This document shows, piece after piece, positions 1 through 64,000 of a DNA stretch of 64,000 bases. The DNA comes from Cymbomonas tetramitiformis (taxonomy: Eukaryota > Chlorophyta > Pyramimonadophyceae > Pyramimonadales > Pyramimonadaceae). Every line of letters starts with the position of its first letter. Within the stretch, counting starts at the first letter, position 1. The notes under the pieces were generated by a model. The model made no database searches, was not told the DNA's origin, and saw only the letters and a list, made by a program, of their open reading frames with translations. The stretch spans positions 35,729 to 99,728 of the forward strand of contig LGRX02035488.1 of the NCBI GenBank assembly GCA_001247695.2, given 5' to 3'. A program made the translations under genes and the position numbers.

Positions 1-984
1 CTCTGCTTGTTCTTGACGTTGAGCAAGGGCATGGAAGAGTGCCTCGTCCTCATCATTGAGACCATGCTTCCGAGCTAGGTCCCTCCGTCGTCGAAGCTTG
101 CCTTCTCGATCTAGCCAGCTCCTTCTCGGGACGCCCTCTGCTCGTGCTGCGTTTGTGGGGGATAGCCAGGGCCGGGGTCGTCGGGCTGTCGACGCTGGTG
201 ACGAAGGTGGCCTATCCGGAGCGGGCGTAGAGTCGTGAGCGATGAGCGTGGGCGCTCGTCCAGAAGTGATGCTTTGTCGACGTCGCCGATACTCCTGCAC
301 ACGTTTGAGTTGGTCAAGGGCTAGAGGTAGATGGGATCGATCGCGCGCCTCTCGCTCGTTTGCTGAGACGCCTTGCGAGGGAGGCGACTGTGCACCCTCC
401 AATCTTCTCCTATTGCGCCGACGTCCAGCTCTCCAAAGATGAGGGTCATCACCTTTCGGCGCACTGCTAGGTGACGATAGGTCTCTCTCGAGGGACTTGA
501 TGCACGCCCGCAAGCTCCGAGTTCCCAACTTAGGTTCTGCTCGAAGTTGACCCCTGACAGCTTGATAATGCCACGAGGACAGGGCTTGTCCAGGCTGCGC
601 CAGGTGCTTGCGATACCTCTCCGATGTTTTGAGAGAAGTACGGCGGGGTGATGGTTCGTCCTCGGACGGATCCTCGGAGATATCTTGGCTGGTACTCACT
701 GGGGCTGTGGCCTCCCCACGGAGGCGAGCGTCCACCAAGGATCGCTCAGGTGCGATGGGGGGCTTGTCTAACGCTTGGACTGGCAGCATGTCGAGACCGT
801 CGAAGTCCAGGTGCTCCTCTGGTCGATGTGCCCTCCATTGCTTGTTCCGCCTGTTCCACCTCCATCTCTGCCGCAGTTGCTGCTCCGTCTTCTCAAGGAG
901 CCCAACGCTACGTCCAGGTGTGTTAACCCCGGACTCTACGGGCACAAGGCCCGAGCTCTTCAATTCCTGGAGGGCGCCCCGAGC
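1..984 (-). CDS. Gag-like polyprotein, C-terminal open frame, runs off the left edge
   Basis: An open frame with no stop runs on the minus strand from about 984 to base 1 and leaves the window. It follows the CCHC-containing Gag segment directly, one base out of frame with it. The reading is rich in Arg, Ser, Pro and Gln (for example GLLEKTEQQLRQRWRW near 900 and RAGRRRNRRRLEG near 400) with no recognised enzymatic motif; no protease or reverse transcriptase signature is seen. It has no obvious start of its own, so I read it as the continuation of the same polyprotein, reached either by a -1 shift or through a one-base error near 960-990 (a run of C and G). What lies to the left would decide whether a pol region follows. 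Confidence 0.5.
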
Positions 985-1670
985 TCGGGGGTGTCCTCCG
1001 CGGCAAAATCCGTCTGCAGCTCCTCGAACAGTACAGCGTTGAGGACGTCGTAGAACTCATCAGTCTCCATCTCGTGTTGGATCATGTCCAAGGTCTCTTT
1101 CATACGCGCCTTGGCCCATTCCTGCTTTCGAGTGGCCGACTGCGGGCATTCTCGAGCATAGTGGTCTTTGCTCTGGCACACTCGACAGCCGGTGTAGTCC
1201 GGAGACCACAGGCGTTGACCCGTGGGAGTCACCCCCGGTGGGCGGTTCTCCGCCAAGGCCAAGAGTTCCTCGGAAACCTCCACCGCCGCCATCAATTGGA
1301 CTAGGGGCTTCCGACTCGTTGACGTGCTCAGCTGCTGCTCCGCCTCAATGGCGTACTCCAACGCCAAGCGTCGGTTAGCCGGGAGAGCGCGGTCGAGGGA
1401 GAGCAAAGGTGTGCCCTTGCGCTCTGCGATCTCGAAGGCCTCCTTCCGGACGTCCGCTCCTAGGCCGGAGAGGAACACGTCGAGCAAGTCGGTCTCTGGA
1501 ACGGGGGTGGTGAGCTCGTGCGTCGCCAGCATGCTCACCACTCGATGGGCCAAGTGCAGCCCGTCCCAGAACTCCCTCACCTTGCGTGGGGTCGCAAGGC
1601 GCCCTCGAGTTTGACGCACCCGGCGCAAGAACGAGCCCAGGGTGGCCATCTCACTCTTCAGCGGGACCAC
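960..1670 (-). CDS. Gag capsid/nucleocapsid segment with CCHC zinc knuckle
   Basis: 236 codons. The first two thirds look like a retroelement capsid domain: FWDGLHLAHRVVSML and LLDVFLSGLGADVRKEA, with ALEYAIEAEQQ following. Near residues 163-176 comes CRVCQSKDHYAREC, a C-x2-C-x4-H-x4-C knuckle that in retroelement Gag proteins binds nucleic acid. It ends at a TGA after GAPSRN. It overlaps the preceding frame (1658-3769) by 13 bases; the two frames meet at a CCCC run near 1675, where one base would fuse them into a single protein. Family assignment rests on the knuckle, the order of segments and the coiled-coil segment upstream. No protease or polymerase is present in the window, so the retroelement class is unknown. 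Confidence 0.75.
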   Translation of the reverse strand: MVPLKSEMATLGSFLRRVRQTRGRLATPRKVREFWDGLHLAHRVVSMLATHELTTPVPETDLLDVFLSGLGADVRKEAFEIAERKGTPLLSLDRALPANRRLALEYAIEAEQQLSTSTSRKPLVQLMAAVEVSEELLALAENRPPGVTPTGQRLWSPDYTGCRVCQSKDHYARECPQSATRKQEWAKARMKETLDMIQHEMETDEFYDVLNAVLFEELQTDFAAEDTPELGAPSRN

Positions 1671-3769
1671 GAGCTTGGCGAGGGGACCACGATCTTCTCG
1701 AGACTTAAGGACTGGTCCTCCTCCGAGTCCACCAAAACTCCACGCAGCTCCGTTCCCGCCGAGCTAGGCGTCGGAAAGCAATGCTGCGTGAGCTCCTTCA
1801 GAAGGATATGCACCGAGAGGATGGGCTTGCCCACCTCAAAGGCGCTATTCGGCACATTGCACGGGGTGATCATGGCCAGCTGCACCACTGGCAGCTTCAG
1901 GCACCGGTCGAACTCATCCACAAAGCGTAGCAACGGGCTGAAAGGGTTCGTGGACCCGTCCACTGGCGCGCTGTAGACCGACATGATGTCTTTTGCGGCC
2001 TTTAGGGCGTAGGAGTGCCTTGTGTATTCCTCCCGCTGCTGCCTGCCATCGTTGTACGACGACCTCCTGCTGGAGCCATAGCTGAAGTAGGTGGCCCCGT
2101 CATCGTCGTCCTCAGGGTCACCGCCACCGCCACTGCCTCCGCCGTGACGCTTGCTCGGACCACCACCATCTTCGTGTACACGCTTTGGCTCACAGTCTTC
2201 AGGTGCATCGGGTGTATTCCCCCCCCCTCGGTCGCTGCCGGGACCTCCCGAGCTGCCATCATCATCATCTCCGCCTCCCCCTCCGCCTTCTCCTCTCACG
2301 CTGGTCGAAGTCGGGGGTTTCGATGACACCGTAGGGAAGTGATCAAAGGCACCAGGCCAGACACTTCGTGTGCAATAGACACACAAAGGCACGAGCTTGG
2401 TCTCCTGGTGCATGCTCGGCAACACGCTCAACACACACTCCCATATGGCGACTGGAGGTGTAGGGCTCCGGGAGCATCTGCTGCATCGCACGTCGGCGGT
2501 GACTGCAGCAACCTCGCGTCCAACATGATGAACCAACGCCACTCCAGCTAGTTCAGGCGAAGGAAGTTCGGAGGCTGGTAGGTCCGAAACCGGTGGCCCG
2601 GAACCAGAAGCCAAGTCATGCTCTCGGTACTTCTTTGCAGTGTCATAGAACATGCGCTCCGCCAGCATTCCTTCTTCCCGTCCAACCGAATGCTCCAGTA
2701 CCAGCTCGCGAATTGCAGTGACCGCCGGTACGCTAATGGATCTGAAGTCAAGCTTTGACAGGCGACGGTGAACATCACTAGGTTCAAGCTCGAATGAAAC
2801 TCCACGGGACGTGCGCACGTCGACAGTAGTGGTGGAGCCAGGCACCACCATTGCTTCAGGCGCCACCTCATTCGAGACTTCCGCCGTAGTCGTAGAACTC
2901 GAGAAAGGCGTCTCAGGCATCGTCGGCCGAGGTTGCACCTCGAGATGCATGCGAGCGTCCACAGCCTCGAGCGCTGCCCCCACGACCGAACGACCTTCAT
3001 TGAGCTGCTTCTCCAACAACTCGTGCTCGTGCGCCGCTATCTCAAGTTGTCGGCGTTGCTCATCACTCACACGCTGGAGGTCCCGCAGCTGATGCTCATG
3101 TTGCGTTGCCTCTTGTGATCGGAGCAATAGTGCCTGAGCTTGTTGATGTGCAAGTGCTTCCGAGGCTGCTTTCATTTGTTGTACGTGCTCACGCCGGAAC
3201 TCCTCGGCGAGTGCAGCTGCAGCTTCCGATGCTCGTTGGGCTTCGACTTGTTGCTTCTGCCGCTCGAGAATGGCGGTGGCAGCAACGTCTTGCACTTCTT
3301 GGCGCATCTCGGCGAGGAGCCTCTGCTGCAGCTCAGCAGATTCTTCAGCGACACGTTGCATATTTGCTCGTAGTGCTTGGAGTTGAAGCTCGTGTGCTGT
3401 AGTCTCTCTCTCGCGCAGCTCCCCCTCCGTGATGTCACACTCTGGGCGAAGTCGGATGTTCGCTTTGTACTCCCGAGATTGCACCGACTCGGGCAACTCA
3501 GTGCATATGACGTTTTTGAACTCCTCCGTGATGGACTCTTGCAGCTGTTGCCCTTGCCGGCGGGCTCGAGCTTGTCGTTGCCGTTGGCGTCCTCCTTTAC
3601 GAGAGCTCGGCAAGCTATGCTTAGGGGGCATGGAGTCGTCAGAGGAGGTACATGACGTGGAGAGTGTGGTTGCAGAGGAGTTTTCTTCGGTGGAGGTGCT
3701 AGGGGAGGTGTTCTCCCCATCTCCGCTTCCACCACGGCGCCTGAGCTTAGCCTGCTTGCGCTTGGCCAA
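1658..3769 (-). CDS. Gag-like polyprotein, coiled-coil and low-complexity segment
   Basis: 703 codons in one frame. The N-terminal third is Lys/Arg/Ser-rich. It is followed by a long Gln/Glu/Ala coiled coil (residues about 100-260, for example RQEVQDVAATAILERQKQQV). A Gly/Asp/Ser-rich linker then leads into a capsid-like start (PFSPLLRFVDEFDRCLKL, residues about 615-635). The frame is the same as that of the 304-codon frame upstream; only a TAG at about 3776 separates them, with coding-like sequence on both sides (RMERK then RKLAKRKQ). The end runs into the CCHC segment through a one-base shift. I infer one large Gag-like polyprotein broken by a nonsense codon and a frameshift. The open frames visible on the plus strand here are shadows. 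Confidence 0.6.
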   Translation of the reverse strand: MAKRKQAKLRRRGGSGDGENTSPSTSTEENSSATTLSTSCTSSDDSMPPKHSLPSSRKGGRQRQRQARARRQGQQLQESITEEFKNVICTELPESVQSREYKANIRLRPECDITEGELRERETTAHELQLQALRANMQRVAEESAELQQRLLAEMRQEVQDVAATAILERQKQQVEAQRASEAAAALAEEFRREHVQQMKAASEALAHQQAQALLLRSQEATQHEHQLRDLQRVSDEQRRQLEIAAHEHELLEKQLNEGRSVVGAALEAVDARMHLEVQPRPTMPETPFSSSTTTAEVSNEVAPEAMVVPGSTTTVDVRTSRGVSFELEPSDVHRRLSKLDFRSISVPAVTAIRELVLEHSVGREEGMLAERMFYDTAKKYREHDLASGSGPPVSDLPASELPSPELAGVALVHHVGREVAAVTADVRCSRCSRSPTPPVAIWECVLSVLPSMHQETKLVPLCVYCTRSVWPGAFDHFPTVSSKPPTSTSVRGEGGGGGGDDDDGSSGGPGSDRGGGNTPDAPEDCEPKRVHEDGGGPSKRHGGGSGGGGDPEDDDDGATYFSYGSSRRSSYNDGRQQREEYTRHSYALKAAKDIMSVYSAPVDGSTNPFSPLLRFVDEFDRCLKLPVVQLAMITPCNVPNSAFEVGKPILSVHILLKELTQHCFPTPSSAGTELRGVLVDSEEDQSLSLEKIVVPSPSSWSR

Positions 3770-3775
3770 CTTCCT

Positions 3776-4690
3776 CTACTTGCGTTCCATCCGAGTAGCT
3801 TCTCGTTGACGAGTCTGCTCGAGGAGGTCTCGGACTCGGATAGCACGTTCTCGCTGTGTAGGTCGAGGTGCTCGGGCTTGGACGTTGCGTTGGGTAAGTG
3901 GTGTAGACGTGGGGTCCTCGCTCACTTCAGCGCTTGTGTCTTCGCTGTCGTCGGTCGTGAGGATGGCGTACTGGTTCCAGGTGCTCGTGGGCTTGAATGA
4001 GCGCACTAGTTCCGGTGGGTCCGGGGGATTCTCGCGGAAGTGCGTATGTCTCAAGACCCTCAACACCTCCTCGATATCGACGCCCAATAACGCAAGTTTA
4101 GCAGGTCGGTTGACTGGGACGATCGTGACCTCCACTTCCTGGCGCTCAGGATGGTTTCGTTGTAGGCGCTGGACATGAAGGTCCACTGTAGCAGCCTGAG
4201 ACATGCACATCCTGCGAGATGGAGTTGATCGGTCGGTCGTCCCAGGCATCTCCCAAGTGATCGCAGCAACCGCTTTCTGTTGGCCACCAAGGCGGCGCAA
4301 ACGTCGGCGAAGAGTTGCCCACTGGCTCGGGGTCAACTCAGGAACGGCTGCCCCTTTTGACCATCGATGAAGGGATGCTCGTTTCACTCGTTGATCACGA
4401 AGCACCACAAATCTTCTACACTGGACCGCGAAGATTGCTGCTGATCTCCATGCGGGCATGCAACTTTCCAAGTGATGAAGTGACAACGCTGCAAAGCTGT
4501 CAGTGATGAGGTTCTGGAGTCGGCTTGCCTCTTGGCGCCAGGCGTTGAAGGCGCGGCCGATCTTGAGTTGTCGAACCGCCACAGTCACCCACGATCGACG
4601 ACGTTTAGCTTGGACCCCAGGTGCCATGAACATAATAACGCCCTCATCGTCACATGTCGATGATGAGTGTCCATGCTTCGTCTGCGACAC
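3776..4690 (-). CDS. Gag-like polyprotein, N-proximal segment with W-containing repeats
   Basis: 304 codons ending at a TAG that is in frame with the following 703-codon frame. The first half contains several short helices with a conserved Trp: AFNAWRQEASRL, CMPAWRSAAIF, SLHRWSKGAAV. These resemble the spacing of Sfi1-type repeats, although I would not assign centrin binding from this. The rest is Arg/Pro/Thr-rich. The upstream end is entered from another frame (see 4585-5061), again by a one-base shift in 4585-4690. The segment lies inside the reading frame interrupted by element A. No catalytic motif is seen. Confidence 0.5.
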   Translation of the reverse strand: MSQTKHGHSSSTCDDEGVIMFMAPGVQAKRRRSWVTVAVRQLKIGRAFNAWRQEASRLQNLITDSFAALSLHHLESCMPAWRSAAIFAVQCRRFVVLRDQRVKRASLHRWSKGAAVPELTPSQWATLRRRLRRLGGQQKAVAAITWEMPGTTDRSTPSRRMCMSQAATVDLHVQRLQRNHPERQEVEVTIVPVNRPAKLALLGVDIEEVLRVLRHTHFRENPPDPPELVRSFKPTSTWNQYAILTTDDSEDTSAEVSEDPTSTPLTQRNVQARAPRPTQRERAIRVRDLLEQTRQREATRMERK

Positions 4691-5061
4691 GCTCTTTGTT
4701 CAATCGATTGCTGCCACCACTGTCGCATGGCACATCGAGCTAAGGTTGTGACGGCGTCCTCTCGATCACAGCGTAGTTGACGTCTACGGCTGGTGGGGTA
4801 TGGTTCGTCGTCGGAGCCGTCGTCACAGTATCCTCCAACGTAGTCCTCGTCGTGATCGGAGAGGCTCCTGTATGAGGTATCGAGGTCGATGCTACCGGAA
4901 GACAACTCGAGTGTGTCCTCCGGTCCACTACCGTCATGACTTGTAGGTGAGCAAGAGCGGGCAGCTTCAAGTGTGGCTGCTTGAAATATTCGTGCGCCTC
5001 CGGCTCCGTGTGCTGCTAATGCTCCGTGAGAAGATCGTTCCGAAAAATCGGCGGTGGTGAG
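4585..5061 (-). CDS. Gag-like polyprotein, portion adjacent to the element A insertion
   Basis: A stop-free frame runs on the minus strand from the element A border at 5061 down to a stop at 4585. The readable part begins LTTADFSERSSHGALAA and continues with acidic and Ser-rich sequence (SGSIDLDTSYRSLSDHDED). There is no start codon at its beginning. When element A plus one copy of its AA target duplication is removed, this frame joins the 5' part at 27328 in phase (KVI then LTT). This is direct evidence that A split a once continuous frame. The 3' end overlaps the next segment in another frame. Confidence 0.6.
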   Translation of the reverse strand, partial: LTTADFSERSSHGALAAHGAGGARIFQAATLEAARSCSPTSHDGSGPEDTLELSSGSIDLDTSYRSLSDHDEDYVGGYCDDGSDDEPYPTSRRRQLRCDREDAVTTLARCAMRQWWQQSIEQRACRRRSMDTHHRHVTMRALLCSWHLGSKLNVVDRG

Positions 5062-5063
5062 AA

Positions 5064-5379
5064 CAACACGCTATTCGGTGAAAATGACATTATGGTAGAG
5101 AAATGACATTAGTTGTTTTTTGCAATATTCAGGAAATATATTCGTGGAAATTTTAATTGTTTGAAATATTTTTGCTTGCAGGCCACCGCGATCGTAAAAT
5201 TTCAAGACATGTACCAAATTTTTTCCAAGACATGGTCAAGCATGCAATTTGTTTTCGGTGCGGAAAATGGACGTGCACATGACATGTGAAAGCAATATGC
5301 AATTGACAAACATTATTTTTCTGATAATTGCATTTACATTATGTACATTGATCTTTGCGTCTAAGCAAGCTATTTTTAT
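5064..5379. other. Left end of element A: inverted repeat and transposase 3' region
   Basis: The left terminal inverted repeat occupies 5064-5094 (CAACACGCTATTCG, then a GACATTATG block), followed by a second ATGACATTA block at about 5103. The remainder is AT-rich, with two TTGAAATATT-like stretches. It separates the terminus from the transposase stop codon and should be its 3' untranslated region. No other gene is seen. Confidence 0.7.
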
Positions 5380-7696
5380 TCACACCTCGACATCGCTGCC
5401 ATCGTCTTCCTCATTTTCATCGTTTTCGCTAATTTCTAGATCGCCTTCCGTTTCTAGCATTTGCCCGTTATCAATTCGTCTTTTTTTGGCACGTTGCGCA
5501 AGCAGTGCGATTACGAGCTGTCCATACTGCTCTTCTGGGATACAGCCTTTCACTTCGCCAACAGCGATGTTCCAGGACAGCAATATCTCCCCACTATTGA
5601 AGGCTTCTGTTGACGGCGCGTCGGATGGGTTCTCCCAGAAGGCTCCCGCTTTACCCGCTAAAACTTTTCCGAGTCTTCTCTCGTCCGTGTCCGTGTATTT
5701 CTTCACTTTCAGGTACTTGTACTTCAACTGCTTCGCGTAGGCAATCCGTGCATGCACTCGGACAAGCATCAGGGGATCCGACCATTCTTTGGCATTGAGC
5801 TTGACGCGGAATTGGCATACGTCGTTAGCCTTCACGCCCGTGATTTGTCCAAGGCAAACTGCATAGCTGTTGACGGTCATTTGCTCGTACGAAACCTCCC
5901 ATTGTGGGTCAGCCACGTACGCTTCAGCTTTCCTAGAGGCGCGATTCGCCGCCTTGCGTTTGCCCGTGTACATGGCAACCGGTGCACGCTCTACGCGTTC
6001 TTGAATTCGTGCTGGAATCTCTGCTGCTGCTGGTAGCTGAGTTTCAGCGAGTCTGAGAGGTGCTTCAAGAGCATGCACCAAAGGAGCATTGAGACGGTGG
6101 TGTAATTTGCTCGGCAACACGAAAGGAACATCGGGTTCTTCAAACACGTTCTCCTCGGTCAGCTTTCGTTGCTTCCTCAACAACTCCGTCCACCACGCCT
6201 CGTGGGTAGGTGAAAAAGTCGTACTCAAAATGCTCCGCAATCCTTGCACCAGATCTTCCAGCTTCGCAAGACCTTCGGTGGAGAACGCTTTCGGGTCGAC
6301 AAATTCAGGAAGCTCCTCAGGCATAGAATTCAACACCTTCAGGCCCTCCTCGGGCAACCACTTGATGTCGGTAGAATACATCTTGTATTGCACAACCACA
6401 TCGCCGTCCTCGTTCTTGTACGCCTTGAAGGTTTGTTGAGTTGAGATGCCACAAACGTTCTCGTAGCGCCCACTGAACCAGCTCTTCAGATCACGCACTT
6501 TCGCCACCGCGGTCGTGAAGATGCCATCCGTGAAACACTCCTTCGCGATTTCCATCATTTCGTCCAGGGTCAGAGCAAGTCTGCGTTTTAAGCGCACCGA
6601 AAATCGAGAGAACATTTGGTCGATGTTCTCGTGGGTGTGGCCGACGATTAAGAAATTCACCTTCACCTTTTTGAAAGCGCCCGACATGACCAGCCAAGAG
6701 ATGTAGGCCAACAGCATGATGCTCTTGTTCGTGCCCACGTTGTCCAGTTGAACGTACAAGACTTCCGGCATAGGGTACGGTTGTACGCCATCCCCTACAC
6801 GACGGTGCTCGTGAATTCGAATCACGTCACGATGCAGCACATTCAGCAAAAAGTTGGCGTCGTCCCCGTAATTCGCGTAGTTGAAGTCCATAAATCGCCC
6901 AACGTTCTCGATGATGCTACCCATATTATGCACGTCTAAGAAGTCCTTCCGGTCCAGATATGATGGCAGGCGCGTAAAATGGGGCAGGCGCGTCGTCCAT
7001 TGGGTCATGCCGTCGATAATAACTGAGGCATATTTCCACCAAGTCTTATTTTCCTTGATGCTCTTGGTCATGTTGGATTTCCGACCATGTTTATAGAACT
7101 TCTCGCGTTCAGCACGCGCTTGATCAAGGTGTTTTTCTCGCATCGCGTCGTATGGACCTGCAAAACAATTTAACACAAACTGTTACTAACTGACAAAACA
7201 ATTCGGGGAAAATACCAACTATTTTTTCTTAGAAAATATTAGACGTTAGCTCACCGTGTTGAGATTTGGGTGTGCCCTCCTTCAACAGTTTGATTGAAGC
7301 ACATACGCTGCACTGAGAGAACCGTTTGCACTTCGGAACTTTGAGCCAAGATTTAAACTTCTCCTTCCAGATGCCGTAGAAGTAAGGGAGGGAAACTTCC
7401 TTGGTTGCGCGGTCGTGAATAGATAAAGTCTCTAAATACTCGTCCCAAATCTCTTCTCGCGTGACTCCCGATGGCAGATGTGTCTCCGGTTTATCTGGCT
7501 GAGGTTCTCCTCTTTCTTCTGCGTATTTATTCAAGAAGGCGATAACATGTGACTTTTTGCTAGAACAGCGACGATTTGCCTCGCACCCTGTCAATCCGTG
7601 GACAAAGTTCGATCTCCCAGAGAGGACGCGTTCACGGACATCGCAAAAGTAGCCTTGACTTACTTGAAACACCTTCTGGTAGAACGCGGAGCATAC

Positions 7697-8223
7697 CTGT
7701 GACAGCCATAGGAAAAAAGTGCTCATTAGCTTAATGAGCACTTTTGCTCAAACTGTGACAAAGATAGAAATTCAGGCGACATGTTTAGGTATTCAAGGTA
7801 AGTAGGAAAAAGTGCTCATTAGCTTAATGAGCACTTTTTGCCTAAACTGTGACAAAGATAGAAATTCCGGCAACCTGTGTAGGTATTCAAGGTAAGTAGG
7901 GAAAAATGCTCATTAACTTAATGAGCACTTTTTGCCTAAACTGTGACAAAGATAGAAATTCCGGCAACCTGTGTAGGTATTCAAGGTAAGTAGGAAAAAG
8001 TGCTCATTAGCTTAATGAGCACTTTTTGCCTAAACTGTGACAAAGATAGAAATTCCGGCAACCTGTGTAGGTATTCAAGGTAAGTAGGAAAAAGTGCTCA
8101 TTAACTTAATGAGCACTTTTTGCCTAAACTATGACAAAGATAGAAATTCCGGCAACCTGTGTAGGTATTCAAGGTAAGTAGGAAATAGTGCTCATTAACT
8201 TAATGAGCAGATTTTCAGCGTAC
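7697..8223 (-). repeat. Intron of the element A transposase with a ~94-bp palindrome array
   Basis: The intron between the CDKP and VCSAF exons consists almost entirely of six tandem units of about 93-95 bp. Each unit holds the hairpin palindrome GCTCATTANCTTAATGAGC, whose centre base alternates between G and A. A block with TTCCGGCAACCTGTG, a short TATTCAAGGTAAGTAGG block and a CTGTGACAAAG block follow. The 9-bp arms of the palindrome are perfect in nearly every copy. The same palindrome recurs in the introns of the divergent gene at 20151-26808. Confidence 0.85.
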
Positions 8224-8518
8224 CGGTTTGTCACAGATAAAGTATTTAAATATGAACGTCGAGTCGATCGTGCGGGTACCATTTTTTGAAAGGTCTGATA
8301 CCATCCATTCTTTACGGTCTTTTGAGAAAAATTCCAAAACATTTCTCGTTGCGCTGTCAGAGCTGAGATATGAAAATTCATAGAGCAATGAGTTTTGCAG
8401 TTGCATCTAAAAACAGCTATTTCTTGAATAGAGGCTTCAGAGAGGTTTCGAGCTTTCAAAGAAATTTGTTTGTTTTGCTTCTGTATCCTGACTGTGGACG
8501 TGCACTTTAACAAATATT

Positions 8519-9990
8519 TGTCTTAAATAGTGTTAAATAGTGTTAAAAAGTGTTAAATAGGCTCCGATTTAACATTTCATGACCATATGTTAAAAATGGG
8601 GGTTGAAGTGTTAAAAATATTTAACCACACTTGTATAAAGTGTCATGGGCGGTTCAGTATTGGATGAGGACCATATATAAGTATGACACAATGTTAAATA
8701 GTGTTAAATGGGGTGCGATTTAACATTTCAGGTCCATATGTTAAAGTTGGGGGTTGAAGTGTTAAAATTCAGGTCATAATGTTAAATGTCATAATGTTAA
8801 ATTTTAACACTTTAGTGCGATATGTTAAAGTTGGAGGTGATAATGTTAAAAGGGAGGTGATAATGTTAAAATGATTTAACATTATGACATGTCAAATTAT
8901 GAACCGCATGTTTCCAAGGCATTTAACACTTTGTACGACATTGGTCTCAAGATGATTGGTTTTGATGCATTTAACACTATGACGTGTCACAATATGACAC
9001 TCTCGTTTTCTAGGCATTTAACACTTTCTACTGCACATGTTACAAGCCGATTGGTTCTGATGCATTTAACACTATGACATGTCAGAATATGACACTCTCG
9101 TTTTCTAGGCATTTAACACTTTCTACTGCACATGTTACAAGCCGATTGGTTTTGATGCATTTAACACTATGACATGTCACAATATGACACTCTCGTTTCC
9201 TAGGCATTTAACACTTTCTATTGCACATGTCTCAAGGTGATTGGTTACGATGCATTTAACACTATGACGTGGCACTATGTGACACTCTCGTTTCTAGGCA
9301 TTTAACACTTACCGCACATGTTACAAGCCGATGGTTCTTGGCTTATTTAACACTATGACATGTCGTAATATGACACTTCCGTTTTCTAGGCATTTAACAC
9401 TTTCTTTACCGCACATGTTACAAGCCGATTGGTTTTGATGCATTTAACACTATGACGTGTCAGAATATGACACTCTCGTTTTCTAGGCATTTAACACTTT
9501 CTACTGCACATGTTACAAGCCGATTGGTTCTGATGCATTTAACACTATGACATGTCAGAATATGACACTCTCGTTTTCTAGGCATTTAACACTTTCTACT
9601 GCACATGTTACAAGCCGATTGGTTATGATGCATTTAACACTATGACATGTCACAATATGACACTCTCGTTTCCTAGGCATTTAACACTTTATATTGCACA
9701 TGTCTCAAGGTGATTGGCTATGATGCATTTAACACTATGACGTGGCACTATGTGAATGCCTTCAACAGTGAGGCATTTAACACTTTGTACTGCACATGTC
9801 TGAAGCTGATTGGTTCAAATCCATTTAACACTATGACGTGTCACAATATGACACTCTCGTTTTCTAGGCATTTAACACTTTCTACTGCACATGTTACAAG
9901 CCGATTGGTTCTGATGCATTTAACACTATGACGTGGCACTGTGTGAAGCCTTCAGGTTCTAGGCATTTAACACTGTGAACTGCATGTCTT
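8519..9990. repeat. Subterminal TTTAACAC array, about 94-bp units
   Basis: From 8519 to about 8880 the sequence is a loose set of TGTTAAAT/ATTTAACA motifs on both strands. From about 8930 to 9970 it becomes a tandem array of about eleven units with a 94-95 bp period. Each unit reads GCATTTAACACTATGACRTG, then CACTCTCGTTTTCTAGG, then a second CATTTAACACTT and ACAAGCCGATTGG. Every unit therefore contains two TTTAACACT motifs. Short frames read through it are repeat translations, not genes. Confidence 0.85.
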
Positions 9991-10059
9991 TGAATAATGT
10001 CTTTGGTTCGTCTCCAACTACTTTTGCTGGCTTGTAATAATTCAGATTGCTAGCATCCC

Positions 10060-10180
10060 TCAGGCCACACGGCCGTAACAGGACACAGAACTATAACGCA
10101 TCCCTGCTGTCTGCATCCCTGAGGCCACAGGGCCGCAACAGGACACAGAGCAAGAACGCGCGCAGAGTAGGCAATCAAGG
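10060..10180. promoter_or_regulatory. Two GGCC-palindrome motifs near the left end of element B
   Basis: Two copies of the motif GAGGCCACANGGCCG, each followed by a CAACAGGACACAG-type tail, sit at about 10065 and 10120 with the spacer GCATCCCTGCTGTCTGC. The core GGCC-ACAN-GGCC is an inverted repeat, and the outer CCTG and CAGG can also pair. Eleven copies occur in element B, all in the same orientation, several just upstream of minus-strand start codons. Here they lie downstream of the transposase 3' end, and copies at 18509-18650 mirror them at the other end. Confidence 0.6.
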
Positions 10181-10204
10181 TGCGTGGAGCAGCTACACTA
10201 TCTC

Positions 10205-13200
10205 CTATGTGGGCTTGCTGCGCAAATGTCGCAGCCCCCGGAACAAGTAAATTGCGTGCATGTCGCCACCAGCCTCGGGTCTATGGAAGATCACCTTGTT
10301 TTGGATGCAGCTAATAGGTAGAATGAGTTCCCGCGCGGAGGCCTCGTCCAAAACGTCGATTCCCACGCATTGCACGTTGGGTGCGGATTTTGTGGAGTAG
10401 ATCCTCATTTTAGCAAGGCGGCAGATCACATTATTCTCTTCCTTGCCGAGTATCAAGTAAAAGGATAAAATGGTCGCATAGGTATGCTGCAATCCCCACG
10501 CAGGAGGGCACTGGATGCCAACATTGTAAGATACGCGCTGCTTGGCTAGAGTATATGCCACTGAAGTAAAATCATCCCCATCCATATGCATTCTGGCATA
10601 TTGTTTGAACACGGTAGTAAGTGGTTCCTCGCATACCTTCACCCCATGGAGTGCAAATATCAAATCTGTGACCATCTCTTGAAGGACACGGTTGTCGCTG
10701 ACAAGTTGAATATCGGTGCATGAGCTCCGGGTTGCTGCACCCAGGAAGTAAACGCCATCATCCCTGCATTTGTCCTCATCCCCGACAGGCCGTTTTCGAA
10801 TTACTTTCCCTGGAACAATGCTGAGCAGATCAGCCAACTCTCGCATTTCCTGGTGTGAGAATTGGTAGTCATCCAGTGACTGCCGCATGGTTAGGCGGTT
10901 TCCCATCACGATATCAGGGAAGTTCGTTGCATTTTGTACGCAGCCCTTCATCGCTTGAACCCCGCGTTCAACCCAAAACTCCATGATGGCACTCACACTT
11001 CCAAGAACCAGCTCTTGGCGAGGGAGGTGGACCACACACAGCCGCAAATTCAAGGTGAGCATGTTCAGCGGGCATTGTTCCTCGAGGATACATGCAAACC
11101 TCCACATGTCCGAGGTTGCCTGCGTCCTGGCACTGGAAAAGGCTGCATCGTCCGTATAAACTGTTGCGCCGCGCATGTAAAACAAGCACGCTCGCCTCAG
11201 CAGATTCCATGCCTCATTTAGGTGCTCATTCAGATCCAGGAGCTCCTCCCCAAGCACAATCATTCCATAATACAAGACAAAACTCAACATGTCCTCCATC
11301 GTATACATCCCTGCAAGGTGTGAGAGGGAAGGCCACTGGTTAGAACTCTCTCTCTCTCTCTCTCTATCAACGTCTAACTAAACACCATCTCTGCATTCAC
11401 GCTATTCCAAGATGGTTTCAGTGAATACAAACTCGGGGGGTTTTAGAAAAGGGTGACCGCAAGAGGGCATACCCAAATATTGAACAATGTCTTGGTATCC
11501 TCGTGCCATATCCGAAGGTGGTTGCAATCCAACACCCCTGGCTTGTATTCTGGATAAGGCCTCTGTCGAAAACACACACTCATACTTCTCACAATGATCC
11601 ACCTTTCCAAGCAGCATTTTGAAAAAGAGTTTGCTGATACCGTAACAGAAACTGTGCCCAAATGGTACACAGTAAGCCCAAATGGGATCAAAATAGGGGA
11701 GCTGCTCGAGTGGCCCTGATGAGTATCGCCCGCACGCCATCGGAGTATGCCCGCCGTTCACCACAGCATCCACCAAATGAAGATGGTCCTCGTGGGATAG
11801 CATGGCGCGCTCATCATTTGCATACACCAGCTCGTCACCCATCCAAGTCTGTGATATAGGTTCCAAGTACCCTTTACTGTACATACCATGCCCATTAATT
11901 CCAGAGGTACCTTCCCACAGACTCCGCGCATCATTTCGACGAGCCGAAACTGGTGCGAAACAGCCTAGATCGTTCCTGGCCACAGTATCACAGTGGACAA
12001 CTGACAAATACACGAACATCTACTCATGATGTTTTTTGAAGTGTCCATCATACACGCGGAACCCATTCATCAACTCCAATAGTTCGCGTACAAATGGGTA
12101 GAGTAAGACGTGTACGTTTTTCCATTTCTGTCGTGGTCCCGGTGACAGGAAGACGGTGGCCACAAACCGCCCAGACATACGAAACTGCACACATTCCATG
12201 AATCGTGGCTCCACCACCCCATCCAACCCCACCCACTATGCTGACCACGTTTCCACGCATTGAAAAGCATGCAATTGGTGAGACTATTCACTTTAAAAAT
12301 TCACTTGCTACATGCGTTTCTCCAACACACCTTTAATGGCAGGTCGCTTGGTCGTATGAATCCAAACCTGGAAGACCACTGCCTGAGCTTGAGCGCATCC
12401 CACCCCATCCCAAATAAACAACTGGCATGTGTTGTTCTCCAATTGCCATAGTCGGTGTCCCAGATGTGCGTCGGTACAACTCTACTCCAGGCGTAGCCCT
12501 CTGCCTGACCCTCTGCCTGGTTGATGTGCTCCGCCAATGGACTTCCCACCTTGACCATGTGAACACGCACATACTTCCAATCTCCGGGCATGGCAAGCAC
12601 TGAGAGGCTGTTGCCATCGGTCAAGTCAAGGGACAACACAATACGATCAGCAAACGGATAGTTGGTTTGCATTGTTTTGGGATGCAGCACACAGGTGCCA
12701 GAATTGCCAAATCCAATGGTCAGCACGAACCAGGAGGAAGTGGCCTTTCCTTGTAACAGGAAGGCCATGCGCTTGGCCCATGTGGTGATCCCGCGCAGCT
12801 CGAACTCGCCCTCTTTCGTTTGATGTTTTGCAAACACCACCCGAATGTCATGTTGACCATTAAAGGTACAAAACCATCCCGCAGGCCTCCAAGTGAAGGC
12901 GCGGACGATGAGCTTGAACTCTCCACCAGTGGTCTTGACATACTTCACTGCCAACAAGTGAAGTGCGATCGCCACTGTGAAGAAATTTATCAAGACAACG
13001 AGTCCTTCTGTCATCTGATAACATGGAAACCAACCACAGGCCACATGGCCGTAAGAGGTATGGCCCCATGACATCGGGTGCACTTGAACAACGTATGGAA
13101 TATGTGTGGACGGGAAATTCCGAATGGCATGACGTTGCTTGACATGCAGACTTTGGATTCCGCGGGAAAGAAACCCAACTCTAAGCGACATATAGTCAAG

Positions 13201-13245
13201 TACTAATAAGAGCGCCTCAGTCGCTGTTTGTCCTACAAATCTCAC
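10205..13245 (-). pseudogene. Tnp2-like transposase of element B (several exons, broken)
   Basis: Three minus-strand blocks read in order. 13245-12301 (probable start at an ATG near 13017, just downstream of a GGCC palindrome) has no motif I recognise. 12232-11402 carries the core: LSPGPRQKWKNVHVLLYPF and VRELLELMNGF, then VVHCDTVARNDLGCF, then LPYFDPIWAYCVPFGHSF. This order matches the Tnp2 core (proline-rich entry, D-x-x-A block, fD...mH block). 11308-10205 has LNLRLCVVHLPRQELVLGS and a trailing WVERGVQAMKG, like the DUF4218 region that follows Tnp2 in plant CACTA elements. A TAG at 12020 separates HHE from MFVYLSVVH in the same frame, so this copy is interrupted once within the core. Intron borders between blocks are not resolved. 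Confidence 0.65.
11309..11401 (-). other. Probable intron with a CT microsatellite
   Basis: A 93-bp stretch between the second and third transposase blocks contains a short (CT)n run at about 11347-11365. It probably holds an intron, but I cannot fix the splice sites with confidence. Confidence 0.35.
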
Positions 13246-13800
13246 AATGTTTCCAAAATAATTAATACTAAGATGCCTCTGTAGGTGGCTCTAATAAAGG
13301 CATTGATGCAAAGGTGTTCATATGAAGGTATTGGGATGGGCGTGGGATAAAACACACCTGACGGGTCCAATGCAAACAGTACACACAGACACGACAGGAA
13401 ATCTAACATACCCCAAAGTAACCCTGACAACAGCCTTGAGGTGGCTCTACAGCTTGCTCTAAAGCAATGAGCATCGAAGGCAATCAAAGGCAACAGGCAC
13501 GATATGGGCGTGGTAGAAAGCACACCTTGAAGGAAGTGTAGCCTTGTGGAAAAGTAGTAGATGATGTACTCGATCCAAGGGCGGATACTAGAAGCTATTA
13601 ATAACCTTTGACAACCACGCGAAAATGAAACATCCAGCGGAAAATGAAACATCCAACAACCGTTCCCCAGCAACCATTAGATTTTCATCAAACTTTCAAC
13701 ACAAGAGTTCAGCGCCGACTTCTAGTATTCAAGATGACACACCAGGCCACTATATATTCAGATTAACTTATATAATACTATATAGTCAGATAGCAACTTT
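13246..13800. other. Spacer inside element B, no gene supported
   Basis: The stretch holds only a short minus frame (13242-13673) with no recognisable domain. The frame is Leu/Phe/Ser-rich and contains a pair of TTGTTCAAGG-like blocks and repeated AAAATGAAACATCCA (13621-13660). It lies between the transposase and the RING-type gene and may hold a promoter or intron. Confidence 0.35.
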
Positions 13801-14286
13801 TTAGTTAACCAATGTGTAACGTCCCCATACATGATCGATCAACTGTGTACAGTAGGGGCATGTCCTATACCCTCTCGAGGCGCTCCGCATTACGGCTCCA
13901 CAATGCTGCCTACATATGGCGAGGCCACAAATCCGGATCCTACGCTGTTGCCTGGGCGTCACTCCGTCAGCCTCAGGTTGGAGGCCATTTTGGAATCCTT
14001 CCTGGCGGCACAACTCGCACCCCAGGTAAACATCGTCATTACGGGGATGAGTGGTTTGGGGTATTGCTTCCCCAGGCAAATTGGCCCGACATACGTAGGA
14101 TTCATAGGCATCCAACGATACTATGTCGGGGTTTGCTTCGGGGCCGGATACCACCTCCCAAGTCTCATCCCCTGCCTCCCAGAGAACTAGGGCCTCTTGA
14201 ACCCGCTGTCTATTAACGGTACGGAACCTAACTCGCAAGATTGAATTCACGATGTAACGGTCATTTGTTAACTCCATCACCTGCAT
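13801..14286 (-). CDS. RING-like zinc-finger protein of element B
   Basis: 161 codons, ATG at 14286 (MQVMELTNDRYIVN), TAA at the end. Residues about 90-150 carry CELC, then CGLAICRQHCG about 25 residues later, then CPYC, a C-x2-C ... C-x4-C-x2-H-C ... C-x2-C pattern like a variant RING finger. RING domains usually bind zinc and recruit ubiquitin-conjugating enzymes; CACTA-like and other large elements sometimes carry such accessory genes. A GGCC palindrome (about 14302) lies just upstream of the start, as for the other RING gene at 16825. The spacing is not canonical, so the E3 role is inference. Confidence 0.55.
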   Translation of the reverse strand: MQVMELTNDRYIVNSILRVRFRTVNRQRVQEALVLWEAGDETWEVVSGPEANPDIVSLDAYESYVCRANLPGEAIPQTTHPRNDDVYLGCELCRQEGFQNGLQPEADGVTPRQQRRIRICGLAICRQHCGAVMRSASRGYRTCPYCTQLIDHVWGRYTLVN

Positions 14287-14580
14287 TCAAGATGACACCA
14301 CACCAGGCCACACGGCCGTAAGAGGTGTAGGGTCATGGACTACTCAGGGTTCACTGGTATTCAAGACGAAGACAACACAGACCATAATGAGGGACCAGGA
14401 TCTGAAGATCGATGCAGCGCGGGTCAAAACATGCACTAATTGTATACACACACTTTACAATAAACCGCTGCTCAAAGAGCAGAGCAGAGCTTCTGTGGTG
14501 ACCTACACTACACTAATATGTGAACGTTTATCTCTGCGCGTATTCTGTCGGATCGGATATGCGCGTGGGGATCACAACAT
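14287..14580. other. Upstream region of the RING-like gene
   Basis: It contains one GGCCACACGGCCGTAAGAGG motif (about 14302-14325) within the likely promoter or 5' leader of the minus-strand gene that starts at 14286. The rest is unique sequence with no supported gene. Confidence 0.4.
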
Positions 14581-14581
14581 C

Positions 14582-16625
14582 CCACTGAACCGCGCGCGGG
14601 GGCAGATGAGGAAATCACCATGCTAAACATGGCACTTGCCTGTTCAATGAAGCCTTCATGTCTCTCTGTCGAATGTAGTGCTCCCCCCGCCTTGAGGTAT
14701 GTAGCCTTTTGTTGACATACACACATTTGCAAGGAAGTAGAGCCCACTACATCCCACTCCTGTGAGACGCCGGTAGTAGAGTTTTGGGAAGCTAGCGGGG
14801 GTCGTGTAGAAAATAATGAGGGACCATGATCCCAGCAGGCAGCAGCCTAGCTACGCAAGTACAATGGCAGCAGCACAACATCCCACCTAACCGCGGGGGC
14901 AGATGAGGAAATCACCATGCTAAACATGGCACTAGCCTGTTCAATGAAGCCTTCATGTCTCTCTGTCGAATGTAGTGCTCCCCCCGCCTTGAGGTATGTA
15001 GCCTTTTGGTGACATACACACATTTGCAAGGAAGTAGAGCCCACTACATCCCACTCCTGTGAGACGCCGGTAGTAGAGTTTTGGGAAGCTAGCGGGGGTC
15101 GTGTAGAAAATAATGAGGGACCATGATCCCAGCAGGCAGCAGCCTAGCTACGCAAGTACAATGGCAGCAGCACAACATCCCACTGAACAGCGGGGGCAGA
15201 TGAGGAAATCACCATGCTAAACATGGCACTCGCCTATTCAATGAAGCCTTCATGTCTCTCAGTCGGATGTAGTGCTCCCCCCGCCTTGAGGTATGTAGCC
15301 TTTTGGTGACATACACACATTTGCAAGGAAGTAGAGCCCACTACATCCCACTCCTATGAGACGCCGGTAGTAGAGTTTTGGGAAGCTAGCGGGGGTCGTG
15401 TAGAAAATAATGAGGGACCATGATCCCAGCAGCCTAGCTACGCAAGTACAATGGCAGCAGCACAACATCCCACTGAACAGCGGGGGCAGATGAGGAAATC
15501 ACCATGCTAAACATGGCACTCGCCTGTTCAATGAAGCCTTCATGTCTCTCTGTCGAATGTAGTGCTCCCCCCGCCTTGAGGTATGTAGCCTTTTGATGAC
15601 ATACACACATTTGCAAGGAAGTAGAGCCCACTACATCCCACTCCTGTGAGACGCCGGTAGTAGAGTTTTGGGAAGCTAGCGGGGGTCGTGTAGAAAATAA
15701 TGAGGGACCATGATCCCAACAGGCAGCAGCCTAGCTACGCAAGTACAATGGCAGCAGCACAACATCCCACTGAACAGCGGGGGCAGATGAGGAAATCACC
15801 ATGCTAAACATGGCACTCGCCTATTCAATGAAGCCTTCATGTCTCTCAGTCGGATGTAGTGCTCCCCCCGCCTTGAGGTATGTAGCCTTTTGGTGACATA
15901 CACACATTTGCAAGGAAGTAGAGCCCACTACATCCCACTCCTGTGAGACGCCGGTAGTAGAGTTTTGGGAAGCTAGCGGGGGTCGTGTAGAAAATAATGA
16001 GGGACCATGATCCCAGCAGGCAGCAGCCTAGCTACGCAAGTACAATGGCAGCAGCACATCCCACTGAACAGCGGGGGCAGATGAGGAAATCACCATGCTA
16101 AACATGGCACTCGCCTATTCAATGAAGCCTTCATGTCTCTCAGTCGGATGTAGTGCTCCCCCCGCCTTGAGGTATGTAGCCTTTTGGTGACATACACACA
16201 TTTGCAAGGAAGTAGAGCCCACTACATCCCACTCCTGTGAGACGCCGGTAGTAGAGTTTTGGGAAGCTAGCGGGGGTGGTGTAGAAAATAATGAGGGACC
16301 ATGATCCCAGCAGGCAGCGAGCAGCCTAGCTACGCAAGTACAATGGCAGCAGCACAACATCCCACTGAACAGCGGGGGCAGATGAGGAAATCACCATGCT
16401 AAACATGGCACTCGCCTATTCAATGAAGCCTTCATGTCTCTCAGTCGGATGTAGTGCTCCCCCCGCCTTGAGGTATGTAGCCTTTTGGTGACATACACAC
16501 ATTTGCAAGGAAGTAGAGCCCACTACATCCCACTCCTGTGAGACGCCGGTAGTAGAGTTTTGGGAAGCTAGCGGGGGTCGTGTAGAAAATAATGAGGGAC
16601 CATGATCCCAGCAGGCAGCAGCCAG
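14582..16625. repeat. Tandem array of seven ~297-bp units
   Basis: Seven units with a period near 297 bp follow one another with few differences. Landmarks of each unit are GGGGGCAGATGAGGAAATC, the hairpin CATGCTAAACATG, TGTAGTGCTCCCCCCGCC, GACATACACACATTTGCAAG, GACGCCGGTAGTAGAG and CCATGATCCCAGCAGGCAGC. Unit differences are mostly single substitutions (for example CTGTTC versus CTATTC) and variation in the number of GCAG repeats near the end. The minus frames of 65-110 codons that recur in it are repeat translations. Such arrays can mark recent expansion; no function is evident. Confidence 0.9.
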
Positions 16626-16824
16626 CAGCATAGCCGTGCAGGTAGAACAGTTCACAGGTACAACAGGTACAGGCTGCGCACAACCAGGTACAATATAGGC
16701 TGCACCAGCCTCACATTTCAAAGATTCAATCCGTTTTGTCTGAGACAACTAAACATAAATAGATAGTTAAATTACAGTACCAACTAGTTCAACTTAAAGT
16801 ACAGGTTAACTTCTACTAGTTAAC

Positions 16825-17154
16825 TTAGCTCCAAACAATGTTACAAAGCGGGCAGGAAACACTTATCTTGCAACTTCTAAGAAAAGCAGTAAAGCAAGGC
16901 AAGTGGTAAAAGACATTTTTGCAGCCACAACCTAGTCCATTTGTGGCTGCCTGGGTTTCACTAACCTCCTCTAAACAGATTGGACAAATCTTAGGCTCGA
17001 CAGTTGGCAACAACTTGTCTAGGAGCCGTTCTACAGAGAAGTCTTCCTGACTCCCTTTGGAGCTTGAACCGCCTGTCTGAGTTTCAGAGGGTCTTTCGTC
17101 TTCAAAGCTTAGAAAAGGAAAGAGTATTTTCATAATTTCGTCGTCACTTTCCAT
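16825..17154 (-). CDS. RING finger protein of element B
   Basis: 109 codons from an ATG at 17154 (MESDDEIMKIL) to a TAG at 16825. The C-terminal half carries ICPICLEEVSETQAATNG, then CGCKNVFYHLPC, then SCPLC. This is a C-x2-C ... C-x-C ... H-x2-C ... C-x2-C arrangement typical of RING-type E3 ligases. The N-terminus is acidic and Ser-rich. The start codon lies six bases past a GGCC palindrome motif (GGCCTTGTGGCCTCAGGG on this strand), which points to a shared promoter or leader element in this transposon. RING fingers bind two zinc ions and contact E2 enzymes. A role in protecting the transposase or altering host ubiquitination would be inference. Confidence 0.7.
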   Translation of the reverse strand: MESDDEIMKILFPFLSFEDERPSETQTGGSSSKGSQEDFSVERLLDKLLPTVEPKICPICLEEVSETQAATNGLGCGCKNVFYHLPCFTAFLRSCKISVSCPLCNIVWS

Positions 17155-17159
17155 GAATC

Positions 17160-17365
17160 CCTGAGGCCACAAGGCCGTAGCAGGATTCAGTGAACGATGG
17201 AAATAACAGGGAAAGAAAACTTAAAAGTTCAGCCGGCAAAAACAAAATCGATGAAAACAGTGCACACACGACAAGTGTGCAATCACACACCAATGTAACC
17301 CTCACAGCATCCCTGCAGGCACAACACAGCACAGCACAGCATCCCTGAGGCCACAAGGCCGTAGC
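17160..17365 (-). promoter_or_regulatory. Paired GGCC-palindrome motifs upstream of the RING gene
   Basis: Motif copies at about 17160 and 17343 (GAGGCCACAAGGCCGTAGCAG) flank a 180-bp stretch. The first ends just before the RING start codon on the minus strand. A small open frame (ATGCTGTGCTGTGCTG, from about 17341) starts directly after the second and may be a short leader or a lost gene. Confidence 0.5.
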
Positions 17366-18460
17366 AGGATGCTGTCAAAGGTTGGAGTAAAAGTCCACCA
17401 ACTGCAGACATAAAAAAAAACTAGCTCCACAAGCACAATGCAAGTCCCAGTTGCAAATGTTTTCATATTATCCTATGCTGGTGTATGTTCCCAAGAAAAC
17501 TTGGGCACTTCTGTGGGCACTTCTGTTGGCCCAACGCAGCATACCAGTGTAAAACTATAGCATGAGGCAAAAAACCCCGATGAAAACAGTACACCCTGGA
17601 ACGACTTTTAACAAACCCCTTCAAACCGCTGACAACATCCCTGAGGCCACATGGCCGTAACTCGATACAGTCAGAGGTTTGAAGGGGTTTGACAATTAAT
17701 TAAAAAGGAAAAACTGATGGATGAAAACAGTACACCCTGTAACGACTTCTAACAAACCCCTTCAAACCTCTGACAACATCCCTGAGGCCACATGGCCGTA
17801 ACTGGATACAGTCAGAGGTTTGAAGGGGTTTGACAATTAATTAAAAAGGGGAAAACTGATGGATGAAAACAGTACACTCAAAGAAGACTTCTAACAAACC
17901 CTCACACACATACACATTACACACCCCATGAAGAATACAAGAAGAAAGCGTACCTCCTCTGCTGGCTGCTGAAGCTGCTTATAACTTCGTTAAAAACTTG
18001 GAGTAACTGTCCCACCAAAAAAAAAGAAACCAAACAACAGCCCGCTCCATCCATAGGTAACAATTAGCTAAACCGCCCAGCGATGCGTTTTCTAGCAGGC
18101 TTCGCTCCATTCATAAGTACCAAATAAAGAATGCAGGTCAAGGAAAAGAGGAGTACGCGTACCTCCTACAAAAACTTTGCTGAAGACTTGATAAAGTGAA
18201 GTAGCTGCACAGCAATAAAGAAGGGTAGAAAAAACCTCCCAAAAGCTCGCTAAGATGCCAAAAACAATTAAAGCAATTAAAGCAAAGAGGGCACCCGCCC
18301 AGGCAAGGAAACTCGTTTGATTCTCTCTCCTATCTCTCCTGTCAAAGGTTGGAGTAAAAGTCCACCAACTGCAGATATAAAAAAACCTAGCTCCACAAGC
18401 ACAATGCAAGTCCCAGTTGCAAATGTTAACATATTATCCTATGCTGGTGTAAAGCGGTCA
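17366..18460 (-). other. Region with two related small membrane-protein starts
   Basis: Two minus-strand copies of the same 5' coding sequence occur. One starts at an ATG near 18433 (MLTFATGTCIVLVELGFF) and one near 17468 (MKTFATGTCIVLVELVFF). Both read into a hydrophobic stretch of transmembrane type, then TPTFD or LQPLTG. The 18433 copy also has a second frame (18092-18409) with AGALFALIALIVFGILASF, a clear membrane helix; a frameshift or intron would join them. The 17468 copy is truncated by a GGCC motif. Function unknown. Confidence 0.45.
17600..17850. repeat. Duplicated ~140-bp unit with a long inverted repeat around a GGCC motif
   Basis: Two direct copies (about 17575-17715 and 17716-17855) each contain AACCCCTTCAAACC, a GGCC palindrome motif and then GGTTTGAAGGGGTT. 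The outer arms (about 20 bp) pair with each other, so the GGCC motif sits in the loop of a larger hairpin. The first copy's left arm has one substitution (CCGCTG versus CCTCTG). A DNA cruciform or RNA hairpin is possible. Confidence 0.75.
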
Positions 18461-18508
18461 AGCTGCTTGATTTACTAAGTACTAAGAAACTCGGAGAGAA
18501 CTGCGCAG

Positions 18509-18655
18509 TCCTTAGGCCACAGGGCCGCAACAGGACAGAAAACTAGAACGCATCCCTTATCTGCATCCCTGAGGCCACAGGGCCGCAACAGGACACAGAA
18601 CTAGAACGCATCCCTGCTGTCTGCATCCCTGAGGCCACAGGGCCGCAACAGGACA
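18509..18655. repeat. Three GGCC motifs near the right end of element B
   Basis: Three copies of GGCCACAGGGCCGCAACAGG occur at about 18516, 18572 and 18633, in 60-bp units with AACGCATCCCT spacers. They are nearly identical to the pair at 10117 near the left end, so the two ends share this block in direct orientation. Confidence 0.7.
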
Positions 18656-18753
18656 CATAGCAAGAACGCGCGCGGAGTTTCTTAACCTTAACTTAAAGCG
18701 AGGACACCAAATAAATCAATCTACTAATTACATGCAACAAGGAGGATTTCTAC

Positions 18754-18961
18754 CTTCAGAATTTTCAAACTCGCGAATGGCTCGTAACTTGCTCCTAAGC
18801 TGTGCCTTATTCATTTGCCGCGGCCCCGCCCATACATCCCATGCATCGCTGTCCACGCAACGATGTGCTATATATGTAATAGCCGCGCGCGTCACGCCAC
18901 GTACCCGCGTCTGTCTATCTCCGCTAAAAAGCTTCAACCAATGAGCGAGCGAGTTACTCAT
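18754..18961 (-). CDS. First exon of an element B gene (MSNSLAHWLKLF...)
   Basis: An ATG at 18961 opens a frame of about 69 codons (MSNSLAHWLKLFSG, later DVWAGPRQMNKAQLRSKLRA) that ends at a clean donor, TCTGAAG|gtagaaat, at 18754. It sits directly inside the right subterminal TTTAAC region, where a transposon promoter would be expected. The next exon is not identified. The Arg/Lys-rich, helix-like composition suits a DNA-binding N-terminus, so it may be the 5' end of the Tnp2-like gene or of an accessory gene. Confidence 0.45.
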
Positions 18962-19201
18962 GTTTAACACGCCCCTAGAAAATATATATCAAGAATCGGT
19001 GGTACAGACATCAACCTGATCGATTTAACATTCTCACACCAATAATGTTAAATCTTGTCGACTGACTTCACATCGTTGTTAAATCGGAGAGGTGTCCCTT
19101 TTTCTTTATCTTTTAAATTAGGGTAATGCATTTAAACGGAACTGCCCATATTTAACACTATTTAACACTATTTAACACTATTTAACACTATTTAAGACAA
19201 A
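18962..19201. repeat. Right subterminal region and inverted repeat of element B
   Basis: It contains scattered GATTTAACATT and ATGTTAAATC motifs followed by four perfect head-to-tail copies of ATTTAACACT (about 19150-19190) and the terminus CTATTTAAGACAAA. It mirrors the left terminus at 8517. Confidence 0.8.
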
Positions 19202-19754
19202 TACTCATTCCAGTGGTGTAAGCGGCTCTTTGCTTAGTAGTGTTTTTGAATTTCCCGTTTAGCACACTTTCGATGTTTTCTTTCCCTACACTATGTGTGA
19301 GAAAGCTCGCCTCAAGGCTTTGAGTTATCCCATTAAAGTCTACACTCGCGATCTTTCTTGTAGTAGACTCTTGCGTGGCTAATGAGCAATTGCTACTGAA
19401 TGAGCGCGTTGGCGACTTTGGAGGTAAAGCGGTAATCGGAGTTTCAGCTCTTAGCGAGTTGATTGGCGTACTCGCGAACGGAAAGCAGGGAAAGCATATT
19501 AACTCATCGACACAGTCTGACTTGTAGACCGATGAGCGAATCGCGTTCTCTGGCGATGAGCGAATAGCGGTCTTTGGCGATGAGCGAATAGCGGTCTTTG
19601 TCGATGAGCGAATAGCGTTCTGTGTCGATGAGCGGAGAACGTCAGTATTCAAGTCTACGACATCGTCTACTTCAGTTGCGTATGTTAACTTGTTTTGCGA
19701 AAGATCTATGATCTCGTCTATTTGGCCTGCAGAATTTGGCCAGAACGACTTCAT

Positions 19755-20150
19755 CGAAAAAATGGTTCATAAAACTTATGAGGCGATTTTCCGTTGAATG
19801 GAAACGACATGCCTTTTATCCTCGTTTCGTCTGGAAACTTGGAAATGACCATCGGTCATAAAAAATTCTTGGATCGATCGAAAAGATATCATCCAATGAA
19901 ATCATTTTTTAGTCGTAGTCGTGGATCGAAGTATTAATCATGCATGTCATCAATAGATATCGAATCAATGCGTCCAATCAAAAACCGGGATCTACAGATT
20001 CAGGATTAGGACACCAAAATTCGACAATGACCTGAACGTTTCTTGTGTCTCCAGTTCATTTCTGACTTCACTTCTCAAAAGCTTTAACCTACTTTGCAAC
20101 GTAAACTTCCAGTCCATCAGCTTTCTAGTTAGCTCATTACTCGGAAAATA
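19755..20150. promoter_or_regulatory. Divergent intergenic region of element A
   Basis: 396 bp separate the start of the minus-strand transposase (19754) from the start of the plus-strand ParB/methylase-like gene (20151), so both promoters should lie here. It is AT-rich, with GATCGATCG-like and ATCGAT blocks at 19872-19970. No recognised promoter box is certain. The arrangement implies co-regulation of the two genes. Confidence 0.6.
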
Positions 20151-20678
20151 ATGGCTTCGCCAGAACAGTTCAAAGCGGTCGTGCAGTCAGGGAACACAAC
20201 AGAGTTCTTACAGTTCCGATGGGCTGTAATGAGAAACAGCGCGAACCAATTAGAGCTTTAAATATTTCCCATCGACGCCCTTGAGAGCCCACCGGTGTTG
20301 CACAAAATTCCGGTTTATACCCCGTCCGATACAGAGTCTCCCCTGCGCGTGTGCTATCCAGCTAAGCACGCGCAGGGGAAGGCAATGTATGTCATCATTG
20401 TCAGAGACTCGCAAATTACTTCCACCTGCCTTACCGCTGCAAACCTGATCAGCAGTTCGGTCGCGCCAGCATACACTACAAGGCGCGACCGTTTCGATGA
20501 GCTGGTTAGAGTAGCGAGCGGAAAGGAAGAGGCATTCTCCACCTTCATAAACGATATGTGGAGAAACAGCCACAACGACGACTTCTGGAAAGCCCCTGAG
20601 AAGTCTGGTCAGTCGTACGCTACCTTGGACGAGACGATAGACACAGAGATGGGTGGAGTCAGTGTTCTGCCGACACAG

Positions 20679-21716
20679 GTACGAAACCCGCTCATTAGCT
20701 TAATGAGCAGTTCTGTTCACTCTCCTTTGTCGTGTCATAGTATGACAAAACTGCCCTTCTTACCTGATCTTAAGTGTGTGTGATAGTAAAAGGTTTCTAC
20801 TTTTTTCTATTGTCGTGTCATAGTATGACACAAAGCCACTTCCTACCTGAGCGTAGCTGTGTATGACCAAGAAAGTCCGAACCTGCTCATTATCTTAATG
20901 AGCAGTTCTGTACACTTTTCTCTTTGTCGTGTCATAGTATGACAAAAAGCCACTTCCTGCCTGAGCTTAGCTGTGTATGACCAAGAAAGTCCAAACCTGC
21001 TCATTATCTTAATGAGCAGTTCTGTACACTTTTCTCTTTGTCGTGTCATAGGATGACAACAAGCCACTTCCTGCCTGAGCTTAGCTGTGTATGACCAAGA
21101 AAGTCCGAACCTGCTCATTATCTTAATGAGCAGTTCTGTACACTTTTCTCTTTGTCGTGTCATAGTATGACAAACAGCCACTTCCTGCCTGAGCTTAGCT
21201 GGGTATGACCAAGGAAGTCCAAACGTGCTCATTATCTTAATGAGCAGTTCTGTACACTTTTCTCTTTGTCGTGTCATAGTATGACAAAAAGCCACTTCCT
21301 GCCTGAGCCTAGCTGTGTATGACCAAGGAAGTCCAAACGTGCTCATTATCTTAATGAGCGCTCCGTACACTTTCTCTTTGTCGTGTCATAGTATGACAAA
21401 AAGCCACTTCCGCCCGAGCTTAGCTGTGTATGACCAAGTAAGTCCAAACGTGCTCATTATCTTAATGAGCAGTTCTGTACACTTTTATCTTTGTCGTGTC
21501 ATAGTATGACAAAAAGCCACTTCCTGCCTGAGCCTAGCTGTGTATGGCCAAGGAAGTCCAAACGTGCTCATTATCTTAATGAGCAGTTCTGTACACTTTT
21601 ATCTTTGTCGTGTCATAGGATGACAAAAAAAGGCAGGTCCTACCTGAATTCAGCTGGGTATGACCGAGAAAAGTCGCCAATGTGTCACCATTTTTGTACT
21701 TGTTTTATTTTGGCAG
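20679..21716 (+). repeat. Intron with eight ~113-bp palindrome units
   Basis: The intron opens with ACAG|gtacgaaacc and closes with ttttggcag|GATGAC. It consists of about eight tandem units. Each unit has GCTCATTATCTTAATGAGC (A or G at the centre in the first copy), AGTTCTGTACACTTTT, the second palindrome GTCATAGTATGAC, GCCACTTCCTGCCTGAG and CTGTGTATGACCAAG. It ends where exon 2a begins. Frames running through it on either strand are repeat translations. Confidence 0.85.
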
Positions 21717-22187
21717 GATGACTATGAAGCAAAATGGCAGATGATTGTCACAAGCATGAATGAATATGAACAACGTTTTCGGGAAGCATTTTTTACAGTA
21801 GTGCTCCCTTGGATCAGTGTGACATTTAGGGGAACGAACGAACGCCGCGAACGTCGTTTTGTTAGGGATTGGGTTGAAGAAAGATTTCTATGGGCACTCG
21901 AAGAGAAAGTTATATTCCAACGATGGGACTACAGGAATGCCTCACATATTGATGTGGCGGTACCAGCCTCCATAGCTTGGCACGACAATGTTTGGCGATT
22001 CGACAATAATGGACGAGACAATAATTTCATCATTGTTCAAAACTCATCTGGAGTTGTGAGATGGTTTTATTGGTGGCGACTTGAATGTGAACCTCGTTAC
22101 AGGTGTCCTCGTTACGCAGTTACTAGGTGGCTGCATGACATCCATGTTTGGTATTACAGAGGTAGCATACTAGTAGTAGCAGATTAG
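21717..22187 (+). CDS. Cassette exon 2a (unknown domain, own stop)
   Basis: It begins at an ag acceptor with codon phase 0 (DDYEAKWQMIVTSMNEYEQ) and reads 156 codons to a TAG. Landmarks are FFTVVLPWISVTF, RRFVRDWVEERFLWALEEKV, RWFYWWRLECEPR, CPRYAVTRWLHDIHVWYYRG. The Trp/Tyr-rich pattern is not one I recognise. The next exon (22257) repeats the whole domain. Because exon 1 ends in phase 0, this exon can splice onto it and would give a protein with an alternative C-terminus that lacks the ParB and methylase parts. A possible donor lies before the stop (WYYRG|gtagc). Confidence 0.55.
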   Translation, partial: DDYEAKWQMIVTSMNEYEQRFREAFFTVVLPWISVTFRGTNERRERRFVRDWVEERFLWALEEKVIFQRWDYRNASHIDVAVPASIAWHDNVWRFDNNGRDNNFIIVQNSSGVVRWFYWWRLECEPRYRCPRYAVTRWLHDIHVWYYRGSILVVAD

Positions 22188-22256
22188 AACATCAATTTCT
22201 AATTAATTTTGTACACTGGAAATAAAAATTGTTTTTCTTGTTTTTATTGTTGACAG

Positions 22257-22733
22257 GACGAATATGAAGATTTGTTTCGGAAAGCATTCTTCACTGTAGT
22301 CATTTCTTGGATAAGCATAACAATACGAGAAGTGAATGAATACCGTGAAAAACGTTTTATTAAAGATTGGGTTGAAGAACGTTTTATGTGGGCGCTTGAG
22401 GAAAAAGTGTCCATGCATCGATGGGACTTTGGCAATGACACTAATGATGAAATCATGATTCCAGTTTCTCTAGCTTGGTATTCCTATCGGTTACCTGGCC
22501 GATTACCTAGTGTTGCCTGGTCATTTACCTTTTGGCAAGACTTTACCTACATCTATCATCAAGATTCTTCTCCAGTTTTCGAAAGATTTTATTGGTGGAG
22601 TCAACACTATAAGTGTCCTCGTTTAGCAATAACTAGATGGTTGTATGATATGCATACTTGGTACTACACGGGTAGATGGCACACTCCTAGAGGTGTAGAA
22701 TACATTGATGAATACCCTGAACTCTCACAGTAA
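22257..22733 (+). CDS. Cassette exon 2b, tandem duplicate of 2a
   Basis: It starts after ttgacag with DEYEDLFRKAFFTVVISWIS and reads to TAA. Matching blocks to 2a are RFIKDWVEERFMWALEEKV, RFYWWSQHYKCPRLAITRW and LYDMHTWYYTG, so the two share the domain throughout with moderate divergence. It is also phase 0 at its start and has a stop inside. Downstream a single copy of the hairpin palindrome (22851-22871) lies in the intron before exon 3. Two such exons in tandem with open, conserved frames suggest selection on the domain, either as alternative terminal exons or as a separate gene. Confidence 0.55.
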   Translation, partial: DEYEDLFRKAFFTVVISWISITIREVNEYREKRFIKDWVEERFMWALEEKVSMHRWDFGNDTNDEIMIPVSLAWYSYRLPGRLPSVAWSFTFWQDFTYIYHQDSSPVFERFYWWSQHYKCPRLAITRWLYDMHTWYYTGRWHTPRGVEYIDEYPELSQ

Positions 22734-22922
22734 AACACCATTTTTTTGTAAAGTATAATGAAAATATATTTTAAGAAATATTGCATAGCATGACATATAA
22801 GGGCATTTATGCACGTACGCAGCTGTGTATGACTGACAAAGTGAGAAACTGCTCATTAGCTTAATGAGCAATATTGCACCGTTTTAGTTTGTCACTAAAT
22901 TTATTGGTGGGATATTTTGCAG
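22734..22922 (+). other. Intron before exon 3, with one hairpin palindrome
   Basis: This holds one GCTCATTAGCTTAATGAGC copy at about 22851 and the acceptor ttttgcag|ACTTAC at 22922. The TATTT-rich first part looks like an exon 2b 3' untranslated region (AATGAAAATATA). Confidence 0.6.
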
Positions 22923-23969
22923 ACTTACAAGACAGCTGTTGAGCTCGAAGAGATTGCAAAGTCTCATGGTCCCGGTGGTAGCTTACTGGATTACAAGCAG
23001 GGAGAAACTGCTAAACAGGCAAAAGCTCAGAATGAGGAGCTCGCTTCGCAGGATTGGAAGTCTCTTCTTACCTTGCCAAAGGTTAAACGTCCAGTCCAGG
23101 ATGCAACTACCATTCGCTACAACATCGAGTTCCACCACCGGTACCCGAGGGTAGTGGATACCAAGGATGTGATGGGATGTACATTCAGTATCCCCATTCA
23201 GTATATTCAGCAGGCTGAGGGCTACGAGCGAATCAGGGATGAGGATCGGGCTCAAGTCAACAATCTGAAAGACAGCATGGCTTGGAACCCATACTCTTTC
23301 CAGAACAGCTCACTTGTATATGTTGTAGACAGAGCCACTGGTGAACAATTGAAGTCCGCCTCGGAGTTCAATGTGAATCAAGTTTTAGAAGGCAAATATA
23401 TTTTCGTGTGCTTTGGGCACCAACACAGTCTTACAGCTCGGCGCGAGCTTCATGCCGAACAGCCTACTAAGGAATCCTGGTGGCAGATCGAATGCAAGTT
23501 GTATATCAATTTGCAATCAGACATGGTCAGGTTCTTGGCCGACAAACAGAATATGGTCGACCAGAACACCAAGGGCAAGACTCATCAACAAATAATGAAG
23601 TCAATGCGCGTTGGTATGCAGGTAATTTTACTAAGTGATGATTGCATTTGTGCATGTATACAATCAAATTAGACTTTTGTGACTGTAGCCTGTCTAAGTT
23701 GATGACCAAAATGGAATTTTTGCGGTCGGTATGCAGGCGCAAAGGGGCCCCCTCCACAAGCTGTATTGGCATTGTGGTATCACTGAGTGGGACCCCGCCA
23801 CCGATGACTGGAGGGAGCATGGATTCTTGGATTGGTGAAAGAGTTAGCTAAACAATATCCATCACTGTTTGGGCTACCAGAAGATCCAGAATCACGTTTG
23901 AATGTCTACACAAATCTTAGTAATCAGGATTGGAACAATGTAAATGCCTGGCGATTCTTTGGACAACAG

Positions 23970-24723
23970 GTAAAAAGAATTTATATGATGAATAAATATT
24001 ATACATTGTTGCCTATACTTGGATGTGAATTACTGCATCAGTTCAGAAACTGCTCATTAGCTTAATGAGCAGTTTTGTCCAGTTTTACCAAGTCATACCC
24101 TATTATGACATCTTAGCCCCTATTATTCGTCCTTTACTGTGAATATCTGTATCAGTTCATAAACTGCTCATTAGCTTAATGAGCAGTTCTGCACCGTTTT
24201 ACCAAGTCATACAATATTATGACATCTTAGCCCCTATTATTCGTCCTGTACTGTGAATATCTGCATCAGTTCATAAACTGCTCATTAGCTTAATGAGCAG
24301 TTTTGTCCCGTTTTACCAAGTCATACAATATTATGACATCTTAGCCCCTATTATTCGTCCTTTACTGTGAATATCTGTATCAGTTCAGAAACTGCTCATT
24401 AGCTTAATGAGCAGTTTTGTCCCGTTTTACCAAGCCATACAATATTATGACATCTTAGCCTCTATTATTCGTCCTGTACTGTGAATATCTGTATCAGTTC
24501 AGAAACTGCTCATTAGCTTAATGAGCAGTTTTGTCCAGTTTTACCAAGTCATACAATATTATGACATCTTAGCCTCTATTATTCGTCCTGTACTGTGAAT
24601 ATCTGTATCAGTTCAGAAACTGCCCATTAGCTTAATGAGCAGTTCTGCACCCCCTTTGCTTATTCATGGCATAATATGACGTCTTATTCACTCTTACCTG
24701 TACTTTGTTGTGTATGACTTCAG
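23970..24723 (+). repeat. Intron with six ~116-bp palindrome units
   Basis: Six units carry GCTCATTAGCTTAATGAGC followed by AGTTTTGTCCCGTTTTACC, AAGTCATACAATATTATGAC, CTTAGCCCCTATTATTCG and TGTGAATATCTG. The second palindrome appears here in a variant (GTCATA..TATGAC). The intron ends with ttcag|GTGCC. These are the most uniform units of the four arrays. Confidence 0.85.
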
Positions 24724-26808
24724 GTGCCAAATGGCAAATGGTGGCCTGTTTGGGATTATTTGACCGGGGCTCAGCAGAATCAAATCAAAGCGGAAGTTCT
24801 ATACATGAATCACATCTCTGTGGCGAACGAGTACGCCACGAATTGGACAATTGCTACCACGCGCCAGGATACTTGGGACCTTGTTTCAAAAATCATGCAG
24901 ATGTTCCGTGAAAATTTGCTGAAGGGACAAACAAAGACCCCCTCCAAGGCTGGAAAGGGCAAACGCAAGGCTGCCTATGATCTAGACAGCGATGTCGTCG
25001 ACTTGTCAACAGAAACAGCTGGAGCGGAGCAGGCGTTGCAAGACGTTGGTGTCGACCCCAAGCAGAAGAAGACCGGTAAGAAGGCCAAGTCTAAACTTCT
25101 TCCTCGAAGCGCTGCTAACACGTTGAGTGTTGGGCAGCCGGCACAGCCTTTGCAGCAGGCGATCGTGAAGGAGTTGGAGAAGAAGGAAGTGAGTATGAGC
25201 CTGTTTCATAATATGCTTGGGTTTAACTCGAACATCGAGATAGACTACCTCAACAGTATACTACGGACGATCACAAATATCGAAATTAGCATCCCTGAAG
25301 CCGGCGACATCATGAAGAAGTTCAAGGCCCAACGCAATGTCCAAGCCTGGATTGTGTCACAGTCCGGGGTGGCGGATTGGGATGCCTTCGAGACAAAATA
25401 TGGTGAGCTTTGGGCAAGCCAAGAGAGCATCGAGCGGTGCATCAAGGCGGTGAAAGCTGGAAAATCAGGACGAGGCGGGAGTGTGCAACAGATTCCCAAG
25501 TCCATCATTCAATACGTCGCCGACGCCAACACGTGGCTTGAGAGGTGTGTTGCCGGAGCAGGAGACCTAGAGAAGCTGCCACTGCAATACACTTCCGCCG
25601 AAATCCGGGTGAGTGACAGAGACTGCACGCCATTTTGCATTACGGTTTCAAAAAAACTCACTACAACGGAATTTTATATCGTTTAAGTATCGACAACGTG
25701 TTTTGCGGCACAGGCGAAACTACCCACACCCGTCGTGGAGGTGGGCGACGAACCGCCTGAGGTCGAGTATGATACCAAAAGTCTCAAGCCCGCATACATG
25801 ATCCTCGAGGACGAGTTGACGAAAATGGACACCATCCCCAAGTTGAATTATGTGGGGGTGATCGTTGACTGCGTTTACGAATTGGATTATGAGGAAGTTA
25901 CGAACAGGCTATCTGAAGCCGAATTGATCAAGATCATCGACGCGTTTGCGGCGCTCACTACCGCGCCAGACTGGTCGGTAGTAATATTTTGTGGGTTCGC
26001 ACAACAGTCCAACTTCCTGAAGATTCTGGAGAGCAAATGCAATGGTGCTGCCCAACGCATATGGTGGCACAAGAAGAATGCTTCAGTGGGAGCCAACAAA
26101 AACATCAGGTATAATGCCTTGGAGGCGGCGGTCATCGCGTTCCATATGGCTGAGGTAGAGCCCGGGGTACAATCCACTCGCAAATCCTGGATGGCAGATT
26201 TCGACCTGGATATCGAGCACAAATCGAGGGCCAACGTTCTCAAGGGGTTTTCGGTGGTCAAGCAACCCTTTAGACTCGACGGAAAAGTCGTATGTGCTCA
26301 CCAGAAGCCCCAACACCTATTGGAGGAGCTGATTACCTGCCACATGATGGGACCCGCACCCTTTACGGGATTAACGCACAACGCGATGCCCGATTCATCA
26401 ACCAACTGGATCTTGGATGCCGGGTGCGGGGTTGCGACCGCCACCGTGGCTGCGCTCCGGATCGGCCTCAATGCGGTCGCGTTCGACAATGATCCCGACA
26501 TGGTGAGTGCCGCAACTCAGCGGCTCGGGAATATCGATAAGGAGGTGAACGGGAATACGGAATGCATGTCCCTGGAGGAGACTAAAGCACTCGAAAAAGA
26601 AAAGGAACAAGAGGAACAGAGGCAAGAGAATGCGGAGATCCTGAAAGGGCTAGAGGATGTGGAGGATGTGGATGTGGAGTTTTTGCAAGGACTCGAGGCC
26701 GCAGCGCAAGCAGCGGAAGCCCGGCAAGCACCTGTTGAAAATCCTGCACCGGAGCGGGCGGCGGATGCTGACGCGGAGAATGATGAAGCAGCATCGATGG
26801 CCGAATAA

Positions 26809-27327
26809 TGCAAATGCTAGTCTTGAACAGTGAATACTTGCAGATATCGCGTACTAGATTGTGACCACGGTGTAGACCATCAGTTCTGAACATTAAATAA
26901 ACATCTGTACAATTGAATTAGACTCCGCGTCATTTTGTATCTTGTTTATACCTTGAATTCTTGCATATGCTTGCGAATTATGAAATGCTTGTCTTGAACC
27001 TTGAAAAAACGCAGTTACCGCGTACTAGATTGTGACCGCGGTATAACCACCCTTTCTGAACATTAAATAAACATCTTTACAATTGAATTAACCATTTCGT
27101 CATTTTATATCTTGTTTTTACCTTAAATTCTTGCATGTGCTTGTGAATTTACTATAAACACTCATACGTGTCTATCTATTATCCACATCGGCAGCCGCGT
27201 TTATACTTGCGTCTCAAGTTTCGTCATGATACACGGTATTTTCATACGAACTTAGAATTATTTAGCCATCTATAATTAAATTAAAAAATGACATTGCATA
27301 ATGTCGTTTTCATCGAATAGCGTGTTG
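26809..27327. other. Right end of element A: 3' region and inverted repeat
   Basis: The stretch after the stop codon contains two diverged direct copies of about 170 bp (26810-26985 and 26990-27150), each with ATTAAATAAACATCT, a likely polyadenylation signal. The element closes with the TIR (27297-27327). The whole stretch also occurs within the tandem duplication at 28587-30371. Confidence 0.7.
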
Positions 27328-28049
27328 AATGACCTTTGTATCCTTCACGGGTTGTTGCACACGTGGTTCCCCTACCGAGCTTCGAGAAGAAGTTCCCAAG
27401 ATATCGGTGGTGGCCACAGCAACCTTTGAGCGCAGCTTGGGGGTAGTGAGCTTCTCGATAGCGGCCAACGTTCTTCTCAAGATATCGGTGGTGACCACAG
27501 CAACTTTTGAGCGCAGCTTGGGGGTAGTGAGCTTCTCGATAGCGGCCGACATTTGCTCCCCCAGCTTCTTCTTAGTGGTCGGCTCCGGTGGTGTCGGGGT
27601 GGCTGCTGCCACCAGGTATAGCGCCTCGTCGAAGGGGTGCTTCTTCTTCTTGTCAAGGTTTACCATCACAGGAGTCGATAACGGCGTAGTTGGCTCGGGC
27701 GGTTCAGGTGCAACAGCCGCCAATATGTACTGCTCCTCGAGAGAGCGTTGTACTGTCCCTCCCCCCCCTTGGCCCGCCAGGAGCCCGAAGCCCTGTCCGC
27801 ACTACGTAGAACGAAGAAGGGAGTAGGCCCCGCAGCACCGCGAGTGCTAGGCTCAAAAGGTCTCGCCGAGGCCGAAAGAACACGAGGAGCATCTCGACAA
27901 TCCGCAGACATCTCACCCGGCCGGGAATTCCCCGCAGGCTGGTGCGCAACCCGACGCCGGTCTCGCCAGGCGACTGGCGAAGACGGTGCAGGAGGCGGCA
28001 CCGAAGTTGCCGAAAAAGTTGAAGTAGGTGGAGAAGAACTCGACGCCAT
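27328..28049 (-). CDS. Gag-like polyprotein 5' part, copy 1 (frameshifted)
   Basis: ATG at 28049 (MASSSSPPTSTFSATSV) opens a Pro/Ser/Thr-rich frame. A C8 run at about 27760 shifts the frame relative to copy 2, so it reads as two overlapping frames. The second part is VDLKKKK-like and repeats AAIEKLTTPKLRSKVAV twice. It ends at element A's inverted repeat with KVIQHAIR and a TIR-derived TGA, but the true continuation is LTTADFSERS at 5061. The sequence is the 5' end of the Gag-like gene; the ATG context (GGGAATGGCG) is acceptable. No domain is recognised in this part. Confidence 0.6.
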
Positions 28050-28586
28050 TCCCGCAGAAATTTCGTCCAGCGCTTCCGCCGCAAGGGGTATGGGTGAAGA
28101 GTGAGGCAAAGCGCAAACTCAACCAGAGCGAAGATCTGCCAAATATAGCCAAACACAACAAGATCCGAAGATCCGCGGCGTAATCCAAGCGCGCAGGCGT
28201 TTATGTCAGTGCGAATTGGGCAACCAAGACTGCTCAAGGGCTAGGATAACGTGTTCAAGACCACCCAGCGCGCAAACAGCATGAACCCTGAAGGCTCGAA
28301 TTCCATAAATACGCAGTCATTGGCGTCACGCAACATCACGAACATCGGCAGCCAATTCTGAGCACATAGTGAGATCCGCAACGGTCGATTTAGCAAATTA
28401 CCCCAAGGTAGAGGCGCCCAATCGTAACAACGCAGAAATTAGCCTGGAGCGAGCTGTGCGACCTCATTAAGCACTGTCAGGTCGGCACCGCGGTGCCGAC
28501 CTCCAACTCCCAGAACACTTTGAAGCAGCCAAATCGCCAACGTAGGTATAACACATTGAGGCCGAATATCGCAAATGCGGCCAATA
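28050..28586. other. 5' flank of the Gag-like gene, copy 1
   Basis: This contains the upstream region of the Gag-like start codon, with GAGCGAAGATC blocks, a perfect 22-bp GC-rich palindrome (28480-28501) and, at the end, the duplication filler (28571-28586). I see no LTR-like terminal dinucleotides and no primer binding site in it. Confidence 0.45.
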
Positions 28587-29127
28587 AGCAGCATCGATGG
28601 CCGAATAATGCAAATGCTAGTCTTGAACAGTGAATACTTGCAGATATCGCGTACTAGATTGTGACCACGGTGTAGACCATCAGTTCTGAACATTAAATAA
28701 ACATCTGTACAATTGAATTAGACTCCGCGTCATTTTGTATCTTGTTTATACCTTGAATTCTTGCATATGCTTGCGAATTATGAAATGCTTGTCTTGAACC
28801 TTGAAAAAACGCAGTTACCGCGTACTAGATTGTGACCGCGGTATAACCACCCTTTCTGAACATTAAATAAACATCTTTACAATTGAATTAACCATTTCGT
28901 CATTTTATATCTTGTTTTTACCTTAAATTCTTGCATGTGCTTGTGAATTTACTATAAACACTCATACGTGTCTATCTATTATCCACATCGGCAGCCGCGT
29001 TTATACTTGCGTCTCAAGTTTCGTCATGATACACGGTATTTTCATACGAACTTAGAATTATTTAGCCATCTATAATTAAATTAAAAAATGACATTGCATA
29101 ATGTCGTTTTCATCGAATAGCGTGTTG
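28587..29127. pseudogene. Duplicated right end of element A
   Basis: A copy of 26787-27327. It has the last 7 codons of the methylase-like gene, its 3' region with two polyadenylation-type signals and the terminal inverted repeat ending at 29127. It has no functional coding content. Confidence 0.85.
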
Positions 29128-29850
29128 AATGACCTTTGTATCCTTCACGGGTTGTTGCACACGTGGTTCCCCTACCGAGCTTCGAGAAGAAGTTCCCAAG
29201 ATATCGGTGGTGGCCACAGCAACCTTTGAGCGCAGCTTGGGGGTAGTGAGCTTCTCGATAGCGGCCAACGTTCTTCTCAAGATATCGGTGGTGACCACAG
29301 CAACTTTTGAGCGCAGCTTGGGGGTAGTGAGCTTCTCGATAGCGGCCGACATTTGCTCCCCCAGCTTCTTCTTAGTGGTCGGCTCCGGTGGTGTCGGGGT
29401 GGCTGCTGCCACCAGGTATAGCGCCTCGTCGAAGGGGTGCTTCTTCTTCTTGTCAAGGTTTACCATCACAGGAGTCGATAACGGCGTAGTTGGCTCGGGC
29501 GGTTCAGGTGCAACAGCCGCCAATATGTACTGCTCCTCGAGAGAGCGTTGTACTGTCCCTCCCCCCCCCTTGGCCCGCCAGGAGCCCGAAGCCCTGTCCG
29601 CACTACGTAGAACGAAGAAGGGAGTAGGCCCCGCAGCACCGCGAGTGCTAGGCTCAAAAGGTCTCGCCGAGGCCGAAAGAACACGAGGAGCATCTCGACA
29701 ATCCGCAGACATCTCACCCGGCCGGGAATTCCCCGCAGGCTGGTGCGCAACCCGACGCCGGTCTCGCCAGGCGACTGGCGAAGACGGTGCAGGAGGCGGC
29801 ACCGAAGTTGCCGAAAAAGTTGAAGTAGGTGGAGAAGAACTCGACGCCAT
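29128..29850 (-). CDS. Gag-like polyprotein 5' part, copy 2 (open frame)
   Basis: Here the C9 run keeps the frame open from an ATG at 29850 (MASSSSPPTS) to the TIR-derived stop, about 246 codons. The order is a Pro/Ser-rich N-terminus, CRDAPRVLSASARPFEPS, FFVLRSADRASGSWRAKGG, YILAAVAPEPPEPTTPLST, then AAIEKLTTPKLRSKVAVVT and AAIEKLTTPKLRSKVAVAT as a 30-residue direct repeat, and TSSRSSVGEPRVQQPVKD. The only clear difference from copy 1 is one C, so either copy may hold a sequencing error. Confidence 0.55.
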
Positions 29851-31119
29851 TCCCGCAGAAATTTCGTCCAGCGCTTCCGCCGCAAGGGGTATGGGTGAAG
29901 AGTGAGGCAAAGCGCAAACTCAACCAGAGCGAAGATCTGCCAAATATAGCCAAACACAACAAGATCCGAAGATCCGCGGCGTAATCCAAGCGCGCAGGCG
30001 TTTATGTCAGTGCGAATTGGGCAACCAAGACTGCTCAAGGGCTAGGATAACGTGTTCAAGACCACCCAGCGCGCAAACAGCATGAACCCTGAAGGCTCGA
30101 ATTCCATAAATACGCAGTCATTGGCGTCACGCAACATCACGAACATCGGCAGCCAATTCTGAGCACATAGTGAGATCCGCAACGGTCGATTTAGCAAATT
30201 ACCCCAAGGTAGAGGCGCCCAATCGTAACAACGCAGAAATTAGCCTGGAGCGAGCTGTGCGACCTCATTAAAGCAGCGTCGGGTCGGCACCGCGGTGCCG
30301 ACCTCCAACTCCCAGAACACTTTGAAGCAGCCAAATCGCCGCCGTAGGTATAACACATTGAGGCCGAATATCGGTGCAGAGTGGTCTAGAGCTCCGGTAG
30401 TAGCTCGCAAGGCCTCATTCGCAATCAGCGGGTACCGAAAGCGCAACTCCCAGTGCTCAAGAACAGCCACGGGCGTAAAGGAGCGCCGCGAAGAATCCGC
30501 AAAAGAATTTCCCAGCAACCGCAAATAATTAAGCGAAAAAAAAAGCATCCGCACGCGCGCCACCCGCAAGTCACCAGTGCAACCGAAGCCATTCCTATCC
30601 TCAAAGCACAGGGCCAGGGTCGCTACGGGGCACCCAGAGTCTTAGATTCCCAGATTCACCAGAAATAGATCAGTTAAAATCAGAATTGGAAGCGAAAATT
30701 GTCGTGGAAAGTAGACACCGAGATACCATTTTGTGGGAGGCTATACACTCTCACTTTGACTCATTCTGTATTATTGGTAGATAACGGTTACGGGGTATTG
30801 TGCAGCTGCCTAATAACACTACTAATACTTAAGTGTGTATTACTGAGCTTAGCTGAATGCTTACAGCTCTTCGGAAATGCTTATCCGGACTACAATCAAA
30901 TGCTTATGATCTGTAGGATTAACTTACAACAAACTTATTGACATATCACATATGTTACTCTTGAAACTCTGCATTTCTTGGCCTCGGCCGCTACATATTC
31001 ACCTGTGTGCATATGGTCAGCATGGCCAAGGCCTCTAACATGTCAGACACCCGTATGCAGCAGTATGACACAGTATGACACGGTCTCTGACACTATAGTG
31101 TTGTCCTAGCACAATTATT
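29851..31119. other. Gag 5' flank copy 2 and unique spacer
   Basis: The duplicated flank extends to 30371 and includes the palindrome at 30282-30303. Beyond it lies unique, mostly GC-poor sequence with only short frames that have no support. GTATGACACAGTATGACAC (about 31058-31082) and CACTATAGTG (31091) may be transposon-end fragments. No gene is supported. Confidence 0.4.
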
Positions 31120-34100
31120 ATGAATGCTTCGAGGATAAAGCGCAGGATACAGACCCCGAAGCAGACCCGCAAGCCTTGCGTTGCTTCGTATAAAGAGGTG
31201 CAAGACTCGAAGAAAACGGGCTACGGGACCAACAACATCGAGGAGTGTGTATAAAAAATACACGAGTTGCTGGACCCGAAAAAAGAGTGCAAGTGCGGAG
31301 CGAACTGCTTTAAGCAGTTCGATTTTCGCCCGATTCAAGAATCTCTCTTGGAGAAGGGCAAGCTTACGGGCGCCGAGTTAAAAAAGAAGATTCTCGCAGA
31401 GCTGGTGAGTGCGAGGAGGTTCAAGCCGAACTCAAACAAGCTGTTCATCGAGATGAAGGCGCACCTCACCTTCAGGGGCATATCCGTCTGCAAGGAAGCA
31501 TATCGGAGGTTGCATTTCATCCCGTTAAGTACTTGGGATAAGTGGCATGCGAAGGTTTGTGGCGGCGAGATTTTGGAGGACGGCAAGGTGGGGAGGAAGC
31601 CTACCTACAACGACCCGACCAACAAGAACTGGTCTTACTTCGCGGAGTACGCTTACCAGGAGATTCTTTCACTCGCTGAGCCCCAACCTCAACACGGAAA
31701 ACTCCAGATGAACCCGTTGAGACCAGCCGATTGCTTCGCGGCCTACCAGTTAATGCGAAAGGGTGTGTATCAGGTGGAGATCACCCAGTTCAAGATGTAC
31801 CTGCGGGAGTATCTGAAAGAGCAGAAGATTTCAATACGGACACGCAAAGATTGTGCAGGGAAGTGTAACACCTGCGAGGAGCTGACCAAGCAACGCCGGG
31901 AGGTGAAAAGTCGCGAGGACCTGCAGGACTGGACAGATTTGACCGATTCCCACACCAAAGACTACCGTAGCGAGAGGGAAGCGTACAACCAACGGCGAGC
32001 TGACGGAACGAACGTCTTCGGAACGATGGACTCGTACACGTTTGACAGGGCGGCGAACAACAACACGATCTGCACACATTTCCCTGTGAAAGTCAAGTCC
32101 ATGAGCGACAAGGCGGGGAGCTTCTTCCACCTATATACACCTCCAAGCGGTCGTCATGCATGGCTTTGTACTGTATATGTGTCTTTTGATGCCTTGGGTC
32201 CCTGGGAAAGATGTGAACATGTGCTTGACCACGTTCAACATCTTGTTGCGGTATGTGGTCACGAAGACTTCACGGTTTTTTCGGCCAGCCTGCCATGTGC
32301 AGATGGACGGAGGCTCTGAGAACTGGAACAAGCACCGGTTCATTCGCCTTTTTCTGCATCTTGGTGCACCATGGATTGTATCAGGAGATACAGCTGCACC
32401 GTCTTACGGTGGGACATTCCCATAACGACCTTGGCGGCTTCTTCGGGTTATTGAAGATGCTTTTATGGGGGAAGACTGCCGACAAAGCGGGCCACTGGTT
32501 TGTCACCTTGGGCGAGTGGATCTGCTTTCTCACAGCATGGGTGATCGAGACGGTCAACAAACAGACTTCGATCGTCGGTTGCAACTTGGACTTCAAGAGT
32601 TGGATCGATCCGCATGTGAACCAGGAGTTTGGTGGCCACGCTGGAAAAAACCGCGTTGTTCGTACCTGGCGCTTTTACGTCGCACCGGACAAGAAAGTTC
32701 GAGCGATGTACAAGTTCGGCGACAGGTTCGAAGAGTGGTTACCGCATGGGGTCGAGTCGGACCGGAACCTTGGGCTAATTATTTGCACAAGTTACCCGGC
32801 TATCGACTCCGCCCCGGATTATATCGACAACCCAGCCTGGTTTCGTAAGGGGAAAGGCGACAAGAACCTCGACATGGAACAAACCACTCGGAGCTGTCTG
32901 TTGGGACTGCGTGCTGCCACGCCGAAACTGGTGAGTCAGGAGCAGCATAACAAACTGGAGAAGACGTTCCCGTTGCCTTTGACTGTTCAATCCGTGCGGG
33001 ACCGCAATCAGGAACGTTTACCTCCAGAATGGGACTCGTGAAGCTGCTTCTGACTCGCACTCATTCGCGAGCGGGGACAATTGCGAACGCCGCGGTGAGC
33101 CAGCCGCAGCATACTACGGAGCAGTTTGAGGTGTGTTACGACGGCATCCAGCGCAAGAGACAGGAAGTGGAGGCAGAGGCTGTCAAACACATCGACGTGA
33201 AGGAGGTGGAAGCTTTTATGCGGCAGGCAAAGTATAACCCGGAGTTGATCTCTAGACGGTAAGACAACGCACCGCTCATTTGGATTGACCCTGAAAGTAT
33301 ATATAGGCATGTTATTTTTTGTGCAACTATCGCGTCTTCTGAATAATTAAAGTTTGCAGGTACGAGGACAAATATATCCTGCGAGCTTTAATCGAACGCA
33401 AGATTGTCGTGCGGGGTCTTGGGACCAAAGCGAAGAAGTTGGACCGCCTGATCGAGGTTCTCAAGGAAGAAGATATTTGCAAAGATCCCGCGAATGGTGC
33501 TCCCGCACAAGCAGGTCCAGGACCTGCTCGGTTCTAGGAACTCCAGCAGCCGGACCAGCACAGCCACAGGTCGGGAGAAAGCGTGCTGCAACTGCAAGCC
33601 AGGCTGGTTCTTGCAAGAGGCCTGCACGCAGGCCTCGGAAAAAGGCGATCAGCACGCCACTTTGTACTGAGGGCGACGATGACGAGTCCTCCTCCGATGT
33701 AGACATGAGTATTGCCGTGCGGACGCGCAAGAAACGTCAAACGCGCAAGAAAGTGGTGATCACACCACCCAGCAGCAGTGAGAGCACGAATGGCGATGAC
33801 GAGGAGTCCTCCTCCAGCGATGTGGAGGAGAGCCTTGCAGCCCGCAAGAAGCGGCTGTCTGACCTGGCTGAGGATTACACCTTCGACGACATGACGCCAG
33901 GCAGCTTTGCGGTGACCGCCGCGGGAGGAGAGGAAAACGACAAGTGCTGGTTCACCGTCTTGCTTCCCGGCGGTGATAAATCTGTCCCACTCCATTTCTT
34001 CGAGGTGGTGGCACAACATCCCAATAAGAAGGAGATCACCTGGCAGTTCTGGCTACCAGCGAAGTAGCAACGAGTCTTCAACAACGTGGAAGATCTCTGC

Positions 34101-34286
34101 GTTGTTCGAGCTTTCGTGCGGGGTCCCCGCAACCTCCGCATAAAGGCTCCCTTCGACGTTCACGAGATGCTCACGTCTTGGGACGACATGTCAGTATCTA
34201 ACTAACATGGTTCTCGGCGGAGTTCCAGCTGGTGTTGAGAAGGCGGAGCTTTTGAAAGCACTCGTTGAGCACTGTGTGGTGTAAAT
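31120..34286 (+). pseudogene. Second DUF7869-type transposase, decayed
   Basis: ATG at 31120 (MNASRIKRRIQTPKQ) with an in-frame TAA at 31252 before KIHELLDPKKECKCGANCFK. The Cys cluster, VCKEAYRRLHFIPLSTWDKW and the CAGKCNTCEEL pair match the N-terminal part of this family. The core is present in changing frames: HVQMDGGSENWNKHRF (frame from 32156), then, after a one-base shift near 32350, LTVGHSHNDLGGFFGLLKML. These two blocks correspond to YVQLDN and VGHTHENID in element A. Further shifts fall near 32150 and 33030. An intron is clear at 33261-33359 (AGACG|gtaaga, tttgcag|GTACG), followed by a SAP-like stretch (ALIERKIVVRGLG, TKAKKLDRLIEVLK). The C-terminal EMLTSWDD ... AGVEKAELLKALVEH matches EILLSWN ... 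in element A. No TIR or partner gene was found for it. Confidence 0.7.
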
Positions 34287-34649
34287 ATTTCTTGCCCTAC
34301 CGTCCGTATGTACATGTATTTGTGTTAATGAGCTAATCCTTTGGTGCATACTTAGGGTTTGGGCTGAATTTTTCCAGAATTTCTTCAAAATTAAGTGGCA
34401 TATCACACATCAGATATCCAAGTACTCATTTATACCAGTTTGCTATCATTTAATAACCCCTAGAATTAAATCGAAGTGCGTATACGAAGCTTACTATCAC
34501 ACTCCAACATGTGTTTTAGTAGTCGCGCGTGCCTAAAAAACCGTCTACAAACCCTATTAAAAACGGTCCCGTAGAAGGCCCGTAACAGAAAATAATTCTT
34601 CCAAATTACAACCAAACATGTTCCATTAACGTAGTTGATATTCTCCATT
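34287..34649. other. Spacer, AT-rich, no gene
   Basis: I see only short AT-rich frames and no recognisable element. The sequence TTAATGAGCTAATC at about 34326 resembles a half of the element A palindrome, but it is isolated. Confidence 0.4.
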
Positions 34650-35201
34650 CGTCCTGGGATACTCTTCTCCAGAAAAGTATTTTACCCCCTCGCGATGTGC
34701 GATGCGCTACGACGTCTAGGTTGAGTTTCAAGATCGCGCATGCGGGCAAATTATGGCCCATGGGATACTCTAAGACGGGGTTGATGCGCTATGACATCCA
34801 CCAAGGCCTTGTGGCAACGCGCGAGCAAAATCTAGGGGCGAAATGCAACGAAAATTTTGCTTAATTTCCGGGTTTTGCACATGTGGCGCGGAGAGGTTTG
34901 GGTTTGCATCAAAACACGGCAATATGCCATATACCCATGGATGTGGCATATCACACTTAAGTGTACACACACAAATGGATAAAATACCTTCGTATGAAGA
35001 CTTTTGTGGGCCTGTGGGGCCTCATTCAGCATGGCTATCCACCGAGCAAACTTTTCCGGTAATGCGTAGGTCATATCTGAAGAGATCAAGTATATAAATA
35101 GTATAAATATGCCATTTTAGAATTTTTCAAATGAGCGTTTTTAAATACTCTTCTGGAGAAGAGTAAAAGGCCATTTACTCTTCTCCAGAATAGTAAGGAC
35201 G
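34650..35201. mobile_element. MITE-like element of about 550 bp
   Basis: The left end has CGTCCTGGGATACTCTTCTC, and the right end, as complement, CGTCCTTACTATTCTGG. Both are followed by AGAAnAGTA. A second inverted copy, ATACTCTTCTGGAGAAGAGTA, lies just inside the right end, so the end is itself palindromic. No target duplication is certain. There is no coding capacity. Confidence 0.6.
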
Positions 35202-35296
35202 ACTGAAGAATATTATATGTGCACAACATATCATAACATCAACCTTCATAAAAACTTCCAATCGATAGCGAAACTTACAATCGATAGCGTCGGTCG

Positions 35297-36242
35297 TTGG
35301 CTGGCAAGTTCGCCGTAGAGGATCCGCCTTTGGGTGCGCGTTCGGTGGTGTTCGAGGATGCCAACACCACCGCCACCTCTCCTCGCGAGACCTTCACCGC
35401 CGAGAAGCCCAAGAAGCCGGTACCCGTCGTGAACGTGAAGAGTGCTATCGTGCACAACGACGACCGCGCCCTCAGCTCCTTCGACAAGTGGGCGAACTAC
35501 TGTACGTGAGCCCGGTGCTGGACATGACGCCTACTGTCGTGAACTTCAACACCGTCACCATGGACGAGCACGCTATCGACGACGGCAATACCGAGGATGC
35601 CGTCGACTCTGACGTGGACGACACAGCGGCAGAGGTGGTGTCTGTTCTGCCGCCGGAATGCGTCGACGTTGACGCGTGCTCCCACGCCGTGTATCGCAAC
35701 GACGACTCTCTTGGGGGCTACCGCTACTACAGCGAACTCGCACACCCTGAGGGCCACTACGACTTGTGCGACGGGATCGTTGTGAAGAGCGCGAAGGGTG
35801 CCGCCTTCGATGCTGCCTACGCTCCTTCACCTTACACCCGCGACACCTCGCCACCGCCACCACAGCCTCGTCAGAGGATTGGTGGTGGCAGGGTCAGCCC
35901 TCTGCACACCGCCCTCCTGTCGACTCTCTTCGTCTGTAGGCTACGTTCATGTTCCTGACCGACGAATGCGACGCAACGGCTGTCACCGCGCAATTGGCGC
36001 AGCCGTTGACGTCCGAGATTGACTACGACTTTGCGACACCACCCGCACAGGGGCTGGTGGTGTCACAACACGCCGTCGACGCCTACGATGCCTTCACCGA
36101 AGACTTCTACGAGGACCCGGGACCTGGCAACGGCGAGATTGAGAACAACAACACTTTGAGCTTCAGAATTCGCGCTTTTCGAGCCCTACGGGGGGAGATA
36201 GAATCTGAGATGCTCCACCGCTTTCCGCACGTCGTAGACTAG
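35297..36242 (+). CDS. Unrecognised gene fragments, acidic, several frames
   Basis: Three plus-strand frames follow one another with shifts: 35297-35509 (FAVEDPPLGARSVVFEDANT, ending FDKWANYCT), 35488-35958 (VLDMTPTVVNFNTVTMDEHA, acidic and Pro-rich) and 35949-36242 (MFLTDECDATAVTAQLAQPL, ending FPHVVD). Codon use and composition look coding, and the frames meet at short overlaps. An intron or indel joins them at about 35506 and again near 35930. No domain is recognised. It may be a retroelement Gag or a host gene, and there is no partner gene nearby. Confidence 0.4.
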
Positions 36243-36301
36243 TGTCACTGGCACAGCTGCGTTAGCTAGATCAGATTGTATTTGGCTTCGTGTTAGCTTA
36301 A

Positions 36302-37132
36302 CCCCTAAACTGGTGTCTGGGTCATTTTTGACCCAAAATCGTGCGATGTTTTTTTAGTTTTTTGGTGTCAACGTTGTCGATCGTCGCCATAATTGGTCTC
36401 GCGCCGTTTGAGGCCTTGCAAAAATGTATACCCTTGAAGGTGGGGTACTTGCTTTTTAGGTATATGCATGTTATGTATCTCACATAGCATCATTTTTATG
36501 CATGAAAAAGTGCCTCGAAAGTGTGGAAAGCGATGTGTGAAAAGTAAGAAATCGAGGTGAAATGTAGATATTCGTCATTTTAGACGCTTGCAGTGGACCC
36601 GATTGCATTCCAGATGGAATATGGCATCGCCCAAGTGATCATGCATCGTTGATGCATCAAATGTATCCATTATAGTGGCAAAAAACACCAAAATGATGAA
36701 ATTTGAGCTTAAGTATGGAAAAACATTGAAAATGCGGTGTTTTTTCTGTTTTTGTTGTTGTTTTTTCTGCAATAAACGTATGAACCGGTATATAAACGTG
36801 GAATTCATGCCCCAAGCAGCATATCGACGTGAAGCTATGATCAAAGCCGATGCGTTGAAGGTGTTCCGTGGGGTGTGGGCTGTCCATACCGTTTTTTATC
36901 ATTGGTTTGGCAAAAGTTTGCGTTTGGAAAACCCCAAAATCATGACGGCAATTTGGATATAATAGCGGATATAATGCATCAAAATATGCGTATAAGCTAT
37001 CAAAATGCTGGGCCAATCGATACCTAACAGATGGTTGATTTAGGTAGCACGTGTATACAACCGACACCATTGATAAGTGGCAAAAGGCGAAAGTGCCCAA
37101 AAAGGGCCGAAATATTTACACCAGTTTAGGGG
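36302..37132. mobile_element. TTAA-flanked MITE copy 1 (piggyBac-like)
   Basis: The ends are CCCCTAAACTGGTGT and its complement ACACCAGTTTAGGGG. The element is flanked on the left by TTAA (36298-36301) and on the right by TTGA (37133-37136), so one TSD base has changed. It is 831 bp. TTAA duplication and CCC-starting ends are typical of the piggyBac superfamily. It has no coding capacity. Just inside the left end a GGGTCATTTTTGACCC hairpin occurs. Copy 2 lies inverted at 38896. Confidence 0.8.
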
Positions 37133-37136
37133 TTGA

Positions 37137-38891
37137 GGGGACCGTCCGGGCAGATCTATTATGCACCGGCCTCCCGCTTTGCTTTTTTCTGCCTTCTGGC
37201 ATTTGTTGATTTGTTTACCGTTTAGGTAGTGACACCACTGCTCTTTCGACAGTGGTGGTGTGCTGGTATGGGGTACCCTAGCACTCTGCTTTGACCCCCT
37301 AGTAGTCTGACTGTCTCTAGTTACGTGTGTCACACGTAGCAGATTCAGATCTGGCTCCGAATCCTAAACCCTAAACCCTAACGGCTATAATTATCTGGAC
37401 AGCCGTTAGTGGTTCCGTTGACTTTCGAGTTATCCGTATTCTGTTTATCTATATCCGAGTATATCGTTAGCCCACCGTATACTCACAGCATCAGCTGTGG
37501 CACGCGGCGGCAGAGATTGCGGTTGATCATGGTAGTTTATCCCCCCCTCGGGGTTTTAGCCAGATCGACGAGTTCCGCTCTGACACATCTACAGGATCGG
37601 ACGCCCTCTTGTACGAAGTGCCACCGCTCTCATTTGGCGGCGGTGCTCTTTACATGGGCGCCCCCGACGGTCCCTCGGACGACAATTAAGTATGTTATTC
37701 GCAGAATGATCATTCTTACACCGGCAGTGAGTTTTCTGAGGCGTATGGCTACGACGAGGACTCTCACGATGAGTATTAATTTTCTACTTCACATTTTCCT
37801 TCGACGAGCTCCCTAGCTGTATTCGAGACTTTGCTCCGCGTAGTACGCTACATTCATTGGTTCCGTCATTCTCCTTTCGCGTTCTATTGAGCCGGCCGCA
37901 GATGCCCGCCGAGATTGAGATTCGAGATTCATTTTGTTCAGTAGCTATCGACACGTAGTGGGCAGAGAGCTCCCGCAGGATACAGTGAGACGTCGACAGA
38001 GATGCTTTGGCAGATTTTGCATATTATTCGTGTTGTTCACTTGCATGGGATCATCCCCACGTAGGTAGACTTAGCAGTTTTTCATTAATCTGATTGCCGT
38101 GTTTTCGTATTGTGAACCTTGGGTACACTAGTAAATGTAACTAGGGATCCTTCGGTTCAGGTGGTGCAGTGCAACACGGTGCCACCTCGTATGAGGTGGT
38201 GTGCTGGACCTGACTACCCTGGCAGTTATTTCTATGATTGTCAGCCATGTCATTCTTGTACAGTATGTCACACTCTGTGACACCGTGTCTCGTAGCACTC
38301 ACTCCTATATTATTCTATACGTTCATACTATCATTAGCTTTTCTCCGAACCGTTCCGTCGGCCGACCTTCTCATATCTCACATATCCAACCGCTAGCCAA
38401 CCAAGGGCTCGCGTGGGCCCGAACGAATGATTGTGACAATGGTATCCGCGTGAAAAGCCATGCACCCGCCCCTACACCTATGTATGGCCAGATTTCGAAA
38501 TTTTCGAACCAGATCTCACAGCGCATGTCAAAATGTGCATCGCGATCTGCTGAGAAATATGAATATTTTGATATGCGGTGAGATAGGCGGGTCGAAAACT
38601 TTTGAAATATGACCGTAATTGGACGTTGAATTTCAAAACAATGACCTGATTGGGGGATTTGAGAAAATAAAGCATAAAGTCCCCCCCCTACCTCCAGGCC
38701 GAAGCGGGCCAAACGCCCCCCACCTTTGTCGGCGCCAAAAAGCCCAAAGCCCCCCTTGAAAAATGCGTGCCCGCGCAAAAGCCCCATATATAAGCCTTTT
38801 CCCAAAAATTCCATGGCCAAAGCCCAACCCCCAACCACCTTCGGTGGAGACCAAAGCCTAAAGCCCCCTCCCCCCTCCCACCTCCACGGGC
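37137..38891. other. Spacer between the two MITEs with gene fragments
   Basis: It holds hairpins (CACCACTG..CAGTGGTGG at about 37230; CCACCTCgtatGAGGTGG at about 38183), CCCTAAA runs at 37364-37381, and a C-rich stretch (38680-38890) that reads as AAAGCCCC repeats. The coding fragment at 37476-37780 is listed separately. The rest shows no supported gene. Confidence 0.45.
37476..37780 (+). CDS. Coding fragment with splice acceptor, unknown protein
   Basis: After the acceptor ctcacag a frame without ATG reads HQLWHAAAEIAVDHGSLSPP, then RGFSQIDEFRSDTSTGSDAL, YEVPPLSFGGGALYMGAPDG and PSDDN. A lone in-frame TAA (about 37688) follows, and the same frame goes on as VCYSQNDHSYTGSEFSEAYG with a final stop after YDEDSHDEY. 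An intron between 37688 and 37705 would be too short, so a nonsense change is more likely. The protein is acidic and Ser/Gly-rich at its end. It resembles a terminal exon and is not recognised. Confidence 0.35.
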
Positions 38892-38895
38892 TTAA

Positions 38896-39724
38896 CCCCT
38901 AAACTGGTGTAAATATTTCGGCCCTTTTTGGGTAGTTTCGTGTTTTGTCACTTACAAGTGGCATCGGTTGCATACACGTGCTAGGTAAATCAACCATCCC
39001 TTAGGCATCGATTGGCCCAACATTTTGATAGGTTATACGCATATTTTGACACAATATATCCGCTAATATATCGAAATTGCCGTCATAATTTTGGGGGTTT
39101 CCAAACACAAACCTTTACAAAGCCATTGATTAAAAACGGTATGGACAGCCCACAACCCATGGGACACCTTCAGAGCATCGGCTTTGATCATAGCTTCACG
39201 TTGATATGCTGCTTGGGGTATGGATACCACGTTTACGTGTTGCTTTATACGCTTATTGCATAAAAAAACAAACAAAAAACAGAAAAACACCATATTCTCA
39301 ATGTTTTTCATACTTAAGCTCAAATTTCATCATTTTGCAGTATTTTACCACCATAATGGATATATTTGATGCATTTACGATGAATGGTCACTTGGACGAT
39401 GCCATATTCCATCCGGAATGCATTCGAGTCCACGGCAAGCGTCTAAAATGACGAATATCTACATTTCATCTCGATTTTCTGCTTTTCACACAACGCTTTC
39501 CACACTTTCGAGGCACTTTTTCATGGATGAAAATGATGCTATGTGAGATATATAACATGCATATATCTAAAAGGCAAGTACTTCACCGTCAAGGATACAC
39601 ATATTTGCAAGGCCTCAAACGGCGCAAGACCAGTTATGGTGATGATCGACGTTGTTGACACAAAAATACTAAAAAAACATCGCACGATTTGGGGTCGAAA
39701 TTGACCCCAACACCAGTTTAGGGG
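38896..39724. mobile_element. TTAA-flanked MITE copy 2 (inverted relative to copy 1)
   Basis: It carries the same ends as copy 1 and TTAA on both sides (38892-38895 and 39725-39728), so insertion at TTAA is confirmed here. It is 829 bp and lies in opposite orientation to copy 1, with scattered substitutions. The two copies are 1.76 kb apart and could pair as a long inverted repeat. Confidence 0.85.
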
Positions 39725-39836
39725 TTAAGGCCTAAACCGCCTCCTCCCCCAAAAAAACGATTTACAGGCCAAAAATTTTCCTCGAATCGAATCGCGGGTA
39801 GCCTAAACTCTGGCTTGGGGGCGCGGACGTGTCACG

Positions 39837-39995
39837 CGTCAAGGTATCTTCCGTTTCTACGATCCGGTTCCTTTTCGCCCATGTCATGTCATGTCACGCG
39901 ACGGCCTGATCCCAAATACAACACATAACAATCTGATCATGTCACGGGCATTCAGGAACCGGATCGTAGAAACCGAAGATACCTTCGCTTGACGA
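39837..39995. mobile_element. Fold-back element
   Basis: The left arm at 39841-39871 (AAGGTATCTTCCGTTTCTAC onwards) pairs with the right arm at 39955-39985 in 30 of 31 positions; outside the arms CGTCA also pairs loosely. The loop contains CATGTCATGTCATGTCACG, which recurs near 48690. It could form a hairpin RNA. No gene. Confidence 0.8.
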
Positions 39996-41043
39996 GTACC
40001 TTCCCTTGGGGATGAGAGTGTAATCGCGCCGGGGTGAAATTATTTAATTCAGTTTTAGCCTGTTTCGTCGTCGTGCGTGAAGGAAAATCTCTTATGTTTG
40101 TTTTATAGGCCTGAAGATGATACTGTGTGCACACGATACAGTGTCCACATCAGTCGAGTGTCACGTCGTTTGCTACCCCCGCATTCTTGATTCTACTACT
40201 AGAGGCTCTACTTGTCGTTAGTGTGTCGCCCCCTTTATTCTAATCCTTGTTTTATCTTCTATTCTGTGTTTCTTTCCCCCTGTCACTGCCTTCTATTTAC
40301 CTTAGAGTCTCTAAGAATCCCCCTCTCCGATTTCTAGCTGGTGTACCTTACTTTTAGGGTTTAAACGTAGATTTCTTCAAAGAGTACTGCAGAGTCGAAC
40401 TTTTAAAGACCTTGCACAGATGAGAAAGGCTTTTTAGGAAGAGTGCAGCAGTGGTGTAACGTTCAACTGCAGCCACATCAGACATATTCTTCATAATCTG
40501 TCATATCTGTGATATACTCCATCTCGGTCAGGATTGTGACGAGCGGTGGTATGGATGCTGATGCTGGAACACGCACCGCCGTTCTACGCGATCTTGCGAG
40601 TAAACTTCACACCATAGACAACAGCTTACAGGTTTTCTTAGTGGGCCTGTAACTATCTGTATGGTTTAGGGTTAGGGCTTTCTAGCTTGCATGCCTGCTT
40701 TGGCACCTCACCTCTTCGGGGTGAGGTGGTGTCACGGAGACACAGACTTCCCCCCCCCTGGGGGAGGGAGCCCTGGTCTTTCTGTCACCCCTCGACCTCA
40801 GGTGCCAAGTCAGCTCCGCCTGTCATCAGTGGTGGGGAAAATAAAACCCCTGTATTTTATTTTCATGTATCTTAGACTGCGAATCACCCGAGCACCTCGT
40901 CCCAGCTTCACAGAGTTTGTGGAGACTGTAAAAACACGCGTATAACCCACCGTCGTCCGTTATACCCACCGTTCATTTCACTGTCTCTGTCAAAAAACTC
41001 GGTCGCTGGCGAGTAAACCGGGCCGTAGGCCCGACCATAGTCC
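39996..41043. other. Spacer with GC-rich hairpins
   Basis: There is one GC-rich hairpin, CACCTCACCtcttcGGGGTGAGGTG (40705-40730), followed by CACAGACTTCCCCCCCCCT, which reappears as AGACTTCCCCCAGGGGGG near 45722. A short reading from an ATG at about 40552 (MDADAGTRTAVLRDL, then KLHTIDNSLQ) ends at CAG|gtttt, but nothing joins it. TTTAGGGTTAGGG (about 40666) is a small telomere-like run. Confidence 0.4.
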
Positions 41044-41400
41044 TTGGATTACGCGATTACTCTCGATACGCGTAGCGCTTACTCGGAGTATCTTTCGAGT
41101 ACTCGCGATGACCAGCGATTACTCGAGTCTGTCATATTCGATCCACGCCCGCGAACGAAAGGAAGCGGGGACGGAAAGTGTCACCCAGACGAGAGTGAGA
41201 ATCTACAGTTTTCTCTCTTAAGTCGGGGGATTTCTAGGTTAAGTCGGGGGAGGACGGATACGATGATAGATATTACTGATAGGCATAATAAAAAGGTACC
41301 ATGCCCCAAGTGTAACGAGTTCATTGTTTCACGAAACCTTAGTAGGCATATTTTGGACGTCCATCCTGAAAAAAAAACAGAGCATCGGATCGTTATTCGC
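41044..41400 (+). CDS. C2H2-type zinc finger coding fragment
   Basis: The frame reads DYAITLDTRSAYSEYLSS with acidic and basic stretches and then VPCPKCNEFIVSRNLSRHI, followed by LDVHPEKK. This is C-x2-C-x11-H-x4-H, a C2H2-type finger of the kind found in transcription factors and transposon proteins. No ATG is seen at the start, so the fragment is partial. Beyond about 41400 the frame enters GGTCC repeats and then the assembly gap; the apparent continuation is not reliable. Confidence 0.45.
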
Positions 41401-41830
41401 GCGGGTCCGGGGTCGGTCCGGGGTCGGTCCAGGGTCGGTCCATGCACCACATGCTGCCTTAAAGCATGGCCATACGGGTCCATGCGAGGTCCCCCACGCC
41501 AGCGGCGAGGAATCCGTGGTGAGATTTCGATGGACACATGGACCCCACCGATGGACCGACGAAACACCGCATGGACCCATGGTGAAATGTCGCATGGACC
41601 GAGAAATCAGTGGTACCACGTGTGGGACCCACCCCGGACCGATAGGGATTTTTGGACCAATCTAGTGGTAAAAACCCGAAGGCTTCATCGACGGGTCCAT
41701 GTGATCCATTTTTCACGGGTCCATGTGGGGTCCATGTGGTCCATACGGGTCCATATGGGGTCCATGCGGGGTCCCTATTGGTCCCGGGACCGCATGGACC
41801 CGTCCTTATTTGGTAGGGGCGACCGGGGGG
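41400..41830. repeat. Degenerate GGTCCATG repeats
   Basis: Many close copies of GGTCCATG, GGGTCCAT and GGTCGGTCC occur in both orientations (41405-41460, 41690-41800), with intervening unique sequence. Reading frames through it are not informative. Confidence 0.7.
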
Positions 41831-41910
41831 CACAGTGGACAAACACGCATCTTGGGAGGCACAGTGGACAATCATACACGCATCTGAGGGGCATTGTGAA
41901 GACACACGCA

Positions 41911-42399
41911 NNNNNNNNNNNNNNNNNNNNNNNNNNNNNNNNNNNNNNNNNNNNNNNNNNNNNNNNNNNNNNNNNNNNNNNNNNNNNNNNNNNNNNNNNN
42001 NNNNNNNNNNNNNNNNNNNNNNNNNNNNNNNNNNNNNNNNNNNNNNNNNNNNNNNNNNNNNNNNNNNNNNNNNNNNNNNNNNNNNNNNNNNNNNNNNNNN
42101 NNNNNNNNNNNNNNNNNNNNNNNNNNNNNNNNNNNNNNNNNNNNNNNNNNNNNNNNNNNNNNNNNNNNNNNNNNNNNNNNNNNNNNNNNNNNNNNNNNNN
42201 NNNNNNNNNNNNNNNNNNNNNNNNNNNNNNNNNNNNNNNNNNNNNNNNNNNNNNNNNNNNNNNNNNNNNNNNNNNNNNNNNNNNNNNNNNNNNNNNNNNN
42301 NNNNNNNNNNNNNNNNNNNNNNNNNNNNNNNNNNNNNNNNNNNNNNNNNNNNNNNNNNNNNNNNNNNNNNNNNNNNNNNNNNNNNNNNNNNNNNNNNNN
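41911..42399. other. Assembly gap
   Basis: 489 unresolved bases. Frames that pass through it cannot be interpreted. Confidence 1.
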
Positions 42400-42966
42400 C
42401 ATGATCTGATTAGTAGCCGACAAGAATGTTGTTGCCATAGGAATTAGCCACGAAGAAGTGAAAAAATCATCCATGGTAGAACGTAGGGTTGCAATCTTGC
42501 AAATGATTAGAGAGATGCGCTTAGGTTGGCGGGCGGCAATGTAAGTAAGGCATGTATATAAATGTAAAGGTGTGTGGGGCATGCAATATTTTGGGGTAGG
42601 ATTGTTGGTGATACAAGTAAACACGTGTTTCAGAAATGTGACAGTGGCAAGGAGAGTGTGGGCAAGTCCCCGACTACACAAAGGTATCGGGTTGGCAGCC
42701 CAAAATTTGTGTGGATCCCTTCTTGTGGCGGGCCATGGGCATTCAGGCATTCCAAGCAAGTAGACAACTTTCTTGATTCAATCCTTAGCCACACACCGTG
42801 GAAAGCAAAGGGGGTTGAGTAGCGGTATTAAGCGGCAATTATAGGTTGAATACCCTTCCAGAGGGTTGTCTACTTGGGAGAAATGCCCGTCACTTGCCTG
42901 AGTACACTTAATAATGGATAAGATGAGTATAGAGGGGGGTGCATGCATAACTTGCAATGAAGTGCC
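42400..42966. other. Spacer right of the gap, no gene
   Basis: Short frames only. CAAGTAGACAACTTTC (42758) and GTTGTCTACTTGGG (42865) form an inverted pair around about 100 bases. Confidence 0.4.
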
Positions 42967-43510
42967 CTGACCGTTTTCAGGGCCTGAAAGGCATTCCCAG
43001 GCCCTGAAAAGTCTTTTGCAGGGCCTGATAAGCATTTTTAGGCCCTGAAAAGTCATTTTCAGGACCAGAAAACCATTTTCAGGCCCTGAAAACTCATTTT
43101 TAGGCCCTGAAAATGACTTTTCGGGGCCTTATGTGAATTTTCAGGGCTTGGAACACTGTTAAAGTTCAGGCCCTGAACTTTTTTTTCAGGGGGATAGATG
43201 GGGACATGAGAATATAATTCTAAACTTTATATAACACGAAAAGTGAATAAAAAGTTCAGGCCCTGAAAAACAAGTTCAGGGGGGTTCTTAAGAGTGTGAA
43301 TTCCAAATTTTCAGGCCCTGAACTTTTGTGGAAAACTTATATTAACCATGCGGTTTTTTCTAAGGTGTATAGCTAGCCTAGTATAAAACAAGATCAGACC
43401 CTGAAAGTCATTTTCAGGGCCTGAAAGTGGTTTTCAGGCCCTGAAAAATATTTTCAGGCCCTGAAAATATTTTTCAGGGGGTAAATTTTCAGGGCCTGAA
43501 AATTTCAATC
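42967..43510. repeat. Array of TTTTCAGGCCCTGAAAA palindromes
   Basis: About 18-20 copies of CAGGGCCTGAA or TTCAGGCCCTGAA, at irregular 20-30 base spacing, many flanked by AAAA/TTTT. The motif is a palindrome apart from its central base. Between 43160 and 43400 the array is interrupted by AT-rich stretches. It looks like a degenerate satellite; no gene. Confidence 0.85.
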
Positions 43511-44525
43511 GTAAGTAGCCCCCCATATGCCGGATTTACTCACGTAGGGTGCGTTAAGGGATTCAAACTCGGTTTTTATGAGTTCTGTAACATTGACGGG
43601 GGTTGCGATCTTCTAGATATAAAATGGTATCAAAAGATTGCGAACCCGATGTCACAGAACTCGTAAACCAGCCGAGTTTTCGCCCCCATGGGCAGGAGCG
43701 TAAGTGATAAGCTGACGGACGACCGACGAAGATCTTGAACCAACATAATCTGATTTATGAAGACCGTGAATTCTGTTTTATTTTTGCCATGGATTCGTAC
43801 CGCACCGTAAGATGTGTTGGGTAGTCTGGCTACGAACACTCTGAGGGTGCAATACGCTGCGTCCGGTCCAGTCTGGAACACGGGATTCTGCGTGCGGACG
43901 GTGGGTAAATCTTCCGAGTTTTCCATCGTCTCGTCCTATAAGGGAACGAAGCAATATCGAGGGATTTTCTGGGGGGTTCTGCGATGACTACAAATGGCAC
44001 CATGGCTACAAAATGCTGGGGCGGCGTGGTAATCAAAATGTGATGGTTAACCCCCCCCGCAAAGCGTGGGCAGCTCTACGCGTGCGTATGTTAAATTGCG
44101 TGGCGTTAGTTGATATGATTATATCCCATATTGATCGACGCATTACGATATGCGTTATCTTAGTTTAATATCTATCCTCCCGACTCTTGCTTGACCTATG
44201 TTTAGTCGTTCCTTTGTATGGTAGGCTTTGTGCACAGCAAAACACATTTTGCTAGGTTTTAGTCCCACTGCTAGCTAGAATGGTTTATGATTTACTCACA
44301 AGCCACTTGATGGCCGCCTGAGCCGCAACTGGTGGCACGTGTAGAATATCAATGCTAGAATGCGGCATCCGTGGGCATGGCATACGCCAGAGCTGAGATG
44401 AATTGTGAATAGCAACGCAAATTGTACGATCTAAATCCATCAGATCTTTTTAGATGTGCTAGCTTTTTGACATTAGAAGTACAGGTTTGGGATATGCTTT
44501 TTACATGAATGGGTCTTATTTCTAG
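43511..44525. other. Spacer without recognised gene
   Basis: A GGATTTACTCAC block is followed by short minus frames (43630-44036) that share no known motif. A duplicated CTGGCCGATC-like pattern is not present. I see nothing I can name. Confidence 0.35.
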
Positions 44526-44756
44526 ATGGCTTATTGGTACTGCAAGACATACAACAATTTTTTTGCGTACATCCCCATCTTATCATCCAAATTGCCGACA
44601 CTTGCTGAGAAGTCACTATTCATACCTTCAAAGTTGAGCAATAGACAGCGATGCTTGGAAGTGTCTAGGCCCATATTTTATCCTATTTGGTATCTCCAAC
44701 AATTGACCCCTCTAGATGATAGCTTCATGCTTTCCTTCACAGAAAGCTTGAGTTGA
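44526..44756 (+). CDS. Unrecognised short frame
   Basis: 76 codons from ATG (MAYWYCKTYNNFFAYIPI, later FYPIWYLQQLTPLDDSFM) to TGA. It is hydrophobic and Tyr/Phe-rich, unlike the surrounding short frames. No domain is seen and no neighbour supports it, so it may be chance. Confidence 0.25.
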   Translation: MAYWYCKTYNNFFAYIPILSSKLPTLAEKSLFIPSKLSNRQRCLEVSRPIFYPIWYLQQLTPLDDSFMLSFTESLS

Positions 44757-45918
44757 AAAGTCACCAAGCTGAATTTTTTATGGGCCATACGGCTGCATAA
44801 TTAATACCATACAATGTTGGTAGTTACTCGATGAGCCAGACTACATCAGCCTGTAGCAGTGAAGGGCGCAAGGTGTTCAAGCTTTGCAACCACACCTGAC
44901 TCTTGCTTGTGAGGTGGGACCACTTACATCTCAGTCTTACACATGCAGGTGTGAGTGAGCAAGCTCTTGCGGCATGCATACACCGCAGTGAATACATTTC
45001 AAATGTACTGAGCAGTTCTACATGAATTCAGAAGGGAGGGTGCTGACTTCCGGAGGGCGCCCCGTGGATGACCTGTTTGCACACACCACCACCCAGTAAG
45101 AGATCTTCAGTGGTGCACAACAAATCAAGTTCCGCTTATTCGCGAGGACATTTATCTCTTCGATCGTAACAACTGTTTGCTTTCGTGCAGGAAGGGCCCT
45201 TTAGAGCACGTCTCAAAACGGGTGCTATGAAGTCCGTCATGCATGGCAAGTTGCGAGCAATAGGATACCCTTCTTCAGCAAATTTTAAAGTATGGGTCTT
45301 GGGTAGCCGGTGTAGCTCATGTTTCAAAGTGCTTGAGATAGGCCGTTTTGTGAGCGTCTGAACTCATGCACGACGAGAGCCCTTTGTGTGCACGCCTTGA
45401 TCGGTCCTGAGCATAGGGAGCCCTTTCTGGGCAACCGGCGGATGAGCCTGAGGTAACTAAACACAGTTGCAAGCTGGTGTGTGAGGGGTTGATATTGGCC
45501 AGGGCGGATACCTGAGTATTTAGACGATTATTTCCATATTCACAAAATTCGGACTGAATAGACCTCCCGTTCTCATGTTTGGTGATACAATCTTGGTAGT
45601 GAGAGAGCTCTGTGCTTACAGTCCGATGCTCTGCAGTTTGCAAGCAACGAGTGAGCAATTTGTCTCTCCGACAATGTGGTGGTCACATGACTGAAAAACA
45701 GAGTTGGGAGTCGAGAGAGACTCAGACTTCCCCCAGGGGGGGGTTAAACCACCCAGTGGCCCTCTTCGGCAGTTGCTTAGAATGTCAGGAGAGATATCTA
45801 CGTGTTATAAAGCCACCTTCAAGCCACGTATAGCAGCGGACAGGCAGCACTTCGGGCTTGCGTACTTGCAGAAGAAGGAGTGTGCAGGTGGGTGAGATAA
45901 AGAATTCCAGCAACTCAC
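44757..45918. other. Spacer without supported gene
   Basis: Short frames only. A TTCCCCCAGGGGGG hairpin lies at 45727 next to CAGACTTCC, the same pair as at 40740. The stretch may include introns of the minus-strand gene to the right. Confidence 0.35.
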
Positions 45919-46341
45919 CAATTGGACTGGGAATGTCAGGGTTCACATCGCTCGTCCACCCGTACTTGTGAGACTCCAGGAGGGGGTCTCCATACTCCTG
46001 CACGCAAAATGTAGATCGAGAAACATACAGTAAATTCTTCTGCTCATAGAACGTCTTTCGTAACGTGACCCTGACCGTAGTATCCACATCCAGCTGCATA
46101 TACACCCCACTGCTGCGTCCGGTTTATGGTGCCCCTTGTTTAACAAGCTTCCGTGTTTGATGAGGAGAAGGGAGTGGCGGGGGGGGGACTGGTCTCAAGG
46201 CAGCACTACTGCAGTTGAAATACAGTACTCCAAAATTGCAATGCGATGACGGAGAAATTCAAGAGGGTGCCAATAATGATAGACGTTGCACTCACCTCTG
46301 AGTAGGGAACATCGCGTCGCCGATGCTTTCGCAAGTGTCCT
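45919..46341 (-). CDS. Two splice-bounded exons of an unknown host gene
   Basis: One exon runs from tatgcag|CTGG (46093) to CAATTG|gtgagt (45919). It reads LDVDTTVRVTLRKTFYEQKN, then LLYVSRSTFCVQEYGDPLLE and SHKYGWTSDVNPDIPSPIG. A second, upstream exon runs from ttcctcag|AGG (46341) to CAGAG|gtgagt (46296), with 46 bases. Both have canonical borders and good codon character. No family is recognised. The gene continues in both directions through unresolved introns. Confidence 0.5.
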
Positions 46342-47615
46342 CTGAGGAAACACAGGTATTTGAGAAACACAAGTACGTCAGCGAGGAGGTTAACATGCTC
46401 TTCGAACACATCTTCTTACCCACCTTGACGCTTTCGACGTGTAAGGCACATAATCTTTCAGGAGGGAGAAAACAGGTGAGCCGTATCCTCGAAAGGTATC
46501 CAAAAACCGTGGCGCTTCGCGAGTTCTATGCGTGTGGTGGATGGGCAGGCAGGCTGTCGTGCAGCAGGCTGGATATGGGTGTCCGATGGTGGGGATGGGC
46601 TGTCGTACAACAGCGTTTCACGTTATGATACCACCTTTTTTTGTGCAGAGTTCACGCAGAACGCTTTGGAAGCTTACTGCCTCTTAAAGCAGAGCGAGAG
46701 TGCGCATCATGAGTACACCTCATGAGTACAGCTTGCAATTGACAACGGACAGCTAAACACAAACGGCAGACAGCATGCATATGCCCTGGTGCGTACTCAC
46801 CGGAATAGCTCCCCGCTGGTATACTGACAGGGGCTAGGAGGCGGTTCACAGTGGCCTCTGAGAGTGTCGAGGGCGCGGTAAAAGTTCTCCCACGAGTAGG
46901 GACCAGGCTTGCCCAAAGCCTGCCAACATTCCGCAAGCCAGGCTTTCTCGAATGATGGAAAAAAGCGGGCAGGCTAATTAAGTTGCAACCAGCAGAATCA
47001 ACAGCACTCACTGACGAATTCATTAATTCAAGCCACGCTTACTTATGTGAAGACGCCGATAAGTTGAAACAGCGTTTCCTCGGAGGCTTTCTTACTTGAG
47101 CTACGAGACTGGCGCATACCACTTGCGAACTCAGGCTGGCGCGCATCACCTGCCTAGGCGCGTGTTTGACCAATAACTTGACCACTGCCTTGAGCAAGAC
47201 TGGCCCACGGCACGTAGGAAAGACACCGCGCTGGGTCACCGTTGCAATTCAGCCTTTTGTCCTGGTTTGAGGTGTACGTGTTTCGCGTAAAATGAAAGCT
47301 GGTGGTTACTGCTCCGATACACTTGCCTAGTGGAGCAAGTCGGATTTGATGCGTCCGAGGTGGGGGAACTCATGATATTTGTGGTGGAGGCGTTAGGAAT
47401 AGCAGCTGTGGGACGAGAGCGCAGAATCACCGTTTTGATAACGCGTGTTTCAAGGTCGTCCGGAGCACGGCCCTGTACATACTCGATAACAAGTATCAGC
47501 ACATGGTAACACCGAGGCAGATTCTCGACCCCATCACGGACTTCCGCATCAATTAATAATCAAACCAAATTCGCCTCATAGATACGCCCTTGATTGCAAA
47601 CTCTTGCAGTGGAAG
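46342..47615. other. Intron-like spacer with unresolved exons
   Basis: The stretch between supported minus-strand exons has short frames on both strands with no recognised motif. A plus-strand stretch at 46510-46620 (TTCTATGCGTGTGGTGG) is GC-richer and may be coding, but I cannot support it. Confidence 0.3.
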
Positions 47616-48094
47616 CTATCTTGCGCGCACGCGAAAATACACTGGCAGATTGGTCTGCACGCACTCGAAAGATGCGGGACATTCTCCACGGAGATAAATC
47701 ACATGCAAGAAACTATGCGGCATCAAAAAGGAAGCGCCAAGCTCTTCGCCTCGGATAAATAAGTGGACCTCCTCTGCTTCTCCAAAGAACACAAGGCGCC
47801 AGTAGCCAAGATAAACGGTGACACAATGTGCGTCGTAGTCTGACACAATCAGAAGTCTCCTCGCACTCGTTTATAAGGGCCTCTAAGGAAGCGCACCTTA
47901 TGAACTAGCGTTAAGAACTCAGACACTTTTGCGTCTGTTATCATTCCGTTAACGTCCGCACACTTATTGAATTTTGCGCTGTGCCCAACAAACCACGTTC
48001 TTGTAAAAGACAGAGAGTACTCATTTGCAAGAATTGCCACTACAGGCGATGATTGCACAAGGATCGAAGTTCTTTTCTTGGCTAAAAGTTTCAT
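47616..48094 (-). CDS. Unknown protein, two frames joined by a shift
   Basis: An ATG at 48094 opens MKLLAKKRTSILVQSSPVVA, later TWFVGHSAKFNKCADVNGMI and VHKVRFLRGPYKRVRGDF. In the next frame SDYDAHCVTVYLGYWRLVFF, GEAEEVHLFIRGEELGASFL and HSFLHVIYLRGECPASFECV follow. The two meet at about 47846 and a one-base change would join them. The protein is well ordered in character (alternating hydrophobic strands) but I do not recognise it. It may be another exon of the gene at 45919-46341. Confidence 0.4.
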
Positions 48095-49305
48095 GAAATG
48101 TTCAACCTACGCAACAAGACCTATCATAAAAGCGTAGTAGCATAGATGTGCGTGTTCGGTCCCCGCTAAGTGTGGTGGTAGAGGGCGAAAAGTGCGAGAT
48201 GAAGGACATCGAACAGGCGGTGGGATTTACTTGACGTCACTCATGTCCAGAGATGAGAAGTTGATAATGGAAAGCCTCTTCTGCGAAAATATGGAAGCAT
48301 CCCCACTTCCGTGGGCAGTCATGCCAAACATAGCCATCTACGCTGCTACTCAGAATTCGACCTGGTGAAGTGTGTTTTCAAAGGAGGGTATCCTCCACAG
48401 GCCGCCGAGAGCAAAGCCGAGTTGGAATGCAAAGTCTAGTCCTCAAGCTAACAATTCTAAGCGTATGCGCATATACTGTTGAGAAATTTATTTCCGTATA
48501 AATTCCCGTCGGTCAAAATATTGCTTTTAGCGACAGCACCTTAGACCTTTCAGTTGCAATAGACCCTTCGCGTGAGGCGGAGGTTCGGTATTTTCCCTTG
48601 TTCCTAATTTGTTTGTTAAAATTTTCTATTTTGCTCCTTTTTTCTCCTTCTTCGGGCGGGGGCGGGGGCTAACGCTAACGTCATTCGCCAGTCGAGTGTC
48701 ATGTCATGTCATGTAATGTCATGTCATATATCATGTCATGTCATGAGTAACGAGAGCTACCGTGTCGTGACACGTGCAGAGAAATGTCGTACACACCCCG
48801 GCAACCCCCCTCCTCCCCCCGGGGGTGTCCAAGCAAAGTCCAAGCGAAAAAATAATAATAATAAAACATTTACGTCGGCTGTTTGGGCAATGTCCTAGGA
48901 ATGCCAGTCTTCCAAGGTGCAAGCACAATGGGGGCTATTGCTGGATTTGGCACAGCGACACCTAAAATCTGTCACCTGCCTCATCCTAGAGTAGTGTCTG
49001 GGTGACCGTCACTCGTCGTAGGCCGAAACCTAATCCCAGGTATATGTTCATCTCTTTGATCTTATCAATCTGACCGTTCTCATATCGAAACCCTATCTTA
49101 GGGTATAACGACAAATAGATATATATCGGCCATGTATATCTAGCAGGTTTTGGTTCGCACCATCGATCGCTTTTACACTGCTTCTACTATGAGTGGCTAA
49201 GCCGCGCCGACGCTTGGGATGGAGTGAGCGGTCGCTAGGGGAGCACGCGCGGTTCAGTGCGGGTATGGCCTAGGCAGCTTGGTTGATTGAGCGGCTTCGC
49301 GGACG
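48095..49305. other. Spacer with ATGTC repeats and a C-rich tract
   Basis: ATGTC repeats occur at 48700-48745, and CCCCGG and CCTCCCCC runs at 48799-48830. Short frames are repeat-derived. No gene is supported. Confidence 0.4.
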
Positions 49306-50028
49306 GTGCACTTGGGCGTTTTGCGAGTTGATTTTACGTTGGCTGGATTTTGCCGTACTTCTGGTCGATATCACACCGCGTTTGCGGTACCCGGGAATCC
49401 TTTAAGTCCACACGACTTCATCGAGTTTTTTCGTCCTTATCCGCAAGTTTACGCTCTCGACGACCACCACCTCTTGGCCGCCACCACCGCGACCGCTTCC
49501 CGATCACACCAAGGCTCTATATCGATATTTCCGATAACCGATACTATCGATATATCGTATTTATCGCCGATTATCGGATTGCAATGTCTAACTATCGATT
49601 GTGCAGGTTTTGGTGTTCCATATTTAATTTATAACAAATTACATATAAATGTCCAAGTAATCGATTATTTATCGATTGTGCCGATTATCGATACCGTTTT
49701 TCGGATATCGGATTGTATCGATACCGAAAAACCAAACCGATATAGAGCCCTGGATCACACCCGCTTGCTCCACCCCTACTGTCATTTCATCATGGTAGCC
49801 ATCAGATCATCTTCGAGCGCTCCTCTGCGGAGGAGGAACCTAGCGACTATTTTCGACCAAGCTGCTGCCCGACATGCAGCCACTCCCGGGACTCCTACGG
49901 CGACTGTCCCTCCGGCAGCGGGACCCCCTGCGACGTTCGTGGCAGCTGTCCGTACTTTCATAAGGAATTACGCCATGTTTTTATCCGTCCAAAAGGAATT
50001 GCCGCGTAGATCGATCGCAACGTTTTAA
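49306..50028 (+). CDS. Unrecognised frame interrupted by a hAT-type MITE
   Basis: A 240-codon frame that reads through the MITE at 49510-49752, so its middle part is element sequence, not protein. The outer parts are plausible: before it, GVLRVDFTLAGFCRTSGRYH and LSPHDFIEFFRPYPQVYALD; after it, an ATG at about 49793 opens MVAIRSSSSAPLRRRNLATI, FDQAAARHAATPGTPTATVP and TFVAAVRTFIRNYAMFLSVQ. The latter is Ala/Pro-rich and could be an independent short gene or a Gag-type N-terminus. No domain is recognised. Confidence 0.35.
   Translation: MHLGVLRVDFTLAGFCRTSGRYHTAFAVPGNPLSPHDFIEFFRPYPQVYALDDHHLLAATTATASRSHQGSISIFPITDTIDISYLSPIIGLQCLTIDCAGFGVPYLIYNKLHINVQVIDYLSIVPIIDTVFRISDCIDTEKPNRYRALDHTRLLHPYCHFIMVAIRSSSSAPLRRRNLATIFDQAAARHAATPGTPTATVPPAAGPPATFVAAVRTFIRNYAMFLSVQKELPRRSIATF
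49510..49752. mobile_element. hAT-type MITE, 243 bp
   Basis: The ends are CAAGGCTCTATATCG and its complement CGATATAGAGCCCTG; one base differs. An exact 8-bp target duplication, GATCACAC, flanks it (49502-49509 and 49753-49760). Terminal CAGGG and 8-bp duplications are characteristic of hAT elements. The interior is made of ATCGAT-type repeats (CGATAACCGATA, CGATTATCGG). No coding capacity. Confidence 0.92.
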
Positions 50029-51084
50029 TTGGCTCTGCGCACAACGACGTTTCGAACTCTGCGATGACACTTCATGTCTTTGTTCCCTTCATTTCTCGAT
50101 CCAGACATCGTCTTCATTCCTTAAAACGCAAATACATCGCCACGTCATCATTTGTGGGAGACGCTCTCTCGCGACCCATCCAAATTCATGGTCCATCGCG
50201 GTGGTGTCACAACATCTCAAAATGCATTTTCGATGAGTGGACTGCCACACGGCAAGTGCTGCCGCGATCGGAGCGAATCCCTATTTTGAAAATATCTGTG
50301 TCAGAATGACATTAATCGGATATCTCGAATTTTAATTCCAAAAAATAAAATCAAACGCTAGGCTATTTTCGTTTCAGACTGACCTGTAGAGATCTGTAGA
50401 GTAGTGACTACTATATAGTAGTCAGTCTTCAAAAATCACCCTCGAGTGTTAAGGGAAAATCACTCTCCGGCCGCGTCCTCGTCTACAGTCAAACAGTGAA
50501 AGAGATGAGTGTCACAGTCGTCACATTTATTTCAGGAAGGGAATCCGAATGTCGCATGCCATATGCCATGTGTATGATACCATATGCCATGCCATCAGAT
50601 GCACGTTTGTAATGTAATCTGTGTCGACAGGATGACACCAACGTTAACTTCTGCCTTTTGAAGGTTTTGGGGAAAATCTGACGAGCTTTATCTCAGCTTT
50701 TTTATCAAGACCAGCGCTGTTTTCCATTCGACATATCCGATATTAGAGCCTGATTTCTACGGAATCATAAGCGATTATTTCTTAACGTATGCGCGGATAC
50801 CCCTTTGCTGTTGAGTCTCAGTCGAGCGCATATGCTCGCACACTCGCCTTGAAGCCAACGGGCGTTGAGAAACGAACGAACTGCATGTTTGAAAGTATTG
50901 CTACTGTAAGCTGAGTAATATATGCCGCGCTTGCTGACTCATGTGCGTGTACGGAGACAGTTCCCCGTGGTGCTGAAAAGTCAGCAGCATAGTGGACGCG
51001 GCATATTTGAGAAAGCACTGCGCCCTCGTCAAGAGACATATATAGAGACCTGACAGCTATATAGAGTTTGTAAACTCTTCTTAC
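50029..51084. other. Spacer without supported gene
   Basis: It contains the short inverted pair GACTACTATATAGTAGTC (50405-50422) and ATATGCCATG repeats (50562-50595). The frame on the minus strand from 51084 to 50818 is intron sequence beyond a donor. I can support nothing else. Confidence 0.4.
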
Positions 51085-51294
51085 CCCTAGAAATACGACT
51101 CGCCTGAAACGAGTATCACATAATATCCATTTACGCTGGTCAAGTTTCAAACGCTGTTCTTCATATTCCCCGGTGACGAACAAAACCGAGCACGTATTGC
51201 ACCGCAGAGTTGGAACACGAATTTTGATTAGCGCAGCCCCGAATTTGGTCAGCGCAATACGCGTTTTGGTGTTGGTCACAAGGCGCAAGCACAA
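51085..51294 (-). CDS. Exon of an unknown gene
   Basis: The frame MCLRLVTNTKTRIALTKFGA, later CNTCSVLFVTGEYEEQRLKL, DQRKWILCDTRFRRVVFLG, ends at the donor CTAGGG|gtaaga (51085). The start is uncertain; there is no clear acceptor close upstream. Good codon character, no known motif. It may belong with 51649-51891 or with the exons at 46-48 kb. Confidence 0.4.
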
Positions 51295-52049
51295 AGTTAT
51301 TTACGCAGTTGTACTCAACATGGCTCTACAACATTAGTCGCATACTTGGGTCTCCCTTGGCGGAGCTCGCTGGCGGATCACCGACGACAGTCGCAGAGCA
51401 GCGGATTTATGTATTTATGCTCGGTGGCCGGCAAGCGTAACTGGATTTCATAGCAGCGAATGCGTAAGTACTTTCCACAGTACAGTTTCATTTGTCCACG
51501 AGGTAAAGTGATACCTGGCGCGCTTGGGTTGATGCCTTGCTCTGACCTTTTCACGACGTCGCGGACTCGCGTGCCGTTCTAAACGATTGCTGACCTGATA
51601 TGCAGTTCAAAGTGCAACTCAACTACTGTACGTTTAATTTGCGTTATTTCATACGTGTTGATCTTTTTTGCAATTTCCTTGAAAGTCTCCTTCGAGGGGG
51701 ACCACTGTCATGCCTTCTCGAATGGAAACGAACGACGGCAAGCCATCCAAAGCAGAGTGCCGCACATGATAGAGGATGTGGGCGATACCTAAGGCATACA
51801 CACTATGGCACATTTTAAATGTAGGAATGACGATTAGAACCATGACAGACTTGTAGAACTTCTTCATCACTTTGCGGGAGTCACTGATCAACTGATGCAG
51901 GCTTTTGCTTCATCTGCACGGGCGAAATAGACATTAAGACAGTGCAAACTATAACCTGTGAGGTTGCTTATCACTTTTTGACGGATTTGTGCTAACAAAA
52001 CTGAATTTTGTACATATGTTGTTTGTGTGAAAACTTCTCAGATCGGATC
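51295..52049. other. Spacer with a weak minus frame
   Basis: A minus frame at 51649-51891 (KVMKKFYKSVMVLIVIPTFK, then MCHSVYALGIAHILYHVRHS) looks hydrophobic and could be an exon, with no supported borders. The rest holds nothing named. Confidence 0.3.
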
Positions 52050-52264
52050 AATGTCTATTCCACCTGTGGACTCCGAGGATGAGGAAGTGCGAGCACCACC
52101 TGGTCAATGGTGGGACTTTAGTTTCCGTACACGTTACTGAAGATCTGCTACCAAGCTTAGCTCCTTTTCTCGGGCCCCATAGTCTTGCTGTTGGGGACAC
52201 TATCATCATCTACCGGTTTTTCGAAGACGGAGTACTTACAGGTTGGGGTCCATATATTTATTGA
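52050..52264 (+). CDS. Possible short coding region, two frames
   Basis: An ATG at about 52050 reads MSIPPVDSEDEEVRAPPGQW and ends soon. In another frame NGGTLVSVHVTEDLLPSLAP, then SLAVGDTIIIYRFFEDGV follow to 52264. Either may be an exon; no motif is recognised. Beyond it lies a microsatellite. Confidence 0.3.
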
Positions 52265-52272
52265 GGTACGTT

Positions 52273-52276
<4 letters not shown>

Positions 52277-52318
<42 letters not shown>
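52277..52318. repeat. (TA)n(TG)n microsatellite
   Basis: ATATATATATGTGTG continues as TG repeats to about 52316. It is a simple dinucleotide repeat. Confidence 0.95.
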
Positions 52319-52319
<1 letters not shown>

Positions 52320-52790
52320 ATGGCATGGTGGCTTGCCAGATGAAATCTTTCTGAATGTAAAAGTTTTTGGGTGCCCCGCAGCGCCGTATGCTGTGCGAAT
52401 GTTTGGCAAGGTCCGCCACAGTGTTATATGCTTTCTGAGTGTGCTAATGGCAGGGTGCACCGCCTGTGCCATGCTGTATGCTTGTTCAATGTGCTGAAGG
52501 CAGGGCCCCCGGCCAGCTTCATGCTAGATGCTTTCAAAATATGCTGATGTCCGGTTGCGCCGAAGTATCATGCCTGGATGCCTTGTAATGGAGCTGTTGG
52601 CAAGGTGCACTTCCAGTGCCGTGCTGGATACTTTCTGTATGTGCTTAAGGCAGCGTGCCCCGTCAGCACCGTGCCGGATACCCTGTAAATATGGAGAAGA
52701 TGGTGCCACAGTGTGCCCTGCTGCAGCGCTGTGCTGTATGCCTTTTAAATATGTTGAAGACAGGGTGCCTGCAGGTGTGCTGAGCGCAGA
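52319..52790. repeat. Diverged repeats of TGCTGTATGC type
   Basis: Loose copies of the block TGCTGTATGCnTnTnnAATnTGnTGAnGGCAGG occur from about 52386 to 52760, about 85-105 bp apart (TGCTGTATG, TGCTAGATG, TGCCTGGATG, TGCTGGATAC and so on). They are probably an old diverged minisatellite. The 100-300 codon frames that pass through it on both strands are not credible genes. Confidence 0.6.
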
Positions 52791-53403
52791 CATTTCTCTG
52801 CCGGGTGCGAGCTGGCAGAGCGCGCTGCAGTGTGCCGGGCGCAGGAATGCCCTCTGCCGGGTGCGAGCTGGCAGAGCGCGCGGCAGTGTGCTGGGCGCAG
52901 AAATACCCTCTGCCGGGTGCGAGCTCGCAGAGCGCACGGCAACGCTGCAGGTGTGCCGGGCGCAGAAATGCCCCCTGCCGGGTGCGAGCTCGCAGAGCGC
53001 GCGGGCAGTGTGCCGGGCGCAGAAATGCCCTCTGCCGGGTGCAAGCTCGCAGAACGCGCGGCAGTGTGCCGGGCGCAGAAATGCCCTCTCCCGGGTGCGA
53101 GCTCGCAGAGCGCACGGCAACGCTGCAGGTGTGCCGGGCGAAGAAATGCTCTCTGCCGGGTGCGAGCTGGCAGAGCGCGCGGCAGTGTGCCGGGCGCAGA
53201 AATGCCCTCTCCCGGGTGCGAGCTCGCAGAACGTGCGGCATCGCTGCAGGTGTGCCGGGCGCAGACATTTCTCTGCCGGGTGCGAGCTGGCAGAGCGCGC
53301 GGCATTGTGCCGGGCGCAGAAATACCCTCTGCCGGGTGCGAGCTCGCAGAGCGCACGGCAGCGCTGCAGGTGTGCCGTGCGCAGAAATACTCTCTCCCGG
53401 GTG
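52791..53403. repeat. GC-rich minisatellite, about 56/66-bp units
   Basis: About ten units contain GTGCCGGGCGCAGAAATGCC, CTCTGCCGGGTGCGAGCTCG and CAGAGCGCGCGGCAGTG, with an optional ACGCTGCAGGT insert that changes the unit length. Frames on all six readings are open because the units lack stops. The translated repeats are not a protein. Confidence 0.9.
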
Positions 53404-54306
53404 GACATCTTGCCACCATAAGTGCACAAAAGGTGACATCCCGCTGTACCTGATACAGTTGGCACACGTGCTGCATCCCTGCTGTGTGAATCATATGCTA
53501 GAACACAGGGGCCTGGAGCCAAAATCCTCCAGGCACACTCCTGGCTGCAATCCTGCACCCTAAGGCAAGCACCATATTGGCCACCCGTCCCCAAATATGG
53601 GGGAGCTATATATCAAATCCTGAAGGGGAAGCACTCTGTCATAACATCCCAGCCGGTGGCAATCTCTATGCATTGGCTGCATCCCTGCAACAAAAATCGA
53701 AGAGAGGTAGGCCACAAACAACTGTAATTTGGTAGGACAGGCGTATACCTGTGATCGTGCACCCGGGGCTCGGTCCAAACGTGGGTGTGATGGTGATTGC
53801 GGTCTTGGGCCACAAAGATTTGTGTTCCTGCAGTATGACAACAAGCCAGGTGAGAAATTATGTTAGGATGAGAGAGCAGGGAAGATCGAGAAACTGTTGT
53901 GCCATACAAGAATTGAACTCGGTAATGCGACCCGTTCAGCTAGCCCAGCAGCTCCAAAAAGGTCAAGGGGGCCGAGGTGCACCAGACAGCTGCCGCGTCT
54001 GTGTGGTATCATCCGTAGCCCATCCGACAGCTGGCGCCCCGCCGCTTAGCGTCCCTGCATGGCTCGGAATAAAACAATCCTATACTGGCTATAGCCACCG
54101 CGCACGGGGATAATATATATACGGTCGCACAGATCAAGGAACCAATCTAGGTTCAAAAGATAAACATGTAGATGCGTCCCCCCTTTCAAATTGAGGGAGC
54201 GGCTACAAGGCGGTCGGGATTACGCTGACATCAAGCGTAGTGCGCCCTGATATCTGTAAGATGTGTGCTAAAATATGACAAAAAGGGACTCACTTCTTAA
54301 TGATAG
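53404..54306. other. Spacer without supported gene
   Basis: Only short frames. I see nothing that can be assigned. Confidence 0.4.
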
Positions 54307-54881
54307 TTGCAGTACTATCAAGAAAACCGTGTAGAGCTTTGCTCTTCCAGGATTTCTTTCACGCGACAGCTGACGTTTTTGGGACAGTTTGACAATTGCA
54401 CGTTGCACGGTCTTGGATTTTTCGACATTTTAATTCCAACAATTCCGAAATTGTCCGAACGGAATGTCATAACATTCTCGATGGATCAGAGCATTACAAT
54501 GACGCGTGGACAAATCTTTTAAAATATCATTACACGTGGCGCTTTGACTATTATGTTCTTGGAGACATGACGCGACGTCCTCTCCAAGATGTGCCATCCT
54601 TGCTGAAACGACGTTCGTTCTCGTGCACGCATCAATCGATGACAAAGCATGCAGGCAGCATATTTCATTGGTCAGAGTTTTTACGTGGCACGGCAATGCA
54701 CGATTCATTGGCTATCATAGGAAAGAGACTTTTGGGGGGATGGAAGTTGGTCGTAACTCTTTATGCGATCAACTCGTATGCTGCGGACAATACAGTGAAA
54801 ACTCATAGCAATGGGAACACATTCCTTAAGTATGGGAAACCATTGAAATCGAGTTTTTTGTTGTTGTTTTCGTGCATTTGA
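54307..54881 (+). CDS. Two overlapping unrecognised frames
   Basis: 54307-54522 (MQYYQENRVELCSSRISFTR) and 54396-54881 (MHVARSWIFRHFNSNNSEIV, later DMTRRPLQDVPSLLKRRSFS). Neither has a known motif. The second has a run of 162 codons in AT-moderate DNA, which is mildly suggestive. Confidence 0.25.
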
Positions 54882-55970
54882 ACAACACACATTAGAATTG
54901 AGCATGCTATCGAGCAAGGATACTTCAACATGACACGTGCCTATATGTACGCATTTTCATCGCGGTCCAAACCATTAGAGATGCAGGCAAAATGAAGAGT
55001 TTTCATTTTTCAAACACCATTTATATATGTATGGCTGAATATTCCATATTTTCGAGATATACATTTAATTGGGGCTCCCCATGTAGGCCATATACGCCTA
55101 TTGGATGTTCATACGGTTCACTCACACCACATGTGCGCATCTAAATATACGAAGTGATAACACGGTTCCATGCCATGCCATTCGCATAGTTCCGGCATTG
55201 TATGAGGTAGGCGAAGACTCGTAGCAAATAGATGTCTAGAACTCGAGTGATCGCCTATACCGTTAGAAAAAAGTTCCTAGAAAACGGCATCACGCAGTAC
55301 CAACAGTTTCGCAATTCGTCAATCGTAGGTGTTAAGTATCGTTAACCCCCGTAACAAGGGCTTATTATGGCGGGTAAACCAACCCGCCAACCTTTGGAAG
55401 AATAGACTCAAAGTCCAATCCCTTCCTCACGGTGCGAGCAAAACTTCCAGTGCCCTCCTCTTCGTTTGCGCTTGCATGCGCCACACATGCCTATTGTGCG
55501 CTTTCTCTCGTCTGAATATCTTATGCTCCACTTTGTGTATAATGGGTTTGTCATTCTTAGCACTTTTCGAGCGCCTGCAGACTGAGATCCTCGAAGCCGC
55601 CCCCGCTTGTTGCGGGAACCCCAGTATCCTGTCTTTCCACATTTTATTGAGCGCCTCTGCGACCCAAGATGAGTATTTGATAAAGGTTGGGGCACTCCGT
55701 GGGGTCACAATTCTACTTGTTAGTAATAGATAGGCCGCGCGTCCTAAGCGCTGCCTGTATGCGATGAGTGAGTGCCATGTCCATCATTGAGTCGACTTCC
55801 CGATCCGTGTCAGCCTCAGTGTCGGACAGCCAATATCTAGCCTCTCCATCTGAGGCAGGTGCCTGAGCGCGCCATATCCAACCAGCCCTCACTCAGGAAT
55901 CGCTGTTCACAGCCGCATCAAGATAGCCCTTTTCCTTGTTCACACATTGGAGATACGACGATGCGATGAG
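54882..55970. other. Spacer without supported gene
   Basis: Frames on both strands at 55329-55733 are open, and the overlap shows no preference. TGCCATGCCATTCGC and similar words recur from 50580. Nothing is assigned. Confidence 0.35.
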
Positions 55971-56265
55971 CTACGACGCGTCACGATGGATGACATCCAG
56001 CAGGAGGAAAGCGAGGGATTGCTGCGCCCCCTGATGCTTTGGCAAAGGGCTCACCCGGCCCAGCTCGAATGGGGTTGATGACAGGAACCCGTCCGTCTCC
56101 GTTTCGCCCACCGTCGACTCCGCCTCCGATGCGCCGTGGCAGGCAGCTCTAAATGAGGATACACAGTCCGATTCCACCACCACACCAGCCGCCTGCGCCT
56201 CCAGGCTTGAGTTTCGGACGGGCAGAGGTCGCGATCGCGGAAGCCTCGAGGCGGCCGGCACAGAT
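55971..56265 (-). CDS. C-terminal-side exon of the membrane/IQ gene region
   Basis: The exon runs from agcag|ATCTG (56265) to GGCCGG|gtgagc (56055) and reads SVPAASRLPRSRPLPVRNSS, LEAQAAGVVVESDCVSSFRA and ACHGASEAESTVGETETDGF, then LSSTPFELGR. The frame continues to a TGA at 55971 if the intron is retained. Acidic and Ser-rich; no domain. It lies 3' of the membrane exon at 56446-56704 and probably belongs to the same gene. Confidence 0.5.
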
Positions 56266-56354
56266 CTGCTCTTCCGAATCTGGAGACCGCCCACCGTGCC
56301 GTTGCCACGTCAGCAGCTAGAGAATGGAGGGACAGAGAGGCCGAGTCCTAAGAC

Positions 56355-56430
56355 CCCACGTGCGCACTGCCATGCAAACAAGCGCCACGTGGCACGTGCG
56401 CACTGCCATGCAAACAAGCGCCCAGCCGCC
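56355..56430. repeat. 36-bp direct repeat, two copies
   Basis: CACGTGCGCACTGCCATGCA is followed by AACAAGCGCC twice, side by side, inside an intron of the minus-strand gene. Confidence 0.85.
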
Positions 56431-56445
56431 GCACAAACAGTTCAC

Positions 56446-56704
56446 TTCCTCAGCACTGTCCAGTGGTCCGGGCCCCAACGCACACCCCATTCCTATCACT
56501 GTGTAGTGCATCGCACTCTGAATATACAGAGATCGCTGCATCAACGGACCAAACCAACTCGCCATCGCCATGACATGCCGTGCCACGATATTCTGTTCGG
56601 CCACGTGTGCCGCTCCCGAGTTGAGGGGTTTGCACCAAACAAAGCCGAAAACCAGCGCCGTTGCAACGAAAGTTAAGATGCACGCCAGAAGTTGGCAGGG
56701 CCAT
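56446..56704 (-). CDS. Membrane-spanning exon
   Basis: It runs from cttctcag|ATGG (56704) to GAGGAA|gtgaac (56446), 259 bases. The reading is WPCQLLACILTFVATALVFG, FVWCKPLNSGAAHVAEQNIV and ARHVMAMASWFGPLMQRSLY, then IQSAMHYTVIGMGCALGPGP. The first 25 residues form a strong transmembrane helix. The later LYIQSAMHYTVIG may be a second. It follows an exon ending in LGDALPEGS. No family is recognised. Confidence 0.55.
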
Positions 56705-56879
56705 CTGAGAAGAGAAGCGGTACCATCTGTCGGGCATAGCACACAGCCCCCTAAGAAAAGCGAATGGCGGGCGGCACAGCCCGATGCTAAACGTCCATTG
56801 GCCAAACAAACAGCGAATGCCAGTTACACGCCAGTGCTTTCGTGCTGTATGCCAGATCCAACATGTCGGGAGTGACCCC

Positions 56880-57255
56880 TCCGGCAGCGCATCTCCCAGA
56901 CAGCGGCTCAGACGACTGTGGGGAGTCAACGCGTCGCCGATTATCATGAGGGGGCGCCCTGGACATACTCGGTCTCGGATGCGGCGCCCTGTCACCGAAT
57001 TGCGCTGCTCCAGGTCCTCCTCCAGGTCGCTGGTGTAGGACTCAACGACCAAGGGCGTCCTCGCCTCCTCGGAGCCCTCGCGGGTGTCCCGTCCGAGGCC
57101 GGTATGCTGGGCCGACCACAAGGGCTCGTGCATGCGCCGCTGGACCATGTAGTGCTGGTGCTGCTGGCTGTACTGAGCAAGGGGATTCGCCCAGTGCTCC
57201 TTGAACGACCTGTAGTCGGAGCTTCCGACCGCCCTCTCCCGAGTCCGTTGTCACT
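56880..57255 (-). CDS. Soluble-type exon with acidic stretch
   Basis: An open frame from about 57255 reads SDYRSFKEHWANPLAQYSQQ, HQHYMVQRRMHEPLWSAQHT, RTPLVVESYTSDLEEDLEQR and NSVTGRRIRDRVCPGRPLMI, then SRLSRCLGDALPEGS. Composition is protein-like, unlike the other frames. A possible acceptor is gactacag|GTCGTTC. It precedes the membrane exon at 56446-56704. Confidence 0.45.
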
Positions 57256-59211
57256 CCCATCAGGGCAAAGCCTGCGGATGACCCTGGACATGTAAAGCGG
57301 GGAGCTCGCCTTGCAGTGCTGACCTGCCACCCCGAGGATGCAGCAACGTGACGCTCGAGGCGTGTACATGCGGATCCGTGGGAGGAGCCAGAGACGCGGC
57401 AAAACGTTAAAGCTATCTTTGAAACGCGCCAATTTCGGAGATGCCAGCATCCCGTGTGCGCTGGCTGGGCATCGCGCAAGTGCCGTGCTATACTGCGCGC
57501 GAGGAGTAGCTGCAGAGAATGTGAAGAAGGCGGCGCTTACAATTTGCTCCAGGTGGTATCATAGCCACGTGTGCCACTGCTATTGGCACTTGGAGGAAGA
57601 TGCAGGTTGTATGAAGCTATGCGTGGGGTGGACACGCGTGCAATTGTGAAGCCGCCGTTTGAACAGCTGACGCACACGCGTGGCGGCGGTACTCAAAACG
57701 AACTCCCCGCGCTAGCAACAAGTCGATGCCTCCTAATCCGAGACCGCACAGGCTCACTCCACCCAAAACTCCATTCCTTGTTGTACAATCCGGAACAGGC
57801 ACAATGCAGGCTTACGCAGGACGTGGGGCCTGATAACTGACCGTTGGATTCGTTTGCGAGCTTGCTGTGACTTGAACGCTCGCTGGCAGATTCCCACCCG
57901 GCGCTCAACCCCTCCCCACGCTTTCGCTGCTGCACGCTTACCACCCTCGACCAAGCACCTAGCAAAACAACCATGCGCCGGCATTGATGATAAAGTACAC
58001 ACAACCCAATCAGGTTACTGACGGAGGCTTGCTCGTCCCACGTGGCGGCAGTCATGCCTCACGATCGTGCGCAAGGTGGAGAGCTGAAGAGCCGGAGATC
58101 CCGCGGATGCGCGGGCGAGCCGGGGAACCTCCGTGTTTGTAACTCGCCCCTTTCAGGAGCCGTGCGTGTCTCTCGGCCCTCGTGCGGCCACTCACCAGGC
58201 AGCGCCTCAGCTCTCACGCTCTGACTACTGGCAGACGCACCTGAATGGCCCTTGCCGCGGCCTGGCGCTCGCGAAGCCGCCTGTCCAGCCCCGTGCAGCC
58301 CGAGAAGATGCTCATCGAATATTCCCGGCCTCGCGTGTTACGACCGAAGTCCAGCACCGGCTATCCAGGACAGGATGTTAGTGAGCCGCGCTGATATGAG
58401 CCGGGCTGTCGACAGGGACGCAAGAACTGCAGTCGGGGGCTGCTGATGGGCCAGTCGCTGTAAAAGGGGTCGCTTAAGGGTCAACATGCAGGGTACCACC
58501 GTATGGCCTTTCCCACGCAACCCCCCCTCAAACCTGTTCCAAAGCGGGCGCACTCGCTTCGCATCTCTCACCTCTCACCAGGCTCCCCGGTTATTGAGAG
58601 TGACGTCTGCGGAGGATGGTATTCGGCCCGAATACTATCCCACTCGAGCTGAATACCATCTATGTTTATTTCATACCGTTCGATCAAACTTTGACCAAAA
58701 TTTACCAAGTTTTCCGCCGTCCGATGTTCAACGTTTTTCAAAATTATCGAGCTCTCGTCGAGGAGCCTCCATCGGTCCGGTTTTCATTTCCCATTTCATT
58801 TGTTTGGGGAATATCCTAAAAAGGTATCCCATACTTTGGACATGGATGGTATTCCATGTCGCGACATGGATGGTATCACCCGACTCGAGGGCATCCCATC
58901 CATGTCCGCGACTTTATTCTCAATAACCGTGTCACTGCCAGGGTACCCTGCGCGAGCTGCGGGCCAGCACACTGCCTCACAAGCTTTCGGGGATTGGACC
59001 GCTTCTTGTGTGGCCTACGCCAATGCAAGACGCAGGGCACACACGAGGCGGGATCCGGGACAGCCATGCGGCCTGAGTTCCCGGACTCGTCATAAGCTCC
59101 AGCAAGAGTGACCTCTGTGAGAAACGGCTGTGGGTTACACACTCGTCAGCACATGCACATCTACCCACTTCTCGCCACCAGCAGAAGCGAATCTGTTGCT
59201 TCTGACCTGCT
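57256..59211. other. Intron-like stretch, exons not resolved
   Basis: Many short frames occur. GGTATTCGG...CGAATAC and GGTATTCCATG words (58610-58900) look like a dispersed repeat with palindromic pieces such as ATGTCGCGACAT (58856). I cannot support an exon here. Confidence 0.3.
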
Positions 59212-59730
59212 TCAGGGGGAGGTCGCGTTGCTTGGGTCCTCGTCTCTCGACGTGGGCTCCGAGCCACAGCAGCCAGCAGGAAGTACAAGCACGGAGCGGC
59301 CGCGCTGGGTCCGTACACCTACGCCCCACCAGTCGCACCTTGCGTGCCGCTGCCGCCACGTCTTCACGAAATGCACAACATGGGTCGATGGAAGCACGTG
59401 CCCCGACGTCCCCCGCTCGACGCCCCCCTGCGCCAAATCATCCCCTCTGGCTGCTTCCGCACGCCCCCCAGCGCGGGGCCGCCGAGTGCTGTTGCTGCGA
59501 TGGGCGGGCTTGGCTCGCTCTGGTTGGTCGGATCGACTGCTGGTGGACGCGCGGCGGCTTTGGCTGCTGTGGCGCCGCTCCCTCTCGTGGCTCGCGGATC
59601 GATCGCGGCGGTGATGGTGCTCCTCTCTCCCGTTGATGCTGCCGCCCCGATGAGGGCCCCGCGACCTTCTCGCCCGCTTCTGCGCGAGGAACTTCAAGAC
59701 CACACTCTGAATGACCCTCGCGGCAGAGGC
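59212..59730 (-). CDS. IQ motif exon with Arg/Ser-rich tail
   Basis: After the acceptor cggtgcag (59731) the frame reads ASAARVIQSVVLKFLAQKRA, an IQ-type calmodulin-binding motif (IQ-x3-L-K-x4-K-R). It goes on as RRSRGPHRGGSINGREEHHH, RRDRSASHERERRHSSQSRR and ASTSSRSDQPERAKPAHRSN. The Arg/Ser/His-rich part is low complexity. The donor is not resolved; the frame ends by 59212. It is the third IQ motif in a row on this strand. Confidence 0.55.
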   Translation of the reverse strand, partial: ASAARVIQSVVLKFLAQKRARRSRGPHRGGSINGREEHHHRRDRSASHERERRHSSQSRRASTSSRSDQPERAKPAHRSNSTRRPRAGGRAEAARGDDLAQGGVERGTSGHVLPSTHVVHFVKTWRQRHARCDWWGVGVRTQRGRSVLVLPAGCCGSEPTSRDEDPSNATSP

Positions 59731-60006
59731 CTGCACCGCGCATCCCCCTCGCGTGTGCCCCCTCAAGGAACATGACACAGCTGACCACTCGCCAAGCCGC
59801 TGCCGTCCGATATGGAAACCTCTGAAAATGGACTCTGCAGACCTCATCATCTGCCAAGCTGGCACACGGCACCGCCAGGTGGCAACGGTCTGATTGCGAG
59901 GCACTCAGAAGGAAGAGCGCGTTCGATCGTTTGATATCAAGCATATCTGGGGGAAAGATTGCATCCGCCGTTGGATCGTTACGCTGCGGATCATTGGGCA
60001 GGAACG

Positions 60007-60180
60007 TCAGACGGGACACGCCTGAGACTCCTTATATGCCCGCCAGTGGTACTGAATCGCCTTCGCGGCTTTCCCTACATGTGACGGCCCGCATCCCCGT
60101 TGCCGCCCCCTCTCAAGCCCCGTCAGCTGCAGGGGCACGTTGCACTGAGCTCGTATCGTTACTCTGCGAGAAGGCAACTT
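60007..60180 (-). CDS. Second IQ motif exon
   Basis: The frame reads KAAKAIQYHWRAYKESQ after an acatgtag acceptor and ends near a gtgtcc or gcgtgt donor around 60015-60020. It matches AIQ-x3-R-x3-[KR]. The preceding codons GLERGRQRGCGPSHVG may belong to the intron. Confidence 0.5.
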   Translation of the reverse strand, partial: KLPSRRVTIRAQCNVPLQLTGLERGRQRGCGPSHVGKAAKAIQYHWRAYKESQACPV

Positions 60181-60270
60181 CTGCCCACACACCCTTGGAT
60201 CGATGCGACTTCTACCCACACACCCTTGGATCGATGCGACTTCTACCCACACACCTTTGGATCGATGTGT
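60180..60270. repeat. 31-bp direct repeat, three copies
   Basis: CCCACACACCCTTGGATCG and ATGCGACTTCTA repeat three times, the last copy with small changes, within the intron of the IQ gene. Confidence 0.85.
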
Positions 60271-60526
60271 CATTAGCGCAAACAACGTCACACCAACAAG
60301 TACCCAAATCGTATGCACTTTCCAATTCTCACGGGTCTCTGCCCACATGCATCTTTGACATACGCGTTTCGGGCATCCGCCTGGTGCCGATGACCAGCGG
60401 CTCCCGTTCTGCCACGTCATATCTGGCATGCTTCTGCCTGCTATTAGGAGATGGCCCGCCACAGGACACTCCCCGGCCGCCGCCTGATTTCCTGGGAGGC
60501 GCGGTGTATCGCCTACGATGCCGCAC

Positions 60527-60626
60527 CTTGGTAAGCTAGGTGTGTGCGGAACGCCTGCTGAATGAGCGATGCCGCCCCACTGCGATGCCTCTCCCGGAAC
60601 CGCATGAGGCACATCTTCGCCACCAC
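60527..60626 (-). CDS. First IQ motif exon
   Basis: It runs from ttggcag|GTGGTGG (60626) to CCAAG|gtgcgg (60527), exactly 100 bases. The reading is VVAKMCLMRFRERHRSGAAS, then LIQQAFRTHLAYQ. This holds a clear IQ motif, ASLIQQAFRTHLAYQ. Such repeats bind calmodulin or myosin light chains. The borders are canonical. Confidence 0.6.
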
Positions 60627-61094
60627 CTGCCAACAGCCGCCTCCATCCTTCATCCGGGCGGCGGAGCACCTCGTACTGCGCGGCTCATCGCAGCCCTTCA
60701 TCTGCCACCGAGAGGGCGCTGCTCATCGCAGCCCTTCATCTGCCACAGAGAGAGCGCGGAGCCCCGCCCGTGCGCCACCAAAGCCAGCAGCCCGTGGCCG
60801 GCTTGTAAGGCCCTGCTGCACGCCTGCCAGCTGCCCTCCGGGGCAGTGCGCTCCATTCCATGTGGAAAGCCGATCAGTTGGTCCCTCCACTTCCGTCAAA
60901 CTTCAGGTTTGACCCTCGCTTTATTTCAGGGTTGACCGCTGCTTCACCCCCCTGCGAATCGTACAGGCACGCGGCGTTGCCTTTTGAGAAATGAGATGGT
61001 TGAGGAATGGAGGCGCCGACGCACCACTGCGCACATCAGCCGGATCCCGCGCTGACTCTGGCGCTGGGCTGTGAAACGGACGTGGTAGATGCCT

Positions 61095-61193
61095 TCCAGA
61101 TCGACCAATGAGAGCAGTGGTGCCGCCAGAAAAAAGGCGGTGCCCAACAATTCCGGCATCCCAATACTCAGCATTATCTCTTGAGATGTGCCA
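61095..61193 (-). CDS. Membrane helix exon
   Basis: The exon starts after tgcccag (61194) and reads GTSQEIMLSIGMPELLGTAF, then FLAAPLLSLVDLE. The central 20 residues form a membrane helix. The 3' border is uncertain. Related reading in another frame is less protein-like. Confidence 0.45.
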
Positions 61194-62857
61194 CTGGGCA
61201 TCGCACACCACCCCCACCCCCTCCCCCCACGGGGGGCCATCAGCGCTTCATGGATGGCGGTCATCACGCCGCGCTGGTGCACTCTCTTCTTTCGGCATCG
61301 GACTTGCCCGAAGGTCGTTCATCTGAATTCATCTTCCCCTGCCCGGAGAAAGGACTCCTCGAGAAGTGAGGCTACGCCACCGGAGTATCGCCCGAGAGCC
61401 GCGCCTCCTTGTCAACGCACTTCGCTTGCTATACTTCTTCCAGAGTCAGTGGACCTGACCGGCGCATGCGCACATCCGATCCTGAGACACACTATCGCAG
61501 GGGCGACAGCACACACCAAACACACGCTTTGGAAGTAAGCTTTCTTCTCAAATTATGTTGACTTCTAGAGTAAGCACTTCATTCTAGTTCCTTAGGTGGT
61601 GGTCTGTCACACTTGACAGCCAAAGGGGTCCTGGGCGGGGCAAGAGCAGCCCTTAAGCTGACGAGCTATCCGGCCCCGGAGCCTTGGGTACCCCCCTTCC
61701 CTTCCCTTCCCTTCCCTTCCCCCAGGATGTGCGCGGGTGGGCGAGCACGTCTGCTTTGCACCAGCCAGGCTAGGAAGGATTGTTTCTTTGGTGTCTCCAC
61801 GTTGCGCGCCAAGGCGTCTGACAAATTGCTGCTCATTGAAACGTGAGCTGCAGACTCTTTGGAGATTATTATTTCTCTTTCCGAGAAGCGACGATCCACC
61901 GGTCCTACCACTACAGAATCTACATCTGGATTGTAACTGCTTGTGTCTACCCATGGATGAAGGCGAGAGTGTCGGCATCGATCTACGCGGCTACGTGGCA
62001 ACCTGTATGGCCTCCGGCCCTCAGCTTGGTCAGGTTGGGAGCTCCCCCAGATCCTCGAGTCGCCACGTCATCGATCCAGATCTAACGGTCCCACTCGGGG
62101 TGCATTTCTTGTCTGCTTTGAAAGCTGCTCTTAGCTTGGGTGTTTGGCCCCAGCTTGGCCCAAACCAAGCCCCCAGCACTGAGATGCCCAAGCCCGGGTT
62201 CTGGGTCTTTTTGGCTCACTTTTCCAAGGTTTACTTAAAGCACAGTTTTCGAGGCATTCAATCTGGGACACTTCTTTCCCCCCAACAAATTTAATTAACC
62301 CCTGCATTCTTAATTGGCAAGTGGCAGCAGACCCTTTGGATTCGGGGGGCACTACACTGGAAAGGGTCACAGTCCAAGTCACTACTATGAAACTCGGTGT
62401 CTAAAGACCGAAACCCCGAGTGTTAGGTCCAGACACCCTATCGACCGTACAGTTCAAATCCGCGGGTCATAGTTAAGTAACCACAGCAATAGTTCGATGG
62501 ACATTAACGACTCAGACTGCGTTTGGCGTGTTTTTAGACGTCTACAAGCTGTGGAAGTGAAGATCTGAAGATCGTCACCATGACTCCACATGCAAGCACA
62601 GGATTGGTTGGCTTCGCAGCGTTCTGTCTCTCGAAATGCCAGTGAATCGCTCCAATGCCGGTCAATTTGCTTTTTGTGAGAATGACAGCCCGGGAATTCA
62701 AAGAACCACCCCCAGACGCTGCCCCCGCGGATGACGTCCATGCTACCAGCTCGTAATGGAAGGTGGCGCGGGTCATAATACCCCCTCCGCATACAGAGCT
62801 CCTGCGCGCATCGCATCAGGGGAACAAACAGCATGCAGCAGGCCCGTGGAATATCAC
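61194..62857. other. Intron-like stretch with weak exons
   Basis: CTTCCCTTCC repeats occur at 61686-61720. A possible exon at about 62756-62805 (acceptor gcgcgcag, then GGGIMTRATFHYEL) fits phase with the exon at 62858. No recognised motif elsewhere. Confidence 0.3.
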
Positions 62858-62948
62858 CTCGCAAAAGTGAACATGCCACTGAGGATGTACAGCAAGCTGC
62901 CGATGGCGTTGGCCAAGGGGGCGCCCACCCCTCGCCAGCCATATCTGA
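62858..62948 (-). CDS. Membrane helix exon with Gly-Ser motif
   Basis: It has borders ggcgcag|TCAG (62948) and GCGAG|gtgata (62858), 91 bases, reading RYGWRGVGAPLANAIGSLLY, then ILSGMFTFAR. The helix with an internal IGS recalls YrhK-type or related bacterial-like helical hairpins, though this is a weak similarity. It follows the GSLLALKENTGSW exon. Confidence 0.5.
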
Positions 62949-63119
62949 CTGCGCCCTCACCCACCCTCCCCAAACAAAGCCACCCTCCGTTTCCCATCAA
63001 GCAGGCGAGAGCAACCAATCTCCAGTATACAGGCGGGGATGCCGGTCACACCCAAGTCTGCTGTCGTTTCTGCTCTGTATGGGTGCCCTGACGGAGGCGG
63101 GAGGGACGCACATGTGGGC

Positions 63120-63230
63120 AGCCACGACCCCGTGTTCTCCTTCAGCGCGAGCAGAGAACCCCAGAGATAGAAACCTCCGAATACCAGGTACGTCATGTCC
63201 AGTGACACTGGCTTGCCGTCCTGCGCACGT
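63120..63230 (-). CDS. N-terminal-side membrane exon
   Basis: It starts after gcgcag (63231) and reads DGKPVSLDMTYLVFGGFYLW, then GSLLALKENTGSWLP. A membrane segment with a WGS motif follows a polar start. The donor is uncertain. It pairs with 62858-62948 and 61095-61193 as three short helices of one membrane protein, upstream of the IQ exons. Confidence 0.45.
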
Positions 63231-63254
63231 GGCGGCAAGCAACCTCGCCCGCCC

Positions 63255-63335
63255 TCACAGGGGCCTCACAGGGGCCTCAACAAGGGCCTCAACAAGGGCC
63301 TCACAGGGGCCTCAACAAGGGCCTCACTCGCTCCT
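63255..63335. repeat. GGGCCTCA repeats
   Basis: GGGCCTCACA and GGGCCTCAACAA alternate six times in about 80 bases. Confidence 0.9.
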
Positions 63336-63404
63336 AAAGACTCCATCAAGCTCCCTGCAGCCGTACATTGACGCGGACTTTGACAAGGCCGCTGTGCTCA
63401 TCGC

Positions 63405-63520
63405 ATCCACCAGCATGCCGCGAGGCTGGGCTGAAAGGTGCAGCCACCAGCATGCCGCGAGGCTGGGCTAAAAGGTGCAGCCACCAGCATGCCGCGAGGC
63501 TGGGCTGAAAGGTGCAGCCA
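63405..63520. repeat. 37-bp direct repeats, three copies
   Basis: CCAGCATGCCGCGAGGCTGG and GCTGAAAGGTGCAGCC repeat three times with one substitution (GAAA or AAAA). Confidence 0.9.
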
Positions 63521-63582
63521 AGCTGGACTGGAGCAGGAATGTGTCGAAGCTCGTGAAAGCGGCTGATAGGACAACCCACATG

Positions 63583-64000
63583 GCCAACCATCTGGCGGAC
63601 CGCCGAGCATCTGGCGGACCGCCGAGCATCTGGCGGACCGCCGGGCATCTAACGGACCGCCGAGCATCTAACGAACCCCCGAGCATCTGGCGGACCGCCG
63701 AGCATCTGGCGGACCGCCGAGCATCTGGCGGACCGCCGAGCATCTGGCGGAGCGCCGGGCATCTGGCGGAGCGCCGGGCATCTGGCGGAGCGCCGGGCAT
63801 CTGGCGGACCGCCGAGCATCTGGCAGAGCGCCGGGCATCTGGCGGAGCGCCGGGCATCTGGCGGACCGCCGGGCATCTGGCGGAGCGCCGGGCATCTGGC
63901 GGACCGCCGAGCATCTAACGGACCGCCGGGCATCTGGCGGAGCGCCGAGGCATCTGGCGGGCGCCGGGCATCTGGCGGACCGCCGAGCATCTGGCGGAGC
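63583..64000. repeat. 19-bp minisatellite, to the window edge
   Basis: About 22 copies of GAGCATCTGGCGGACCGCC with G/A and C/G variants. 19 is not a multiple of three, so the translated product has a 19-residue period and stays open on both strands. This explains the long overlapping frames here; they are not genes. The array continues past the window. Confidence 0.95.

Follow-up and report, generated by a model that had tools for sequence, protein, structure and literature searches.

The window studied here, a 64,000-nucleotide stretch of contig LGRX02035488.1 of Cymbomonas tetramitiformis, holds a DUF7869-type DNA transposon at 5064-27327 (no strand assigned). The element is real, but it consists of two nested transposons. 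Its ends are terminal inverted repeats (TIRs) of 31 nt at 5064-5094 (plus strand) and 27297-27327 (minus strand), in which 29/31 positions match (94% complementary). A pattern fitted to both arms matched three times in the window and in none of 100 shuffles of it. The third match, at 29097-29127, is explained by a duplication of 26786-28571 at 28586-30373 (99.6% identity). The latter stretch was considered as a second copy of the element and set aside; it carries the right end only.

The flanks (GAGAA/CAACACG...CGTGTTG/AATGACC) are compatible with a 2-bp AA target duplication at 5062-5063 and 27328-27329. Removing the element together with one AA joins 960 bases in which a 316-aa open frame crosses the site. 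This is the longest frame for the five duplication lengths assumed (0-4), the next being 240 aa (length 0) and 239 aa (length 3). A 2-bp match is weak if taken alone; with the restored frame, AA is the likely target duplication. The element has both TIRs and a likely target-site duplication, the combination found in DDE-type cut-and-paste transposons. The original prediction defined the element by its repeats, duplication and restored frame, and all three stand; its picture of a single 22.3-kb transposon does not, since 8503-19215 is a nested CACTA-like element.

This nested element (10,713 bp, no strand assigned) lies within the outer transposase gene. CACTA elements have CACT-type ends, a 3-bp duplication and subterminal repeats. 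All of these traits are seen at 8503-19215: the ends read CACT..AGTG, GTG flanks either side, and repeats of TTAAATAGTG are found close to each end. The TIRs are 58 nt long and 90% complementary. Joining the flanks with a 3-bp duplication, or with none, gives an open frame of 293 or 294 aa, respectively; duplications of 2, 4 or 5 bp give about 200 aa. A RING-finger ORF lies inside, along with a weak DUF4218 match (E=0.025) that falls under the cut-off. Because the insert sits within the transposase gene of the outer element, the latter is properly about 11.55 kb long (11,551 bp when the insert is subtracted).

The DUF7869 gene, a probable transposase

The leftward gene of the outer element matches PF25273 (DUF7869) with E=1.7e-43 and 148.9 bits, against a Pfam cut-off of 26. 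The predicted VQLDN and GHTHENID blocks are both present. The last exon (5380-7157, minus strand) was placed by the PF25273 match and its conserved columns, with the acceptor chosen by eye. The middle exon (7255-7696, minus strand; splice sites by eye) is 52.6 and 53.2% identical over 156 aa to the DUF7869 proteins P0029 and P0019. The 5′ exon is in two parts, 8235-8502 (3′ part, donor position uncertain) and 19219-19766 (5′ part, start codon provisional), both on the minus strand and joined in frame once the nested insertion is removed. Neither part found a counterpart among 47 DUF7869 matches.

Four acidic residues of the last exon (ORF numbering) are conserved: D57 in 39/42, D147 in 44/47, E185 in 46/48 and D188 in 45/48 sequences, each denominator being those of the 49 aligned sequences with a letter at that column. 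D57, D147 and E185 or D188 form a candidate catalytic triad; the protein is probably a DDE transposase. Membership of IS3EU was considered and set aside; IS3EU elements are described as having a 6-bp duplication and TAYGG ends (PMC12730594).

The partner gene

The second gene is divergent from the transposase gene. It lies on the rightward strand and has five exons encoding about 1,140 aa. Exon 1 (20151-20678) contains an in-frame TAA at 20259, where the family member P0010 has Q. The junction of exon 1 with exon 2 (22923-23621), which carries the so-called ParB-like block, agrees with P0010. The gene therefore begins at 20151, ahead of the span 22923-26808 first proposed for it. Exon 3 (23737-23969) has 8 extra bp relative to P0004, P0008 and P0013, causing a frameshift. 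Exon 4 (24724-25608), a linker, was placed by similar stretches in P0004 and P0008 and by its splice sites; exon 5 (25714-26808) encodes a domain resembling beta-class N4/N6 DNA methylases. With the transposase gene split by the CACTA-like element and both a stop and a frameshift in the partner gene, the copy in the window is very likely dead.

Profile comparison firmly supports homology of the SAM-binding half of exon 5 to N4/N6 DNA methylases. Against seven phage and plasmid methylases it was aligned by hhalign with a probability of 98.3, a value reached by none of 100 column shuffles (an eighth reference, L003, is split over two reading frames and was left out). The C-terminal domain had been predicted to be a permuted N4/N6 methylase relative, and for this half the prediction is confirmed. 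A QKP block ahead of the SAM motif is the permuted order of beta-class N4/N6 methylases; the partner domain has the same order as PF01555 and phrog_67. P0006 matches phrog_67 with E=1e-12. P0006 and P0007 retain the SAM-binding and QKP blocks at 41-43% identity to the window protein. PF01555 itself matched five of the nine family members (E up to 1; best 7.1e-8) and gave 18.3 bits on the window protein, under the 26.7-bit cut-off.

The catalytic half aligned alone gave an hhalign probability of 1.06, and 10/100 shuffles scored equally high. The motif [DNS]PP[YFW] has no match there. Beta-class enzymes have DPPY; the corresponding position, assigned by eye, reads DCVY or DVIY in the partner family, and here the domain is embedded in a eukaryotic protein of about 1,140 aa whose gene has introns. 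Both prolines are missing in all nine members and the D and Y are invariant; five of the seven reference methylases also lack the first proline (DLPY). Together, the altered motif and the weak alignment of the catalytic half make catalysis doubtful.

The ParB-like block, also part of the original prediction, is visible by eye only. Five proteins searched with ParB profiles at E up to 10 had no match, in searches whose HMMER filters discard most weak matches; an NCBIfam search of three proteins likewise found no ParB, and P0013 had no phage match. With our own profile of ten phage proteins and the filters off, the real score was reached by 7/400 shuffles for the window protein, 1/400 for P0010, 4/400 for P0011, 27/400 for P0012 and 13/400 for P0013. 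By hhalign the block gave a probability of 0.15, exceeded by at least 5/60 shuffles. Having failed both profile and shuffle tests, the ParB identity of exon 2 is rejected as a demonstrated feature, though it is possible. AlphaFold2 models of the ParB-like exon (five sequences; mean pLDDT 36.1) and of the methylase exon (nine sequences; mean pLDDT 39.9) were too poor for a fold search. Searching PDB sequences with two alignments and with two single exons gave no convincing match, the hit of P0006 to MboIIA being weak (E=0.037).

Quasi-palindrome arrays

Searching both strands of the window with up to three mismatches located 21 copies of a 21-bp quasi-palindrome, TGCTCATTANCTTAATGAGCA; within the window, it is confined to the outer element. 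Six exact copies sit in a tandem array of a 94-bp unit in the transposase intron (7709-8209). Partner intron 1 holds an array of a 114-bp unit with eight copies (20689-21671; six exact, two with one mismatch) and a single exact copy shortly 5′ of exon 2 (22850-22870). Another 114-bp unit makes up the array in partner intron 3 (24024-24644), which has six copies, five exact and one with one mismatch. None of these features was assigned a strand. The quasi-palindrome is a possible binding site.

Other copies and related elements

P0003 (CYMTET_55575) and P0016 (CYMTET_55576), one of them a DUF7869 protein and the other a partner relative, have consecutive tags and are both listed with a 165,451-base contig. 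This strongly suggests that one other Cymbomonas copy has the two genes as neighbours. The prediction that the DUF7869 gene is paired with a divergently oriented partner was correct for the copy in the window. The transposase of the second copy is 87% and the partner 63% identical to those in the window. Among the nine tagged contigs of Cymbomonas that carry a relative of the partner gene, eight have no DUF7869 protein among the matches listed, in searches limited by length and by number of candidates; the partner gene may therefore also live outside the DUF7869 element. We note that P0004/P0012 and P0009/P0013, with near tags and equal-sized contigs, look like pieces of single genes.

The original prediction presented the ParB/methylase fusion as known in bacteria and phages but as not known from a eukaryotic DNA transposon. 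The pairing is already known, since the 21.5-kb Sola1 element of Ectocarpus is reported to carry a ParB-like and N4/N6 methylase gene opposite its transposase, and similar proteins of green and red algal transposons are credited in the same source to Iyer 2011 and Petroll 2025 (PMC12477816). As described, Sola1-1_Ec32 resembles the window element in being a giant DNA transposon whose partner of about 1,100 aa lies opposite the transposase, and that partner is said to have ParB-like DNA-binding and N4/N6 methylase domains. It differs in its Sola-1 transposase, against DUF7869 here, and in its brown algal host; the likeness is one of description. Orientation, size and methylase half of the window partner agree with the accessory genes of that account, and the ParB half is unproven. 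What is added here is the DUF7869 transposase as companion, together with the 21 quasi-palindromes; the kind itself was described in 2025 (PMC12477816).

Other eukaryotic elements also carry DNA-modification genes. In the fungal TET/JBP transposons, as reported, such an enzyme is likewise an accessory next to the transposase, but it is a dioxygenase (an eraser) rather than a methylase, and the transposases and duplications differ (for IS3EU, 6 bp and TAYGG ends; PMC12730594). Certain retrotransposons are described with DNA methylases (DNMT, or Dam-like in DIRS); these are retroelements, and their methylase families are unlike that of the window partner (PMC5890265). Mariner elements of algal viruses combine an endonuclease and a methyltransferase, again a DNA transposon with a methylase gene; they have a mariner transposase, reside in viral genomes, and the available text mentions no ParB-like block (PMC3627910). 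The present element extends this range of fungal erasers, methylase retroelements and algal ParB/methylase genes.

Interpretation

The reading we favour, at about an even chance of being correct, is a two-gene, probably cut-and-paste prasinophyte transposon whose DUF7869 transposase is served by an accessory protein that attaches to DNA of the element and either methylates it or holds SAM there. Both genes would diverge from a common central region of the outer element. We infer that the DUF7869 protein, probably a DDE transposase, acts on the 31-bp TIRs. The accessory protein, product of an intron-bearing gene, most likely binds the DNA of its own element; it may methylate that DNA, or at least bind SAM there, and its action could either help the transposase or keep the copy from silencing.

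It is possible, if on the doubtful side, that the partner has a methylase fold without catalytic activity and is retained as a DNA-binding cofactor, holding SAM or DNA as an accessory to the transposase and methylating nothing. The loss of both DPPY prolines throughout the family (by eye, with D and Y invariant) and a catalytic half beyond profile recognition are consistent with this. However, P0006 and P0007 both retain the QKP and SAM-binding blocks, which would be expected if SAM use matters, and the DLPY references show that the first proline is also absent from other methylases. The partner could instead belong to a host family or another mobile gene family that the element picked up, a passenger without a role in transposition. 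The eight contigs with no DUF7869 protein among the matches listed would fit, but their absent neighbours may stem from split gene models (P0004/P0012, P0009/P0013), and similar genes are reported from transposons of other algae (PMC12477816). Adjacency of the pair in a second, diverged copy suggests that the genes are kept together, and we consider the passenger role unlikely. An origin of the region within an integrated virus, for example a Polinton-like virus (these reach 15-25 kb in Cymbomonas), is highly improbable. Many integrated viruses are reported from this alga (PMC10675990), but both gene models have GT-AG introns, the window ORFs that were scanned against Pfam showed no viral hallmark family, and in the viral_contigs set neither a relative of the methylase exon nor an exact match to the TIR pattern or the palindrome pattern turned up.

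A more specific form of self-recognition is decidedly unlikely. Here the N-terminal block of the partner would bind the quasi-palindrome in a parS-like manner and the methylase would mark the surrounding element DNA, such that the transposase or chromatin could tell element from host. If so, the element would carry its own writer plus its own address tag. The palindrome arrays provide a concrete candidate target and make the published idea of self-binding, self-modifying elements testable in an alga with long-read data.

Results and discussion

The outer element, a DUF7869-type DNA transposon at 5064-27327, is bounded by 31-bp terminal inverted repeats (TIRs; 5064-5094 and 27297-27327) that pair at 29 of 31 positions. 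A pattern fitted on both arms matched three times in the window and never in 100 shuffles; the third match (29097-29127) arises because the right end of the element and its flank are tandemly duplicated. This 1.8-kb duplication (26786-28571 and 28586-30373, 99.6% identity) is either genuine or an assembly artefact. The bases flanking the element are compatible with a 2-bp AA target duplication. Restoring the empty site with a single AA (480 bases per flank joined) gave an open frame of 316 aa across the junction. Five duplication lengths were compared, and this frame was the longest; lengths 0 and 3 came next with 240 and 239 aa. The case for the element rests on the TIRs and the restored frame, the 2-bp duplication by itself being weak evidence; of the original prediction, the terminal repeats and restored frame are borne out, and the target duplication is likely. 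An ORF adjoining the insertion site (3779-4699) matches Sfi1 barely over the cut-off (22.2 vs 22 bits), which suggests that the element may have inserted in or near a host gene.

The interval had been taken as a single transposon. Its ends are real, but a CACTA-like element (8503-19215) interrupts the transposase gene within its first coding exon; once this insertion is discounted, the outer element measures 11,551 bp instead of 22 kb. The arms of the nested element (8503-8560 and 19158-19215) are 90% complementary with termini CACT..AGTG, TTAAATAGTG repeats lie near both ends and GTG borders it at either side. Once it is removed, the rejoined frame is 293 aa long if a 3-bp duplication is assumed and 294 aa if none is, compared with around 200 aa for lengths of 2, 4 and 5. 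ORFs within it show a weak DUF4218 match (E = 0.025) and a RING finger (16828-17220; PF13639, E = 2.7e-6). Tandem arrays are also present at 8874-9974 (95-bp unit) and 14573-16623 (297-bp unit). According to a report on Ectocarpus, most giant transposon families there carry nested insertions (PMC12477816, Genome Biology 2025). The same report describes, in a 21.5-kb Sola1 element, a gene for a ParB-like plus N4/N6 methylase protein on the strand opposite the transposase, and cites similar proteins from transposons of green and red algae. The present element therefore belongs to a known kind, to which the DUF7869 transposase is the addition; among the open-licence PMC papers listed in literature searches, none combined such a transposase with the partner gene.

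The last exon of the leftward gene (minus strand) matches DUF7869 with E = 1.7e-43. Its middle exon is 52.6% and 53.2% identical over 156 aa to the Cymbomonas DUF7869 proteins P0029 and P0019; the 5′ exon pieces had no match among 47 DUF7869 hits. When these hits were aligned with this gene and another ORF of the window (49 sequences), D57, D147, E185 and D188 proved near-invariant, in the order expected for a DDE nuclease. These residues and the TIRs are the basis for regarding DUF7869 as a probable transposase. A text search of open-licence PMC papers found none naming DUF7869. Another DUF7869-like pair of ORFs, in two overlapping plus-strand frames, lies at 31255-33041; it has a diverged GHSHNDLGGFFG block and a PF25273 match (E = 1.1e-8) at 32229-33038. 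A run of N at 41911-42399 is an assembly gap or a masked stretch.

The partner gene (plus strand) has five exons, 20151-20678, 22923-23621, 23737-23969, 24724-25608 and 25714-26808, totalling around 1,140 aa, with introns that are all GT-AG. Its relative P0010 (CYMTET_3606) is 93% identical across 87% of the query, and there exon 1 runs straight into exon 2. An in-frame TAA in the window is glutamine in P0010, and exon 3 shifts frame across an 8-bp stretch without counterpart in relatives P0004, P0008 and P0013; the partner gene is thus broken in this copy. Between exons 1 and 2 lie two ORFs (21717-22187 and 22257-22733; 49% mutual identity over 144 aa), each preceded by a phase-0 CAG acceptor and stop-terminated, neither matched in a Pfam scan. 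They may serve as alternative terminal exons, from which short isoforms would result.

A search limited to the 8000 best candidates gave exon 5 nine relatives with E no higher than 0.01, seven being Cymbomonas tetramitiformis proteins and two from ENA contigs. PF01555 is matched (E up to 1) by five of the nine family members, at best with 7.1e-8. In this domain a QKP block comes ahead of the SAM motif, as in the permuted order of beta-class methylases. We split the domain at its QKP block and aligned each part with seven phage/plasmid methylases using hhalign. The C-terminal part gave a probability of 98.3, its score reached by 0/100 column shuffles, whereas the N-terminal part gave 1.06 (10/100 shuffles). 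The DPPY position, assigned by eye, reads DCVY or DVIY in 9/9 members, with D and Y invariant. Of the predicted permuted N4/N6 methylase, the SAM-binding part therefore stands; the other part is not supported, and DPPY is altered. The C-terminal domain is a relative of DNA methylases, with putative methyltransfer activity.

The ParB-like block also predicted for this gene fared less well. Blocks such as GHQHSLTARREL and FLADKQN can be picked out by eye in exon 2 in the correct order. Library profile searches at E up to 10 gave no ParB match, and against ten phage ParB proteins exon 2 reached an hhalign probability of 0.15, a score exceeded by at least 5/60 shuffles. With a ParB profile, shuffles equalled or exceeded the real score in 7/400 cases for the window, 1/400 for P0010, 4/400 for P0011, 27/400 for P0012 and 13/400 for P0013. 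This is lack of proof rather than disproof, since the query alignment is thin (the window and four relatives).

Elsewhere in the genome, P0003 (CYMTET_55575, partner gene) and P0016 (CYMTET_55576, DUF7869, 87% identical to that of the window) bear consecutive tags and are both listed with a contig of 165,451 bases; read off locus tags and contig labels, not DNA, the two appear adjacent. With contigs told apart by length, tagged partner-gene relatives lie on nine (one resting on P0014, which matches only 8% of the query) and tagged DUF7869 hits on seven, with one contig common to both. For the remaining eight partner contigs no DUF7869 match is listed (E up to 1e-10, proteins 0.55-1.75x query length), which could reflect split models, loss, or a partner gene living outside the outer element.

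A two-strand scan for the quasi-palindrome TGCTCATTANCTTAATGAGCA that tolerated up to 3 mismatches located 21 sites in the window, of which 18 are exact and 3 differ at one base, and none in 100 shuffles. All of them fall in the outer element's own sequence (7720-24641), the nested element being free of them. One site stands alone and the others are grouped into three tandem arrays whose units differ; the gene models place them all in introns. Between array consensuses (the transposase array reverse-complemented) the 21-mer retains 18-21 of 21 bases and the 40 flanking bases retain 13-24, and it is a candidate binding site for the DUF7869 or partner protein.
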